Below are positions 1-64,000 of a DNA stretch of 64,000 nucleotides, piece after piece. The stretch comes from Xanthostigma xanthostigma (taxonomy: Eukaryota > Arthropoda > Insecta > Raphidioptera > Raphidiidae), in the NCBI GenBank assembly GCA_963575645.1, contig OY754467.1:9920001-9984000 (forward strand), given 5' to 3'. The notes under the pieces were generated by a model that did no database searches, was not told the origin of the DNA, and was given only the letters and a program-made list of their open reading frames with translations. The position numbers and the translations under genes were made by a program. Position 1 is the first letter of the stretch, and each line of letters begins with the position of its first letter.

Positions 1-59
1 ATTTCAATGGTTGTCTAATTTTCATACATACCTATCGTTTTAAGTTTCAATAAAAATAG

Positions 60-262
60 GTAAAAAAACTTAAATAAAAAATAAAGAATATAGGTAGTTA
101 CTTCTTACCACAACAGTTTTATTTCGGCAAACACTAAACTTTAGTGTTAAGTTTAGTATTTACTGAGAGCATAGCTCCCGAAATGTACATCCGCTAATGA
201 AACTGTTGTGGTAAGAAGTAACTATTTTTTATTTTTGTTTAACCACAGTGCTCTGAATATTT
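60..262. mobile_element. Palindromic Penelope-type element, copy 1 (internally deleted)
   Basis: Inverted arms at 95-120 and 199-224 (TAGTTACTTCTTACC / GGTAAGAAGTAACTA) enclose a partial core with GAGAGCATAGCTCCCGAAATGTAC. It is the same family as the fuller copy at 38947-39175: the right tail through ACCACAGTGCTC matches the left tail of that copy in reverse. The CTGAAGA half of the motif has been lost here. A GTAAAAAA...ACTTA stretch on both sides (60-72, 263-277) may be an imperfect target duplication, but it is low-complexity. Confidence 0.6.
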
Positions 263-277
263 GTAAAAAATAACTTA

Positions 278-552
278 GTTAAACGTTTTTATTGTACAAT
301 TGATAATGTACTAAAAACTAGAAAATATATAAGTATGAGTCAACATAGGGGGCTTTGATTAAACTAAAAATAAAATCGTGGGGACATTTAGTGGAAAACT
401 TTCATTTGTATGAGATTGGAATTCATATTTAGCTTTCGACCATACTGTAACTATAAGTGCTCCCCACGATTTTATTCAAAGCCCCCTATATTGACTCATA
501 TTTATTTTCTATTTTTTAGTACATTATCGATTGTACAATAAAAGCGTTTAAC
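278..552. mobile_element. Foldback MITE with ~95-105-bp arms
   Basis: Arms at about 278-386 and 459-552 are reverse complements over almost their full length. Landmarks are GTTAAACG...TTGTACAAT at the ends and AGGGGGCTTTGA / TCAAAGCCCCCT and AAAATCGTGGGGA / CCCCACGATTTT inside. The roughly 70-nt centre is unique. No coding capacity is seen. This is a non-autonomous foldback of unknown superfamily. Confidence 0.75.
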
Positions 553-556
553 ATAA

Positions 557-2182
557 AAATTTTTTTACCTATTTTTATTTTCAAGTTTTAGTTTGATTTG
601 CATCCGGACGAAAGCCGGAGCGGTCATTGAGTTATTATTATATTGTATTGTCGTCGGAACTACATATGTTTTGCAAAATTTCAACTCAATCGGATAACGG
701 GAAGTAATCAAAAGAGCTGTCCCAAGATTTGAAACAAAGATGTAAAGAATTATACGGAGTCAAGCTAAATAAAAGCGTTTTAAAACACTAGTCGCTAAGT
801 CCTGCCGACTAAAAAATACAATATTAGCTGGATGATATGCGTATCCGTCTTTATTTAAAACTAACGGTTCGGTCCGGCTTCGCCCGAATTTGTAGATTGC
901 CAGCGTTTTTTCGTCGACTTACATAGTTGCAAAATTGGTCTCCACAAAAAGCGTTTTTTCCGTAAACTACCTATCAGACACAATTTGTATATTATGTATA
1001 TAAAACAGTCGAAGGCGCAAGTAGTAATTCTCATAAACAACCTAATAATTAATAAAAGTGAGGTTAGTTTCACAATCGAACTGTCATTCTACAAATGTAT
1101 AGAATAAGTGAAAACCAGCTACCTATTTTATACTTTCTAAAAAAAATCGTGCGTAATGATATTATCACTAGTGGGACTGTTACTAGCGTTCGTTTTTAAC
1201 ACTCGTGCGTAATAAACCCCATTACGCAATTTGATGTATACCTATTACCTATACAGTCTACTAATATGTAAGTATATATGTATTGCAGTAGTTCATAATT
1301 GCTCAATAATTATATATTATTGTATTTCAATTTGCAAATCAATTTTATATAGAAAATTGCGCTTAATACATAATATTATATAGAAATGCATTATAGCTAC
1401 AATAATACTATATATCTAGTATCAAATTTACATATTACAATGCTTAATAATTTTAACAGTGACACTTAAAATGTCAGCTCTGATTTAGAGTACAATTTTT
1501 GGGGAAAAGTTGGTGCATGCACAGAAGAGATAAATGCTATAACGTTGCTTTTAATATTATTATGAAACCTGCATACTTGTAATATATGGTTTATTATTCT
1601 AATATTTTTTTGAGGTTTTGTAAATGATTTTTTTAAGTTTTATAAATATTCATATTTTGAAAATAAAAAAATCAGCTATTCTATTGTTGTGAAGATCTGT
1701 CAAAAAGAAATTAGGGAACTAACAAGCATAATTTGTACATCTGATACCATATTTTGTAACCATGAAAAAGAATAGCAAATACGATATCATCATATCTCTT
1801 ACTAGTCGTTACCCGCATCACCGCACTCTTTAGATGAAAGTTTATTTTATTTATTACCTATAATATGTCCCGTCGTCTAATTGGCTGTAATTTTATGAAC
1901 AGATTTAGACAACTGCTGTTTAGTTCAGCAGTACTACCACCACTTCAGAAATACGGTTTGAAATAAGTATTATATTAATTGTGTTATGCCATAGACATAG
2001 AGAACTAAACCGTATCTTAACAATGTATTAAAAGTGGCTTTGAAAGTGGAAAAGAGATAGAGCGTGTGACGGCCAGCTTCTGTATAGCGCCACTGTATAG
2101 AAAATAGATACAAACATGTCCCATCTCTCTCGCTCCAATCGATCACTTTTAAAAAAAGGGTGTTAAAAAATGTTTGTTTTGA
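557..2182. other. Intergenic/intronic AT-rich sequence without a recognised gene
   Basis: Apart from a diverged non-LTR piece at about 862-965, nothing codes. The piece has GGTTCGGTCCGGCTTCGCCCG and TTGCAAAATTGGTCTCCAC, shared with 35955-36182, 53860-54048 and 55095-55475. The stretch at 1080-1240 (GTGAAAACCAG, CGTGCGTAAT) is a distant repeat of 38200-38390. No splice-flanked open frame was found. Confidence 0.5.
862..965 (+). mobile_element. Fragment of RTE-like/SINE repeat
   Basis: It matches the 55095-55190 copy at GGTTCGGTCCGG, GCCCGAATTTGTAGATTGCC and TTTTTTCGTCGACTTAC, with a few indels. Truncated remnant; it is recognised only because several copies occur in the window. Confidence 0.55.
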
Positions 2183-2901
2183 TTAAGGAGGTTGATGCGT
2201 TACAGTCCCAATCAAAATAAGTCGAATTCTAAATGGGAAATTTTCCATAATACATTTTTACAAAAGGTTATAACTATAAGTCGATGATACTAGTAAATTA
2301 TTGCCATAAAGGCATAAATAAATAATTTTTTTTAATAATAATTAATTATTTCAGTATTTTACTTAATGGACTAACTTTTGAATTTTTTGTACAAAGTTAG
2401 GTTAGAAAAAATAAATTTATGTAAATATCTGTATTTTACATATTTTTTGCAGTAAATAATTAAAAAAAGGAATAAGAAGTATTAAAAATTGAAATTAAAT
2501 CTTTAAAAAGTTAAAAATTCAGTTAAAATTGTCAAGAATAAAAGTTCATAATCGAAAAGTGCTAAGGTTTAATATTTTTTTATTGATTAAAAGTCTCCTA
2601 ATTAAATTGGAAAAAATATTAAAATATGCGCATAAGACATCGATACTTTACATACCTAGTTAGTTTTCGGAACTGCTGATATTATTTGGTTATTTGCAAA
2701 AAATTAAAATGTACCATTTGCATGCTAGGTTGACATATTTTCCATAAGACTACATGTAAAAGTTTTTTTTTAATTTTTAACTTTATAAATCTCCTAATGA
2801 TTTTGGATTTTTTACAGAAAATTTTGTCATCAAAAATCTATTAAAAAAACTTTATTTCAGATTTTTTTCATTATCTTCGTAAAACGGCTCAACCTCGTTA
2901 A
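2183..2901. mobile_element. TTAA-flanked TIR element, copy 1
   Basis: TTAA target sites at 2183-2186 and 2898-2901 enclose a body starting GGAGGTTGA and ending TCAACCTC. The whole about 710-bp body is repeated at 45729-46431 and, interrupted, at 56514-58686. TTAA duplication with short TIRs suggests a piggyBac-type non-autonomous element. It contains no reading frame of note, and its last G is a C in the other copies. Confidence 0.75.
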
Positions 2902-3045
2902 TAGGAATTGGGGGCTTTCTATCGCTGTTGAACAAAATCTTCTTAACACTCTTTTTTTTTAATTATTTTTCACTTTTTAGTCCACGTTGTTATAAAAGAG
3001 TGTTTTTTTTTTATTTATTCTATTCATATCCATGTTATTGAATGA

Positions 3046-3076
3046 CTGAAGAAGTCTCGAGAGAGACGAAACGTCG
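3046..3076 (+). ncRNA. Solo CTGAAGA-helix-GAAACG motif (hammerhead-like)
   Basis: CTGAAGA (3046-3052), one A, GTCTC, loop GAGA, GAGAC (3063-3067), then GAAACGTCG. The 5-bp helix is perfect. This is the best-formed example of the module found inside the palindromic elements of this window. The hammerhead core is CUGANGA-helix II-GAAA; here one extra nucleotide lies before the helix, so catalysis is uncertain. No inverted partner lies nearby. Confidence 0.4.
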
Positions 3077-5121
3077 TACGATGATATTAAAGAATTGTTT
3101 AAATAATAACTGTTTTGTCAATCCAAATACCCATGAACATTTACAGTCGTTTTTTTTTGAGTTTTTTAAAACTCTAATTTTCTTACAGCTTCATTTTCAA
3201 AACTAGTAGTCCATTTACTAAGTCATTGGTATTATAATACATTCAATAGACATAATAATTATGTATTATGTGCAGAGACGAGATCTCTCCTAATGAGTGC
3301 ATTAGCATTACGATTTGTAAACAGTTCATAATCCGGTTATTGATTCTGATATTGTTGAAATGAAACTCTGAAATTATATTATTATCAGGGTACATAAACG
3401 CTGGCTGTTCAATTTACTCTGCAGTGATTTTCTATACGGTGCATTTGATTTCGACGGACATATTGCATTTGAATGCCAAATAGTTCCATTTAATTTACAT
3501 TGGATTCAACTCAAAAAAACAGTGACAATATACTATTGTGCAACTAGTGCGACAATGCCGCACGAGTTGCACATACTATTTTTTATTACGAATTAAATTA
3601 AATTAAAATTTTATTACTAATTAAAAAAAGGAATTAGAAGTAATAAAAATTAAAATTAAATCATTAAAAAGATGAAAATTCAGTTAAAATTGTTATTGTA
3701 TTGGTAACTAAGGCAAAAAATAATTTCAGTGCCACAAATAAATTTTCCGCACGCAAATGAAAATAGCTACTTTTCAACCGTAACACTTTTCCCGCATGAG
3801 TAATAAAAAAAAATGATTAATCATTTAAAACTATAATATTATCATACGAAAAAAAATTCCAGCCAATTGGGCAACGGGACCATTCCAACTTCAAAAATGT
3901 TGACATTTGATTATAATAAAGAAACTAAAAATTTTGATATCGCGTGAGGTGACGCGGGTAATGGCTGGTATTCAATACGATTTTAACTATTCGTTGCCAT
4001 GGTTACCTACATAATATGTTCCACGTCATGTAAAAATTAATCAAAGCATGCCTAACTAGTTTTTTTCTGACAGATCCATAAAACAAAAACCGGCTGATTT
4101 TTTTTTTTTTTTTAAATATTTCCGAAACTATAAAGTTTAGAAAAAATGTTACTAACGAAACTGTCTTGAAAAAATAAATAGAATAATAAGCCGTTATAAA
4201 GTATACCATTATTATATAAAAAACACCGTTCTGCGCATGCGCCGATTTTCCCCAAAAACAATAGGGCTCTTCATATTTGTATACTAAATATCCTCCCAAA
4301 ATTTGGTTTCAAAAAACTGATTAAAGTATTTAGTAATTTCGAATTCTTCTAGAGCTTACCAGATAAACAAAAGCTGTATAAAACAAACGAATGTGAGTGT
4401 GTATACTTCAACACTTTGAAATTTATAACATATCAAAAGCAGGCGTTTTTCTTTAATTATTATTTACCGTGTACGATGAGTTTTAACAAACCAAAAACGT
4501 TTTTACTTATGTGACAAAACTGTAATATGGCCGTTTCGTAGTTATTTTATTTTTGTCACGATACGTCCAGAGCGACAACTTGAAATTTAATTTATTTTCA
4601 TGCATCACTACACCCACCTTTGTATATTTATTTTACTTTCAACATGCCTCAGCGATCATTTCTCTTTCTGTTATGTGCTTTTATTTTTTTTTTTTTCAAA
4701 AAAACTTTACATTCTTTCGTTGAAACAATTATTTTTTACACTGAATGGATAAAGCAAAATATGCGCCCAACACTTGAAAATACTAGTTTATATATCTGTT
4801 ACGGTCTATTCCCGAATTCGGTCAATGACCGAAATAAATGCGCAAGACTAGTTTTGACCAACGAATATTTCCCAAACCCGAAATCTTACATTTAAACGGG
4901 TATTGAGTGTTATAAAATGAGCAAAACTAGTTTTGCACATTTACAATTAGTCAAAAATAATTCTGTTCATTTTTGAATGAACGGTACTAGTTCTGCTTGT
5001 TTCATTCAATCAACGTCCGAACCCGAACAAAAGTAGGGTTATGTACCTATCTATTAAATTGTTCTCCTGAATGTTTAAATTAATATAATTGTGGGATATT
5101 CAGTGTAATAATTAAGTAAAA
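3077..5121. other. AT-rich region with repeat fragments, no gene seen
   Basis: About 4170-4310 (reverse orientation) carries GCGCATGCGCCGATTTTCCCC and CCTCCCAAAATTTGGTTTCA. This is the satellite-like unit also present at 34140-34410 and, as five units, at 57800-58340. The rest is poly(A/T)-rich and has no supported coding sequence; short open frames here lack splice context or family resemblance. Confidence 0.5.
4170..4310 (-). repeat. Single copy of the GCGCATGCGCC satellite-like unit
   Basis: It matches in reverse the about 105-127-bp unit tandemly arranged at 57800-58340, including TATATAATAATGG-type spacer sequence and the GGCGCATGCGC landmark. It also extends into the CCTCCCAAAATTTGG flank shared with 34385-34410, so it came with the larger family A element. 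Confidence 0.6.
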
Positions 5122-5317
5122 ATGCAAGGTGAATTCGAGTCTCAACTATTTCGCCTATTGGAGGCTTCTGAAACATAATTTTATGACGAAACATAATTAC
5201 TTTACGACACTAAGTGAGGTTAAGAAAGCAAATTTATTGAACGCTGAATTAAAACCTCTGTCTGCTAAACAATATAGAAGAATAAATCGCTTTGATATAA
5301 TAAGAATCATTATATAA
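5122..5317 (+). pseudogene. Frameshifted N-terminal fragment of KRBA2/integrase-type transposon protein
   Basis: An ATG at 5122 opens 18 codons (MQGEFESQLFRLLEASET) and then stops. The reading resumes in another frame with YFTTLSEVKKANLL and AKQYRRINRFDII, ending at 5317. The pattern F..L...LE.S ... Y......EVKKA ... QYRR..RFDI resembles, from memory, the N-terminal region of insect proteins annotated KRAB-A domain-containing protein 2-like, which are integrase-core transposon proteins. No integrase DDE core follows. The frameshift, early stop and absence of the rest make it a decayed fragment. The family call is tentative; a chance open frame is the alternative. Confidence 0.4.
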
Positions 5318-5357
5318 TAAGTATCATTGCACATGTAGAATGTAGATCGTTCTATTA

Positions 5358-5826
5358 GGCTAGACGGCGAGGAGGTAAAGACATTAAAAAGTGCATTATT
5401 CGGGCACAGGCAAAATTATTGTTGGAATCGCTTCGTTTTAGGGTGTAGTTCAACCCCCTAAGTTTGCTTACAAATTGTTGGTGTGCTTGATTTTATAATT
5501 GACAATTAGTGACGAAAATAGTGCTTTTTTCTCTATTTCCTTTAATATCTCCGTTCCTCTTAGCTTTTAGTATAGCATATGCATTGAGAAAGTTTGATTC
5601 CTTATGAAATTTTCTAAAAAATGAGCACTGACAGAGGTCGCTAAGTGCAATTATTAGCTTGCAAATAGCCCCGAAAGTTAAAAAAACACGTTTTTTTTCA
5701 CTATTCTTTTACTAAAAAATGACCACACATAGATGGCTAAAAATTTTCAAAAATGATGTCTATGTTGACCCAAACATGCATGAATAATTTTAGAAAAATA
5801 CACCCAAAACTCCTCGCCGTCTTGCC
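5358..5826. mobile_element. TIR element with TA-type flanks
   Basis: GGCTAGACGGCGAGGAG at 5358 is mirrored by CTCCTCGCCGTCTTGCC ending at 5826, a 17-bp TIR with one mismatch, flanked on both sides by TA (5356-5357, 5827-5828). The size is about 470 bp and no frame is conserved. The TA duplication would suit a Tc1/mariner-type MITE. Confidence 0.65.
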
Positions 5827-5829
5827 TAT

Positions 5830-6748
5830 ATATCAAGTTCCTTGTAAGCCGATAAACAATCAAGTAATTTAATTAGATTATTTTAATTATATTTTCATAG
5901 ATTCAGAGTAAAATATTGCGTGTATACTATTGTTTTTTTACCGATTTTAAATTATAGTCAATGACTAACAATAAATTAGGGTTATGTTTTTGTGACGCGA
6001 ATTCTCTAATTCTTTATTTTGTAATCAATTTTCGACTTGTAAAAATATAAAAGCTAATTATACTAGTGAAAGTAACGAATGAATAAAGATTTTCAAAAAT
6101 CTGTAATCAAAAAATTGTTGATGTCAGATGACATTTAATGGTCACTTATATAATTAGTGAATTTTTATATTCACTAATTCATATTGTGAGTATTCTCTAA
6201 TTCTGCGTGGTACTATTCTAGCATTGACAAATAGTGAATATGCACTTGTAATTAGTGAAAAATCACTGATTCATGTTAAGAGAGTGTATATTGGTATCAT
6301 CAGAGTCCATCACTAAACGAGATAAATTTCGAGCGTTATTTTTTTCCACAAAGTTGAACACGGTTTATAATAGCGGCGGTTATAAATGATGATCTCGAGT
6401 TAAGCACAAGTGCAAGAAATAAACCCAAAAGCTTAAGGCGAGAGTGAGAAAACGTCTGGGATAAAGCTTCCAGTGTTCTCTCAATAGATGTACAGGTACC
6501 CGGGTTGGGCGATGCGAGGAGAACAGAAGGTTTTAGATGCGATTAACCTACGCCTCCCGGGAACACATAATTCTCAATTAGAACGCTGGCGGTATTATAT
6601 ATGTTACATATGTACAGGATGTCCAGGAAACCTTCCGTAAGAGTTTTGACAAGCGAATATACTTTTATTTTATACCGAGAATAGGAATAAAATCGCAATC
6701 GAACCATTAGGGTGCAAAGATATATTTCTGTCTTTTTTTAAGCCGTGA
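5830..6748. other. No gene seen; AT-rich with short TTAGTGAA repeats
   Basis: The motif TTAGTGAA / TTCACTAA recurs in both orientations at 6150-6270. The segment 6440-6620 (CGATGCGAGGAGAACAG, CCTACGCCTCCCGGGAAC) is of higher GC and resembles the tail of an old retroelement, but I cannot place it. Confidence 0.4.
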
Positions 6749-6749
6749 G

Positions 6750-6845
6750 CATTGGCGTATCCAGGAGGTAAAACAAGCACGGGGGACCCGGTTTAATAAA
6801 TTTCTAATTTGTCCCCTCCTGGGCCAAAAGCTGGGTACGCCCATG
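6750..6845. mobile_element. Very short hAT-like MITE
   Basis: The ends CATTGGCGTATCCAG and CTGGGTACGCCCATG are inverted repeats. Only 96 bp long, with a near-palindromic GGAGG / CCTCCT interior. No clear 8-bp duplication flanks it. Confidence 0.5.
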
Positions 6846-7619
6846 TTAACGTCATAGAAAAAGACAAAGTTTTTGAAACAGAGATACTTTATTCAGATTG
6901 AATGCAAGTACATCAACCAATCCTATCATCGGAGAAATCAGGGAATTACATCGAAGAAAGAGACGCAGATATATTTCCGATACGTTTTGTTGCCTTCTCT
7001 CACCGCACATTGAGTAGATAGACAATAATTCATATAGTTAATTAATAGATATATAGATATATGGACAAGTGATAGATCTGACCATCTGTATCAAAATAAC
7101 AAAACGTGACCGCTGTAAAAAGATCGCGATTTTTGATATATTTAAAATTTTTACGCAATCCTAATTTTTATGCCTGTACAGCGGTAATAAAATGTTTAAT
7201 TTAATTATTTAATACCAGTGCAATGAACCAAAACAAATTAGTGTCTTACAAATTCGAGAGTAATTTTCAAGAAATGACCTGTCAGTTACCATTTAGTACT
7301 CTAAGAGGAACAGAGATAGCAAAACGGGCATAGTTTTGGTAAAAAACCCAAATAGATTTTAAATTTCTAAACATACAGCTGTCAAAAGTGTTTTACGTGC
7401 AAAAAATGTATAGTATGTATCGCGTACGTGATGTTATTATGACTCGTGTGATTGTTAAAACTCGTTTTTTTCATAATGTCACAACTCGTACATATAGTAG
7501 CTGCATCCGCGTCTTAGAAACTATTATTTTACGCATGTTGCGTCTACAGTTTCAAAAACTTGCTTATTCCAAAATGGCACGAATTCCCTAGATTATTTTT
7601 TTCAATCAAAACGATATAG

Positions 7620-7764
7620 GTTTGTTCCAAGCAGCCAGAGAACGGTAACAGAACCGGCACCGGTTTGCGCAGTAGTTAAAACGAAACTGTTTATATCGAT
7701 TTTTAGCTACTGCGCGTGACAGTGACGGTTCTGTTACCGTTCTCTGGCTACTTGGAATAAACTT
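7620..7764. repeat. Long hairpin 1 of an adjacent pair
   Basis: The left arm 7620-7675 (GTTCCAAGCAGCCAGAGAAC, GGTAACAGAACCG, GCGCAGTAG) pairs with the right arm at about 7703-7764 (CTACTGCGC, CGGTTCTGTTACC, GTTCTCTGGCTACTTGGAA). A stable cruciform-capable palindrome, probably a MITE. Confidence 0.75.
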
Positions 7765-7813
7765 GATATTGCATTTTTTTAAATGAACAGGGGATAATTT
7801 TTGAGAATAATAC

Positions 7814-7945
7814 GGCATTTTCGGCATCGAGAACTGCTCCGGGGCAGGTCAGGCTGAATGAGTAACTATTGGTTAAAGAAATTTGTTTGTTTATTTAACC
7901 CATTCGGCTTGACCTGCCCCGGGAAGTTCTCGATGCCGAAAACGC
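7814..7945. repeat. Long hairpin 2 of an adjacent pair
   Basis: GCATTTTCGGCATCGAGAAC, CCGGGGCAGGTCA and GCTGAATG on the left are mirrored by CATTCGGCTTGACC, GCCCCGG and GTTCTCGATGCCGAAAACGC on the right, around an about 40-nt loop. The sequence is unrelated to hairpin 1, only 50 bp away. Confidence 0.75.
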
Positions 7946-9054
7946 AATTAGTCAAGTTATATTGTATTTCTAAGTTTTTTTGAATATCTCGGAAACCGTT
8001 AAGTTTTAACTGGGACCATGTCACCGGTTAAAGAATTTTGAAAGAATATCTGGACACCTATATAAATAAGTATATACACAATGTTTTAAAAGTTGACTAA
8101 TTTTAAGTTGTAAATGTCGTTCTTTAATGCAAATATGTTTCTTACAAGCGCAATATCTGAGAAATGGTAGGTCTTAGAGAAAAAATCATAAGGACCATTT
8201 TTATAGAGAATTTTGAGATCTACAACTTTGATGTGAAGTACTTTTTCGATAAAACTTACCGTTTTCGAGAAAAATCTAAAAAACCTAAAATTTTGACCTT
8301 TGACTCCGAATAAGTGTCGAAGCACACATGGGATCGATGGGGACTTTTGGCACTTTATTTGTAATGGTAAACCCAAGGTCTCTACAAAAATTTGGCTCTG
8401 TCGGAACTTTCGTTATTTGATCACTATTTTTATGTCTAAATTGACCGGACTAAACAGCTATTTATAAAAAAATTACTGAAATCGAAATTTTATTTTGTAA
8501 ACTGCGATTTTAATTGATTCAAATGAAAACTAAAATATTTTAGAGACATTAATGACTTTTTAATAGCAAAATCGAACCGGACAAAAAGTCGCATGTGAAA
8601 AGTAAAGGTTGACCAAAAAAATAAAATTGCTAGCTTTAATATCAATTTTGCTGTATCCTTGTTTTTAAGGCAATAACAGGCAATCGTCGCAGCAACTGCT
8701 TCAAACCCGCGTCGCGTCGCGTCTCGAGAAACATTGTTCTAGCGAACTAACACCCTGTATCACGACTGCATCGCAATTTGCAGATTTTCTCGTTCGATCG
8801 CAGGCTACAGCGCTGAAACTCAATCGCACTATCGCGCAATCCAGCGATCTATGCATTTGTTTCGAAATTCGCACGTCGGCGTGTAAAGAATATAGTTTTA
8901 TATAGGAGTTCATGGCATAATATGTCGCGTAAACCTGCGACTAAGTGTACTATGTGCTTTCGACAATCGCGCGTTTGCTATTGGTTACTATATCTTGTAG
9001 TCTGCGTGCGCTGGCCATGAAATGGTAAAATTGATTGTTGTATATCATATAGTC
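7946..9054. other. No gene seen
   Basis: 8080-8400 looks like the non-coding tail of an old element. 8640-8900 is locally richer in CG (GCGTCGCGTCGCGTC) and single-copy in this window, but I see no splice-bounded frame. Confidence 0.4.
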
Positions 9055-9291
9055 CAGGGGTAGCAAACCTTTCTACATCTACGTGCCAATTTTTTTCAAA
9101 AATTTTTAATGTAGCCATGACGTGCCGAAAAGCAGCTAAAGAAATTTAGTTGTCAAAAAAACATAGATGAAAAGAATAATTTCGATAAGTATACACTGGG
9201 CGCCTAGGAATTTTTTCATATTTGTTATTTGGCGACATAATAATCTGTTGTGTTCCGCCTGTGGCACGCGTGCCATAGGTTCGCCACCCCT
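9055..9291. mobile_element. hAT-type MITE (CAGGGGTAGCAAACC ends)
   Basis: The 5' end CAGGGGTAGCAAACC and 3' end GGTTCGCCACCCCTG are inverted copies of the widely seen hAT terminus CAGGGGTGGCGAACC. The 237-bp body has no frame. No exact 8-bp duplication remains, so the insertion is old. Confidence 0.75.
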
Positions 9292-9335
9292 GTGACATAA
9301 TATACTATAAAAATCAGCCGTGGAACATTAAGCTA

Positions 9336-9410
9336 AGGTGGCGACGAGGCAAAACAGTTGCCCCTCGTAACCTATAGATCGTAGGTTCGATCCCGGTATC
9401 CTTTTTTTTT
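9336..9410 (+). mobile_element. tRNA-related SINE head or tRNA pseudogene
   Basis: A box-B-like GGTTCGATCCC (9384-9394) lies after GGTGGCGACGAGGC, which is a weak box A, and is followed by a run of T that would stop RNA polymerase III. No full cloverleaf can be drawn with confidence. More likely a SINE-type relic than a functional tRNA. Confidence 0.4.
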
Positions 9411-9521
9411 CTTTTAGACAGGCGAGTTACAATTGAAATGAATTTCTTGCAAAATTAACGTCGATATATTTGTACGTGGGAAACTCTAACCTGGCGCGCA
9501 AAGCGATAATAGAGCAGCACA

Positions 9522-10076
9522 TATAGGCTGTGTGCATGAAGCCTACTAGCGCCTCTAGTGGGTAATAGAGAATTATTTAACTCACTTTTTATGGAAATCG
9601 CGACATGTTTCTATGGTGATACGTGAAAAACTTTAGCTAGCCATGATGTGTCAAAAAAATGTAATAAGGAAAACTGCCGTTATTTTTATATACCATAAAA
9701 TTCAGATCGTAAACCATTATATAAATAGCATAACATAAAAGATACGTGAGAATTAATTATTTAACAATTATGACGTACAATATATAAATAATTAATTTGT
9801 TTACACTGACAGCGGAACGTCAAATTATGGCGCCAATGGTCTTTATTTTACTTAAATCGCCAACAGCCTGGAACACAACAAGCATTTCCAGATCGCTTAG
9901 TTGCCCATGTTTTCTTTGTAATTAAAAAAACTTCATAAAATCATAACTATTTTCACTTATAATAAACATGGCTCACTGACATACGGAAAATTTGAGCTTG
10001 AAGTTTCCCCTAGTGCTCACCGCAAACGCTTGCATCGAAAAATTTGTAACTCCGCTTCCTTGCACATAGCCCATAG
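9522..10076. mobile_element. TIR element, first of a tandem pair
   Basis: It begins ATAGGCTGTGTGCATGAAG and ends CCTTGCACATAGCCCATAG, imperfect inverted ends. It aligns along its length with 10534-10985 (AGTGGGTAATAGAGAATTAT, GACAGCGGAACGTCAAATTA, TTTCCAGATCGCTTAGTT). This copy has an extra AT-rich block of about 115 bp at about 9680-9795 relative to the other. Confidence 0.7.
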
Positions 10077-10533
10077 CGTTGGCGATGTGTGCAAAAGCAA
10101 CGGACAACCCTGGCTGTAGTGTAGTCGAGTGCACGAGTGGTACATAAAGAGAGTAATATTTTTGATTAAACGTCAGCAAGGATATCTGCACGGCATGTCG
10201 ATCTGTAACCTACACTGACATGTTGTCGCATATACTTAGGTGCTACTCGCAAATGCCTCGTTTTATGTGTCGAAAACATGTACATAAACACATTATATAG
10301 TTATTGTGTCAAAGGTAGCCGGGAATTATTGGTTTTTTCAATTAAAAAAAAAAAACTGCCCAAATGTTGCTCACAAGTGAATTTTACTTCGTTGCTTTTC
10401 TAATCTTGTCTGATGCATAAAAAAAGTTAAAAATACGACCGGGAATTTGATTTTCGTATCTAATAATTCAATTTATTAACGTTAGTGTCGATGAAGCGAT
10501 GTTTCTAATAGGTACTTCAGGATAAATCTTTCT

Positions 10534-10985
10534 ATAGGTTGTGTGCACGAAGCCTATTAGCGCCGCTAGTGGGTAATAGAGAATTATTGAACTAACTTTT
10601 TATGGAAATCGCGACATGTTTCTAAGGTGATAAGTCAAAAACTTTAGTTGGCCATGATGTGTCAAAGAAAAATGTAATAAGGAAAACTTAATGTTAATTT
10701 GTTTACACTGACAGCGGAACGTCAAATTAGGGCGCCAATGGTCTTTATTTTACTTAAATCGCCATCAGCGCGACAGCCCGGAACACAACAAGCATTTCCA
10801 GATCGCTTAGTTTTCCTATGTTTTCTTTGTAATTAAAAGACTTTATAAAATTATAACTAGTTTTACTTTTAATAAACATTGCTCACTGACATACGGAAAA
10901 TTGGAGTTCGAAGTTTCCCCCAATGCTCACCACAAACGCTCGCATCGAAAAATTTGTAACTCCTTCGTGCACATAGTCCATAGGA
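10534..10985. mobile_element. TIR element, second of a tandem pair
   Basis: The ends are ATAGGTTGTGTGCACGAAG and CTTCGTGCACATAGTCCATAGG. Same orientation as the copy 1 kb upstream and diverged from it at scattered positions. No coding potential conserved between the copies. Confidence 0.7.
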
Positions 10986-12224
10986 GCCTAGAATTTCTAG
11001 AAGCAAGTTCTAAGAGCTCGAAGATTTAGTTAACAGCTGTGTTCTGTATTGTCGACAGACGCTTTGGGAGTTGAGAAGAAACCCCTTATGACTCGGGTCT
11101 AATAGGCATGATGACAGATTTTGAAATCCAGTTCTGTAATATAGATACACGTCTACTATTTCCGAAAAAAAAAAACATTATTTCAGCATTAAATTAAATC
11201 TTAACGCAAATTATTGCATTTTTATATTTCTGTTTTGAAGCAATCACGAAAATTCTATTCTATTCTATTCTTAAAACACTTGTGACGTCACGCCTTAGTG
11301 ACAGCTAACATTAGATGTTGTATTTATGGGTGTAGAACAGTGGTTAAGAGGTATTTCTTGGAAAGGTATGTAAATTTACTTAATGGCATGATTTATAATA
11401 AGTATTTTGTTAAAATTAGGTGTTTAGTAGTAAAAATAGTATGACTTCTTTAGTTGCAAGTTAGCTAACCTCAAAAACAACCTATGACATAAGTGTTATC
11501 ACAAAAAAACGAATAAACTAATTAAATGATGCAGAAGTGAATGATCGCAACAAGAATTTAAATTTGATTTAGGAAGGCGTGACGTCATTCGATGTTTCAG
11601 TCAACATGGCCGATTGCAGTATTTTATACTTTTATTTTATTGAAAATGTTATTAATCTCAATATTTATATTAACACTGAGTCATTTTTTAGAATCCTTTC
11701 AACATATATTTTTCTCTAAAACCATTTATTCTTTGATTCTTTTATACTGTCATCATGTCTATTGCGTGCTAAACAGGATATTTCCGACACACAGTGTACA
11801 TATAATGTTGGTACACTGTACATACATGTGATGTGATGATGGCAGGCGTGCCACTACCAGTTTAATGTGAAAATAATAAGCAGCAAACAGTGCTGCCATC
11901 TGTCGCACTCTGGATCCCTCATCCGACTGCATCGGCTCTATTACCGTTCCGTCTCACCCTCCGGTTACGCAGGCTACTAATGACCGGCCAGGGTCATGTG
12001 ACTATCAAATGCACATTTCCTCCTTCTTGCTCTCGCCACCCTTTTTCCGTTCCTCCTTTTGCTTCCTCGTGGCAGGAACCGCGCCGCTGTACGCTCCCTG
12101 CTGCGATTGCAAGATGGCACATTTGTTAATGGCCCGATAATGATCCGAAAGTTTTATGCTCGGCCTACCTTTTGTCTTTATTATTGAGTGTTTATCTATT
12201 ACAGTGGTTTTAAAACTGGAATTA
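10986..12224. other. No gene seen; includes a GC-richer block at 11880-12130
   Basis: The block at 11880-12130 (CCATCTGTCGCACTCTGG, CCGGCCAGGGTCATGTG) differs in base composition from its surroundings and is open in one frame, but has no splice sites or family resemblance that I can support. Confidence 0.35.
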
Positions 12225-12785
12225 GTGTCCGACCGAAGCTCTGGATTCGGCCACCTTCGGCGAAAACTTAGGCTTCGACCAAAATGGACCCAAGTTTTGG
12301 CCGAAGCCGAAGGTTTCTAACACGCGCCGAAATTGAACGAATTGTTACGAATGAGCAAGAGCGCAAAGGACGTGACGACTTCTATAGTGATGATTAATAT
12401 TACCTTTTTATATTATATAGTCAATGTAAACCTTCATTTTAAAAGTTTAAAATCATTTACCTATATTATTAATTGTATATTTAAGTGTGTAAGATCCTGG
12501 ATGATGATATAGTAAGTTGTTTTTAGAGGAAGAAGGATCATAGAAAACTATCAAGACGAAAAAAAAAATAAAAATTTCGTCTTGATAGTTTTCTATGATC
12601 CTTCTTCCTCTAAAAACAACTTACTATTAATTGTATAGTTTGTAGCAGTTGTAGCCAATTTAAATTGAATTTCTTAGGGTTTTTAAGTGTTCGGCTTCAC
12701 TCGAAGGTTGTGGCGATAGCCGATTAATAGGCTTCGGCCAAAAATCGACCTTCGATCAAATAATATACCGACACCGAGTGCAATT
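12225..12785. mobile_element. Inverted-end element rich in CTTCGGCC motifs
   Basis: GTGTCCGACCGAAGC at the left is loosely mirrored by ATACCGACAC at the right. Repeated GGCTTCGGCC / CTTCGGCGAAA motifs lie near both ends in opposite orientation (12240-12330, 12690-12770). It carries the perfect hairpin described separately. Possibly a hAT-related MITE; boundaries are approximate. Confidence 0.45.
12511..12625. repeat. Near-perfect 51-bp-arm hairpin
   Basis: The arms 12511-12561 and 12575-12625 are reverse complements without a mismatch that I can see (ends AGTAAGTTGTTTTTAGAGG / CCTCTAAAAACAACTTACT), with an A-rich loop of about 13 nt. The lack of decay implies a recent origin. ATTAATTGTATA occurs on both sides (12468-12479, 12627-12638), which could be a target duplication. 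Confidence 0.85.
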
Positions 12786-13837
12786 AGTGTAATCACGAAG
12801 TGCCTCTGTGCTGCGGTCAGAATCACCTAATATCAAATCGAACCTTACATAATGCTCATCTCATCTATTGTAGGTATATTTTTAATAAGGTCATATAGTA
12901 CCCTTCTCTAGGTATAGAGTATAGACTATAGTAGTGTCGTATGTACTGTGTAATGACAAGTTGTGATCTAGTGATTCAATTAATTATTATCTTTAAGAGA
13001 ACTTTTTTGTGTTATATTTTGTGTGATCGAGTCCATTTTACGAATAAAATCTCAGGTAATAATACAATTTGTATGCATATTTTAACATTTTTTATGCCCA
13101 ATATATTATTGTCGTTGGTTCTGTAATACCTACCTCTAATGTGCAAAAAGTAAAATTTGCAGAAAAGGCCAAAAAGTGGTTATTTCAGCAATGAATGGTA
13201 AGAACTAGCAATTTCAGATAGAGTTATATTACTAATTCATACTTATCTTCACTATACATGTTTAATTAAAAACTATTTTTAATTAAAATATTTTTAATTA
13301 AAAACTATTTAACGTTAATTTCGGATTTATTGGCACATGGGAGGAATTATTTGATACAACTTTTCACATAAGAGTTATTTCCCCTTGTTGGTTTCTGTAA
13401 AATTAATTTGAAGGTATTACTAGTGTATAGAGCTCCGTTTCCTGAATCCGTTCATCTAAAAACCGTAAAATCAGCCAACTATGCACATAAGAGCTATTAC
13501 AGAACCAACGACGATATACCTGTACTTATATTTCCACTAGTTTTTACCCGGGATATCGTGACGTCTTAATCTTAATCCAAGGGTAGACTGATAATTTTGT
13601 ACCCTACACTTACTAAGTTAGTTTAAAATTGATACAATCATTCTCGAAAGATAATAGTGAACATGTGGTACTCCCAGTGACGCATTTATAAGCCGACAAG
13701 CGATTTAAAGATACCGCTGTAAGAATTATTGTATATAATATAATATGTTTATCAGTTAACGAGAAATAACATTAATGTGTTGTTTTTCGAAGCCTCTGTG
13801 ATGCTGAGGCACTAAACATGCGTCATAATGAATAATG
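12786..13837. other. No gene seen
   Basis: A local duplication TTTAATTAAAAACTATTT...TTTAATTAAAAACTATTT is at 13262-13309. The remainder is AT-rich unique-looking sequence. Confidence 0.4.
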
Positions 13838-14322
13838 AACTTTTATAATTTTATTTTTCAACCAATTAGAATAAGTACTTTTCTCGCAAACATCAAAATT
13901 TTCACAAAACCCCGGATGCGGGTTGGTAATCACTACAGTAAGGTACAAACATAGTAGGCGTGGAGTACGATTTCCTTAATGGAGCGGCACAACAATGATA
14001 CAGTGTAAAACATACGCACTCCTTAAATTTAAATTTATAATATAAATTTAAAAAAATCGACAACAAAAAACATTGATTTGTCTATCATGCTTGAAGTATT
14101 TATTGGTCCGTACATTTTTATAATTTTTATTTACTATCCAATTTCTCGCAAACATCAAAATTTTCACGGAACCCCTCATGCGGGCTTTGCCGCTTTCGGA
14201 ATCGTGGTTGGGAATCACTATATAATAAGGTAACAAAATAGTAGGAGTGGAGTCATTTATTATAATACGGTTCGCACAAGAGAGCGGCACAGCAAGAAAA
14301 CCGTTCAAAACATACCCGTCCC
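13838..14322. repeat. Two diverged direct copies of an about 190-bp repeat
   Basis: 13838-14022 and 14113-14322 share TTTCTCGCAAACATCAAAA, TTTTCAC.GAACCCC, GATGCGGG, AATCACTA and GAGCGGCACA.CAA in the same order. The second copy has an extra TTTGCCGCTTTCGGAATC segment. Probably one element duplicated. Confidence 0.6.
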
Positions 14323-15520
14323 ATGCATTAAAACAATACCACGTATGTTACATTGATTTAAGGATTTGTTGATTCGTGAAAGATATAAATTATTCAATGT
14401 TTACAAGACGCAAGTACAAGATGTTAGCACCTATAGTTAAATTATCTAAGTTTATTAGATGAAATAATGCAAAAGTCCAATGCCCTAGTTTGAGGTTATA
14501 GCTGCATCAAATCGTACCAGATACTACGCAGGTATTATCAGAATTCGCGCGAACGAGAAACACATCTGTGATCACAACCCGCAAGCCTGAGTGGCTTATG
14601 TCGCAATTTTTATTACATTTTTTAACCGCTTATCGTGAAGACAAAAAGCAAGGATTAAGATTTTACCATGTAACACGAGTGATAGAGGCAACACTATTTA
14701 AAAAATCCAATACGCTAGGAAAGTATTTTTGACGTGCATTGTTTGCGCCATCTCGTGTTTGATTTTTTAAAATCTGGTTCACTCAAAACTTACAAACACA
14801 TTGAAAGAAGCTTTATTCTTAACCATAAAAAATATTTACGCAAAATGTCAGTAAAAAAACGACATAAATGATATGCATTTTTTATTTCAAGATTTTTTAA
14901 ATCTTATTTTTGTTAGCAAAACAATTATGATATTTTTCATGTATTTAATAATGATTACTGACGTAAAATAAAACTTAATTACCCTTGACGACGTACTGCT
15001 GTAGTCCATTTATTTTGCTCTCTAGAATTCATAAGAAAATCCAGAAAAATGGTGGAATTGTAATTCTGGATTTTTAGTTGACAATTAACAACACAGCACT
15101 TCCCATTCGATAGCTTTTTTCCATTTTATTGAACAGTTAATCCTTATTAAAATGCACGTATAACATATGACACTAAGGTTTTGACTGAATCAGAATTTAA
15201 AAAAAAACACGAGAGGCGCAAAGGTCGCGTGTCGCAAAATACTTTCATAGCATATGTGTGGTCGTGCAAAAAAATAGAATAGGTTCTGACAGTTTATTAA
15301 AATATAATAATTGAATTTTACCTAGCTTCAAACCAGGTATAAAACCAAGTGGAATCGACGCTGCCGTTACTTCAGTTAGATTTTTTTTGCCGAAATCAGT
15401 TCAGAAATTCGGCGGTAATCTGGTGTGACTTTGTTTAAATACATTTTTTTATAACAAACATTTATAACGGCTCCTTCTTGGTGATTTTTTTTATGATACA
15501 CAATCTGTCAAAATTGCACC
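14323..15520. other. No gene seen; one small inverted pair
   Basis: AACACGAGTGATAGAGGCAAC (from 14672) and TTTGCGCCATCTCGTGTTT (to 14761) are imperfect inverted ends of an about 90-bp segment that might be a small MITE. Otherwise there is nothing I can name. Confidence 0.35.
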
Positions 15521-15840
15521 TTCGTGCGATGACTGGAACCTGTTAAAAATAGTTTAAAAAAACAGTGTTTCAACAATTTTTTTGCTTGAATCTTGTCAAA
15601 ATTCAATATTGTAACTATGGAAAAGCTCTTCTAATTTTCAAATTAGTGGAAACTGATCCAAATCTTCTTGGTTGCCGGGCTTGTATGCCGTGGTCATTGG
15701 TATTTCTAGGTAGAAATATCAATGGACCACGGCATACAAGCCCGGAAACCAAGAAGATTTGGATCAACACCGGCCGTGAAAGCCTACACAAGTGGAAACT
15801 GAGTTCGTCATTTTACTGGCCTAAGTTGATCGAAGGTAAA
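15521..15840 (+). mobile_element. Older unclassified repeat hosting a palindromic insertion
   Basis: Its sequence around GATGACTGGAACCTGTTA, TCTTGTCAAAATT and TTTCAAATTAGTGGAAACTGA is found in reverse at 37660-37830. There it runs uninterrupted through AGTGGAAACTGAGATCGCCATTTTACTG. Here it is split by 15657-15790. Confidence 0.7.
15657..15790. mobile_element. Palindromic Penelope-type element, short copy with 12-bp TSD
   Basis: The arms AATCTTCTTGGTTGCCGGGC... and ...GCCCGGAAACCAAGAAGATT form a long palindrome, followed by a tail GGATCAACACCGGCCGTG to CCTACACA. AGTGGAAACTGA is duplicated on both sides (15645-15656, 15791-15802), and the unoccupied paralogous site is at 37672-37683 (reverse strand). 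It is the same family as 22975-23194, but the central CTTTGATAAT...GACGAAACG module has been lost. Confidence 0.85.
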
Positions 15841-16874
15841 CAATTAAGAGTAAACTGTTATACATAACGCTTTTCGCGAAGCGTTAAACTCATGCACAAT
15901 CGCATAAGAAGTTGTGGCGTCATTGATGAGAAGAAAGAAGTTGACTTGATTTGTTTTTAATTAATTTTAGTTCAATGGAACAAATGTTAAAAATTAATTA
16001 TTATAAAAACTATATTGTCAATGTCATCTTAAATAATCGTCATTTATATTAGATAATAAGTCTTGTCGATTTTGTTAAATTCTTTAAAACATTTTTTTTT
16101 TCAAAAATTAAAATTATTAATGTTCCAAGTTTTAAATCGTATACAACTAATTTTTTTTTTATCAAAATCCTTTTTTTCATCCAACAACGCAACAAAGTTA
16201 ATTACTTCAAAAAGATTTATGTTGAGATAAATTGTTAAAAGCGGTTTGTGTTTTAAATAGGTACTATATATAGATTATCATAAAAATGAACTTAAGCCAG
16301 TTGGTCTTGTGGTCACAAAGATAGTCCTTCACTTCTATAATTGTTATTTAATCCTAACACTAAAACAAAGCGTTAAGACCTCCAGGATGGTGAAAATTAA
16401 TCAACTAGAAAGCTTCTCTTATAGTTCTGTCCCTGTTTTGTCAATTATAAATGTTGTTTCACTAACTTCGTCTAGTTTCTAGTCCTTACAAATAATTGAC
16501 TCGGAATATTATATTGAATTTAGATTTTAATTAATCCTTAACTACTGTTCGTTAATCCTTAAGCGTGTTGCGGTTTGACAGCTCAGTAACAATGCTGAAC
16601 CTAAGTTGCAACTTTAATCTTTCGCAATCAAAGTTGTAAGTTTGCATAATATGTTACTAGATTACACTAAAATACCTCGATCTGTAAACTGACAATCCAG
16701 GTACTCCGTTTTCTTTGTACACTCTAACCAATTTTTGAAGTAATAGTTTAGTATCGATTAGTACCCACTATTGTTGATTGGCGAAAGTTATATATTGCTC
16801 TGAAATAAAATTTCCAATCACGACTGTATATAATCCGACAGCTTGAACTGTCTACTTCCAGAATGTAGTATAGA
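15841..16874. other. No gene seen
   Basis: AT-rich, with homopolymer runs and no repeat partner recognised in this window. Confidence 0.4.
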
Positions 16875-17183
16875 CAGGGACGGATTTAGGTTTCCAGGAC
16901 CTGGAGCTTATTGAAGTTTAATGGGAACAATTAATACTATTTATATATTCATCCAAATGTTAAAATTCATTCGAAAAATCACTCAAAAATAATGTCAAAA
17001 ATCACTCAAAAAATTGTCAAAATTCATTCAAAAATTTGTAAAAATGCAAAATTGTCAAAAATCACTCAAAAAGTTGACAAAAATTCACAAAAAAAAATTG
17101 TAAAAATGCACTTAAAATTTCACCCCTGAAAATGATAATCATTATTATTAACTATTTTTTAACCGTATGTAGATCCGCCCCTG
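16875..17183. mobile_element. hAT MITE with 8-bp TSD
   Basis: The TIRs are CAGGGACGGATTTAGG and TAGATCCGCCCCTG. Flanks AGTATAGA (16867-16874) and AGTATAAA (17184-17191) differ by one base, the 8-bp duplication expected of hAT. The interior holds degenerate short tandem units of the type AAAAATCACTCAAAAA / TGTCAAAA at 16970-17095. Confidence 0.8.
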
Positions 17184-17639
17184 AGTATAAAGGCTGTAAC
17201 AGAACATGATTCGTATTAAAATCCAACACCTCGAAACGAATAGCAAGAATTTAGTGAGGCCTGAGAAATATCATATAACAAAACAAAACACAGCGACGGA
17301 TAGCAGGAATGCTGTTATTAACTGAGCTTTTTATATTCCTGCTGGGGATTACCTGTATAAGTGTATATAAGTTGAGCTTCTGTGCATATTTTTCACCGCC
17401 CGGCCGCCGTAAAACTCACCTCTTTTTTGGTACGTAACAGGTTTAAGAGAAACACGCCTGGTATTTTTTATTATGTTGTTAGATTGTGAGCTAAACGTGT
17501 GATAGCAATTTGTTTTAATTTTTCAACTTCCTATTTTCCTTTTTTATGAAAATATATATTCTTTGTGTGTATGTTGATGTTATTTTGTGTTGAAAATTTA
17601 AAAAAACGTACGATTTTTTAACGTGATATAATATTGCAC

Positions 17640-17883
17640 ACATCGCCAACAGTATGTGCTCTATATTAACGCTTTGCCAACCAGAGCTGTTTCGCTCACA
17701 CAAATAGTTAATTTCGAAAGAATTTGATTCAAACTGCAGCTTTTTGAAAAACCGAGATTCTGTTCTATGAATAAATTTTAGATTTGATTCAAGTTCATTG
17801 TAACTGAAAATCGCGAACCGCAGTTGTAGGTTGGTCTGTACGTACGTACGTTCGGACTGTACAGGTCGATATTTTGTTTCCAT
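17640..17883 (+). mobile_element. Fragment of TACGTACG-containing repeat
   Basis: It matches 43460-43865 and, in reverse, 45265-45600: AGCTTTTTGAAAA, TTGTAGGTTGGTCTGTACGTACG, and ACAGGTCGATATTTTG corresponding to ACAGATCGCAATTTTGG. Its right end abuts the family A element at 17884, so it was probably cut by that insertion. Confidence 0.6.
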
Positions 17884-18537
17884 TTTGACGTGATAACGTC
17901 TTATAAATTGATGAATCACCAATCTTATAAATTGATAAAACACCGGCTGCATGCATGAAAAAGTGTAACGTTCCTAACGTTCGTAACGCGTAACGTTCCG
18001 CCTGACCCTGTGCGTGCTTTTTGCTAATTTCTCGCTCAATTTAAATCAGATCGGTTTGAAACCAGTCTTAAACGAAAGAGGAGAACATTTTACATAGATT
18101 TCGTATAACAGAATTTGCCTAAACAGTTTTTTTATACAAATTTATATAGAAAAATAGCTGTATAAATGCAATGTTGTCTAATGCATGGCGCGACGCGGTC
18201 GGTCGTCTTTGTTTGCCGTACATGGAAATTAGAAAATAACGTATGTCTTGTCTTTACATGAAAACGGCTGCATTTCTAATGTTTAATTCAATTTTTTGAC
18301 ATTAGTATTTTGTGAAATGCAACGCCTTCTAAGTTAAGTATTGGAATAACTAATTATTATTAGAACATAATACTTTGACAGTTACAAACGTCACTTTTGA
18401 CATTTCTTATCATTCCGACACCAAGGATAAGCGGATTAAAACCAAATTTTGGGAGGTTTAGGTTATGTATTACGGAATACGTTATCACGTAAAACTATCG
18501 TCCGTAAACCGACTTTACAGACAACCAATTTTTTTTC
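17884..18537 (+). mobile_element. Family A element, copy 1
   Basis: It starts TTGACGTGATAACGTC and ends with GTTATCACGTAAAACTATCG and ACAACCAATTTTTT. ACGTGATAACGT near the left end is the reverse complement of ACGTTATCACGT near the right end. It aligns with the reverse copy at 33982-34985, with the recombined copy at 28497-29101 and with part of 57318-58400. No frame is conserved. Superfamily unknown. Confidence 0.7.
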
Positions 18538-19189
18538 GTATATAAGGAGTTGCCATATTTTGAAGTCGTGGTTTTCAAAATGTACGTCGTAATCTCCTGG
18601 GGCGTCGTGAAGCAATTCTAGTAGGGTTTCGGGACAATCCGTATATAAATTTTAATAATACTAAGGAATATGTAACCTTCAGGCATTTCTGTTCTCCTGA
18701 CACAGTTGTTTGTACATATAAATTCACCTTCCATATATTACGTAAATACACTAATGTACCGTTTCATTTACGACTAATACGGGATAAAACAAACAAAAGG
18801 TTTAAAACTGAGCTTGGTTTCTGGTATATTGTTGTTGTGCGAATGTTTCATTGTTACCTTATTAAGTCAAGCCAGGCTTTTGTTTAGAGGTAGCTACCTT
18901 CGACTGTTTTTGTCGTATATATGAACACACATGCTTATCCTCAGGTGGTGTAATATGTCACTTCTGTAGGTACATTTTGTACGGCAATACCCGGCGAATG
19001 TGCAAAATGACTGGAAGACAAAGAACGATAGTTACGTCACGTGATATTTTGAAGTAAAACTTCTTAGGGCAAAATCGAAGTTGCAATGTACGTATACCGT
19101 ATGCTATAAAAATCGGATGTTCATCATTACGATGTGCTACATGAGAGGTACAGCGGCTGTCTCGTACGCCAGACGTCATGTTCGAAACC
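18538..19189. other. No gene seen
   Basis: AT-rich sequence with no repeat partner recognised and no supported coding frame. Confidence 0.4.
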
Positions 19190-19612
19190 GTAACCGAGCC
19201 GGTGACGTAGTGGTGAGAGCACTAGACTCGCATTCGGGAGGTACCGGGCTCGAATTCCGGCGAGGGCAGATGCGACTGGGACTTTTTCCTGCTGCCTCTC
19301 GCCGAGAAACGGTAATTCCTGTACCGGCCATCTTGTTGAGGTTTTCCATGGTTTCTCTCAATAATTCCAGATACATATCGAGATGGTTCCTTATTCAAGG
19401 CCATGGCCGATTACCTGTCAAACTCCTAATCTCAAAATTTGACTGCTTAAAATTCCTTCATTCGCCCATTGCTATTAAGTAAGTGGAAGTTTAAAAATGT
19501 ATTAAAAAACGGGAAGTGTCATAGATGAAAAATAGTAATGGTGCAAATGGCGTCTGTTATAACATAAAGTCGGAAAACGGACGTTAAACACATTTTATTA
19601 TTATTATTATAT
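19190..19612 (+). mobile_element. tRNA-derived SINE with ATT tail
   Basis: The head has box-A-like TGACGTAGTGGTGAGAGCAC and box-B-like GGGCTCGAATTCCGG at the expected distance. The body runs through TCTCGCCGAGAAACGG and CATTCGCCCATTGCTATTAAG, and ends GGACGTTAAACACATTTTATTATTATT. The tail half recurs at 47151-47300. Open frames on both strands here arise from the SINE and should not be taken as genes. Confidence 0.75.
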
Positions 19613-21374
19613 TTATTTATATATTCTTTTCTATTTCACTAGTACAAAACTCCACAAGCGAGAAATGGTTTTAATTAGATCAAAATTCACGTTTCAAAAT
19701 TCTATTTTTTTTTATTTTGAGGTTCCTCGAGTTCAATAAAACGTATTTTTGAAAAAAATCTGTTCGTCTGTCCATTTTTTTGTTTGTGAGTATATTTTCT
19801 GTGAGCACGATACAGGTTAAACGCGGCTGATCAGATCGAATCGAAATTTTAGTAAGATAAGAGCTAACAGTCCGTTTCTACTTTAAAAAACATAAGTGCG
19901 ATAATGTGAACACGAAGAAAACGGGAGGGGGCTTTGCTGAAATAATATATTCAGGAAATTTAAGAAAAGAAGGCGGGACATTTTTTCTGACTTGGCGCTA
20001 GACATCCTACAAATCTATGAAGAAATATGCGATCACAATCTAAGGTCACTGTCAAAGCATTTTGAAATAAAACTTCTTTAGGCACGCTTGACTTGGGGAG
20101 TAAGCTGGTAAATGCCTGACGAAATCGTTTACGGAAGTGCATCATCGCGAACGAAATCGTTTACGAAAGTGCATCATCACGACCGATGCGTGATCGTTCG
20201 AGGCGAACGGTAGTTGAGAGGGGGTTTTAAGTTAGTGAAGATAGTCAGAGATAGAGTTACGTTTCGTATATTGGAAGTTGAGAGGGAGATACAAGTTAGT
20301 GAGTGCGACAACTATTTGACGTTTAAAATGAAAACAACTGTATTTTTGTATCAAAAATACATTTCATCGAATTTTGCTGCATTTTGTAACGGGGAATAAT
20401 GTAGGTTAAAATCCTTTTAAATGTATTATAAATTATACTAATATAAATACATATTTTGCCTATTAATTAAACAAAAATTATATTTTAAACATTTCGTTTT
20501 TGTAGATATGTGCTACAGAGTGAGGTTATATTGTGTTCGATAAACTTTGAGACGAACCGACTGCATATTATTGTTCGTTAATGAATTTAGCAAGAGCAAA
20601 TTTGAGGTATTTACGCATTATTCTTAATAAATATATTCAAAATAATTATGGCAGGAAGAAGTTTTACTTCAGTCGTGTGGTCTAAAGCACACTCGCTTTT
20701 TTTTCTAACAATGCTTTCTGCAACCGAGCGTATGTCTGGTGTCTGTATGTTTAATATACGAACTAAAAGCTAAAGGTGCGAGTAGAATTTATTCGGTGCT
20801 TTAAAGGTTGTTAAAATAAAACAGCAAAAACATAATACGTAGTACATAATATATAACCGGGATATAATACAAAGGTGTGCAAATACGTTTTATGAATCCC
20901 GTAACGTATCCTGTATACGTAACAACAAAGTCAAGACATGCCGTAGGTAAACAAGCAAGCTTATATAGTGAAATAGAATTTTTTTCTTAATATAAATTCA
21001 GAGCAGCTGTGGAACGCTACGACGCCTAGAAATTTTCTCTTCAGTTCTTTCCATAGGAACTCTTCTTAAGATTGTCGCATCTTTCCTGCAGAGGACAGTT
21101 TGATATAATGGTCAGCGCTAGTGATGGAATATTTCGAATGAACTATTCGATTATTAAAGAGGTTGTACAAAATCATTCGAATGTTTTTTATGCCTACAAG
21201 TTATGACTTATAAGTAGTAAATTATTATTATGTAACGCTCTTTCTTTAGCTGACGTTATTTGATGTGATGAAAACGCTTAAGACCTAAGTTGTCGAGCGC
21301 CTATAAGCTATAATAAACAAAAATGCATTTTTCCTGACTCTTTGATACTGAACGTTTATAATAACGTGTCAACT
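19613..21374. other. No gene seen; one 31-bp tandem duplication
   Basis: ACGAAATCGTTTACGGAAG-type units repeat at 20118-20149 and 20150-20181. Phrases GTTGAGAGGG and AAGTTAGTGA recur at 20212-20235 and 20277-20300. The rest shows nothing recognisable. Confidence 0.45.
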
Positions 21375-21551
21375 ATTAGTTCGTTTGCCAACCATAGATG
21401 ACATGATGTTAGATTATTAAAGAGCTCATCCACACCTAGAAATGAGCATTGGCTGTGAGCATTGGCTGATTAGTTCGTTTGCCAACTGTAGATGGCAGGA
21501 TGTTAATTTAAGGAGCTCAACTACACCTATAAATGAGCATTGGCTGATTTT
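21375..21551 (+). repeat. Tandem duplication, period 94 bp
   Basis: Unit 1 (21375-21468) and unit 2 (21469-21551) both read ATTAGTTCGTTTGCCAAC, TAGATG.CA.GATGTTA, and AATGAGCATTGGCTG at the end, with small differences. Confidence 0.75.
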
Positions 21552-21760
21552 GGTCCAAATGTTGCCCAGAATAAACATTACTGGGAAAAAACTTGTCATA
21601 AATATAATATTTGTTTCTATTTCTCAAGAATTATTGATCCTAGGGGAACAGAAATATGATCATTAATTATGGCTCAGCTTGTGGTTTATTGCTATACTGT
21701 TTAAATATAAAAAATCGAACCCGGACCCGGTTTTAGTGTTCCATTATAGGTATTTAATAT

Positions 21761-22060
21761 GAAGATGAAGGAAGGTTTTGGTTGAGGATCATAAAATAAG
21801 CTTTACCAGTGTTTCGCTAGTGGCCAACGTTTCGAAAAATTTATTTTCATCTTCAGGGCCTCAAGCTGGTCAAGTGGTGGTAAATTGTTCTAAGAGTATA
21901 CATGATCATAATTATTGTATAGGTACTGTGAGAACAATTTACCACCACTTGACCAGCTTGAGGCCCTGAAGATGAAAATAAATTTTTCGAAACGTTGACC
22001 ACTAGCGAAACACTGGTAAAGCTTATTTTATGATCCTCAACCAAAACCCTCCTTCATCTT
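21761..22060. mobile_element. Palindromic Penelope-type element with about 130-bp arms
   Basis: The arms 21761-21895 and 21931-22060 are nearly perfect reverse complements (GAAGATGAAGG...CCTTCATC outer ends; TTTACCACCACTTGACC inner). Each arm carries CTGAAGA-T-GAAAA-loop-TTTTC-GAAACGTTG (minus 21825-21856, plus 21966-21997). The modules face so that their 3' sides point outward: a head-to-head dimer. The open frames on both strands are mirror images produced by the palindrome. Confidence 0.8.
21966..21997 (+). ncRNA. CTGAAGA-helix-GAAACG module (with mirror copy at 21825-21856)
   Basis: CTGAAGA, one T, GAAAA, loop TAAAT, TTTTC, GAAACGTTG. The helix sequence is completely different from that at 3046-3076, yet still pairs. 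Possible hammerhead-like RNA; catalysis is not shown. Confidence 0.4.
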
Positions 22061-22239
22061 AATATTCTATTGGATCAACACTACTTTATACTGAATCATT
22101 TAATATTTATGCAACAATAGAAACATTTTGTACTGGTACCTCTGAAATTTCAAAATTAATAATTTTCTTCGGACGTCTTTTTTTCAAACTTTGATGAGAC
22201 TGTGTTCAATCTACTCAAAAATTCTTTAAAAAAATTTAC

Positions 22240-22620
22240 CTCCGTCAAAAAAGATCACTAAAAAGCGTAAAATAACAAAGTTATTTAAGTAGTAGTTAAA
22301 TTGATGCCGACCTCAAAACTTTATTTTACGCTTTATAGTGACCCTTTTTTGAATATGATTTTATTTTTAAATTTTTAGTTTTTAATGAAACCAAAGAGCA
22401 ACGTTCACGCCAGATACAACTTTTACAGTATTTCTTTAATTTTTGTTAATTTAAAAAAAAACTGCTGAACCAATTTTGCTAAAAGTATGAGACTAACTTT
22501 GAGACATACTCTATCGAATAAATAAAGTAAAACATCAAAATCGGTTCACAGCCAGCGAAGATATCGACTGACAGATACAAAAAAAAACCCTCCTTCCTTT
22601 TTTTGAAGTCGGTTAAAAAA
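22240..22620 (+). mobile_element. RTE-type tail with GAAGTCGGTT end
   Basis: It reads ...GCTGAACCAATTTTGCTAAA, GAGACATACTCTATCGAATAAA, AAGATATCGACTGACAGATAC and ends TTTTTTGAAGTCGGTT. This is the non-LTR 3'-end style common in moth and butterfly genomes. The left part contains an inverted pair AAAAAGCGTAAAATAACAAAG / TTTATTTTACGCTTTATAG. A second copy is at 31608-31985. Confidence 0.65.
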
Positions 22621-22974
22621 TAATTGCATACCTAAATTTAAGCGCTTCGGTAACTTTTTGGCAGAGTGTATTATATTATAATAATATGATAGGTGCACTG
22701 TATTTCATGTTACTTTAAATACACTATAGTCGTTTCAACAAGGATTTAAGATACCTATTTTACTTTCTCATAACATTATAATAATATAGCGTGTTAAACA
22801 GGGTAGCTACAGCAATACAGAAATATTGTTATGGCTAAGAAATTTAAAAGCATGCTAGCGGTGTTTTTCAACTACTTACCTTAGCAGAATATCACACCTT
22901 AGAATTATACATTCTTTATGAACTGCATAATAAATACGTCATTATCTCTAAATAAACAACACGTTTGTCTGTTT

Positions 22975-23194
22975 CAAATCTTCTTGGTTTCCGGGCTTGT
23001 ATGCCGTGGTCCATTGGTATTACTACCTGACGTTTCGTCTACAACTGCGGTAGACATTATCAAAGGCGCCTTTGATAATGTCTACCGCAGTTGTAGACAA
23101 AACGTCAAGTAGTAATACCAATGGACCACGGCATACAAGCCCGGAAACCAAGAAGATTTGGATCAACACCGGCCGTGAAAGCCTACACACTTGG
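22975..23194. mobile_element. Palindromic Penelope-type element with 14-bp TSD
   Basis: The arms CAAATCTTCTTGGTTTCCGG... and ...CCGGAAACCAAGAAGATTTG enclose two face-to-face modules (minus 23029-23065, plus 23070-23106). The tail continues GATCAACACCGGCCGTG to CCTACACACTTGG. ACGTTTGTCTGTTT is duplicated exactly at 22961-22974 and 23195-23208. The duplication length does not suit the common DNA-transposon superfamilies; it suits target-primed insertion. Confidence 0.85.
23029..23106. ncRNA. Paired CTTTGATAAT-GTCTAC...GTAGAC-GAAACGTCA modules
   Basis: The helix GTCTAC / GTAGAC with loop CGCAGTT is followed by GAAACGTCA (GACAAAACGTCA on the plus-strand arm, a one-base difference). The 5' half, CTTTGATAAT, deviates from CUGANGA, so this is a degenerate version of the module. 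Confidence 0.35.
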
Positions 23195-23382
23195 ACGTTT
23201 GTCTGTTTGTTAGCTAAGTTCTTCTAAACTACAAAATGGATTTTGATGCGGTTTTCACCGTCATCTTGAGGATTTCTCCCGAAAGATTTATGTGTATAAA
23301 AATTAAATCTCTCAGTTCTGTTTGATATTAAGTATAGTTTTTAAAATAATTTTTTTTTCATGTTTGTCTAAAAAACTTGTTT

Positions 23383-23851
23383 TCTTCATACCTCGATCGA
23401 AAGTGTATACTGTCGGTATCAATGTAAGGCAGAAATTCTAACATTTGCTCCTTGGTGGGATTACACGCACCAATGCGGAAAGTTCGTACGTTCGGGCGGT
23501 ATAGTAAAGCAAAAACAACCAATCAACTGTTGTTTAGATGTCGTTTCCATAGCAAACCTATTACATTTTAGCTGATAGTCGCGAACAGCTATCATTCGTG
23601 TTTTTACGTATAACCTCAAAGCTTCTTGCTTGGAATTTATCTGTGTTTTTATGTAATTAATAAGTAATTGATTAATTAATGTATTTAATAAGCGTGCTTA
23701 CGACCGAGGTATGAAGAAAAATAGTATACATCACACTGGCCGAAAGTGTGATATCCTTGCCGTTCGCGCGATGATGTCTGAAGCGAAGCTGAGGGCATCA
23801 TCGCGCAGGGCAAGGTATCACACTTTCGGCCAGTGGGGTGTAATATACTAT
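23383..23851. mobile_element. Hairpin-bearing repeat directly upstream of the exon
   Basis: It shares its body with 52135-52645 (TCGTACGTTCGGGCGG-type, TAGTCGCGAACAGCT.TCATTCGTG, TTACGTATAACCTCAAAGC). The right part, 23721-23851, is a near-perfect hairpin: ATAGTATACATCACACTGGC, GAAAGTGTGATA and GCGCGATGATG pair with CATCATCGCGC, TATCACACTTTC and GGTGTAATATACTAT. The phrase CATACCTCG near 23388 is mirrored by CGAGGTATG at 23705. It ends 56 nt before the exon at 23908. Confidence 0.75.
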
Positions 23852-23907
23852 TAAGAGAAAAAGAAAATAGACAAGAACTTTAGTGTTTTTTTTTTTGTAT
23901 GTTTCAG

Positions 23908-24032
23908 ATATTCGACACCGTTCGAAGCAGCTAGTGTGATTTTAGTGTTGTTGGCAACTGTGTTCGCGATGTTGGGTCACTGCAACAATGACAACAAGAC
24001 GCTGATTGCTTGCGGCCTTTTTATCTTAGGAG
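23908..24032 (+). CDS. Internal exon of a claudin/PMP-22-superfamily protein, probably stargazin-like (CACNG) subunit
   Basis: A T-rich tract and GTATGTTTCAG precede the exon, and the donor GTGAGT follows at 24033. After one leading base the frame reads YSTPFEAASVILVLLATVF, then AMLGHCNNDNKTL, then IACGLFILGG. That is a hydrophobic segment, a short polar loop with a possible N-glycosylation site (NKT), and the start of a second hydrophobic segment. Entry is in phase 2 and exit in phase 1; one alternative frame is closed by TAG. In calcium-channel gamma/TARP proteins the TM2-loop-TM3 region has this pattern (a TPF start, a small-residue TM2, GH before the loop, a G.F.L.GL TM3), so stargazin-like is my preferred family. 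Other four-helix claudin-fold proteins are possible. No partner exon was found, so introns exceed 23 kb on one side and about 40 kb on the other, if the gene is intact. No promoter or stop lies in view. Confidence 0.75.
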
Positions 24033-24164
24033 GTGAGTTTTTATTTTCCATCAAACATTCATATTGATTGTGTTTATCCCGTCGTCGTTAATCGGAAATT
24101 ATCAAGTGTCCATTTTTTTAAGATAATAAAATTATATACTATAATCAAATTAGCAGGGCCGTAA

Positions 24165-24804
24165 TTATTAGCAGTGACAGGGTCCAGACCAGCGTTGCCA
24201 GTTTTTTTTTTGCCAAGTCGGGATTTTGGAACTCTTTGAGTGAAAACAGCGGGATTATTTTGTCGAAAGCGGGGCATAGTAAAAAAACGTATATAATCAG
24301 AAGTTTTCAAATACCTATTTATCTTTTTATTTGAATCAAAATTACGTTTACGTGACAATAGCTAGCAAAAATATCCATAGAACATGTATTTTAATAAAAA
24401 TATTTTTTAAATCAGATTTACCCTATCGTTAAATAGTTGAGTCTTATTCGTCTTCAGAATAAAAAAAAAAAACAAAACAAATCAAAATCAAAAAAGTTTT
24501 ATTCATTAGAAAAATATGTCGTTTCAAACAATAGTCTGTGGAGTGAGTGTTACAAATTGCAACTTACAATAAGAGAACAATTATTTATAAGAATTACTTA
24601 TTCATGATATTTCTGTGAAGATTTAACTTCTTTTAAAGTTATCCCCGAGTTATCCCCGAAAAGTGGGACTGATCCTGTCCCGCGCGGGACAATTAATTTT
24701 GATTTAAAAATCGGGACGTCCCGCCAAAATCGGGACGTCTGGCAACGCTGGTCCAGACGGAAGGTGGATCCCAACCTTCCGTCTGGACCCTGCCACTGCT
24801 AATA
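24165..24804. mobile_element. Palindromic MITE split by a hAT insertion
   Basis: TTATTAGCAGTGACAGGGTCCAGAC (24165-24189) pairs with GTCTGGACCCTGCCACTGCTAATAA (to 24804). The remaining right part folds as GTCCAGACGGAAGGT-GGATCCC-AACCTTCCGTCTGGAC. Removing 24190-24750 plus one duplicated 8-mer restores a compact hairpin of about 70 bp. Confidence 0.8.
24190..24750. mobile_element. hAT MITE with exact 8-bp TSD
   Basis: The TIR CAGCGTTGCCAG / CTGGCAACGCTG is perfect, with GTCCAGAC exactly duplicated at 24182-24189 and 24751-24758. The interior repeats CGGGA motifs (GTCGGGATTTTGG, AATCGGGACGTC twice). Non-autonomous. Confidence 0.9.
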
Positions 24805-25181
24805 AAAGATCGAAAAAATTCGCATTATATTACTAAAAAACTGTACGTCTAGCAACAACTTTTTGGGAATCTGTCCAAAAATAGTACTCCACCTCCGTGT
24901 CCTCCTTCCTACTGTCCGATTACAACATAGTAGCTTTATTTAATACATAAAATTTAGTGCGGGGGCAGTGATGAGGTCTTACCCAGCACCCTAAAAAGTT
25001 ACGGCCTTGCAAATTGACACATAAGACACCTAACAGCTCCCTTTTGATAGAGGTTAAAAACAAATAATATTGATCCTTAATATAAATTTCGTTAAATCGG
25101 AAATGTTTTGCCCTTGTAACCCAGTGTATTATGATATCTATTTTTATCAAAATAAAATAAGACACCTTGATATCATGGTAT
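24805..25181. other. No gene seen
   Basis: The region between two transposons contains no repeat partner or supported frame. An open stretch on the minus strand at 24920-25165 is not splice-bounded and resembles no family I know. Confidence 0.4.
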
Positions 25182-25630
25182 GATAAAATTATACGGGATA
25201 CAAGACTAAATATAAAAACAATTTTTATTCACTAGAACATCATTTAATCGTCAACGTTTCGGCAGAAATTCATGACTTCTTCAGGACCTTAAAAATGTCT
25301 AGTAAAAAGTCATAAAATTAAAAACATAAAATAATTTAAAAACATTATTATCAAACATTTAAAACTTTTTTAAAAACTAAACTTTATAAATAATAAAAAC
25401 TTTAAAAGATCCATTAAAAAATTATAAAAATATATCCTTTTTTTCTAAATCTCAAAATTTTTTAGAAAGAAAAGATATACCTATTTTTATAATTTTTTAA
25501 TTTTTACCTACTAGACATTTTTAAGGTCCTGAAGAAACATGAATTTTTGCCGAAACGTTGACGATTAAATGATGTTCTAGTGAATAAAAATTGTTTTTAT
25601 ATTTAGCCTTGTATCCCGTATAATTTTATC
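25182..25630. mobile_element. Palindromic Penelope-type element with about 110-135-bp arms
   Basis: The outer arms GATAAAATTATACGGGATAC / GTATCCCGTATAATTTTATC continue through ACTAGAACATCATTTAATCG and its complement to the modules at 25252-25284 (minus) and 25529-25560 (plus: CTGAAGA...GCC-GAAACGTTG). An inner ACATTTTTAAGG pair follows. The middle about 170 bp is A-rich. The helix between CTGAAGA and GAAACGTTG is weak here. No clear target duplication was found. Confidence 0.75.
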
Positions 25631-26158
25631 TAATTCAAAGTGTAAGTGTAAGATTTTATCAAAAAATATTTTTTCTCAAACCGTTTTCTGAACTACTGGT
25701 AAAATAAAAGGGTTCGTATAAAGAAACACATTGTCGTATCCTCAAATATTGTAATCGCATGAAACAAAATAGCGTCCCTTCGATCAATTGTTTATTTTGG
25801 GTAATAACAAGGCCTTGTATTTGTATTGCAGTATAACATTGGCAATCCCATATGGTTGAGATATTCCTTCGGGATCGTTAGGAAGTACATATAAAAAATA
25901 ATGATAAAATAACAATATTTTCTCTCTGCAATACTGAAAATAAAGATTTCTTTTGAGATGTTGTTGAAACAATACAGTAGAAATGCGTACAGTGGCCTAA
26001 CACTAAAGTGGGCCGTGTATCAAAGATATCTAAGTGGGGTTATTAAAAAGTTTAACACGTAGGTACGTCACTCATCTAGATGTCGGGTCCAAAAGTTCAA
26101 TCCTAGCATTGCTTTCAACGGAACTTTCTAATTTCGTCATATCCGTCAGACCGTCTGT
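25631..26158. other. No gene seen
   Basis: AT-rich sequence. The minus-strand open stretch at 25784-25972 has no family resemblance or splice support. Confidence 0.4.
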
Positions 26159-26374
26159 CTAAGGGCGTAGATATGGTGGGTAGAGGGGGTATTAATAATA
26201 AAAAATAAAACTGAAAATATAACGAATACAAAACAAAATTTTGACAAGTTTGCAGCAGCGTATTTTGTAACATAATTAGTTTAGGAATTAATATATATTA
26301 GATATCGTGTCCATCGATAATAATTAATAAGAAAATTCGCAGGTTTGTGGACAATAGTTGTATTTATGATTGTA

Positions 26375-26408
26375 CGACGTTTCGTCTATAAATTTAGACT
26401 TTTTCAAG
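26375..26408 (-). ncRNA. CTTGAAAAA-GTCTA...TAGAC-GAAACGTCG module 3' of Penelope-like ORF
   Basis: The helix GTCTA / TAGAC is followed by GAAACGTCGTAC. It is near-identical to the two modules at 48351-48384 and 48508-48541. It lies about 160 nt after the ORF stop, where Penelope-like terminal repeats are known to carry hammerhead motifs. The 5' core is degenerate (CTTGAAAAA rather than CTGANGA). Confidence 0.4.
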
Positions 26409-26565
26409 TACAAATTGAAAATTATTTAAAACAATAATTATGAAAATAAACAATAATTACTAACCATAGCAATTAACAAAAGTTAAGGTACATAAGATAA
26501 AAACATGGCAACAAGTTTATGTATAAATTTTTAAACAATAAAAATTAAAATTAAAAATTCGAAAG

Positions 26566-26814
26566 TTAGTTCAATTTCATAATATAGTTGTACTGACTAC
26601 TTAAATTTTGAGTGTCTGTTCTATAATTAATAGAATTGTTTTTTCTAATAAAACACATTTCACTGATATTACGTTTTTTCCAATTTGACTCTTTATCTAA
26701 TATTTGAACTCCGTTAAATAGAAATTTATGTCCAGTGTCGAAATGATGAGATGACAACGCGGTCTTATTATCACTTAATAAATTATTGTTTCTACAGTCC
26801 ATTCTATTGTCCAC
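26566..26814 (-). pseudogene. C-terminal endonuclease-region fragment of a Penelope-like element
   Basis: The frame stays open upstream of the first Met (residues KIRRFVDN...). It then reads ALSSHHFDTGHKFLF, GVQILDKESNWKKRNISEM, CFIRKNN and LSSQYNYIMK before the stop. The sequence A.S.H...TGH.F.F....IL..E.N..KR...E...I......N......LS..Y matches my knowledge of the region following the GIY-YIG nuclease core in Penelope-like proteins, where the H and TGH positions are conserved. The reverse transcriptase and the GIY-YIG residues themselves are absent, so this is a 5'-truncated copy. The frame is undamaged, suggesting a fairly recent insertion. The family call comes from pattern recognition, not a search. 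Confidence 0.65.
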
Positions 26815-26915
26815 AAACCTGCGAATTTTCTTATTAATTTAGGAATTAATATTTTACTAATTGCTTGACGTGAATATTCTTGTTTGATATTAATAAAAAT
26901 TTTGCTTAATTCATT

Positions 26916-28286
26916 GATCCTATGCCACCAGGATTCATCCTTTAATCTTCCGACATTTAAACAGGATCATCATCACTCTAAATTATTAGAGTTATTTTTC
27001 ACAATTAATAAAAATATTGATTTTTGTATCAAGAGAGATAAATTATAAACTTGTAATTTCGATATATTTAATAAGATTGTAAAATTTATAAAGTTCATTT
27101 CGAATACGTTTCCTGATTTGATAATAAATATTTCACTTTACAGATGAAAGGTTTGTTATAGTAGAAAATGACTTAATTATTTCAAAGTCTTCCTTTCGGA
27201 AATGAACTGTCTGTAAACTTAGACACAGAGTTAGAGGTCTTTGAGAAAGCAAAAGGAAAAACGGGTTTAAAGTTTTATGTGGAAAATCTTGTTCAATTCA
27301 ATCTATGCATCCAGTAGAAACTCTCGGTTTTAGGTGCAGCACTTTGTAGTTCACGTCAAATGTAAATCTGAAATGCAGTGGAATATTGAAAAGAAATATA
27401 TTTCAAAATAGAAAATCGACATGAAAATAATATACTTTCGAAATAGAAAATTGATTTTGAAAATAATATATTTCGGATTAAATTCTACCGAAAATCCGTT
27501 AGAAAAGTCTCTCTCGATCGGATTTTTGAAAAATTCATAAAGTTTCAGATACAAATTAGTGAACTAAAAAAATAATTAATGTAACAACCCCTATTTTACA
27601 AATCGTAAAATTATATACAATATTTGAAAAACAAGACAAAAATACGTATGACAATAATATTAATTTATTTATATTTTATTCCCAGTTGCGAGCACTATTT
27701 TATTTGTATTTCAAAGTCTTTTACCCCAAAAGTAACTTATTTGCAATATATTTTAACTCTTTGAAATAAATAATTATATCAAAAAACCATATGACTAAAT
27801 TTCGGTATTCATGTGTCTCGAAAAAACTAAGAAAGAAATAGTTTCTTAAACAGCGAAAAGTAATTTCAAATAGGTTCAGCGGTGTCTGAGAATAGCGTGA
27901 AAACACTTGATTTTTTTATACCACTATCGATTACAAGCTTACATGAATCTGTTTACAAAATTAAACTTTCAAAAATAATTACTCATGATTGTGACCCATT
28001 TAATTTGTAAAACAATATCAATAAAAAAGTGAGCAGACCGGAAAAGGCGCGAATGCGTACATCGTAATGCAATTAAATGTATAAATATTTTGACAAGGAA
28101 ATTTCCATAATCCAACACATAGAAACGTTGTCCGCTTTGAAAGATGAAAAGACAAAAAGTACATTATGCCAAGAGGTTAAGCTGTTTCCTTTCACGACGC
28201 TGCCATCCTGTTATATGTTCAGTCAAAAAGGATGATGCGTTTTCGCATTGCTTCGTGCTCACAACTTAACCGCATCCATTCTATTC
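26916..28286. other. AT-rich region, no gene seen
   Basis: A local near-duplication of about 45 bp (AAATAGAAAATCGAC / AAATAGAAAATTGAT with AATAATATA) is at 27375-27480. Otherwise no recognisable element. Confidence 0.4.
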
Positions 28287-29745
28287 CATTCTGTGACCCT
28301 GATATCAGCGATTCTCAACCAGGCACGAAGTTTTAATAATCTAAAGTTCGCACTCACGATTGTCAGTGAAAACATTCTGTGATCCTGTTATCAACAGATA
28401 ACATTATGCATCGCGATCATTCTTGTACTGTCCTACGATTGACAGGGAAAACATTCTGTGATCCTATTATCAATAGATAAACAATCAGCATCGCGATTTT
28501 GACGTGATAACGTCTTATAAATTGATGAATCACCAATCTTATAAATTGATAAAACACCGGCTGCATGCACGAAAAAGTGTAACGTTCCTAACAGTCGTAA
28601 CGTTCCTAACGGTCGTAACGTTCCGCCTGACCCTGTGCGAGCTTTTCTCGAAAACGGCCCTAACGATTTGGATGAAATTTACTGAAAAGAGATTTTGGGG
28701 GGCAAAAAATCGTTTTAGCTAGGTCTCATCTCTCGAAAAAATCGTTTTCTTACAAATTTTATCATTATAAAAATCATTTTTTTGACGTATGAAAATACTT
28801 AAATATTGTAAGTAGGTTTTGGAATTTTATATAAACAGTGAAACAATTGTTTTATAAATAGTATGACAGTTAATCTTTGAGACTTAAATAAATACGAAAG
28901 AAAGAAAGTTAATAAAAAAAATTATTTTTATAGGTGGTGAGTAATTTAATAAATAAAATTTACCTAAATTTGAAGCGAAAGATGCAATATCATAGATTCG
29001 AATTATTATAATTATTATATAAATTTAGGTTATGTATTACGGAATACGTTATCACGTAAAACTATCGTCCGTAAACCGACTTTACAGACAACCAATTTTT
29101 TAATAATCAAAAGTTCTTGTATTATCCCACAGTTGTCAGTGACAACACTCTGTGATCCTAGTTTTTATTACTCAATCGATATCAAAACTTTATTACCGCA
29201 AGATCTGGAACTGTTACAAAATTGTGATTGAAGACATTAAGTGATTCTGCGACCCTGCTTAAATTTAAAATATTCTGTGACCCAACAAAAATTTTTTTTC
29301 ACCACCAAAAAGTTTTGACACTGTTCCACCATTATAACTGGAAATATTATGTGACCCTGTTATTAATGATGCTCTATTTAAATCAAGAGTTTTCTTATAG
29401 AAAGACTTTGGTATCTACTGTTCTGCGATTATTATTAAAAATATTCTGTGATCCTGTTATAAGTAATGCTAAAACAGAGACCAGATTATTATGATCGATA
29501 TATTCCTCGAACTGCCCCAAGACTGTGAATTAAAACATTCTGAGACCCTGTTATAAATTATGCTCAATTTAATCGGTATCGTCAAACGATTGATACTGAT
29601 AACATTCTGTAATCCTGTTATGAATCGAAATAAAGATTCAATTAAAAAGCTTCAAATATCAGGTAAATACATTATGTGTTCCTGTTATCCATTGTGCTCA
29701 ATGGGAATACAAATTTGTACGCTCAAACATTCTGGAGATGTCGCG
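28287..29745 (+). repeat. Degenerate tandem array with conserved CATTCTGTGATCCTGTTAT core
   Basis: The core ACATTCTGTGATCCTGTTAT recurs, often followed by a TGCTC or CGATC phrase. Clear instances start near 28287, 28371, 28451, 29143, 29268, 29342, 29438, 29533, 29601 and 29669, with weaker ones at 29242 and 29726. Spacing is about 57-97 bp once the 28497-29101 insertion is removed. The spacers are mostly unrelated, so the core is much better kept than the rest. No coding function is evident. Confidence 0.7.
28497..29101 (+). mobile_element. Family A element, copy 2 with a different middle
   Basis: The left 140 bp (GACGTGATAACGTC...GTTCCGCCTGACCCTGTGCG) and right 75 bp (GGTTATGTATTACGGAATAC...ACAACCAATTTTT) match 17884-18537. 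The central about 390 bp (AACGGCCCTAACGATTTGG...) is unrelated to that copy. It interrupts the tandem array at 28287-29745. Confidence 0.7.
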
Positions 29746-31030
29746 TGACGATCAGTAGATGCAAATTAATATTTTTGGGATTCGAAATAATATAAAACAG
29801 TTTGAAAAGCACTAGTCTAAACCAACTCACACAAGCATGACCGCTTTACACATTTTCATGTTAGGTCAGTCGATTGTTCCCCCATTTATTCACTTTTAAA
29901 ACGGTTCTCTCGAGTACATTATTGATCTTATATGTAAACCATGTCATTCACTTTACACACGTCGAATCTTAACCCTTTAGTGGGTGTTTTTCTCGCCTAC
30001 TAGCACTGCTGTTCACACGAGCATTGTAGACAACGCGTCGAACAGAATTTAGTCTTCAGCGTTGATGTTAAATTTTTTTTTTAAACACTTATTAAAACGT
30101 AAGTAAATTTCGTCACAATTTTCGTGTAGTCGGTGGGTTACCAGCTACGCTTTCTTTGTATCGAAATGAAAAATAGACGGGCTACTCACCGAGTAATATA
30201 GCTGGTAATGATTCTTACTGAACGAGCATCACGAATAACGCGACGAACTAAATTTTTTTACCGAGATATATTTAATAAAATATGATTCGCATAGTTTTGT
30301 TGTTTTGTTGGTTCGACTTGTTATTTAAAATGTTCGTGTAGAGAGAATGTTACGAACAATGTTTCTATTAAAGTGAAAAAACGAGTGATCTGTCCGTTCA
30401 ACAGAGGGTTAATCAATTATAATTTTGGCTTCGAGAAACACGAATAAAATATCCAACTTTTAAATTATGTATTTATCAGTTCAGCACACTAATAAAACAT
30501 TGTTTGAAATTACAATTGTAAATTGAGTTTAACCAGAAGTTTTTATTCGATTTACATCTGTAAAAATTTTAACTTTTCTTTGAAATATCTCTTTATCCCG
30601 TAATCCTACAACAAAAATACATATTACCAAAAATAAAGAGAACTGAATTTTCCACAAAAAAGATTCTATACATTTTTTTCGTGCAATCACTTAGAATATA
30701 TTTAAAAACAAAGTGGTATTCGTAGAGTCGAACCACAATTTCGTCCAAATACGAGTAACACAATTATAAGAATGGTGTAAATATTTCGAGTTGGTATCAA
30801 CACAGCGTCGTTCTAAACTAGAGCCGAGGGTATTTTTATAGGATAATAATAACAATGCAGGATGCATCGGGAGAACTTCGTCTTCAAGAATGGCACGTCG
30901 TAACAATGAGGGTGCCTTAACAATTGTGTATACGCTATTAGGTGCAATAATATCAACTTGTGGTGACTTCTATTCGCTACGTGCTAGTAACCTCGAGTTT
31001 TTGCATTTTTATTATGACTGTATATTGTAA
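29746..31030. other. No gene seen
   Basis: AT-rich sequence. 30000-30420 contains two loosely similar halves (GAGCATTGTAGACAACGCG / GAGCATCACGAATAACGCG) that suggest an old duplication. A minus-strand open stretch at 30691-30906 is unsupported. Confidence 0.4.
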
Positions 31031-31582
31031 GCATATACAGTATGTAAACACGTAAGGTGCACATAGGGAAATTAACATTGGGAAAAAATGACTGGATCAG
31101 AGTGAGCCTTGAAATCTTGTTTTTCAATTTGACATATAATATTCTTTTGCAAAATGAATGTGTATACTACCGAAGAAAATATTCAAATGATTACAACATA
31201 ATTGGACTTTTTTTATTAATGGGACATTAAATTCCTAAAAATACTTAAATATGGTGCGAGATCAAATATCTCCGCTTATTTGTGTTGAATCTAAATACAT
31301 TGGGTCACTGCATACGTCATACCAGTCAGACAATTTTTGAATGAAATGTTTCCAAACAGATGGAGTTGTTTTTTTGTTTTATTTTTGTACAAAAAAATTA
31401 AAATATTTATTTATAAGAGCTTTTTATTATTAAAAAAGCCAAGTAAAATAAAAATAAAACAAGATTACCACGATAATTCAATAGACAAAATAATTAATGC
31501 AGTCATGGCTAACTCTGGTCCAAGTATTTTTTCCCAATGCTAATTTCCCTATGTGCACCTTAGGCATTGACATACTGTATGC
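31031..31582. mobile_element. TIR element with about 50-bp ends
   Basis: GCATATACAGTATGT...AAGGTGCACATAGGGAAATTA (31031-31082) is mirrored by TAATTTCCCTATGTGCACCTT...ACATACTGTATGC (31541-31582). The 550-bp element has no conserved frame; the small open stretch within is A-rich. Confidence 0.75.
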
Positions 31583-31607
31583 GTTTCCATAGCGACAGCA
31601 TTTAAAA

Positions 31608-31985
31608 AAAAAATAACCTCCTTCAAAAAAGGGTCACCAAAAAGCGTATCAAGGTAACAAACCTTTGAGGCCGGCGTATATTTAATACACATAAAACGTG
31701 ATAGTATTTAAATAGGCGTCGACTTCAAAACTTTGTTATTTTACGCTTTTTTAGTGACCCTTTTTTGAAGGAGGTTCAATTTTTTAGCTTTTGCAATATT
31801 TTTTTGATTTTTGTTAATTTTCTAAAAAGCGGCTGAACCGATTTTGCTAAAATTTACATGGGACCAAATTTGAGACATACTCTATCGAATAAAAAAAGAA
31901 TCATCGAAATCGATTTACAGCCGGCAAAGATATCGACTGACATACATAAAAAAAAAAAAATACAATCGAACATAGATAACCTCCT
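31608..31985 (+). mobile_element. RTE-type tail, second copy
   Basis: It shares GGCTGAACCGATTTTGCTAAA, TTTGAGACATACTCTATCG and AGATATCGACTGACATACAT with 22240-22620. An inverted pair ACCTCCTTCAAAAAAGGGTC (31617-31636) / GACCCTTTTTTGAAGGAGGT (31756-31775) flanks its left part. Confidence 0.65.
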
Positions 31986-32075
31986 CCTCTTTGCAGTCAC
32001 TTGAAAATTAGAATCACGTAGCCTAGGCGTCCAACTTGACAGAGACCGGATTACCGCAACCCCACTATTTGTATA

Positions 32076-32811
32076 CTACCGGTCCCGCCCGGTTTCACCC
32101 GGGTGCAAAACAACGAATGGGGAAGGGATGAGTACGCACATTCATCTTAGTTTACTGACATGAATGTTGCGTCCAAATTTCATGATGATCGGAGTTACCG
32201 TTCAAAAGTTTTTGTCGTTAAAAAGCAGTCTTCATACTTTTTTGAAGTAATATATTTCTTTTAAATCAATAATTGAATAATTACTGTAATAATTAAAATA
32301 TAATAAATATTTAATTGAAAACACTAGGAAAATTATTTTTATATAGGTACCTATGTAACAGTTTAATTAGATTTATTTAATTTTAATTAGTCGTAAATGA
32401 AATTAAAATATATTTAAATGTAACCATTAGAAGAAAGCAATGTAGAAAATAAAAAAAAATTAAAAATATATTCGCCCAACGTGGGGCTCGAACCCACGAC
32501 CCTGAGATTAAGAGTCGCATGCTCTACCGACTGAGATAGCCGGGCTTGTGAATGTACGACGCTGAAAGATTTAGTTAGAGCATTTGACTTGAATAGAAGC
32601 TTATTTTGAGTTACGTTTTGCAATATTTTTTATTGATGCTTCGCTCCTATTGGTCCTAGCGTGATATTATATAGCCTATAGCCTTCCTCATTAAATGGGC
32701 TATCCAACAAAAAAAATGTTTTCAATTCGAACCAGTAGTTCCTGAGATTAGCACGTTCAACCAAACAAACAAACGAACAAATTCTTTAGCTTTATGTATT
32801 AGTATAGATAT
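32076..32811 (-). mobile_element. Composite repeat with internal antisense tRNA-Lys, copy 1
   Basis: The outer parts are CTACCGGTCCCGCCCGGTTTC...AAGTTTTTGTCGTTAAAAAGC on the left and TGCAATATTTTTTATTGATG...TATTAGTATAGAT on the right. The middle holds a tRNA-Lys-like sequence (32473-32545) in reverse. A copy without the middle is at 60848-61200, so the tRNA cassette is an optional module. The right end is an RTE-like 3' end typical of Lepidoptera. I give the strand of the tRNA. Confidence 0.75.
32473..32545 (-). tRNA. tRNA-Lys(CTT)-like sequence inside a repeat, probably a pseudogene/SINE module
   Basis: Read on the minus strand it starts GCCCGGCTATCTCAGTCGG, has CTCTTAA around the anticodon CTT, and ends TCGAGCCCCACGTTGGGCG, 73 nt. 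Acceptor, D, T arms and box B (GGTTCGAGCCC) are intact. Compared with the usual animal tRNA-Lys(CTT) it has a T in place of G at position 10 and a C that breaks one anticodon-stem pair. Its embedding in a repeated element argues against a host tRNA gene, though it may be transcribed. Confidence 0.7.
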
Positions 32812-33039
32812 GAAAGTAATCAGCAGAAGATTAATTATCTATGGATTAAGATCGGCAAATTTTCTGTTTACAGTTTTATTAATTTCAATATTCCAATTTC
32901 CAAATCAATGAACTCGGATAACATGATGGATAAGTTTTCCAATTAGTGAACTGAAATATACTTCTTGAGTTAGTCATTGAATAAAGACACAACATCTAGT
33001 GTTGTCTTTATCTTTTAAAAGACAGAATGCGTGTCTATA
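32812..33039. other. No gene seen
   Basis: Contains an inverted pair AAAGACACAACATCTAGTG (32983-33001) / TGTTGTCTTT; nothing else. Confidence 0.35.
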
Positions 33040-33737
33040 TACAGAATGATCCATTTTAATCTTACCAGGCAGATAGTTGAAAACAGTGGGGTTAAAAAAA
33101 AGTTTCCAAAAAAAGTTGTACGGTTGTTAGGGGGACATCGTTCGGGGGCACAACCATCCCCCTTTTCCCAACCCTCCTCGGGCTTTGGAGGTAAGTCGAT
33201 TTTTTAAATAGCAACCCCCATTTTTTATGACGTGATTGAGTTGGCAAAAAAATACAACTTTTATTGGAAACTTTTTCTTCGAAAATGCAAATCTGTTCAA
33301 TGGGAAGGTAATTAAGAAAATTACAGGTGAAAAATAATCTATCTTGAGTCAAATCTCGAAAATCTCGTCCTGTCCATGAAATACTCAAGAACAATTATTT
33401 TTCACCTGTAATTACCTCAATTACCTTCCCATTGAACTTTGAAAAATTTGACTTTGATAGCTCGGTAACTTGACAGATTTGCATTTTCGAAAAAAAAGTT
33501 TCCAACGAAAGTTGTATTTTTTTGCCAACTCAATCAAAATACGTCATAAAAAATGGGGGTTGCTATTTAAAAAATTCGACTTACCCCCACCTCCCGAGGA
33601 GGGTTGGTGGTAAGGGGAATGATTGTGCCCCCGAACGATGTCCCCCTAACAACCGTACAACTTTTGTTGGAAACATTTTTTAACTCCACTGTTTTCAAAT
33701 ATTTGCCTGGTAAGATTAAAATGGATCACCCGGTATA
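33040..33737. mobile_element. Large foldback element with about 300-bp arms
   Basis: The left arm from ACAGAATGATCCATTTTAATC through GGGGGACATCGTTCGGGGGC, TGGGGGTTGC-type and TTGGAAACTTTT pairs with the right arm that ends GATTAAAATGGATCACCCGG. The arms meet near 33340-33395 (AATTACAGGTGAAAAATAAT / ATTATTTTTCACCTGTAATT). TATATA lies at both outer edges. The open frame on the minus strand at 33092-33394 is a by-product. Confidence 0.85.
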
Positions 33738-33981
33738 TATTATATAAGAGCCATAGATAATTAATAAAGGTAAAATTAATAACATTCAAAGAACGCTGCA
33801 CGCAAACATTACCGTCGAAAGGTTCGATGCAAAAGAGCAGGGAAAAGATGTATCCACGCGAGAAAATAAGTGACCAGAAAACTAACCACGTATAATATCA
33901 TATAGGTATATAGGTAAAAGGTAAAAGCTATCCGTAAAGGTTTATTATACAGGATGTCCGTGCCATCGGACGATTTAAATA

Positions 33982-34985
33982 TAAAAAAAAATTGGTTGTC
34001 TGTAAAGTCGGTTTACGGACGATAGTTTTACGTGTTAACGTATTCCGTTATACATAACCTAAATTTATATAATAATTATAATAATTCGAATCTATGATAT
34101 TGCATCTTTCGCTTCAAATTTAGGTAAATTTTATTAAGTAGAATAATAAAACACTATAAAAAGTACACTATTATTATATACAAAACAACTATGGCATGTC
34201 TCTTTTGCGCATGCGCCGATTTTCCCCAAAAAATTTACAAAAATTTCTAGTAAAAATAGATAGAGTAAAAACCGTTTTAAAAACTATATTATTATTATAT
34301 AAAACATCATTATAAGAGATATATTCTTTTACGCATGCGCCGATGTTCCCCAAAAACAATAGGCCACTTCATATTTGCATATCAAACATCCTCCCAAAAT
34401 TTGGTTTCAATCCGCTTATCCTTGGTGTCGGAATGATAAGAAATGTCAAAAGTGACGTTTGCAACTGTCAAAGTATTATGTTCTAATAATAATTAGTTAT
34501 TCCAATACTTAACTTAGAAGGCGTTGCATTTCACAAAATACTAATGTCAAAAAATTGAATTAAACATTAGAAATACAGCCGTTTTCATGTTAAGACAAGA
34601 CATACGTTATTTTCTAATTTCCATGTACGGCAAACAAAGACGACCGACCGCGTCGCGCCATGCATTAGACAGCATTGCATTTATACAGCTATTTTTCTAT
34701 ATAAATTTGTATAAAAAAACTGTTTAGGCAAATTCTGTTATACGAAATCTATGTAAAATGTTCTCCTCTTTCGTTTAAGACTGGTTTCAAACCGATCTGA
34801 TTTAAATTGAGCGAGAAATTAGCAAAAAGCACGCACAGGGTCAGGCGGAACGTTACGCGTTAGGAACGTTACGCGTTAGGAACGTTACGACCGTTAGGAA
34901 CGTTACACTTTTTCGTGCATGCAGCCGGTGTTTTATCAATTTATAAGATTGGTGATTCATCAATTTATAAGACGTTATCACGTCA
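33982..34985 (-). mobile_element. Family A element, copy 3, with satellite-like insert
   Basis: It matches 17884-18537 in reverse from AAATTGGTTGTCTGTAAAGTC to AAGACGTTATCACGTC. Between 34130 and 34410 it carries two GCGCATGCGCCGAT.TTCCCC units (34205, 34332; 127 bp apart) absent from copy 1. Copy 1 reads directly from GGGAGG to TTTAGGTTATG, so the satellite block is a variable module. The AACGTTACGCGTTAGG unit is repeated at 34848-34905. Confidence 0.7.
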
Positions 34986-35954
34986 AAAAAATCGGGTCGC
35001 AGTGCGAAATCCTGCCGACAATATAGTGTATTTGCTAACACAGGCAGTGTGGATTTATTACGTAAACTTAACTCTTTTGTTTTTGAACAAAATAAAAAAT
35101 TTAACCCTTTAATACATCCCTTAAAATAATATATTTCTTTAAATAAATCCACCCTTCACTAAGTAAATCCATATCTATTTTCATAAAATGTTTAAGTCCG
35201 GTTCTGTCGGGCTGATTTATATAAAATTTTGGCAGCACATTTTTATTTTTACTAATGCTGATGAGTATGCTCACGAAACATCATATAGACGCCATTTAAT
35301 TCACGCATGACTGAATTTTCTTGCTTAATCCACCATAAAAATAAAACACTACAACGAAGCTATAATAAGTAGATTGGTCCAAAAAAAAAATGCGTTTAGT
35401 GAAAATTATTTGATCAACAACTGAGTAAGTTTAGTTAGGTGTAAAGCGGACTTGAACAGGGAATATAATCTCGTTAAGTTATGCAATTAAGAGAGACCGG
35501 TCTTGCGGTCGAGCTTGACGTAACGTTGGCAGCACTGATGTAACAGTATATGTACGCGCCTACCTTCATTCGCTACCAACTTCACGGCCTACTTCAACAG
35601 TACTAGTACAGACTATCTTCTCTCGTATACAAGAGATATAATTAAATTCATGATGAGTGCAGTAATTGGCTTAATGACATAAGGAACAGGATAATATTAG
35701 GCATATTCATTCTGTCTTTAATAATAATATGCAGGCTTCTGTTTACGTGGCCACGCGCGTGAAGTTGTCACCGCATTGTATATACTACCAACTTTTAAGG
35801 CAAAACATAACTGTTGAATGTCGGATGAGACAACATTTCATACGCACGCGACAGCTGCGTAATTCGGAATCGCACGACACGTGTGGCTGGCGGAGCGGCC
35901 GAGACACATCCGACCGGTCGTAACATAGCGGTTCCCCCGACATTTTATGAAATA
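34986..35954. other. No gene seen; CG-richer patch at 35730-35935
   Basis: The patch is open in one frame for about 64 codons and looks single-copy here, but it lacks convincing splice sites or a family match, so I do not call it coding. Confidence 0.35.
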
Positions 35955-36182
35955 CTAGCGGCTCGATCCTGCTTCGCCCGATTTTTTTTTCGTCGCCTTA
36001 CGTTGCAAAATTGGTCTCTGCGAAATGCGCTTTTATTTTAACGCAATAATATATAGTACATCCTGAAGGTTCATTCTAAATAGTGGTAAAGAAATTTTTC
36101 AAATAGGTGCAGAAGCTCCGCCCCCCCACATACACGCAAATTCACAAAATTCGCATTGTCTATTTATAATATTATTAGTATA
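35955..36182 (+). mobile_element. RTE-like/SINE repeat
   Basis: It runs from ACTAGCGGCTCGATCCTGCTTCGCCCG to TATTATTAGTATAGAT and includes TTGCAAAATTGGTCTC, AACGCAATAATATATAG and CATCCTGAAGGTTCATTC, shared with 55095-55270. Confidence 0.65.
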
Positions 36183-36436
36183 GATTTCAATTGTTCTTCT
36201 TTGCGAATTTAAGGCAAGAATTTTATCTGATCCATTACGAATGGATTAAGAGGCCCATGATATGGTTGAGGAAGTATAATATGAACCCTTATAGGCCTAA
36301 CTTATCGAGAAAATTTTGAGATATGTTTGCCGGGTCGTTCTCAATGTTTCGAATTTAAACAGTAGCCAAAATCAACAGTGAATCTCCGGTTCTTTGAAAA
36401 GATGTGTAAACATTCATATTCGATTACAGTAACAGG

Positions 36437-36976
36437 AGGGTTGCCAACTCCTAAAAATCTTTCCCTCCAACCACAAGTAGAAATAGCCCTAAAAATCCCC
36501 TAAAAAAATAATTATCTTACTTTGGAAAATTTTTTATTTTTATTAATTTATATTACTTAATATTTAAAGAGAGGGAGCGCGGGCTCGGTCTCCTTATATA
36601 GCAGAACAGTGAATACCGTCGTCAAAGCGGCAAACTTTGTTGAAGATAAGTTAACAATAATAAACGATTATTCTACAGTTACAATAATCGGAATTCATTG
36701 TTAACTCATCTTCAACAAAGTTTGTCGCTTTGACGGCGGTATTCTGCTATTGAAGGAGACCGAGCGCCACAGGATGTTACTGTAATACTATATTATTAAG
36801 ACTAGGGGTACTTAGTAAACAGATATTTAACGAGTCGGTTTTGTAATTCATCTGTGTCAGAAAAAAAATTTTGTGTCCCTAAAATTACTCCTAAAAATAT
36901 TAGGGCCTCAAAAAAAATCCTATTCTACATTTTATCCTCTCAAATTTAGGGGGAAAACCCCAAAGTTGGCATCCCT
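36437..36976. mobile_element. hAT-like MITE with internal long hairpin
   Basis: The ends AGGGTTGCCAACTCC and CCAAAGTTGGCATCCCT are imperfect inverted repeats. Inside, 36578-36770 is a palindrome (GCTCGGTCTCC, GTCAAAGCGGCAAACTTTG, GTTGAAGATAAGTTAACA and their complements). No 8-bp duplication is recognisable. Confidence 0.65.
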
Positions 36977-37639
36977 GAATGACAGCTACACATAACCTCA
37001 ACAAACATTATCAGCTGATCAATGATACACTTGCGTAACATTAGATCGAGTCAGTATAGTAGATTTTTTTTTATGGAGATGCGTCAGCAAACATGTTAAC
37101 CCATCGAAATCCGACTTTAACGCAAGAGAAGCCTCTAGTAATTATAATAGAAATCAACATTAATTAAACGGTCAGATGATTATTACAACTTTTATAACAT
37201 CATCCAACGTTTAATTTTAACTTTTTCACAAAAAAAAATAAAAGTGATGTTTGAGACCGTTAAAATATTTGCATAAAACATTTTTAAGCTAGAATTGCGG
37301 CCACATTGAAATGTAAACGGTGAATATTTAACTTTAAATGTTTGTTTTAACATTTAAAAACACATACTTATATAATATACCGAGTGTACATTTATTCTTG
37401 ATCCATAGGCATTTCTTACGCGAGCGTTTTTCTCTCAGCGAATCTAGAACAAAAAAAATTTAACCGACTTTTAAAAAAAGGAAACAGACTGTCTTTCAAA
37501 AGGATAACATAATTTTTTTTTGCACCACTCCGTACATGTAAAGTAACCAATAACGCATTATTGCTGTAATAATATACAAAAGTATCACAATTCAACAGTA
37601 ATTTTCATAAACGACCTATCTGCTACCGTTAGTGAAACA

Positions 37640-37840
37640 ACCTGATAGAATAGGTCAGTAAAATGGCGATCTCAGTTTCCACTAATTCGAAAATTAGAAG
37701 AACTTTTTCGTGGTTGAAATAATAAATTTTGACAAGATACAAACAAAAAACTGATGAAACACAGTTCTTTAATTTTTTTTAACGTTTTATAACAAATTCC
37801 AGTCATAGCATGAAGATGTATGGTACGCCGTTTTACTATT
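37640..37840 (-). mobile_element. Uninterrupted paralogue of the 15521-15840 repeat
   Basis: In reverse it reads GATGACTGGAATT-type, TCTTGTCAAAATTTATTA, GAAAAAGTTCTTCTAATTTTC and AGTGGAAACTGAGATCG. It lacks the palindromic insertion, so it documents the empty site (37672-37683). Confidence 0.75.
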
Positions 37841-37924
37841 TGTAACTATTTTTTTTTTCAAAAATTATAAAAATATTTAACAATTTTAATTTCAGAAAAA
37901 AAGTTTGAGTGATTTTTTTTTATG

Positions 37925-38098
37925 TGGTGACATAATAAAAATACGATATTATTATGTCATGACATAATAAAAATACAATATTATTATGTTATGACATAAT
38001 TATAATTAGTCGTCTTTCCTATGTATAAGCATTTAATTTTATGTTATGACATAATAATATTGTATTTTTATTATGTCATGGCATAATAATATTGTATT
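37925..38098. repeat. Inverted array of ATGACATAATAAAAATACAATATT units
   Basis: Two and a half direct units of about 37 bp (37928-38003) are followed by the same units in reverse (38041-38096), around a unique 37-nt centre. Each unit is itself close to palindromic (ATGACATAAT...ATTATGTCAT). Confidence 0.8.
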
Positions 38099-38946
38099 TG
38101 TTCCCTCAAATATACACCCTTCTGCGATTTTGTGAAAATGTTTAGGGTCAAACCATCTTCATTTTACTGGCCTAAAAAGTGCGGTTATGTTCACAATTGA
38201 ACTAAAAAATACTGAAATTGAAGTGAAAACCAGTTATTTTATAATGGCGTACGTTCAGAAAATATCATACGTACCTTGTGCGTAATAACGTTATCGCTTG
38301 TGTGACTTTTACAAGTCGCTCTGCTCGTTTTCAAATAATGTCTCCACTCGTGCGTAATATATCTACGTAATTACGACACTAGATCTACAATCAATTTCCT
38401 TCGTTTTTATAATCAGTGAGTGAGATTCATTTTTTGTTTTGTCGCTTAGTTGTGTTTATTTGTTAGTACATCTGTTTTTTTTTATTTTTTAAATTACGTT
38501 TTATCTTATTTAGTTCTGTTTATTGCTGTCTGTGCTATTCCGCGATTACAACCAAATTTGTGAATCAATTTTAACAAAATTTTGCAAATGAGTTTTTTTT
38601 ATATCGAGATCAAAGTGAACAAAATTGTATGCCTGTTCGTTTGACATGTTGAAAAATGATGAAGCCAATTGTTCACAGTACAAAAATTGGACACTCTGTA
38701 TAGACTATTATACATATATTTTACACGCGTATTATGGTATATGTTATTTGTTCTGTGTGTTCAGGACGATTCACAAAATTGCCGAGCTACCGTCAACGAC
38801 AGCCAATCAGAAAGCAGATAGAACATTTATATTGTGTTCACGTGTGCCGGTTCCCCTTCTGTTCGTTTTTATGATTTGTGACGTCAAAAGTATAATTTTG
38901 AATTTTAATATTACATAATTAAAAAGAAAACAAACAATTGATTCGT

Positions 38947-39175
38947 ACAATACCAATATTAAGAGCACTGTGGTTGAAACAAAAATAAAAAATATAGAAT
39001 AGTTACTTCTTACTACAACAATTTTATTAGCGGATATACATTTCGGGAGCTATCCTCTCATCTTCAGCAAACACTAAAATGTTTAGTGTTTACTGAAGAT
39101 GAGAGCATAGCTCCCGAAATGTACATCCGCTAATAAAACTGTTGTAGTAAGAAGTAACTATTCTATATTTTTTAT
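38947..39175. mobile_element. Palindromic Penelope-type element, copy 2 of the family at 60-262, 11-bp TSD
   Basis: AATTGATTCGT is duplicated at 38936-38946 and 39176-39186. The arms (TAGTTACTTCTTACTACAAC / GTTGTAGTAAGAAGTAACTA and onward) meet at TAAAATGTTTAGTG. Modules lie at 39041-39067 (minus) and 39093-39119 (plus). The left end carries an additional tail AAGAGCACTGTGGTTGAAAC also found in copy 1. Confidence 0.85.
39093..39119 (+). ncRNA. CTGAAGA-T-GAGAGC...GCTCCC-GAAATG module
   Basis: CTGAAGA, one T, GAGAGC, loop ATA, GCTCCC, GAAATGTAC. The helix has one A-C mismatch. A mirror copy at 39041-39067 differs by one base in the helix. Part of the hammerhead-like set. Confidence 0.4.
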
Positions 39176-39315
39176 AATTGATTCGTGTATGTTCCTTATG
39201 CCGACTTATGACGTCATAAGTGCAGTATATCAATTTTGTTTTGAAATGTTTGCCTGTTAATATAAGATCAAAGCGAATAATTGAAGTAACTTCTGTTCCT
39301 GTTTGGGCTTGTGAC

Positions 39316-39849
39316 TAGGGTTGCCAGGCTCTCAAATACAAAAGCCGGACACGACGCTGTATTAAGCCGGACATTTTGCCCTAAAAGTCTGACATGTCTT
39401 TTTTAAAAGCCAAACATACCTTTTCAAACTCTGTCAGATTCGTATTAAAGTTGTTTATTAATTACTATTTAATAGTGAATCACAGTTTTGTTACAAAATT
39501 AACGACATTCAACAAACAGTCCTACCTACCCATCATCATTTGTAATTATATCTATGCTATTGATGAAGTGAAAAATGTTCAGTCTTCTGCTGACTATTAA
39601 TAAATAATTAATAAATAAAAAAAAAACAACGAACATATATAGCACTCTTTTAACAAAATACAAAAAAACCAAATCAAAAATATATCTATTCTTTTGGATA
39701 AAAACAAAAAGATCTTTATGAAAAAATAACAATTTCAAACTCTTGAAAAATATCAAAAAGTCTATAATTAAAAGTACACAGACCAAAAGCATAACAAAAG
39801 CCGGATAGGCCGGACACGACCGTAAAAAGCCGGACGCCTGGCAACCCTA
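39316..39849. mobile_element. hAT MITE with exact 8-bp TSD
   Basis: The TIR TAGGGTTGCCAGGC / GCCTGGCAACCCTA is perfect, and CTTGTGAC is duplicated at 39308-39315 and 39850-39857. Repeated AAGCCGGACA phrases occupy both ends in the same orientation. The AT-rich centre gives chance open frames on both strands but nothing resembling a transposase. Confidence 0.9.
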
Positions 39850-40289
39850 CTTGTGACGTCATAAGTTCTTATTTCAATGTAGCAATTTATACAACCGGCA
39901 ATTTCGAATCTTCTGTTTTCATTTTGGGGATGTTATTGCGGAACTGGAGAAGCTGTTAAGGTATATTAAACCCTTAACGGTTGAAATGTCTTCTGGAGTC
40001 ATTAATTATCATATTTAATTAGTGTATTAGTCAAGTGTCTTAATTAGAGAATAATTTAGTTACTGTGCGTAAGTTGGAGTGTTAATAAACATGTATATTA
40101 AGATACATTATTTATTAACAACAATTTTCACGAGATATATTTCAATACTTGTTGCTACCATTTTTTTTACCCACTTTACTGAAAACGCAATGACATAGCC
40201 TACTATATTTTCTGGTTACAGTGAAAGTTCGATCAAAATCGATTCAGTAACTTATTAATAATATTTTTTATATAACCACGTTGCTAGAC

Positions 40290-40371
40290 CAGTGGTCGGC
40301 AACCTGCGGCTCTTTTGATGTAAAGTTGCGGGTCTCCAGTTCCATACGCAATAAAATAATTATTTTATTAC
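40290..40371 (+). mobile_element. Single hAT left-end fragment
   Basis: CAGTGGTCGGCAACCTGCGGCTC is a typical hAT terminus; no matching right end follows before the next repeat starts near 40374. Confidence 0.5.
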
Positions 40372-40373
40372 TA

Positions 40374-41103
40374 GCGGTCCCGCCCGGTTTCACCCGGGTG
40401 CAAAAGAACGGATGGGGAAGAAAGGGACATGAGTACGCACATTCATCTTAGTTTACCGAGATGAATGTTGTGTCCAAACTTCATAATGATCGGAGTTACC
40501 GTTTAAAAGTTCTTGTCGTTAAAAAGCAGTATTTATACTTTTATTAAGTAATAAATTTCTTTTAATATAATAAATATTAATTGAAAACACTGTAGGAAAA
40601 TTGTTTTTATATATGTGCCTATAGTTGTAACAGTCTTCAAATGATCTATTAATTAGATTTATTTAATTTTAATTAGTCGTAATAAAATTTAAAAAATTGA
40701 AATTTAAGCCTTAGAAGAAAGCAATGTAGAAAATAAAAAAAAATAAAAATATATTCGCCGTCGTGGGGCTTGAACCCTAGACCCTGGCATTAAGAGTCTT
40801 ACGTTCCACCGACTGAGCTATCCGGGCTTGTAAACTTCACACGCTAATATTGCAATATTTAGTTAAGGCATTTCACCTGATAATATTTGTCAGACGGACT
40901 AATTTTGAAATACATCTTGCAACATTTTTCATTGATGTTCCGCTCCAATTGGTCGTAGCGTAATATTATATAGCCTATAGCCTTCCTCGACAAATGGGCT
41001 ATCCAACAAAATTTTTTTTTTTCAATTCGAACCAGTAGTTTCTGAGATTAGCGCGTTCAACCAAACAAACAAACTCTTCAGCTTTATATATATTAGTATA
41101 GAT
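40374..41103 (-). mobile_element. Composite repeat with internal antisense tRNA-Lys, copy 2
   Basis: It has the same layout as 32076-32811: CTAGCGGTCCCGCCCGG... to ...TATATTAGTATAGAT, with a degraded tRNA-Lys at 40756-40827 and the AATATTGCAATATTTAGTTA flank. Confidence 0.75.
40756..40827 (-). pseudogene. Degraded tRNA-Lys module
   Basis: In reverse it reads GCCCGGATAGCTCAGTCGG, then a changed anticodon arm around CTCTTAATG, then GGTTCAAGCCCCACGACGGCG. Several stem pairs are lost, including the acceptor 3' side and the anticodon stem. Confidence 0.65.
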
Positions 41104-41215
41104 ATAAACCCTTAAAAATCGTCCAGTCGATCCATAATTGAGTACCATGTCTCTCTCAGCCATTTCCAATTACTATATTTTCATTATAACTCTAATTTTA
41201 TAATTAACTATAATA

Positions 41216-41282
41216 GTAATAATAATAATAAGACTCCGCCTGTAATAAAGACTCTTATTATTATTATTATTATTATTATAAA
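41216..41282. repeat. AAT/ATT microsatellite in inverted halves
   Basis: AATAATAATAATAAGACTC (41216 on) and GACTCTTATTATTATT... (to 41279) are mirror images around CCGCCTGTAATAAA, forming a small foldback whose arms are microsatellite. Confidence 0.75.
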
Positions 41283-42055
41283 TAACTATACCAATGAAAT
41301 AATTGTAACATTTAATATCAAGCACTCCACGCTTTTTTACTATAATTGAATTATTTTGTTAATAATTATTTTCTACTTTTTAGTTCGGTTTACTATTAAA
41401 GCGTGTTTTTTGAACTATAATTTATACATTCTGAGCCACGGAACCACTTAAAAACCCGACTAAATTCTCGACCCGTACATACGCCATCGTAACATAAGAT
41501 GCTCACGCGAAATGCTTTCATTTAGAACTAATTCCATACAATAATATTATAATATATTCTCACATTTTTCCCATGCAAGATAAACAGTTTACATAGGATT
41601 ATCGTTTATTTTCTTAATATACAAAACTTTATTTTCTTAGTTCATTAACCTGAACAAAGTAGTTTGCTTTCTCTGTTGTTATGTCCGTCGGCCGCGCCAC
41701 TACATTGCGAAAATTCACAAGTGGAGAGATTCCACTAGGTACCTATATAGTCAAGGCTAGTAGATTACAGAGGATGCCTCGTTCCATCTGACCATAATCA
41801 GCCTGAGTGCGCAAATGACATAAGCTGACGGACCGTTCATATTTTTATCTATTGTAACAAAACTGTTCTTTCTGTGGTGGAGAATATTTACTTACCCTTA
41901 TAAAAACGTTCACGAAACACAAATAACAAACAGATAAATGAAACAAACTAAAAGTACTTCTGATCCTGTAAAATAAAATAACAAAAAATCCAACGTATAT
42001 ACACACACAGCAAGCGCTAACACTTATTTTCGCGCTGTCATCTAACTAAATTCTA
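41283..42055. other. No gene seen
   Basis: 41330-41420 (CTACTTTTTAGTTCGG...TTAAAGCGTGTTTTTTG) vaguely repeats 2950-3010. The remainder is unique-looking. Confidence 0.35.
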
Positions 42056-42063
42056 GTAACTAT

Positions 42064-42614
42064 TAGTGATGTTCCGGATATCCGTATCCGTATCCGCGGA
42101 TATCCGAGGGAGAAGAAAGATCCGTATCCGCATCCGTTAGTTTTTGGCGGATCTTTTACGGATCTTTCACCTTATTAATTTTCAATTCATAGATGAAATT
42201 TTATATATATATATATAGGTGATTACGTAATAATGAAAAACTGTTAAATTCCATTCAGATTATTTTTTATTTTTAAAAATCGTATTTGGCACCTTTATAT
42301 TGCAAACATTTATCGTAGTGAGTACCATACCAATAGTACATAACTCAAAGGTACTAAAAAACTATCTTTATAATGAGATATTGCACATCGATCTTTGGAA
42401 AGAGACAATCTGTTATGAGAGTTAACTCTTAAAGAGGTCAATAACATTTTCCCATAACAGATAGTCTCTTTCCAAAGGTCGATGTGCAATATTTACCGCC
42501 GCGTACTCTAATAAAGTTAAGATCCGTATCCGTATCCGCGGATCTTGAAACCAAATATCCGTATTCAGATCCGTATCCGCAGATATACATTTTTAACGAT
42601 CCGGCACATCACTA
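42064..42614. mobile_element. hAT MITE rich in GGATCCGTATCC-type motifs, exact 8-bp TSD
   Basis: The ends TAGTGATGTTCCGGAT and ATCCGGCACATCACTA are inverted repeats. GTAACTAT is duplicated exactly at 42056-42063 and 42615-42622. Both subterminal regions carry many GATCCGTATCCG / CGGATATCCG copies in both orientations, plausible transposase sites. A nested hairpin lies at 42376-42493. Confidence 0.9.
42376..42493. repeat. Hairpin nested in the hAT MITE
   Basis: ATATTGCACATCGATCTTTGG and AAAGAGACAATCTGTTATG on the left pair with CATAACAGATAGTCTCTTT and CCAAAGGTCGATGTGCAATAT on the right, with an about 35-nt loop. Confidence 0.8.
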
Positions 42615-42622
42615 GTAACTAT

Positions 42623-43459
42623 ATTAAACGTAACAGCGTCGAGTCCTCCTCATTCAATCCAATGTTTTTTTGGGAATTAACGCTCCCAGAAACCCGAGCT
42701 CCTACCAGTCGGTTTGTGTATGCCGCCTGGCACATTCTCTAATACACACGCTGATATCCTCGACTGTCGAGCGTCTATAATCTAAAAGCTATCTAACAGC
42801 GTCGGCATTGCACGTTTTCACTCCCATCCAAACGCGCCAGTAGATATTTCACATCAAAATACAAGAAATTAAAACGTACTTTAAACGACATCGCTACGAC
42901 TATACTTGTAAGCCCTTAAGAGGTTGGAATAAATTTAAATGCTATTCAATTTAATTATGGTATTTAGTATATCGTTATATCTGACTCATCCTCACACTTT
43001 ATGCTTGAGTGAATAAGTTATTGTACATTGCTTTTATTGTATAGCGTCATGGCACCTATATACACTGCGAAATTGCTGTGGTGCTCACCAGTGGCGCTCG
43101 TGCCATCATCAGTTTATCATCTGCGGGCATAGAGTAACTGCCTATATAAATAATACTCAAAACGTAAAGCATTTTTGAAGTCATTACTTCTTATACGATC
43201 ATGGTCTTATTCACCCAACGTAAGTAGTTCATTTGTTCTTCAGGTAACTATTCCTTCAAATAAATAGCGATTATTCAATTCTCTAACCATAATTATGTTT
43301 ACTGCAGGTATAAATCTATTCTATCTTACTTCCAGAATATAAATATTTATTCGCCTGATAAAATAATAATGGCCGCCACATAGATCATAATACCTAACCT
43401 ATAAACGTGGAGTAGTATTATATCTACAGTCTGCTCTTGTGAATTCATTTATGTGTTTT
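42623..43459. other. No gene seen
   Basis: Mixed AT-rich sequence without repeat partner or supported frame. Confidence 0.35.
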
Positions 43460-43865
43460 TGCACATACCGCTAAATTAGCGGTATGTGCTTTATTATCGC
43501 TTTGTGCGTCAGAGCTGACTTTCGTTCATATAAGAAGTTATATCTAAGTTAATTTCACACGAAATCCATTCAAATTGAAGCTTTTTGAAAAGAGGAGATT
43601 CTAATCTATAAAATAGAACCATTTTTAAATCAATTCGAGTTCATAAATACTATTAAAATTGTAATTGAAAATCACAAACAGCAGTTGTCGGTTGGTCTGT
43701 ACGTATGTACGTATGTACGTACGTACGTACGTACGTATGTACGTACGTCACGACTCTACAGATCGCAATTTTGGTCGGATTGCCTTGGGTTATATTTTAT
43801 TCACTTTGTTTACTATCAGACCAGAACCCTATTTAAATTCACTAAAATGTGTTCAGTAGTTTAAT
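43460..43865 (+). mobile_element. Left copy of a long inverted pair (TACGTACG repeat)
   Basis: It starts GCACATACCGCTAAATTAGC and ends CTATCAGACCAGAACCC..TTTAAATT. The same sequence is found in reverse at 45265-45600. Contains a (TACG/TATG)n microsatellite at 43697-43749. Confidence 0.7.
43697..43749 (+). repeat. TACG/TATG microsatellite
   Basis: About thirteen tetranucleotide units of TACG with interspersed TATG. Shorter runs of the same motif occur in the related copies at 17838-17852 and 45358-45376. Confidence 0.9.
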
Positions 43866-44004
43866 TTTTATAAACAGTTTTATTTTTTATTATTTTTGAC
43901 AGCTAATAGTTTAAAAACAATATAATAATTGCTGTATAAATATAGTGTAATCCATAAAACAAGTGCTACACTTGTATACCGTGATAACACCACTACACAT
44001 ATTA

Positions 44005-44090
44005 GGCAGCCGTGGCGTAATGGTTATGCCGTTGGATCCCCAAGGGCAAGGTCCTGGGTTCGATTCCTTACGATATCATTGATTTTTTCT
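44005..44090 (+). mobile_element. tRNA-related SINE head followed by T-rich tract
   Basis: GCAGCCGTGGCGTAATGGTTA supplies a box A, and GGTCCTGGGTTCGATTCC a box B about 35 nt on. A long T-rich stretch follows. The tRNA identity is unclear and no anticodon stem can be drawn cleanly. Confidence 0.5.
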
Positions 44091-45020
44091 TTTTTTTTTC
44101 TTTTTATTTTGTTTTATTTTATTCCACTTGATATTAATTATATATTATATTATGTATAGTTCTTAATTTTTTTTATTTTTGCAAACTTAAAAAAAAATAT
44201 TTTTTCAATTTTTAATTATTTATTTCTTTAAATTTTTAAATCTTTTTAAATTTATTAAAAATATTTTTTAATTGTTATTTTTTTATCATACAGTGGAAAA
44301 CTTGCGGGATGTGCACTTTTGGTTTTGCCAACTATTATTAACCTTCTGTGAAGTGCATAGTTGTAAAGCATTAAAGTTAGTGGAAGTTTTGTGTGCAATT
44401 GGGTTAGAATAACACATTATTATTTTGTGAAACTTTTTTTTGACGTTTACACTAACGCTATCGGTCGGATTTTTGGGTGAACGTCACAATATTCAACAAA
44501 AAGAGTAAGGAGTATAGTGCAGTGTATATTTGTTCTTTAACTAACCTGATATTTTGCTTGGTGAATTAAAAATAAATTTTATTCTAACGAATAAATTTGT
44601 TCCACTATCTTTAATAGTGTTTGGTGAATATAGCCATTAGGAAATAACTTCATCCTGTTATTTGTATGTTACAGTTTGCGCGCGCAACGTAAAAATTTAC
44701 TGTCATCATTTTTTCATAACGCGCCAAACTAAGTATACATATATAACTTTTATTTTTTATGGTATTCGATCAGGTGGTATATTTAAAGAAACGTTTCTTA
44801 AGTATTTGAGAACCGTTTTTTTTTCTTTTGAATTTTATGGTACGTAGTTTTTGAGATAAAAGTCTTGGACTGAAGTACATATATTTCTTAACTGGGGCAG
44901 TGCTTCACGTGTCGGTTAGCCACTGGCATCTTGTAGTGATGTTGTTAGTTTGTAGCACAGAGCAGCTACAGCTCTAACCTCATACAATCAGTTCCTCTCC
45001 ACTGGCCATCGCTGGAACAG

Positions 45021-45043
45021 TTTTCTCTCTCTCTCTCTCTCTC
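45021..45043 (+). repeat. CT microsatellite
   Basis: About eleven CT units in an uninterrupted run. Confidence 0.95.
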
Positions 45044-45264
45044 GCACGCTGAACTTATCTTGATCTTGTCGCTTGTTGGTTTCCGCACTCGTAGCTCGGA
45101 CTGTACCGCAGAAATGTGTGTCCACCCTTTAATTTCTGATGTTCTCTGCGACAATGAAAATCTTTCTTTCAGGACCGTAGCCGGCCTACGGAAAGTCGAT
45201 GTAAGCAAACCATTTTCGCTAATATGTCAAAAATAAAAACTGTTTGAACTATGAACGCATTTCA

Positions 45265-45600
45265 TTAAATTTAAATAGGTTCTAATCTGATAGTAAACAA
45301 AGTGAATAAAATATAAGCCAAGGCGACCCGACCAAAATTGCGATCTGTAGAGCTCGGACGTACGTACATACGTACAGACCAACCGACAACTGCTTCTTCG
45401 AGACTTTTTATTACAGTTTTAGAACTAATTATGGACCTGAATCAATCTAAAAATGGTTCCGTTTTATAGAACAGAATCTTCTCTTTTTAAAAAGCTACAA
45501 TTTGAATGAATGTCGTGCAAATTAACGTAGATATAACTCCATATATGCAAAGCGATAATAGATCACATATCGCTAGTTTAGCGGTATGTGCAACATACAC
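45265..45600 (-). mobile_element. Right copy of the long inverted pair
   Basis: Reverse match to 43460-43865, including TTTAAATAGGTTCTAATCTG, AAATTGCGATCTGTAGAG, CAGACCAACCGACAACTGC and TAGTTTAGCGGTATGTGC. Confidence 0.7.
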
Positions 45601-45728
45601 GACCCCAAATAAAAAGGAAAAGTGTTATAGAATCTCTAAAAAGTGCCCTTTCATTTTTTAAGTCAAAAAATTAAGCTCAATTTTTAACCCCTTAAAAATT
45701 GACACATATATTTGTGATTCTGACTCTC

Positions 45729-46431
45729 TTAAGGAGGTTGATCCGTTACAGTCCCAATCAAAAGTAAGTCGAATTCTAAATGGGAACTTTTATAGTTTAT
45801 AAGTCGATGATACCAATAAATTATTGTCATAAAGGCATAAATAAATATTTTTTTTTAATATTAATTAATTATTTCAGTACTTTATACTTAATGGACTAAC
45901 TTTTGTATTTTTTGTACAAAGTTAGGTTAAAAAAAATACATTTATGTAAATATCTGTATTTTACATATTTTTTGCAGTAAATAATTGAAAAAAGAAATTA
46001 GAAGTAATAAAAACTAAAATTGAATCATTAAAAAGTTGAAAATTCAGTTAAAATTGTTAAATCTGTCAAGAATAAAAGTCCATAATCGAAAAGTGCTAAA
46101 GTTTAATAATTTTTTTTATTGATTAAAAGTCTTCTAATTAAATTGGAAAAAATATTAAAATATGCGTAAGACATCGATGCTTTACATAGATAGTTTTTGG
46201 AACTGCTGACATTATTTGGTTATTTGCAAAAAATTAAAATGAACAGTTTGCATGCTAGCTTGACATATTTTCCATAAGACTACATGTAAAAGTTTTTTTT
46301 AATTTTTAACTTTATAAATCTCCTAATGATTTTGGATTTTTTACAGAAAATTTTGTCATAAAAAAATCTATTAAAAAAACTTTATTTCAGATTTTTTTCA
46401 TTATCTTCGTAAAACGGCTCAACCTCCTTAA
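45729..46431. mobile_element. TTAA-flanked TIR element, copy 2 (most complete)
   Basis: TTAA at 45729-45732 and 46428-46431; the TIRs GGAGGTTGA / TCAACCTCC are perfect. The body matches 2183-2901 throughout (AGTCGAATTCTAAATGGGAA, ACATCGAT.CTTTACAT, TTATCTTCGTAAAACGG). Confidence 0.85.
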
Positions 46432-46674
46432 ACTAGATGACGACCCATAATGTTCATAACTATTCCAAATTCACAAGTCGATAGCATTTATGTATTTCCT
46501 GGCAAACAACGAAGACTCATTATAAAGATTCGTGCGGGACCCTCCTAAAAACTGTGTGCTTGTTCAAGCCTTATGATCGCTTTCTGGCACAATCAAATAA
46601 CTTTCGAGGTATCTCTGACACCGCGTGAATTTGGCAACCTATATTTAAATACAGTTTAAATAACGTGCTTTACC
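46432..46674. other. Non-repetitive gap
   Basis: Nothing recognised. Confidence 0.35.
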
Positions 46675-46682
46675 GGTTCTGA

Positions 46683-46941
46683 CAAGGGCGTAGATATTTT
46701 TTTCGGGGGGAGGGTTAATAAGTTTTTTAAGTTTTTTTTTTAATATCACACAAGAATACTCACGAATGGAGGTGTCCAGCAAAATATTTTTTCCCAAACT
46801 AAATTTAATTTTTTTTTTTCAATACGTATTCCTAAATTTTATTTTTTAGCTAGTTATTCGTAATTTTTGAGTTTTATTTTTTATTATCATAGTCGGGGAA
46901 CGGGGTAATTAGCTCCTTTGCACCCCATATCCACGACCTTG
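46683..46941. mobile_element. hAT MITE (GGGCGTAGATAT family) with exact 8-bp TSD
   Basis: CAAGGGCGTAGATA at the left and TATCCACGACCTTG at the right; GGTTCTGA is duplicated at 46675-46682 and 46942-46949. Family members are at 26159-26915 and 53417-53708. Confidence 0.85.
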
Positions 46942-47119
46942 GGTTCTGAGCATCATTTCGTTTCTGAAAACCATTTTTGAAGTAACAGGATATCAGAAAT
47001 TAATCTAGTAGGGGTAATTAGCTCCTTTGCACCCCATATCCACGCCCTTGGGTTCTGAGCATCATGTCGTTTCTGAAAACCTTTTTTGAAGTAACAGGAT
47101 ATCAGAAATTAATCTAGTA
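46902..47119 (+). repeat. 109-bp tandem duplication covering a MITE end
   Basis: 46902-47010 and 47011-47119 differ at only a few positions (CACGACC / CACGCCC, CATTTCG / CATGTCG, CCATTT / CCTTTT). Each contains the right end of the hAT MITE plus its flank, so the duplication is younger than the insertion. Confidence 0.9.
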
Positions 47120-47150
47120 AATTAATGTGCATATATTATTCAGGTTTTCT

Positions 47151-47300
47151 CATTCGCCCATTGCTATTAAGTTGAAATTTAAAAATTGTAGAAAATAACG
47201 GGAAATGTAGTAGAAAAAAAATAGTAATGGTGCGAATGGCATCTGTTATGACAAAGTCGAGAAACGGACGTTAAACGCATTATTATTATTATTATTATTC
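47151..47300 (+). mobile_element. 3' tail of the tRNA-derived SINE
   Basis: CATTCGCCCATTGCTATTAAG to GGACGTTAAACGCATTATTATT matches the tail of 19190-19612; the tRNA head is missing (5'-truncated). Confidence 0.75.
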
Positions 47301-48297
47301 AGGTTTTCTTTCAAAGACGTGTCTGTCGCCTTGTGTAGGTAATATTCTAGTGCAGTGGCCCGTCCTTGGAGTTTCTCTCATTTAATGATAATTTCTCCAA
47401 CAGAACGCAGCAACGTTTATCCGTTTCGCAGCACCACGCGGAGATCTTGCTCCAGAAGCTTTGCTGTTCGCCTGGTAGGTACTCTCTAACAGTCGACATG
47501 ATGATAGTGTACTAGCACCGAGGAACACTTTTACTAATTGTACAGCGCCATTGCATTTTCATTAGTAAAATTTAATTTTTACATTTTTCTTTAATTCGTG
47601 TAGTCGTTTTTCCTTTAAACCGTAGAAAATTAAACGTAGTAGATAAATTTCAGGTTAAAACCTTGTTAAAACAAAACACTAGATAGTTTTCACTCTACTA
47701 GTGAATGTGCAGAAATAATGTAGTTTTGTCATGCTGAATCGATTTTGATAAACGTGTAAAAAGTCCAGCGTGTCCGGGCAATCTGGCTGTTGGTGAAATA
47801 GATTTACAATTGTATGGTGGAGGTGCCGTGATTAGTAACTGCGCTTCCGCCACATTTATTGATTTATTAAGCATGTCTACGGGCGACCCGAAGTAAGGAC
47901 GCTATAAAGTGAAAAACAAAAACAAGTCGTGAGGTGAATCGTTCTTAGGGACCCTTGAGGTCCTCACGACCAATAGTGAATATTAAATATGTAGGTATTT
48001 AATAAATTAGACCCGAGAAATATTTTTTTAAAAATTCTAAAATATTTTTTGCAGTGTTTATCAAAAAAAAAGGCTTGATTCATTTTTATAAAATTTCTTC
48101 CGGATTATATTTAGGTTAATACGCGTAGTCGATATCTTTTTTTATTCTCGAAATTTCGTCTTACAAAGAAATGACCACGTACGTACGTACGTTCGACCAC
48201 ACGCGGAGAGAGAGAGGCTTCTTTTTAAAAATAATGTATCTTGAAACATAAAAATCAGTCAAAATTTTTGATTTCGATTTTCGAACCCATTACAATA
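47301..48297. other. No secure gene; one weak exon-like segment
   Basis: 47404-47474 follows TTTCTCCAACAG and precedes GTAGGTACT, and all three forward frames are open. No family is recognised, so it is treated only as a candidate in the findings. Nothing else here can be named. Confidence 0.35.
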
Positions 48298-48625
48298 ACT
48301 AATAATAAAAATCGCAGGATTGTGGACAAAAAGTTAGATTTATTAATGTACGACGTTTCGTCTATAGATTTAGACTTTTTCAAGTACACTAAGACAGTTA
48401 AAAACAATAATTATGAAAATAAACATTAATAATTACTATCCGTAGCAATTTACAAAATTAATTAATGTTTATTTTATTAATTATTGTTTTTAATTTTCTT
48501 ATTGTACTTGAAAAAGTCTAAATCTATAGACGAAACGTCGTACATTAATAAATCTAACTTTTTGTCCACAATCCTGCGATTTTTATTATTAATTATTATC
48601 TCGATGGACACGATATCTAATATAG
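48298..48625. mobile_element. Palindromic Penelope-type element related to 26295-26837
   Basis: Arms TAATAATAAAAATCGCAGGA... and ...TCCTGCGATTTTTATTATTA. Modules at 48351-48384 (minus) and 48508-48541 (plus). The right tail continues to GATGGACACGATATCTAATATA, the same 3' end as the Penelope-like remnant at 26295. Hence the arms are two copies of that element's 3' end joined head to head. Confidence 0.8.
48508..48541 (+). ncRNA. CTTGAAAAA-GTCTA...TAGAC-GAAACGTCG module (mirror at 48351-48384)
   Basis: Perfect GTCTA / TAGAC helix followed by GAAACGTCGTAC. Versus the 3046 example the fifth pair is A-T rather than C-G, a compensated change. Confidence 0.4.
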
Positions 48626-48890
48626 GGTACATCATAATAACTTCCCAATGTACTGGGAAGTTAATAGTAATTTAAAGAAATGAAAATATGTCTGTGTCCT
48701 TATAAGCGATAAAATAATGTTTCTCTTCGTTTTACGAACTCCTTCTCATAAGCGATTTTACCACTATACTCCTGATATTTTGTGTGCGATTTGTGTATGT
48801 ATGCTTACGCCTTTGATATAACAACACTGCCGTTCTAACCTAGAAGGCAGTATCTCCAAATTGTTAGTTTCGAGAATATTCGCCTTTTTG

Positions 48891-48960
48891 ACCAATTGCA
48901 CCCTTCCCAAGTCACCAAGGTGGTCAATTCAGCGATGGCTCGGGGAGGGTGCGATTGGTT
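48891..48960. repeat. Short hairpin
   Basis: ACCAATTGCACCCTTCCC and GGGGAGGGTGCGATTGGTT are imperfect complements around a 33-nt loop with its own CCAAGG.TGG pairing. The longest forward open frame of the region (48861-49349) runs through it and is probably fortuitous. Confidence 0.65.
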
Positions 48961-49312
48961 TTAACCATTTTTTTACCATCTTTGACATTTTTTATTGCAA
49001 AACTCCTCACCGTATCTTTCAAATAGTTTTTATCCAATTTTCGATATTTTTACGTCTAATTGCGGAAAAATGGCCCGGCCAAAATTTCTGCCACTATTTT
49101 TCCGTCGATGTACACATTGAAAAGAAAATTTTCCATTTTGTTAGATCCGATTATATAGAGTTCTTTTTTTTTATTCACGCACGAAAAAATGGTCATTATT
49201 TTTTTCTGCCACTATTTTTCTGGGAATGTGGAGCACTGAAAATAAATAATATCGTCAAAACCAAGCGGTTAGGCCGACATTTTTTTTTGTTTTTGCCCCC
49301 CTCCCTTCCTAT
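48961..49312. other. No gene seen
   Basis: T-rich sequence, open in one forward frame (codon content dominated by Phe/Ile/Lys), but without family resemblance. Confidence 0.35.
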
Positions 49313-49896
49313 ACTGAAAAGTATGAAACAAGAAAATATTCTCATCTGAGGATAGCCGTGGTCATATGCCGCCTACCCTAACAAAACATTACATTTTAAC
49401 AGTAGTAAGCGATCATAAGCTTTAGGGCAAAGTGCACCACGTTATAGGTATATCTAGAGGAGCCACATAATTTTAAAAAAGCGCTAAAACATGTTTTATT
49501 AGAGTCAAATTTTTATAGCGTAGAAGATTTTTTAAATTTTTAAATTTTTTTTATATGACGCAATTTACATTCTTTGGAATTTTATAAATAAAGGTTATAT
49601 TATTATTATTATTATTATTATATATGAGATGGTATAATTATGAGTGTTAATTTTAATTGTGTTTTTTGTAAAAATATTTCTTTATGTTAGAATTTATTTA
49701 ATAATTAATAATTGTTATTATCGTATGCTGTACATATTATGTAGTACCTACATATTAATTCTGAAAGTGACAATTTTCACAGCCATCTGGCTTTGTTGTG
49801 CCCTAAATAAAGTTTATTATTATTATTATTGTTATTATTATTATACGACCACGGCTATTCTCAGATGAGAATATTTTCTTGTTTAATACTTTTCGA
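49313..49896. mobile_element. TIR element (GAAAATATTCTCATCTGAGG ends), copy 1
   Basis: CTGAAAAGTATGAAACAAG and AAATATTCTCATCTGAGG are mirrored at 49848-49896. The related shorter copy is 63504-63731. Two T/A-rich tails (TTATATTATTATT near 49600; AAATAAAGTTTATTATTATT near 49815) inside look like retroelement 3' ends inserted in it. Confidence 0.7.
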
Positions 49897-50178
49897 TAGT
49901 CGGGTTTTAGTTTTTTAACACATTTTTATTTAGATTTTTTTTTGAACTTGTTTTTTATTTGTTTTCAATTTGCTCCCTTCTGGGACCAAAATTCAAAAAT
50001 AAATGTAGCCTATGTTACCCGGGCCACAATAGCGAATCGATTGACACCTTATTTATCAAAATCGGATGAATAGTTTAGGCGCTACGGTGGAACATCCGTA
50101 AATACAAACATACATACAACATACATAGACTACTAAACTCATAACACTTCCTTTTGGCTGCGCCGCAGTCGGGTAAAA
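49897..50178 (+). mobile_element. RTE-type tail ending GCGCCGCAGTCGGGT
   Basis: CCTATGTTACCCGGG, AATCGATTGACACC, CGGATGAATAGTTTAGGCG and GGTGGAACATCCGTAAATAC match in reverse 62733-62958. Both copies lie beside a copy of the TIR element (49313 and 63504), so the two repeats may belong together. Confidence 0.65.
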
Positions 50179-51371
50179 ATGGAGTTACTGCTTTTTAGGT
50201 TAGAATGACAGAACATAGCTTCGGGTTGTTATACGTATATCTTACATAATTCGAACGACTTGTCGTATTATAGCTTCGACATTTGAGCCGCTTTTATTCA
50301 CCTCGGGAGGTAATAGTAGAAATAATTGCTGGATAGTAGTAAAATTTTAATGTTTCCGGCTTTAATATCACCTTACCTAATTTAGTCATATAAAGATACG
50401 TAAAAGGGGCACTTAGTGTTTTTAATGAATTTCGTAACTTTATATATATTATGTTTAGTACATAGTTTTGGTTTCGAAGTTGTTTTGTGGAACAACTTAA
50501 TTGCCGTTTTAAGTGGCACATATAGTACCGAACTGGAAATTGTTGTTTGAATACATTGTTTTAAAATGTATAATTACTTCACATTGTTGCTATTGTTGCG
50601 GCTTGGTGCGACGGCATTCCGCGAGCTCTGAAATGTTCGCAGTTAAAATCTGTCGGCTCTATTAAATCTGGGGGCGCAGTGAAACGTTTTAGTGTTCGCA
50701 AATTTTCGCCACTATAAATAAAATCTCTTGATTCAACCGGCAATTCCAATGCTGAAATTTATATACGGTGTGTCAGAGAATCTTAAGGCATCCTGTTAAC
50801 GACAACGAATAACGGCCCGATTTTTATGACGGGCGACGGTCCGACGCGCAGTTTTCAATAGGTTAGTGTGGGTTTTTGTTAACGCGATGGGCATGTAACC
50901 GCTGCAACAAAACTCAACGGATACCCGCACGTCGCCCCTAGGCGCGACGGTGGTCGGTCCGATGCAGTGGACCACGTAATTTCATAGAAGTATGTTGACG
51001 ACGACAGATGTGCGCGCACGTTTTTACCTATACCTACCTCGTGCTGCTCATTGTGAATATGGAGTTTAAAATTGATATTGATCCTCCATGAGAGTGTGGA
51101 ATACTCCATAAGACTCTCTTTCTAATAAAATAGGATGAACTCATAGCTTCCTCCTTTTTTTCGCAGCTGCTGTTTTTTTGTATAAATAGTAGACTAGAAT
51201 AAGCTTTTTCTTTGCACTCGACATAACGTAGTTGCACTTGTTCGCCCTTTAAGTATAGAACTGATATCGATAACAACGGACGCGCTCACGTATATTAGCG
51301 GATCGTGTACAAAGGTAACCGTTTCGCGTCGCCCCGTTACCCGTTGACTAAAACGGTCGTTAACGAGAGCC
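50179..51371. other. No gene seen; CG-containing block at 50790-51000
   Basis: The block (GACGGGCGACGGTCCGACG, CGCACGTCGCCCCTAGGCG) is richer in CpG than its surroundings and could be an old promoter-like or exon fragment, but I see no definable feature. Confidence 0.35.
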
Positions 51372-51375
51372 TTAA

Positions 51376-52015
51376 GGTAGTACTGTCAGTTAGAGAGTTA
51401 CTGTTCAGAATTAAATGAAACTTGGCATACTGGTAGATTTTAATAAGATAATGAACCACCTAAAATTTCAAAAAGCTACAGAGAAACAAAAAAAAAGTGT
51501 TTTGCCATTAACTTTGAACCTTATGAGAATTAAATGAAACTTGGCATACTGGTAGATTTTAATAAGATAATGAACCACCTAAATTTTCAAAAAGCTACAG
51601 AGAAACAAAAAAAAAGTGTTTTGCCTTTAACCTTGAACCTTATGAGAAATCGGAGATTTTATTAAATTTCACTAAATGTACCGTTCATATTTCAATGAAT
51701 TTTGTATCAACAGAACAAAAAAAGATTTTCAAACATTTTGATATTTAAAAAATTGATGTTCAGAGCATGTGATAAGAGTAATTAGCAGAAATGTACATTT
51801 TATCTTATTATTTATTATATGTGGCTATTCTGACATTTTAAAAATAATAAAACTTGTAACTACGGCTTTATACGCAAAACGCACGTGAAACAGAGTTACT
51901 CTCAGTATATACCTCTATCTCCTTTACTTTTAGGTGGCGTTGTCAAATCGAAATACTACGTAAGTCAAATATGTCTGAGCTCACATTTGATACTTGTGGT
52001 ATCGACAGTACTACC
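51376..52015. mobile_element. TTAA-flanked MITE (GGTAGTACTGTC ends)
   Basis: TTAA at 51372-51375 and 52016-52019; TIRs GGTAGTACTGTC / GACAGTACTACC. It contains a 119-bp tandem duplication at 51407-51645. The first eight TIR bases are shared with the foldback at 62971-63484, suggesting a common piggyBac-type transposase. Confidence 0.85.
51407..51645 (+). repeat. 119-bp tandem duplication inside the TTAA MITE
   Basis: Two units beginning AGAATTAAATGAAACTTGGC and ending AACCTTATGAG, nearly identical, implying a recent duplication. Confidence 0.9.
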
Positions 52016-52134
52016 TTAAGTCTCTTTTATGAGCTTGCACTTCGTAAAAACAGGGGCAGATTTTAAGTTTTGGCGCCCTAGGCTATGACAGCCATACCGT
52101 CTTTTTGTTTTCAATGCAAAAAGGGTAATTTTAA

Positions 52135-52645
52135 AGCTTCTTGCTTGGAATGGCGCGCAGGGCAAGATATCACACTTTCGGCCCTTGTGGTGTAATACCT
52201 AAACTATTTCTTTATACCTTGATCGAAATTACATACTTTCGGCATCAACGGAAAGGCAGAAAGTTACGCATTGTTGGTATTACACGCATTGATGCGAGAA
52301 GTACGTACGTTCGGGCGGCAGTAAAGAAAAAATTAACCTGTCTGCAACTGTTGTTTATATTATGTCGTTTCCAAAGCGACCCTATAACATTTTAGCTAAT
52401 AGTCGCGAACAGCTGTCATTCGTGTTTTTTACGTATAACCTCAAAGCTGCTTGCTTGGAATTTATCTGTGTTTTTATGTACCTAATTAATAAGTAATTAA
52501 TTAATCAATGTATTTAATAAGCGTACTTACCACCGAGGTATGAAGAAAAATAGTAGGTATACACCACACTGGCCGAAAGTTTGATTGATATTCGCGCAGT
52601 GCAAAGATATCAAACTTTCGGCCCTTGTGGTGTAAGTTTATGACG
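52135..52645. mobile_element. Second copy of the exon-adjacent hairpin repeat family
   Basis: It aligns with 23383-23851 (AAATTACATACTTTCGGCATC; CGTACGTTCGGGCGGC; TCGCGAACAGCTGTCATTCG; ACCGAGGTATGAAGAAAAATAG) and has shorter, mutated GGCCGAAAGTTTGAT / ATCAAACTTTCGGCC arms. An extra CAAGATATCACACTTTCGGCC at the left end adds a third arm. Confidence 0.7.
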
Positions 52646-53408
52646 ATATAAAAGTGATATACTCGTATACCTAACTACTACTATATTTTAGAGAGTTTTC
52701 TCGCTTACCCAGTTCTCACTCACGCTCGCGCTGGTTTGACTGTACCTATATGATATTATGACTCATGCGACCAATAAAACTCGCTGGTTCTCGTTTATAA
52801 CAATATGTCACGCACTTACTATTACGTCATCTACGTTTTATCTGCCGACTAGACCTATCAGTAAATCCACGACTGCATAAAATGAACTTGCGTATACACC
52901 CCTACAACACACACTACACATTTACGCATAGTTTGTTCACCCTGATGCAAGTTATCGATAGGGTATAAAAGTATTATAGCTTAATCATGAAGCTAAAAAA
53001 AAAACATTTGAATTTTAACATTTCATGAAGAGTGCCCAACATTCTCTATTTAAACATAGTTCGGCCATTTTATTATTTTCCTGCATTCGACAAAGGTATT
53101 AACGTTGTATTTTAATATTTCATGGGGAATTAAAATGGTGCCTAGTCGGTATTAAATTATTTTAGGTAATAAGTACACGTCTGTACCAATATATAAAACT
53201 ATTTTTATGTATGTGTGTTTGAACGGATTTAAATTAATAACTATAGTCGGCAAATTTTGATAAAACCTTTTTAGAAATATTGTTTGAGCAACCTGTCTAT
53301 ACAATTTTATATATTTAGAAAATTTCTTGGGAACAATAGACACTGCATTAGAAGTCTATGGTTGCCAAGAAATTTTCCTTTTAGAAATATTTTTTTTTTA
53401 ATTCTAGA
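52646..53408. other. No gene seen
   Basis: AT-rich sequence; no repeat partner recognised. Confidence 0.35.
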
Positions 53409-53416
53409 AGTGCTAT

Positions 53417-53708
53417 CGAGAGCGTAGATATGGGGAGTAAAGGGGGTAATCCCCCCCTCCCCCAGGATCAGAATAATAAAAAAATAAAACAAAAAATAAT
53501 TCGAATATCTGCAAGCTAAAAATTAAAATTTAGAAATAAACTTTAGATAAAACTTTGTAAAATTAGTTTGGAAATTAATATTTAGCTTGACAGTTGACAC
53601 CTTTATTCGTGATTATTCTTGTATGATGTTAATAAAACTTAAAAAAATACTGTTTTTTTGTTGTTTTAACCACCACCCCCCTTTCCCGAAAAAAAATCTA
53701 CGCCATTG
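53417..53708. mobile_element. hAT MITE (GCGTAGATATGGGG family) with exact 8-bp TSD
   Basis: CGAGAGCGTAGATATGGGG to AAAATCTACGCCATTG; AGTGCTAT is duplicated at 53409-53416 and 53709-53716. It supplies the empty-site reference for the Penelope-like insertion at 26295-26837. Confidence 0.85.
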
Positions 53709-53794
53709 AGTGCTATAGGCTATGTTTTAATTTAGTATTTTATTGCAAAATCTTATTAGTTTCATTTATTTTTTGACATATACTTCTATAATAT

Positions 53795-54048
53795 ACAAAT
53801 CTATACTAATATTATACATATAAAGAGGTCAAGTTTGTAAGTTTGGATGTAGGAGGTAATCTCCGAAACTACTCATCCGATTTCAAAAATGTTTTCACCA
53901 ATATTTAGAATGGATCTTCAAATTGAACACAGGCTATAATTATCGAGTTAAAATAAAAGTGTTTTTCGTGGAGACCAATTTTTCAACAAAAGTCGACGAA
54001 AAATGGTGGCAAACAACAAATTCGGCCGAAGCCGAATCGAGCTGCTAG
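53795..54048 (-). mobile_element. RTE-like/SINE repeat, reverse copy
   Basis: CTACTCATCCGATTTCAAAAATG, CAATATTTAGAATG, GGAGACCAATTTTTCAACAAAAG and CTGCTAG match the right half of 55095-55475. It begins near the ATACTAATATTATACATATAAAG stretch typical of RTE ends. Confidence 0.6.
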
Positions 54049-54580
54049 TTTGGTATAATTTACTATATAGAATTTTCTTCTTGTTCTCTGACATACGAAA
54101 TGAATTTCAGTTTGAAATACTTAAGATATATATTATTTTTAAAAAACCGTATACAGGCTACAGCTATGTCATACTATATTATTTTAATGCCGTAGTTAAC
54201 ATATTTGAAAAAGCTCAGTAAATTTTCTTTAATGTGCATAAACTTTGCCAAAACAATTTTCTCGAATAATAATAATGTATGCACAAAACTACGTATAAAA
54301 TATATCTTCATAAAGCATATGGATTTTGTAATATTTATTATATAGCATTACGGAGTGGTTTTGTTGCAATAAAAGTATGCATGTATTTTATGTAAGTTGT
54401 TTTCTGACGTAATAATGTACCTAATCTGTCGTAAATCATGTTTTAAAATAATTATATCCGTGCACAAAAGGTAAGACGACGCGTATGTTCAATTTCCGCT
54501 TTCCGTAATTTTTAAATTAAAAAGCAGATTGTGTTTATCAGGCTATTTATATGTGACTACTGACTATAAAAATCGCAGTT
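54049..54580. other. No gene seen
   Basis: AT-rich sequence without recognised element. Confidence 0.35.
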
Positions 54581-54589
54581 CGTATCTTA

Positions 54590-55045
54590 AGGCCGCTGCA
54601 CACTAGGCTAGAAATGCTGCTAGGAGTTCTGCTAGCCGGTAGGCTGAGTAAGAAGCTGGAAATGACGTCACTGCGGGCAGGCCTGTTAGCTCACAAGATA
54701 GGTTTTAAAATTAGAACAAGGGCTATTTTCCCCGTGAGATTTGCTGCTAAGTATGAGCAAGAACCAATCAGGAACAGTATCTTGTCACGTGGGTACTTGA
54801 ACAAACACCCACAAACCAACATGGTGTCGCATTCTGTTCAGAGTCAGACAACAGACACGTGCAGCTCTGTGTTTATATTCGAACTGTTACTGCGCGCGCA
54901 CCAGATCTATCTACATATCAAGCTTGAAAAATAGTCTCGCGTGAAGCGACCACTTAACAGCAATCAGGAAAACCAGCGCTAGAAAACTACTAGGCAAATA
55001 TAGCAAGGAATCTAGCAGCGTTTCTAGCCTCGTATGCAGCGGCCT
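54590..55045. mobile_element. TIR element with TTA duplication (PIF/Harbinger-like)
   Basis: AGGCCGCTGCACACTAGGCT is mirrored by AGCCTCGTATGCAGCGGCCT; TTA flanks it at 54587-54589 and 55046-55048. 3-bp TTA duplication suits PIF/Harbinger. The GC is higher than the surroundings, and the 106-codon open frame at 54614-54934 starts inside the TIR; it resembles no transposase and is not called. Confidence 0.75.
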
Positions 55046-55094
55046 TTAGCTCGGACCGCGCCGGTCGAAAAATAGAGGTTCCCTGACATTAAAT

Positions 55095-55475
55095 GAAATA
55101 CTAGCGGCTCGGTCCGGATTCGTCCGAATTTGTAGATTGCCACCGTTTTTTCGTCGACTTACGTTGCAAAATTGGTTTCCACGAAAAGCGTTTTTATTTT
55201 ATTGCGATAATATATAGCCTATGTCCATCCTGAAGGTTTATTCTAAATATTGGTGAAAAAAAATTTGAAATCGGATAATCTCCGACATTACTCATCCGAT
55301 TTCAAAAATGTTTTTCATCAATATTTAGAATGCACTTTCAGGATGAACATAGACTATATATTATCGCAATAAAATAAAAACGCTTTTCGTAAAGACCAAT
55401 TTTGCAACGTAAGTCGACGAAAAAACAGTTGCAATCTACAAATTTGGGCGAAGTCGGACCGGACCGCTAGAAATT
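55095..55475. mobile_element. Two RTE-like/SINE copies in inverted orientation
   Basis: 55095-55265 (ACTAGCGGCTCGGTCCGG...) is reversed by 55280-55475 (...CCGGACCGCTAG), giving an about 380-bp palindrome with arms of about 170-190 bp. Both arms carry the TTGCAAAATTGGT and TATTGCGATAATATATAG landmarks. Confidence 0.75.
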
Positions 55476-55817
55476 AATAAATAAATTATACACATTTCTT
55501 TTACATCTGAAATTAGTAAATAAATAAACATTATTAATTAATTATTTAAAATAGAACGTAAATGAATTGCGTTGTTATATTTTTTCAGCGTGTTATTTTT
55601 GGGTAAAATCACTGAAATAATATTGTTAGGGCAAGCTTTTCAGGTTATTGTGCATGAAAACGGTTTCATTCAATAAACAACACCTCGATCTTTTGTATCG
55701 TGTTGGTTTGAAAATCATGTTCCCCGTTCTGGAACGTTTGCTTTAATATTAATGAGAACTCAAGTTGTCAAACACCGGCTCCTCTGTTTTACTGTTAAAT
55801 TCCATTTATATTAAAGG
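55476..55817. other. No gene seen
   Basis: AT-rich; leads into a solo motif at 55818. Confidence 0.35.
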
Positions 55818-55852
55818 CGACGTTTCAACGTGTCTTTTTAAGACTTCTTCAG
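55818..55852 (-). ncRNA. Solo CTGAAGA-A-GTCTT...AAGAC module with inserted ACGTT
   Basis: On the minus strand: CTGAAGA, A, GTCTT, AAA, AAGAC, then ACGTT, then GAAACGTCG. The 5-nt ACGTT between helix and GAAA may be a small duplication, since ACGT also follows. No inverted partner, tail boundaries unknown. Confidence 0.35.
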
Positions 55853-56513
55853 GGTTTTCAATATTAAAGTAAACGACGAATAAAGATTTACCATTTTTTG
55901 TACAGGGCCTATTTTTAGGTTTTTCTTAGTGGCTCTACATAGGACCCGAGGATTAAAAAAATACTAAGAGGTATTCGTATGTCGAATTTTCCGCAGAATC
56001 CGAATATGAAATTAAAAAATATGGTTCCCATTTAATGTTTCAAAGTTGGGACCTACTGGATCCTTTTATGGTCCACGGACCCAAAATCTTGCGATTCGAT
56101 AAACAGGAAAAGGTTATTAAAAAAACATTTTGACATTTTTAGTTCGGCTTACCCAATAAGGAATATTAAGCTGTTCCCGGAGTTTTGAAACACTCTGTAT
56201 ATAGATATATTTTGTGTTATCGGAAAATTCTGCAAAATGCATTTTATTAAGGACGTGTCTACGAAAACGACTACAGCGCAGAAATGTCTGAACTAATAGC
56301 TTTGAGCAAATTCTACCTGATGTCGCTACATGGCACGATAACAGTTTTGACAAAACGCCGTCATTTTTATACAAATTATATACAGAAACCTTCTTCGTTT
56401 ATCGCTCTTTCTATTAATGAAAACCGTATGAAAATCCGTTCGGTATTTTTTAAGTTTATCGCGTTCAGACAGACAGACTTGGCGGATGGACTTTGATATT
56501 ATAAAATGTTGTA
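55853..56513. other. No gene seen
   Basis: Includes CAGACAGACAGACTTGG near 56467; no definable element. Confidence 0.35.
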
Positions 56514-57106
56514 TTAAAGAGGTTGATGCGTTACAGTCCCAATCAAAAGTAAGTCGAATTCTAAATCGGAACTTTTTCAGAATAATTTTTTACAAAAGGT
56601 TATAAGTCGATGATACCAATAAATTATTGTCATAAAGGCATAAATCAATCATTTTTTTTATTATTAATTAAATATTTCAGTAATTTACTTAATGGACTAA
56701 CTTTTGAATTTTTTGTACAAAGTTAGGTTAGGAATAATAAATTTATGTAAATATCTGTATTTTACATATTTTTTGCAGTAAATAATTAAAAAATAAATTA
56801 GAAGTAATGAAAATTAAAATTAAATCATTAAAAAGTTGAAATTCAGTTAAAATTGTGAAAATTGTCAAGAATAAAAGTCCATAATGGAAAAGTGCTAAGG
56901 TTTAATTTTTTTTATCGATTAAAAGTCTTGTAATTAAATTGGAAAGAATATTAAAATATTTGTAAGACATCGATGCTTTACCCAGTTAGTTTTCGGAACT
57001 ACTGACACTATTTGATTATTTGTAAAAAATTAAAATGTACCGTTTGCATGCTAGATTGACATATTTTCCATAAAACTATACAAGTATAATTTTTTTTTAA
57101 TTTTTA

Positions 57107-58560
57107 GGGTTCCGTACCCGAAGGTCAAACGGGACCCTATTACTAAGCCTCCGCTGTCCGTCTGTCTGTCTGTCTGTCTGTCTGTCAGCGGGCTGTATCT
57201 CAAGAACCGTAATAGGTAGAGAGTTGAAATTTTCACAGAGTATGTATTTCTATTGCCGCTAGAACAACAAATAATTAAAAAAACCCCAAAACTCCCCAAA
57301 GAGGAGCAAATTCAGTTTTTTGCTTATAAGTCGCTCAATTTAAATCAGATCGTTTCGAGACCTGTCTTAAACGAAAGAGCAGAAAATTTTACATAGATTT
57401 TGTATAACAGAATTCGTCGAAACACTTTTTTTATACAGCTTTATATAGAAACAAAATGTATAAATTCAATTTTGTCTAATCCATAGCATACACGGGGATC
57501 GTCTGTCTTCGTTTGTTGCATACTGTACTATGGGAATTTAAAAATTGCGTATGTTTTGTCTTAAAAAAAAGATTGCATTTGTTCAAAAACGAATGTCATT
57601 TCAAATCTTTTGACATTAGTGCAACGCCTTCTGAGTTAACGATATGAATAACTAATTTTAATTATTAGAACACATTGCTTTGACAGATGCAAACGTCATT
57701 TTTGACATTTTTTACCATTCCAACACCATGGATGAGCGGAATGAAACCAAATTTTGGGAGGATATTTGATATGCAAATATGAAGAGGCCTATTGTTTTTG
57801 AGAGACGTCGGCGCAAGCGCAAAAGAAATATATATTATAATGTTGTTTTTATAAGATAATAGTATACTTTTCATAACGGCTTATTATTTTGTTTTACAGG
57901 AGTTTTGTAAAATAAATTTTTGAAAAAAATCGGCGCATGCGTAGAAGAAATATATACTATAAGGCTGGTTTTTATATAATAACGGCATACTTTTCATAAC
58001 GGTTTATTATTCTATATATGTTTACAAAAGTTTTGTAAATTTTTTGGGAAAAATTGGCGCATGCGCAAAAGAAATATATGCAATAAAGTTGTTTTATATA
58101 ATAATAGTATATATTTCATAATGGTTTAAAAGAAAGTTTTGTAAAAAGTTTTAGGGGGAAAGGCGGCGCATGCGCAAAAGAGATATGTGCTATAACATTG
58201 TTTTTATATAATAATGGTATATTTTTCATAATGGTTTAATATTCTAAAGTTTTGTATATTTTTTTTTTTGGGGAAATCGGCGTATGCGCAACAGAGATAT
58301 TTGCCATAACGTTGTTATTTGATATAATGGTATATTTATCAAAACTTTATATTATTTTATTCTACAAGAAATTTTTGTAAAAAAAGTGTTTATAATATAA
58401 AAACGCCGGGGTGTATTATTGAAATTCTTGAACTACTTGCATACTCCCACTGGTTACATATTGTTATAGCGCCTCTCTTGTTTCTTTTACAAAAGTATTT
58501 AAAAAGTACATAGTGTACGGAACCCTTCGTGTGCGAGTCCGACTCACACTTGACCGGTTT
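57107..58560 (+). mobile_element. Lepidopteran GGGTTCCGTACCC element
   Basis: It starts GGGTTCCGTACCCGAAGG, has CCTATTACTAAGCC and a (TCTG)n run at 57156-57185, and ends ACGGAACCCTTCGTGTGCGAG, GACTCACACTTGACCGG. I recognise these ends as a repeat abundant in moths and butterflies. Its normal middle is displaced by family A material from about 57318. Confidence 0.8.
57318..58400 (+). mobile_element. Family A fragment with five satellite-like units, nested
   Basis: TCGCTCAATTTAAATCAGATC, CTTAAACGAAAGAGC, CGCCTTCTGAGTTAA and AAATTTTGGGAGGATATTTG match 18030-18460 and 34385-34800. Then GGCGCAAGCGC / GGCGCATGCGC landmarks recur at about 57809, 57930, 58057, 58162 and 58278 (spacing about 105-127 bp), each followed by AAAGAAATAT or similar. 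Confidence 0.7.
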
Positions 58561-58686
58561 TTAACTTTATAAATCTCTTAATGATTTTGGATTTTTTACA
58601 GAAAATTTTGTCATAAAAAAATCTATTAAAAAAACGTTATTTCTGATTTTTTTCATTATCTTCGTTTAACGCCTCAACCTCCTTAA

Positions 58687-59296
58687 GACTGTTCTAAGCT
58701 TACACTTCCGGTCTCAACTGTACACTTGCTCCGATTATAATAATTTAGTGGAAGAAACAATGCATTTATACTCAAACGATCCTAAAAGAGGTCTGATACA
58801 AAAAGTCGAGGGTATTTTTTCATTTCAGTTGACGTATTAAGTCATTAAAACAATGTTTGTAGCGATTGTCTACGCATTGCAGTAAACATAAAACCCTTTC
58901 ATATTATGCGATGTCGGACAGTGTTTTGTTTATCATCGCAGACCATGACTGGTTGATGTCGTGCGGTGGTCGGTCATGGTAGCACCGACGACGCGGCTGT
59001 GGATCGAGTAGACGATGTATTATTACTGGAAACAGAAGAAGAGCTATACCACTACAGAGCAGTGAATAAAACAACTGAACCAACCGACCTATGTTGTTGC
59101 CACGTGTATAAACAATGCTGCCAACTAAAATTTTGACACGCAGATTCGAAATACAGTGCGTAAACTCTATATAGCGACACTCAAGGGACTGTGCACTTTG
59201 TGGCGTTATTGAGAGTTGTCGTTAAACGGAGAAAAGAAATAACCCATTAATATTTTTTTAGTATAATATGTATTTACTCATAATACCTATATAAAA
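58687..59296. other. No gene seen; unique-looking
   Basis: 58910-59110 is GC-richer (GACGACGCGGCTGTGGATCG) but has stops in all frames at short intervals and no clear splice sites. Confidence 0.35.
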
Positions 59297-60155
59297 CTAG
59301 CGGTCCCGTCCGGTTTCACCCGGGTGTAAAAGAACGAATGGGGAATGAAGGATCATGAGTCCACACATGCATCTTAGTTTACCAAGATGAATGTTGTGTC
59401 CAAATTTCATGATGATCGGAGTTACTGTTCAAAAGTTTTTGTCGATGAAAAGCAGTATTAAAACTTTTTTTAACTAATATTTTTTTAAATTAATTAAATA
59501 AAATTAAAATAAATTTAAATTGTTCGAATTGAAATTTTTTTTTGTTGGATAGGCCATTTATCGAAGAAGGCTATAGGCTATATAATATTACGTTACGACC
59601 AATTGGAGCGGAACATCAATGAAAAATGTTGCAAGATGTATCTAAAAATTAGTCCGTCCGACAAATATTATCAGGTGAAATGCCTTAACTAAATATTGCA
59701 ATATTAGCGCGTCAAGTTTACAAACCCGGATAGCTCAGCCGGTAGAGTCTAGGGTTCAAGCCCCATGTCGGCGAATATATTTTTATTTTTTTTTTTATTT
59801 TCGACATTGCTTTCTTCTAAGGCTTACATTTCATTTTTTTAAAATTCTATTACGACTAATTAAAATTAAATAAATCTAATTAATAGCTCATTAGAAAACT
59901 ATTACAACTATAGGCACCTATATAAAAATAATTTTCCTACAGTGTTTACAATTAAATATTTATTATATTAAAAAAAATTATTACTTAAAAAAAGTATAAA
60001 TACTGCTTTTTAACGACAAAAACTTTTGAACGGTAATTCCGATCATTATGAAGTTTGGACACAACATTCATCTCGGTAAACTAAGATGCGTACTCATGTC
60101 CCTTCCTTCTCCATTCGTTCTTTTGCACCCGGGTGAAATCGGGCGAGACTGCTAT
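59297..60155. mobile_element. Composite tRNA-Lys repeat, inverted arrangement (copy 3)
   Basis: 59297-59470 is the element head forward (ACTAGCGGTCCCGTCCGG...). 59520-60155 is the element in reverse, from GTTGGATAGGCCATTTATCG through the tRNA remnant to CACCCGGGTGAAATCGGGCG. The two heads therefore form about 165-bp terminal inverted repeats. Confidence 0.7.
59724..59776 (+). pseudogene. Internally deleted tRNA-Lys module
   Basis: CCCGGATAGCTCAGCCGGTAGAG is joined to TCTAGGGTTCAAGCCCCATG with the anticodon arm missing, so it cannot fold as a tRNA. Box A and box B survive, closer together than normal. Confidence 0.7.
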
Positions 60156-60847
60156 AGTAATAAAATAAAAAATGGCACGAAGTCTAATGCACACATACGC
60201 CCGGCTTAAAATATTTACGCTACTTCACACCTGTCTCACCAGTACAATATGGCGGCACACTAGTACAATTATGGCGTCGGATTCATGACGTCATTATAGC
60301 ACTGGCCAGTTTACTGAGTTATATTTCGGAACATACCCAAGGATGGAATGAATTAGCGATAGTTCCGATAGATCCGAATGGTTGGCAACACTGCGGGAAA
60401 ACAGTGAAAGTATACTCGTGTAATATATGTGTGTATGTGTGTACTTAATGCAATATCGTTAACCGAGCACCGCCACAACCGACATTTACTCCGCCTAATG
60501 TGAACATTATTATTCCAACAACCGGAATATAAAAATGTAAATGCAAGACTGCTGATATGTTAATGCCGATGGCGGTAACAGCGGCGGCTTCTGCTTGCCG
60601 CCACCACCGCCGCCGCCGCTGCTGTTGTGTGACTCGGCACTCGGCAATGGCACATAAATATATTGCCGGTCACAAAGCAAAGTCGAACATGTATGATATT
60701 ATTACCATTCCAACACCATAATTGGGGAATGGACTCAGAGTGACCATTTTTATCGTAGCACTAGCTGCTCCCAGCGGCTCCGCACGCGATTGTAATGAAA
60801 CACGCTGACAAAAGTATAGTGGAGATTCCGGCTATATATATAATATA
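60156..60847. other. Unique-looking region with CCG-rich tract
   Basis: 60584-60628 is an interrupted GCC/GCG-triplet tract (GCCGCCACCACCGCCGCCGCC inside), standing out against the AT background. It could be 5' UTR, coding repeat or CpG regulatory sequence of a host gene. I see no start or splice signal that settles it. Confidence 0.4.
60584..60628 (+). repeat. GC-rich CNG/CCG triplet tract
   Basis: A mixed GGC, GCC, CCG and CTG triplet run, starting GCGGCGGCTTC and ending GCCGCTGCTGTTG. Confidence 0.85.
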
Positions 60848-61200
60848 CTAGCGGTCCCGCCCGGTTTCACCCAGGTGCAAAAGAACGAATGGGGGGGAGG
60901 GACATTAGTGCGCACGTTCATCTTCGTTTACTGAGATGAATGTTGTGTCCAAATTTCATGATGATCGGAGTTACCGTTCAAGAGTTTTTGTCGGACGGAC
61001 AAATTTTGAGTTATATTTTGCAACATTTTTCATTGATGATCCGCTCCTATTGGTCGTAGCGTGATATTATATAGCTTATAGCCTTCCTTGATAAATGGAC
61101 TGTCATAAAAAAAAATTCAATTTGAACCACTAGTTCCTGAGATTAGCGCGTTCAACCAACCAAACAAAAAAACTATTCAGCTTTATATATTAGTATAGAT
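60848..61200 (+). mobile_element. Composite repeat without the tRNA cassette
   Basis: CTAGCGGTCCCGCCCGGTTTC to TTTTTGTCG joins directly to GACGGACAAATTTTGAGTTA and runs to TATATTAGTATAGAT. Compared with 32076 and 40374 it lacks the about 380-430-bp middle that holds the tRNA. Confidence 0.75.
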
Positions 61201-61377
61201 AGAGAAACAAATAAAAAACACTTAAGCAAACAAAAAAGTACGATCTAAAACAATTTTTTAAAGCGCGCGTTGAGACACAACCATCTGCAATTGCCCGCGC
61301 GACAGACAGCCTTTGTATTAAGTCGTTGGAGGAGAAAGCGGTAAAATCTAATTATTGACATCGATTTTTTTTTTCAA

Positions 61378-61545
61378 TGTGAATTTATTTTGACGAACTG
61401 CAGTTGTTAATAGCCTAAGTTACTCCTTATAACATTAGCTATCTGCAGTGAAAGTCCCATCAAAATTAGTCTAGTCGTTTCTGAGATTAGCCGGAACAAA
61501 CAGACAGACAAACAAAAACTTTAAAAATTGTTTTTTTTTTTTGTT
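61378..61545 (+). mobile_element. Non-LTR tail with GATTAGCCGGAACAAACAGACAGAC
   Basis: AGCCTAAGTTACTCCTTATA, AGCTATCTGCAGTGAAAGTCC and TCTAGTCGTTTCTGAGATTAG are recognised as a common lepidopteran non-LTR 3' region. A degraded relative is at 40195-40260. Confidence 0.7.
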
Positions 61546-61945
61546 ATAAGTACTGTATAAACTTTCATATGCATTTAAGTAAAAATCTGTTATTTTGACA
61601 TTACAGACACTTCAATTTTATTTATATATGTAGGTATAGATACTAAAAATTCTACATAAGCCACTTTGTTCTATAGCCCCAGCCCGCAGATATTGTCCCG
61701 GCTTCTCTGTATCCCCGGCAGTAGTCACTACACAACAATTGGATGCGCCCATGTGTGCATGTCACAACAAATCTACATGAACAGTTCAGGACAATGTTTT
61801 GATGCCGCAGAGACCTATGTTACCGATAGTTCATAGTCAAAACTGAGTTCACGATTTGTCAGATTACACAAAACAATCCTTGAATCAAAGATTGAATACG
61901 GTTCTTACACGAAACAAATCTATTACCTAAAATATGACAAACAAT
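61546..61945. other. No gene seen
   Basis: 61680-61850 is moderately GC-rich and may be part of an older retroelement; not resolved. Confidence 0.35.
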
Positions 61946-61960
61946 CCTACATACTTACCC

Positions 61961-62191
61961 TTTTTTTTTTTTATTGGGGAGGGGAAACCTTCATAGGCAC
62001 TAGTCACCCTAACTGACTAGCGTGCTGGATTCCCTCGGAGGAGGGCCTACAAGCTAAAACCCCTCCTCCACTCGCCATCTCGCACCGGAACCGCTTCCGC
62101 ATTACTTCGGTGCGAGGGGTGCGAGGGCTGTCTAATTCCACTCTATATTCTACTTTCCTTTTCCTTAGTATCGATGACTGCTCTAATTGCC
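61961..62191 (-). mobile_element. 5'-truncated LINE with poly(A) and 15-bp TSD
   Basis: CCTACATACTTACCC is duplicated exactly at 61946-61960 and 62192-62206. On the minus strand the insert ends CCCCAATAAAAAAAAAAAA, a poly(A) tail, and the 5' side is cut off. GTGCGAGGGGTGCGAGGGC and CCTCCTCCGAGGGAATCC are in the body. Intact duplications and tail indicate a young target-primed insertion. The clade is not identified. Confidence 0.9.
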
Positions 62192-62206
62192 CCTACATAC
62201 TTACCC

Positions 62207-62732
62207 TGACCTACCTGACAACTACCCTCTTTTAGTAACACCCTGAAAAAAAAAACCATTTTATTAGAATAATTAATTTAAACCTGTACTGAAAACCATA
62301 GTTTACTAGAAAAATTATAATTATCTTTATACGCCAAATCAGATTTTAATTGTTAACAGTGCTAATGATCGCATGGTTGATGCACTTTTTTCTTGTTGTA
62401 TTATTGTGTTAAAAAAAATTTTTTTTTTTAATCTTATGACGTTTAATTTCTTTATATTTGTGCGCTGGTTAGGTTGGCAATTGGCATTCATATCAACTGG
62501 CGATATTTGTTTAATTCTATGCAGCGACGACAAAGGTTTTACTGAAGTTTACCTACTAATAATTGTAATTAAAATGTTTTCAATAAATAAAATTATCGAC
62601 CAATTTTTCAGACAATATATTAACAAAAATTATTAATAATTTTTGTTCTAATCAGACGTTAATCAAAGATTTGTGTAATTAAAATGCCTCTTACTTAACG
62701 TCACCATACGTCCCGTATTTTTTTCCGGACTG
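62207..62732. other. No gene seen
   Basis: An open frame at 62373-62636 is T-rich and hydrophobic, without family resemblance or splice context. Confidence 0.35.
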
Positions 62733-62958
62733 CGGCGCAGCCAAAAAAGAAGGGTTATATTATAAGTATAGCAGTCTATCAAAGTCTGTATTTACGGATG
62801 TTCCACCGTAACGCCTAAACTATTCATCCGATTTGGATAACTAATGTGTCAATCGATTCGTTATTATGGTCTGGGTAACGTAGCTACATTTTTTTTTATT
62901 TTGGTCCCAGGAGTGAGCAAATTGGAAACAAATAAAAAATAATTAAAAAAAAAAAATA
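62733..62958 (-). mobile_element. RTE-type tail, reverse copy
   Basis: Reverse match to 49897-50178 (GACTGCGGCGCAGCCAAAA, GTATTTACGGATGTTCCACC, CTATTCATCCGATTTGG, TCAATCGATTCG). Confidence 0.65.
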
Positions 62959-62970
62959 ATAATAATTTAA

Positions 62971-63484
62971 GGTAGTACGAGCACCAAGGCAAAATTTAAT
63001 AAAAGGCTTGATTTTTTTTATATTTCGGTAGATGGATGATATGTTTTCATTGATTTCTACAAAACTAGTCGGTGGAAATTAAAAAAAAACTATTTAAATT
63101 AAATTTAAAACCTTAATAAATTATTGAAAACAAAAAAAAAACCCGTTGTGCCCGATTAAAAAGATATTTAATCTTTTTAATTAAATATGTTTTTAATTAG
63201 TCGGGCACAACGGTTTTGTTTTGTTTTTAATAATTTATTAAGGTTTTAAATTTAATTTAAATAGTTTTTTTTTAATTTCCACCGACTAATTTTGGAGAAA
63301 TCAATGAAAACATATCATCCATCTACCGTTTTACCATAAAGCCAACGTTAAATATGCCTACTTTTGAAGTTATTTATTTATTTAAATAATCCCTAAAATT
63401 TTCAGAATTGGTTTAGACTTAGTCCAACTTCATATAAAAAAAATCAAGCCTTTTATTTAAAATTGCCTTGGTGCTCGTACTACC
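62971..63484. mobile_element. TTAA-flanked long foldback
   Basis: TTAA at 62967-62970 and 63485-63488. The ends GGTAGTACGAGCACCAAGGC / GCCTTGGTGCTCGTACTACC are perfect. A second, inner palindrome (CCATCTACCG..., GTCGGTGGAAATTAAAAAAA, TTAATAAATTATTGAA, CCGTTGTGCCCGA and complements) folds 63030-63335 with a small loop near 63165-63185. About 110 bp of the right side lacks a left partner. It may serve as boundary of a composite with the neighbouring tails. Confidence 0.85.
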
Positions 63485-63503
63485 TTAAATAAAAAATAAG
63501 TTC

Positions 63504-63731
63504 GAAAACTAAAACCCGATTATTAAAAAGTATGAAACAAGAAAATATTCTCATCTGATACATTTTAACAATAGAAAGCGATCATAAATTTTAGGGTAAA
63601 AAGCATAACGTTATACATCTAGAGAGCGCCATATGACCATATATTATACGAGGTGGCATACGACCACGGCTATCCTCAGATGAGAATATTTTCTTGTTTC
63701 ATACTTTTCAGTAGTCGAGTTTTAGTTTTTG
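63504..63731. mobile_element. TIR element (GAAAATATTCTCATCTGA ends), copy 2
   Basis: GAAAACTAAAACCCGATTATT, AAGTATGAAACAAGAAAATA at the left are mirrored by ATTTTCTTGTTTCATACTT and TCGAGTTTTAGTTTTT at the right; the interior aligns with 49380-49460 (AAGCGATCATAA, AGGGCAAAG/AGGGTAAAA). Confidence 0.75.
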
Positions 63732-63797
63732 AACTTAATTTTTTTTAAATTGCATTCATGATTAGTTTAACAAAAGACAACATTTATACAGAATCTC

Positions 63798-63870
63798 ACT
63801 ATAACAGAGAGAGAGAGAAAGGAAAGGAGAAACGGGGAGAAAGGAAGAAGGTGACAAAGAGAGCGAGTTC
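63798..63870 (+). repeat. GA-rich low-complexity tract
   Basis: Purine-rich run of GAGA, GGAGA and GAAGG units, interrupted by GGTGAC. Confidence 0.85.
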
Positions 63871-64000
63871 AATTTTGTGATTGAAAAACAATGATAGTTA
63901 TTTTCATTAAAAACTTCAATTCTTTCTCAATGAACTTAGTTACAAAAATTCCATTACGTACATTCATTCCGTTTTTAATGAAAAAATAAAAGAGAACGAT

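Follow-up and report, generated by a model that had tools for sequence, protein, structure and literature searches.

The 64-kb window that we analyzed (the whole stretch of Xanthostigma xanthostigma DNA) carries 13 copies of a minimal, dimer-type (type I) hammerhead, a catalyst as predicted from its sequence. The explanation that we favor, and consider very probable, is that each module is a minimal type I hammerhead from a pLTR, the terminal region of Penelope-like elements (PLEs), which would insert by a reaction involving both target strands. The features of the window are listed below; insertions and palindromes have no strand.

73..236: inverted pair, 39.0k family, truncated; the right arm ends inside the hammerhead (-24) and the left arm past the cut (+8)
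3046..3075, plus strand: hammerhead core, C3-G8, with an extra A and stem II GUCUC/GAGAC; stem I is broken; no convincing inverted partner was found within 2 kb
15654..15796: palindrome without a hammerhead, 23.0k family; by eye against the family rows, the right arm begins at 15708, the first base past the cut site
21756..22066: divergent palindromic PLE insertion, GAAAA family; flank match of 9 bp, arms 65/101
21826..21856, minus strand: hammerhead, left arm; stem I GGCC/GGCC; found by the covariance model
21966..21996, plus strand: hammerhead, right arm (long, tailed); covariance model
22975..23160: divergent palindromic PLE insertion, GUCUACCG family
23029..23063, minus strand: hammerhead with U3-A8 core; stem I CCU/AGG; covariance model
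23072..23106, plus strand: hammerhead copy, decayed since the first G of GAAA is changed and so lost; covariance model
25182..25630: divergent palindromic PLE insertion; arm ends (100/94) break the rule of one tail per insertion described below
25253..25284, minus strand: hammerhead with weak stem II; stem I GUC/GAC; exact pattern and covariance model
25529..25559, plus strand: hammerhead copy with weak stem II; exact pattern and covariance model
26376..26407, minus strand: hammerhead with U3-A8 core, single copy of the 48.4k family; stem I GUAC/GUAC
38976..39184: divergent palindromic PLE insertion; its hammerhead family is shared with PLE gene loci (e.g., L025 and L030)
39037..39067, minus strand: hammerhead copy; stem II GAGAG.., one mismatch; GAAAUGUA
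39093..39123, plus strand: hammerhead copy; exact pattern and covariance model
48294..48624: divergent palindromic PLE insertion without clear flank duplication; the tail appears, from sequence comparison with 26294-26459, to be on the right arm at ~48598-48624
48352..48383, minus strand: hammerhead with U3-A8 core; covariance model
48508..48539, plus strand: hammerhead with U3-A8 core; covariance model
55819..55852, minus strand: hammerhead copy, decayed since 5 extra bases precede GAAA, between it and stem II; exact pattern and covariance model

A preliminary description of this DNA had noted a module with the halves CTGAAGA and GAAAYGT at 13 places. The exact pattern CTGAAGA-N(10-40)-GAAAYGT has 8 matches in the window, against 0.03 expected from shuffles; the remaining five copies (23029, 23070, 26375, 48351, and 48508) are genuine but carry UUGANAA in place of CUGANGA, a paired change from C3/G8 to U3/A8. 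With filters off, a covariance model built from 16 sequences, four of which are among the 13 window copies, returned precisely the 13 places noted earlier (E ≤ 0.021), the next match having an E value of 1.5. A strict hammerhead descriptor, defined only after the copies had been seen, matched the window 7 times, whereas 100 dinucleotide shuffles averaged 0.01 matches; when a stem I of at least 3 bp was also demanded, 5 matches remained in the window and 0 in the shuffles.

Across the 623-Mb host genome, the previously noted pattern is found 9,975 + 10,018 times, versus 219 + 222 times for its reversed control, a 45-fold excess. Hammerhead patterns match at ~20,800 sites, distributed among C3-G8 (15,088), U3-A8 (4,666), U3-G8 (651), and C3-A8 (420) cores, and the reversed-pattern controls for these four combinations returned 0 to 6 matches. 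An initial C3-A8 count (2,673 versus 350) was discarded because an unrelated repeat (CTGAAAAAAATACAAATAAT...) accounted for ~44 of the ~100 matches listed; all four combinations were then counted with a narrower pattern. A scan of IMG/VR gave no match to the exact GUCU/AGAC form. At ~33% GC, the window might favor chance matches to such motifs, but the strict matches in the window and the genome-wide excess refute this idea, whose probability we regard as negligible.

In the core, C/U-U-G-A-N-G/A-A is followed by one extra A or U, by stem II (a hairpin of 4 to 6 bp), and by GAAA-Y-GU-H. Stem I pairs the bases preceding CUGA with those following the cut; it is missing from some copies (3046 and the 39.0k family). 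Stem III has shrunk to the self-complementary AYGU, so the predicted cleavage, after H17, should need two units paired via stem III, as is reported for PLE hammerheads. At the cleavage nucleotide, H17, every one of the 13 window copies has A, C, or U. Stem II does not follow A9 directly: the one additional nucleotide before the helix, which had been noted earlier, is present in nearly all copies, including 75 of the 79 stem-II-bearing copies among the matches listed. Among 100 hits listed, 21 lack a stem II of at least 3 bp.

In 16 chosen sequences, we observed covariation in stem I, in stem II, and in the core C3-G8 pair (C-G or U-A). Paired cells amount to 89.9%, versus 52.9% in shuffles, and the covariation score of 0.955 (0.234 in shuffles) was reached in 0 of 500 shuffles. 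Helix II is paired in 96.2% of cells and helix I in 79.7%, both with two-sided changes; the C3-G8 position is CG in 11 sequences, UA in 5, and broken in none. Those core positions that were free to vary are invariant or nearly so in the same 16 sequences, which came from patterns fixing part of the core. The earlier reading of the covarying helix as a selected RNA structure, with a layout echoing the hammerhead core, is borne out, and the helix is weak at 25253/25529 as described. The sequence and its pairing are observed directly; catalysis and dimer action are what we infer from them. Absent from the preliminary description were stem I (GGCC/GGCC, GTAC/GTAC, and GUC/GAC), the C3-G8/U3-A8 covariation, the minimal AYGU stem III, and the A, C, or U at H17 in every window copy. 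A separate set of 27 stem II strings, chosen to represent families, is fully paired (108 of 108 cells, versus 62.9 in shuffles), but these strings were picked for pairing, and we therefore set this result aside as evidence.

Rfam hammerhead models, which the preliminary description had proposed searching, gave no match in the window or in 7 loci, either at the gathering threshold or at E ≤ 10. Rfam also reported many microRNA matches on the palindromes; these matches appear to be artefacts of hairpins. In the window, Pfam found no PLE domain in the ORFs searched (10 of the 90 ORFs of at least 70 aa), and we took sub-threshold matches to Tat and Churchill as chance.

The lead toward Penelope-like elements, raised in the preliminary description, proved correct from loci elsewhere in the host genome. 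At 27 of 30 loci with a GIY-YIG match, a hammerhead lies 3' of that match on the same strand (22 via the descriptor and 5 via the covariance model; L018 and L020 overlap and have one hammerhead between them), and we conclude from this that the elements are PLEs. All three ORFs tested (L019, L025, and L030) contain both RVT_1 and GIY-YIG. The module had been placed in "otherwise unrelated elements"; these elements are instead families of one kind, and the identity of the modules as hammerheads of PLEs is almost certain.

Many copies form divergent inverted pairs. In two lists of 100 hits, neighbors <1 kb apart are divergent in 33 cases, on the same strand in 6, and convergent in none. A wider tally contains one convergent neighbor, in the window (21966 plus/23029 minus, 1,033 bp apart), which represents two separate insertions. 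Metazoan retrozymes, small nonautonomous circular-RNA elements whose tandem repeats contain type I hammerheads (PMC7229834), share with these copies the hammerhead type, AT richness, and short noncoding form, and they would offer another source for them. However, 33 of the 39 close neighbors are divergent inverted pairs rather than tandem monomers of about 170 to 400 nt, and the hammerheads are of the minimal type and adjoin PLE genes, making a retrozyme origin very unlikely.

Most pairs are bounded by duplications. An exact flank match of at least 11 bp is present in 23 of 34 pairs, with a length of 11 to 17 bp, versus 24 of 1,122 mismatched pairings; in the other 11 pairs, no such match was found. 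(Pairs L051, L052, L055, and L079 are outside the 34 because one arm falls below the stem II criterion.) Among the 23 duplicated pairs, 20 combine one short with one long, "tailed," arm, and none has two short or two long arms; the arm ends misfit in three (83/136 at L050, 41/42 at L089, and 100/94 at the window insertion at 25.3k). Short arms start 51 to 74 nt (proximal) and long arms 80 to 102 nt (distal) downstream of the predicted ribozyme cut, and the arm length difference is 22 to 39 nt (mean, 30.7). With their inverted repeats, target duplications, and high copy number, the pairs might be taken for terminal inverted repeats of short DNA transposons (MITEs) whose hairpins are transposase sites. 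Yet the spacer between the arms varies from copy to copy (12 to 889 bp) with no fixed shared interior, the ends are unequal owing to the tail, the same hammerheads adjoin RT/GIY-YIG genes, and covariation of C3-G8 and stem I would be unexpected for a DNA site; we consider a MITE origin highly improbable.

Our reading is that PLE insertion on two strands would generate the pairs. A PLE protein would cut AT-rich DNA in a staggered fashion, and both resulting 3' ends would prime reverse transcription, each on a PLE RNA unit, with one strand starting at the proximal site and the other at the distal site. Joining of the two cDNAs would then leave the arms head to head in a palindrome, flanked by duplications of the length found here. 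The PLE linkage, pair geometry, duplications, and arm asymmetry are observations, from which we infer the order of steps; priming by both target strands is probable.

On the other hand, the inverted pairs could arise by self-priming on an antisense RNA template, which the authors of a 2013 study of rotifer PLEs proposed and favored on the basis of head-to-head palindromes in Adineta vaga (PMC3846280). Consistent with this proposal, the arms differ at no more than 8 aligned positions in 25 of the 28 pairs compared. Against it, the combination of short and long arms is the prediction of two priming events at two start sites. Furthermore, the arms of L081 and L089 have different loop II variants (a 3-nt deletion in one arm only), which recur at a further locus, and in L049 and L053 a recurrent A/C site distinguishes the two arms, fitting two template units. 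Two different templates per insertion are supported in a few pairs only, and most pairs are concordant. With the anole PLE protein, cutting and extension occur on both strands (PMC11167929), as in the model of two-strand priming, and we regard self-priming as unlikely.

In the GAAAA family, 63 of 70 arms reach at least 11 nt upstream of the predicted cut and therefore derive from templates that were uncut there. The other 7 arms end within 7 nt of the predicted cut; two of these (L107 and L138) end at the self-complementary GGCC, which could equally be a joining overlap. The partner arms of L004, L059, L065, and L067 stop at -13, within stem II. The arms that cross the cut site would suit an RNA module kept for protein binding or RNA dimerization during insertion that no longer cuts, as would the anole PLE hammerhead, which cut only with the PLE protein and whose cutting was unneeded for insertion in vitro (PMC11167929). 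But if binding were the only role, one would not expect the remaining core to stay nearly invariant, C3-G8 to covary, and position 17 to be H in every window copy, and we find a noncutting module doubtful. We lean slightly toward hammerhead cleavage taking place in vivo. A more speculative combination, which as a whole we hold to be rather unlikely, is a coordinated two-strand reaction: RNA units joined via stem III would be copied at once from different start sites, every insertion would have one tailed and one untailed arm, and the main role of the hammerhead would be to pair the templates, a role for which the extra base would tune it; cutting would come later or be a side reaction.

These findings place ~20,800 pattern matches from many families in one genome, together with a natural experiment on C3-G8 versus U3-A8 and a near-universal extra base; for each strand, the insertion scars would mark the point at which reverse transcription began. 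The role of the ribozyme and the route of PLE insertion thereby become counting problems. Rfam hammerhead models miss the tested copies of this very abundant form.

Precedents exist for PLE hammerheads, for the U3-A8 variant, and for an additional base in the core. Cervera & de la Pena in 2014 and Lunse, Weinberg & Breaker in 2017 reportedly described minimal type I hammerheads of PLEs. The extra A of CChMVd is said, from work of De la Pena & Flores in 2001, to sit between A9 and stem II. The plus-strand hammerhead of CChMVd likewise has one extra nucleotide (A) in the consensus core (PMC3705267), but it is a viroid ribozyme and a single case, whereas the extra base here is a genome-wide rule. 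As reviewed (PMC6155905 and PMC7761336), PLE minimal hammerheads resemble those found here in their pLTR location, a stem III that is absent or diminished, predicted action as dimers, and dispersal in thousands; apparent differences are that the present copies nearly always have an extra A/U before stem II and that a U3-A8 core is common. Perreault et al. (2011) reported "several" examples of natural C3-G8 to U3-A8 covariation (PMC3088659), compared with the thousands of U3-A8 matches in this one genome; a literature search for the U3-A8 notation found nothing. Metazoan retrozymes also place type I hammerheads in nonautonomous elements but differ in their tandem repeats, fuller hammerheads, and circular RNA (PMC7229834).

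Adineta vaga Penelope elements have head-to-head inverted pLTRs, 8- to 10-bp target duplications, and an optional 31-bp tail on one inverted pLTR (PMC3846280), the word hammerhead being absent from the main text. Here, many inverted pairs are solo and the flank matches are longer. In the Anolis Poseidon element PAc, the hammerhead, at the pLTR-ORF junction, cuts 26 nt inside the ORF, and RNA-seq reads ending at the cut were not found (PMC11167929). In vitro, no difference in start site between the two strands of PAc insertions was seen (PMC11167929); here there is one of each per insertion, as judged from genomic pairs. PAc nevertheless shares with our insertions an AT-rich target and an optional 30- to 40-bp tail between two start sites (PMC11167929); this tail and the 31-bp one of A. 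vaga (PMC3846280) resemble the arm difference here. The main PAc reverse transcription start, at 111-118, lies 85 to 92 nt past the cut (PMC11167929), close to the starts of our long arms.

In the window, the pattern CTGAAGA-helix-GAAAYGT, which a preliminary description had listed at 13 places as resembling a hammerhead core, occurs exactly eight times, versus 0.03 in shuffles. The flanks of all 13 places have the layout of a hammerhead ribozyme, partly decayed: stem I bases (pairing in most of the 13), CUGANGA or UUGANAA, an extra A or U, the stem II hairpin, GAAA, and Y-G-U-H. A strict descriptor, defined post hoc with the copies already seen and requiring a Watson-Crick pair of the C3-G8 type, one extra base, and H17, found 7 window copies versus 0.01 on average over 100 shuffles; stem I reaches at least 3 bp in 5 of these copies and in none from shuffles. 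Single-unit RNA folding recovered stems I and II in three of the four copies tested (21826, 26376, and 48352; z of −1.9 to −3.4) and failed to recover them in the weak copy at 25253 (z of +0.5).

The paired change first noticed in the helix holds more widely: in alignment A1 (n = 16), stem I, stem II, and C3-G8 each carry two-sided compensatory changes. A1 contains 4 of the 13 window copies and 12 others, all from the Xanthostigma xanthostigma genome, chosen for diversity rather than randomly, mostly one per family, with the GAAAA family (stem II GAAAA/TTTTC) represented twice. Paired cells make up 89.9% versus 52.9% in shuffles, and 61 cells are changed on both sides versus 19.1; the covariation score is 0.955 versus 0.234, with 0 of 500 shuffles equally high, and slid structures are 27 to 54% paired. 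In the window, a covariance model built from A1, which includes 4 of the 13 copies, picks out the 13 listed places and no others at E ≤ 0.021, and its next match has an E value of 1.5. The original list was complete and its hammerhead lead right. The object is of a known kind, the hammerhead of Penelope-like elements (PLEs).

The five window copies lacking CTGAAGA (23029, 23072, 26376, 48352, and 48508) have U3 together with A8. With the single pattern N-TGA-N-N-A-W-G-N(10-20)-CGAAACGTY, varied at positions 3 and 8 only, the genome has 15,088 matches for C3-G8, 4,666 for U3-A8, 651 for U3-G8, and 420 for C3-A8 (reversed controls 1, 6, 0, and 1, respectively). The odds ratio is ∼257, although the copies share descent and hence are not independent changes. 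Among the matches listed, U3-A8 stem II families include GUCUA, GUCUACCG, GACUA, GUCAA, GAUCG, and others. Since natural U3-A8 covariation was already reported in 2011 (PMC3088659), we take it as strong evidence of the hammerhead fold and not as a novelty. A dispersed genome repeat containing CTGAAAAAAATACAAATAATAAAAAAGAAATGTA mimics the motif without the pairing.

Between GAAA and stem I, Y-G-U-H alone remains. A-C-G-U is self-complementary (one family has A-U-G-U, with a G-U), and therefore stem III is possible only between two units. Judged by sequence, these hammerheads appear to be the minimal, dimer-acting kind linked to PLEs; Lunse et al. reportedly described in 2017 minimal, dimer-acting hammerheads associated with PLEs.

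The extra nucleotide before stem II is general: exactly one is present in 75 of 100 listed genome matches (A in 46, T in 28, G in 1), with none in 2, two in 2, and no stem II of at least 3 bp in 21. For stems beginning GU..AC, to which the comparison is limited, the form without an extra base has 3 matches genome-wide (control, 1). Viral contigs of IMG/VR give 34 matches to an almost identical pattern lacking the extra base, 33 with a stem II of at least 4 bp at offset 0, and 7 matches to the one-extra form, none with a stem of at least 3 bp. The extra base thus marks the PLE-type hammerhead in the X. xanthostigma genome. Such a base is known in the hammerhead core of chrysanthemum chlorotic mottle viroid (PMC3705267). 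In two of the viral contigs (L163 and L186), a single strand holds two or three hammerheads of canonical form.

The suggested link to PLEs is borne out by the genes. In the genome holding the window (623 Mb, 28 contigs), a GIY-YIG search gave 37 matches, 30 of which were taken as loci; 27 of the 30 are followed, toward the 3′ side, by a same-strand hammerhead (the descriptor found 22 and the covariance model 5 more), a tally in which L018 and L020 overlap and have one hammerhead in common and many loci are near-identical members of one family. L010 has it on the opposite strand, and neither descriptor nor covariance model gave an accepted hammerhead at L012 and L017. All three open reading frames (ORFs) tested (L019, L025, and L030) contain RVT_1 and GIY-YIG; the hammerhead lies ∼250 nt past the stop codon in L025 and L030, whose hammerhead family includes the window copies near 39.0 kb. 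No window ORF reaches 200 amino acids, and no PLE domain was found in the 10 scanned of 90 window ORFs.

Self-comparison places palindromes around five window pairs. Other features of the window are as follows.

61978-62066, minus strand: R2 retrotransposon 3′ RNA element (RF00524, 45.7 bits, cutoff 38)
32473-32545, minus strand: tRNA match (RF00005, 47.2 bits)
263-568, 7620-7762, 7815-7945: palindromes without hammerhead, 72 to 91% self-identity (self-comparison)
12509-12627, 33036-33739, 36583-36765: the same
37917-38099, 55093-55478, 63026-63328: the same
57808-58243 and 34139-34828: ∼122-bp tandem array and related second region
46902-47119 and 51407-51648: two-copy tandem duplications, 109 and ∼119 bp, 97% matches

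The first may be the end of an R2-like element; the tRNA match is possibly a gene or a SINE, and the two duplications are perhaps recent. Some of the palindromes may represent PLE pairs that, like 15654-15796, were truncated ahead of the ribozyme.

Across two 100-hit lists, neighbors less than 1 kb apart are divergent in 33 cases (spacers of 12 to 889 bp), convergent in 0, and same-strand in 6. We compared flanks in 34 divergent pairs (31 automatic, from loci and window, and 3 window pairs by hand), scoring the longest exact match anywhere 35 to 150 nt past the cut, the cleavage site expected after H17; the loci were picked for being pairs, so the figures describe pairs and not all copies, and L051, L052, L055, and L079, in which one arm fails the stem II criterion, were left out. 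Matches of at least 11 bp occur in 23 of 34 pairs versus 24 of 1,122 mismatched pairings. In 20 of the 23, one arm ends 51 to 74 nt and the other 80 to 102 nt after the cut, differing by 22 to 39 nt (mean, 30.7), and the left arm is the longer one in 12; none of the 23 has both arms short or both arms long. The misfits are L050 (83/136), L089 (41/42), and the window pair near 25.3 kb (100/94). The pair near 23.0 kb ends at 54 and 88, with its right-hand cut coordinate corrected by 3 nt.

Upstream, we read outer arms of GAAAA-family insertions inward. The 70 arms come from 60 short loci taken in list order without gaps, except in C1:0-45 Mb, where 12 of 22 arms known to be intact were left out. 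Of the 70, 63 run at least 11 nt upstream of the cut, and therefore they were copied from templates left uncut there; the remaining 7 stop between −7 and the cut. Ends at or within one base of the cut (L074, L107, L138, and, read by eye because the computed offset is off by 2 to 3 nt, the right arm at 15708 of the window element near 15.7 kb) are a lead, not a peak. The pattern agrees with PMC11167929, in which ribozyme mutants had no effect on PLE insertion in vitro. In four insertions from three families (L004, L059, L065, and L067), the partner arm terminates at −13 relative to the cut, just past the 3′ strand of stem II; possible causes are a halt of the reverse transcriptase (RT), cleavage within the loop, or an overlap at joining.

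One use of each start site per insertion would be explained directly by two-strand priming, in which both cDNAs would begin at the 3′ side of the RNA, so that the RNA sense would run outward on both arms. Subfamily marks are mostly common to both arms (at most 8 differing positions in 25 of 28 pairs); L081 and L089 have different loop II variants on their two arms, and in L049 and L053 a recurrent site distinguishes one arm from the other, differences that would fit copying from two template units, whether separate RNAs or repeats within a tandem RNA. No statement of two-strand priming as the explanation was found in the parts of the PLE literature examined, which is not proof of newness. Three things may merit a specialist's attention: the scale, an extra base that is nearly universal, and the rule of one tail per insertion. 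According to PMC11167929, the anole PLE has its cut site 26 nt inside the ORF and its main RT start 111 to 118 nt inside it, 85 to 92 nt past the cut; a 30- to 40-nt "tail" is delimited by a second start site, and the protein cuts both strands and extends each of them. Rotifer PLEs, as described in PMC3846280, have inverted terminal repeats (pLTRs), one of which bears a 31-bp tail, and 8- to 10-bp duplications, for which the authors proposed self-priming on antisense RNA. Beyond what is described for these anole and rotifer PLEs, the pairs measured here use each start site once per insertion.
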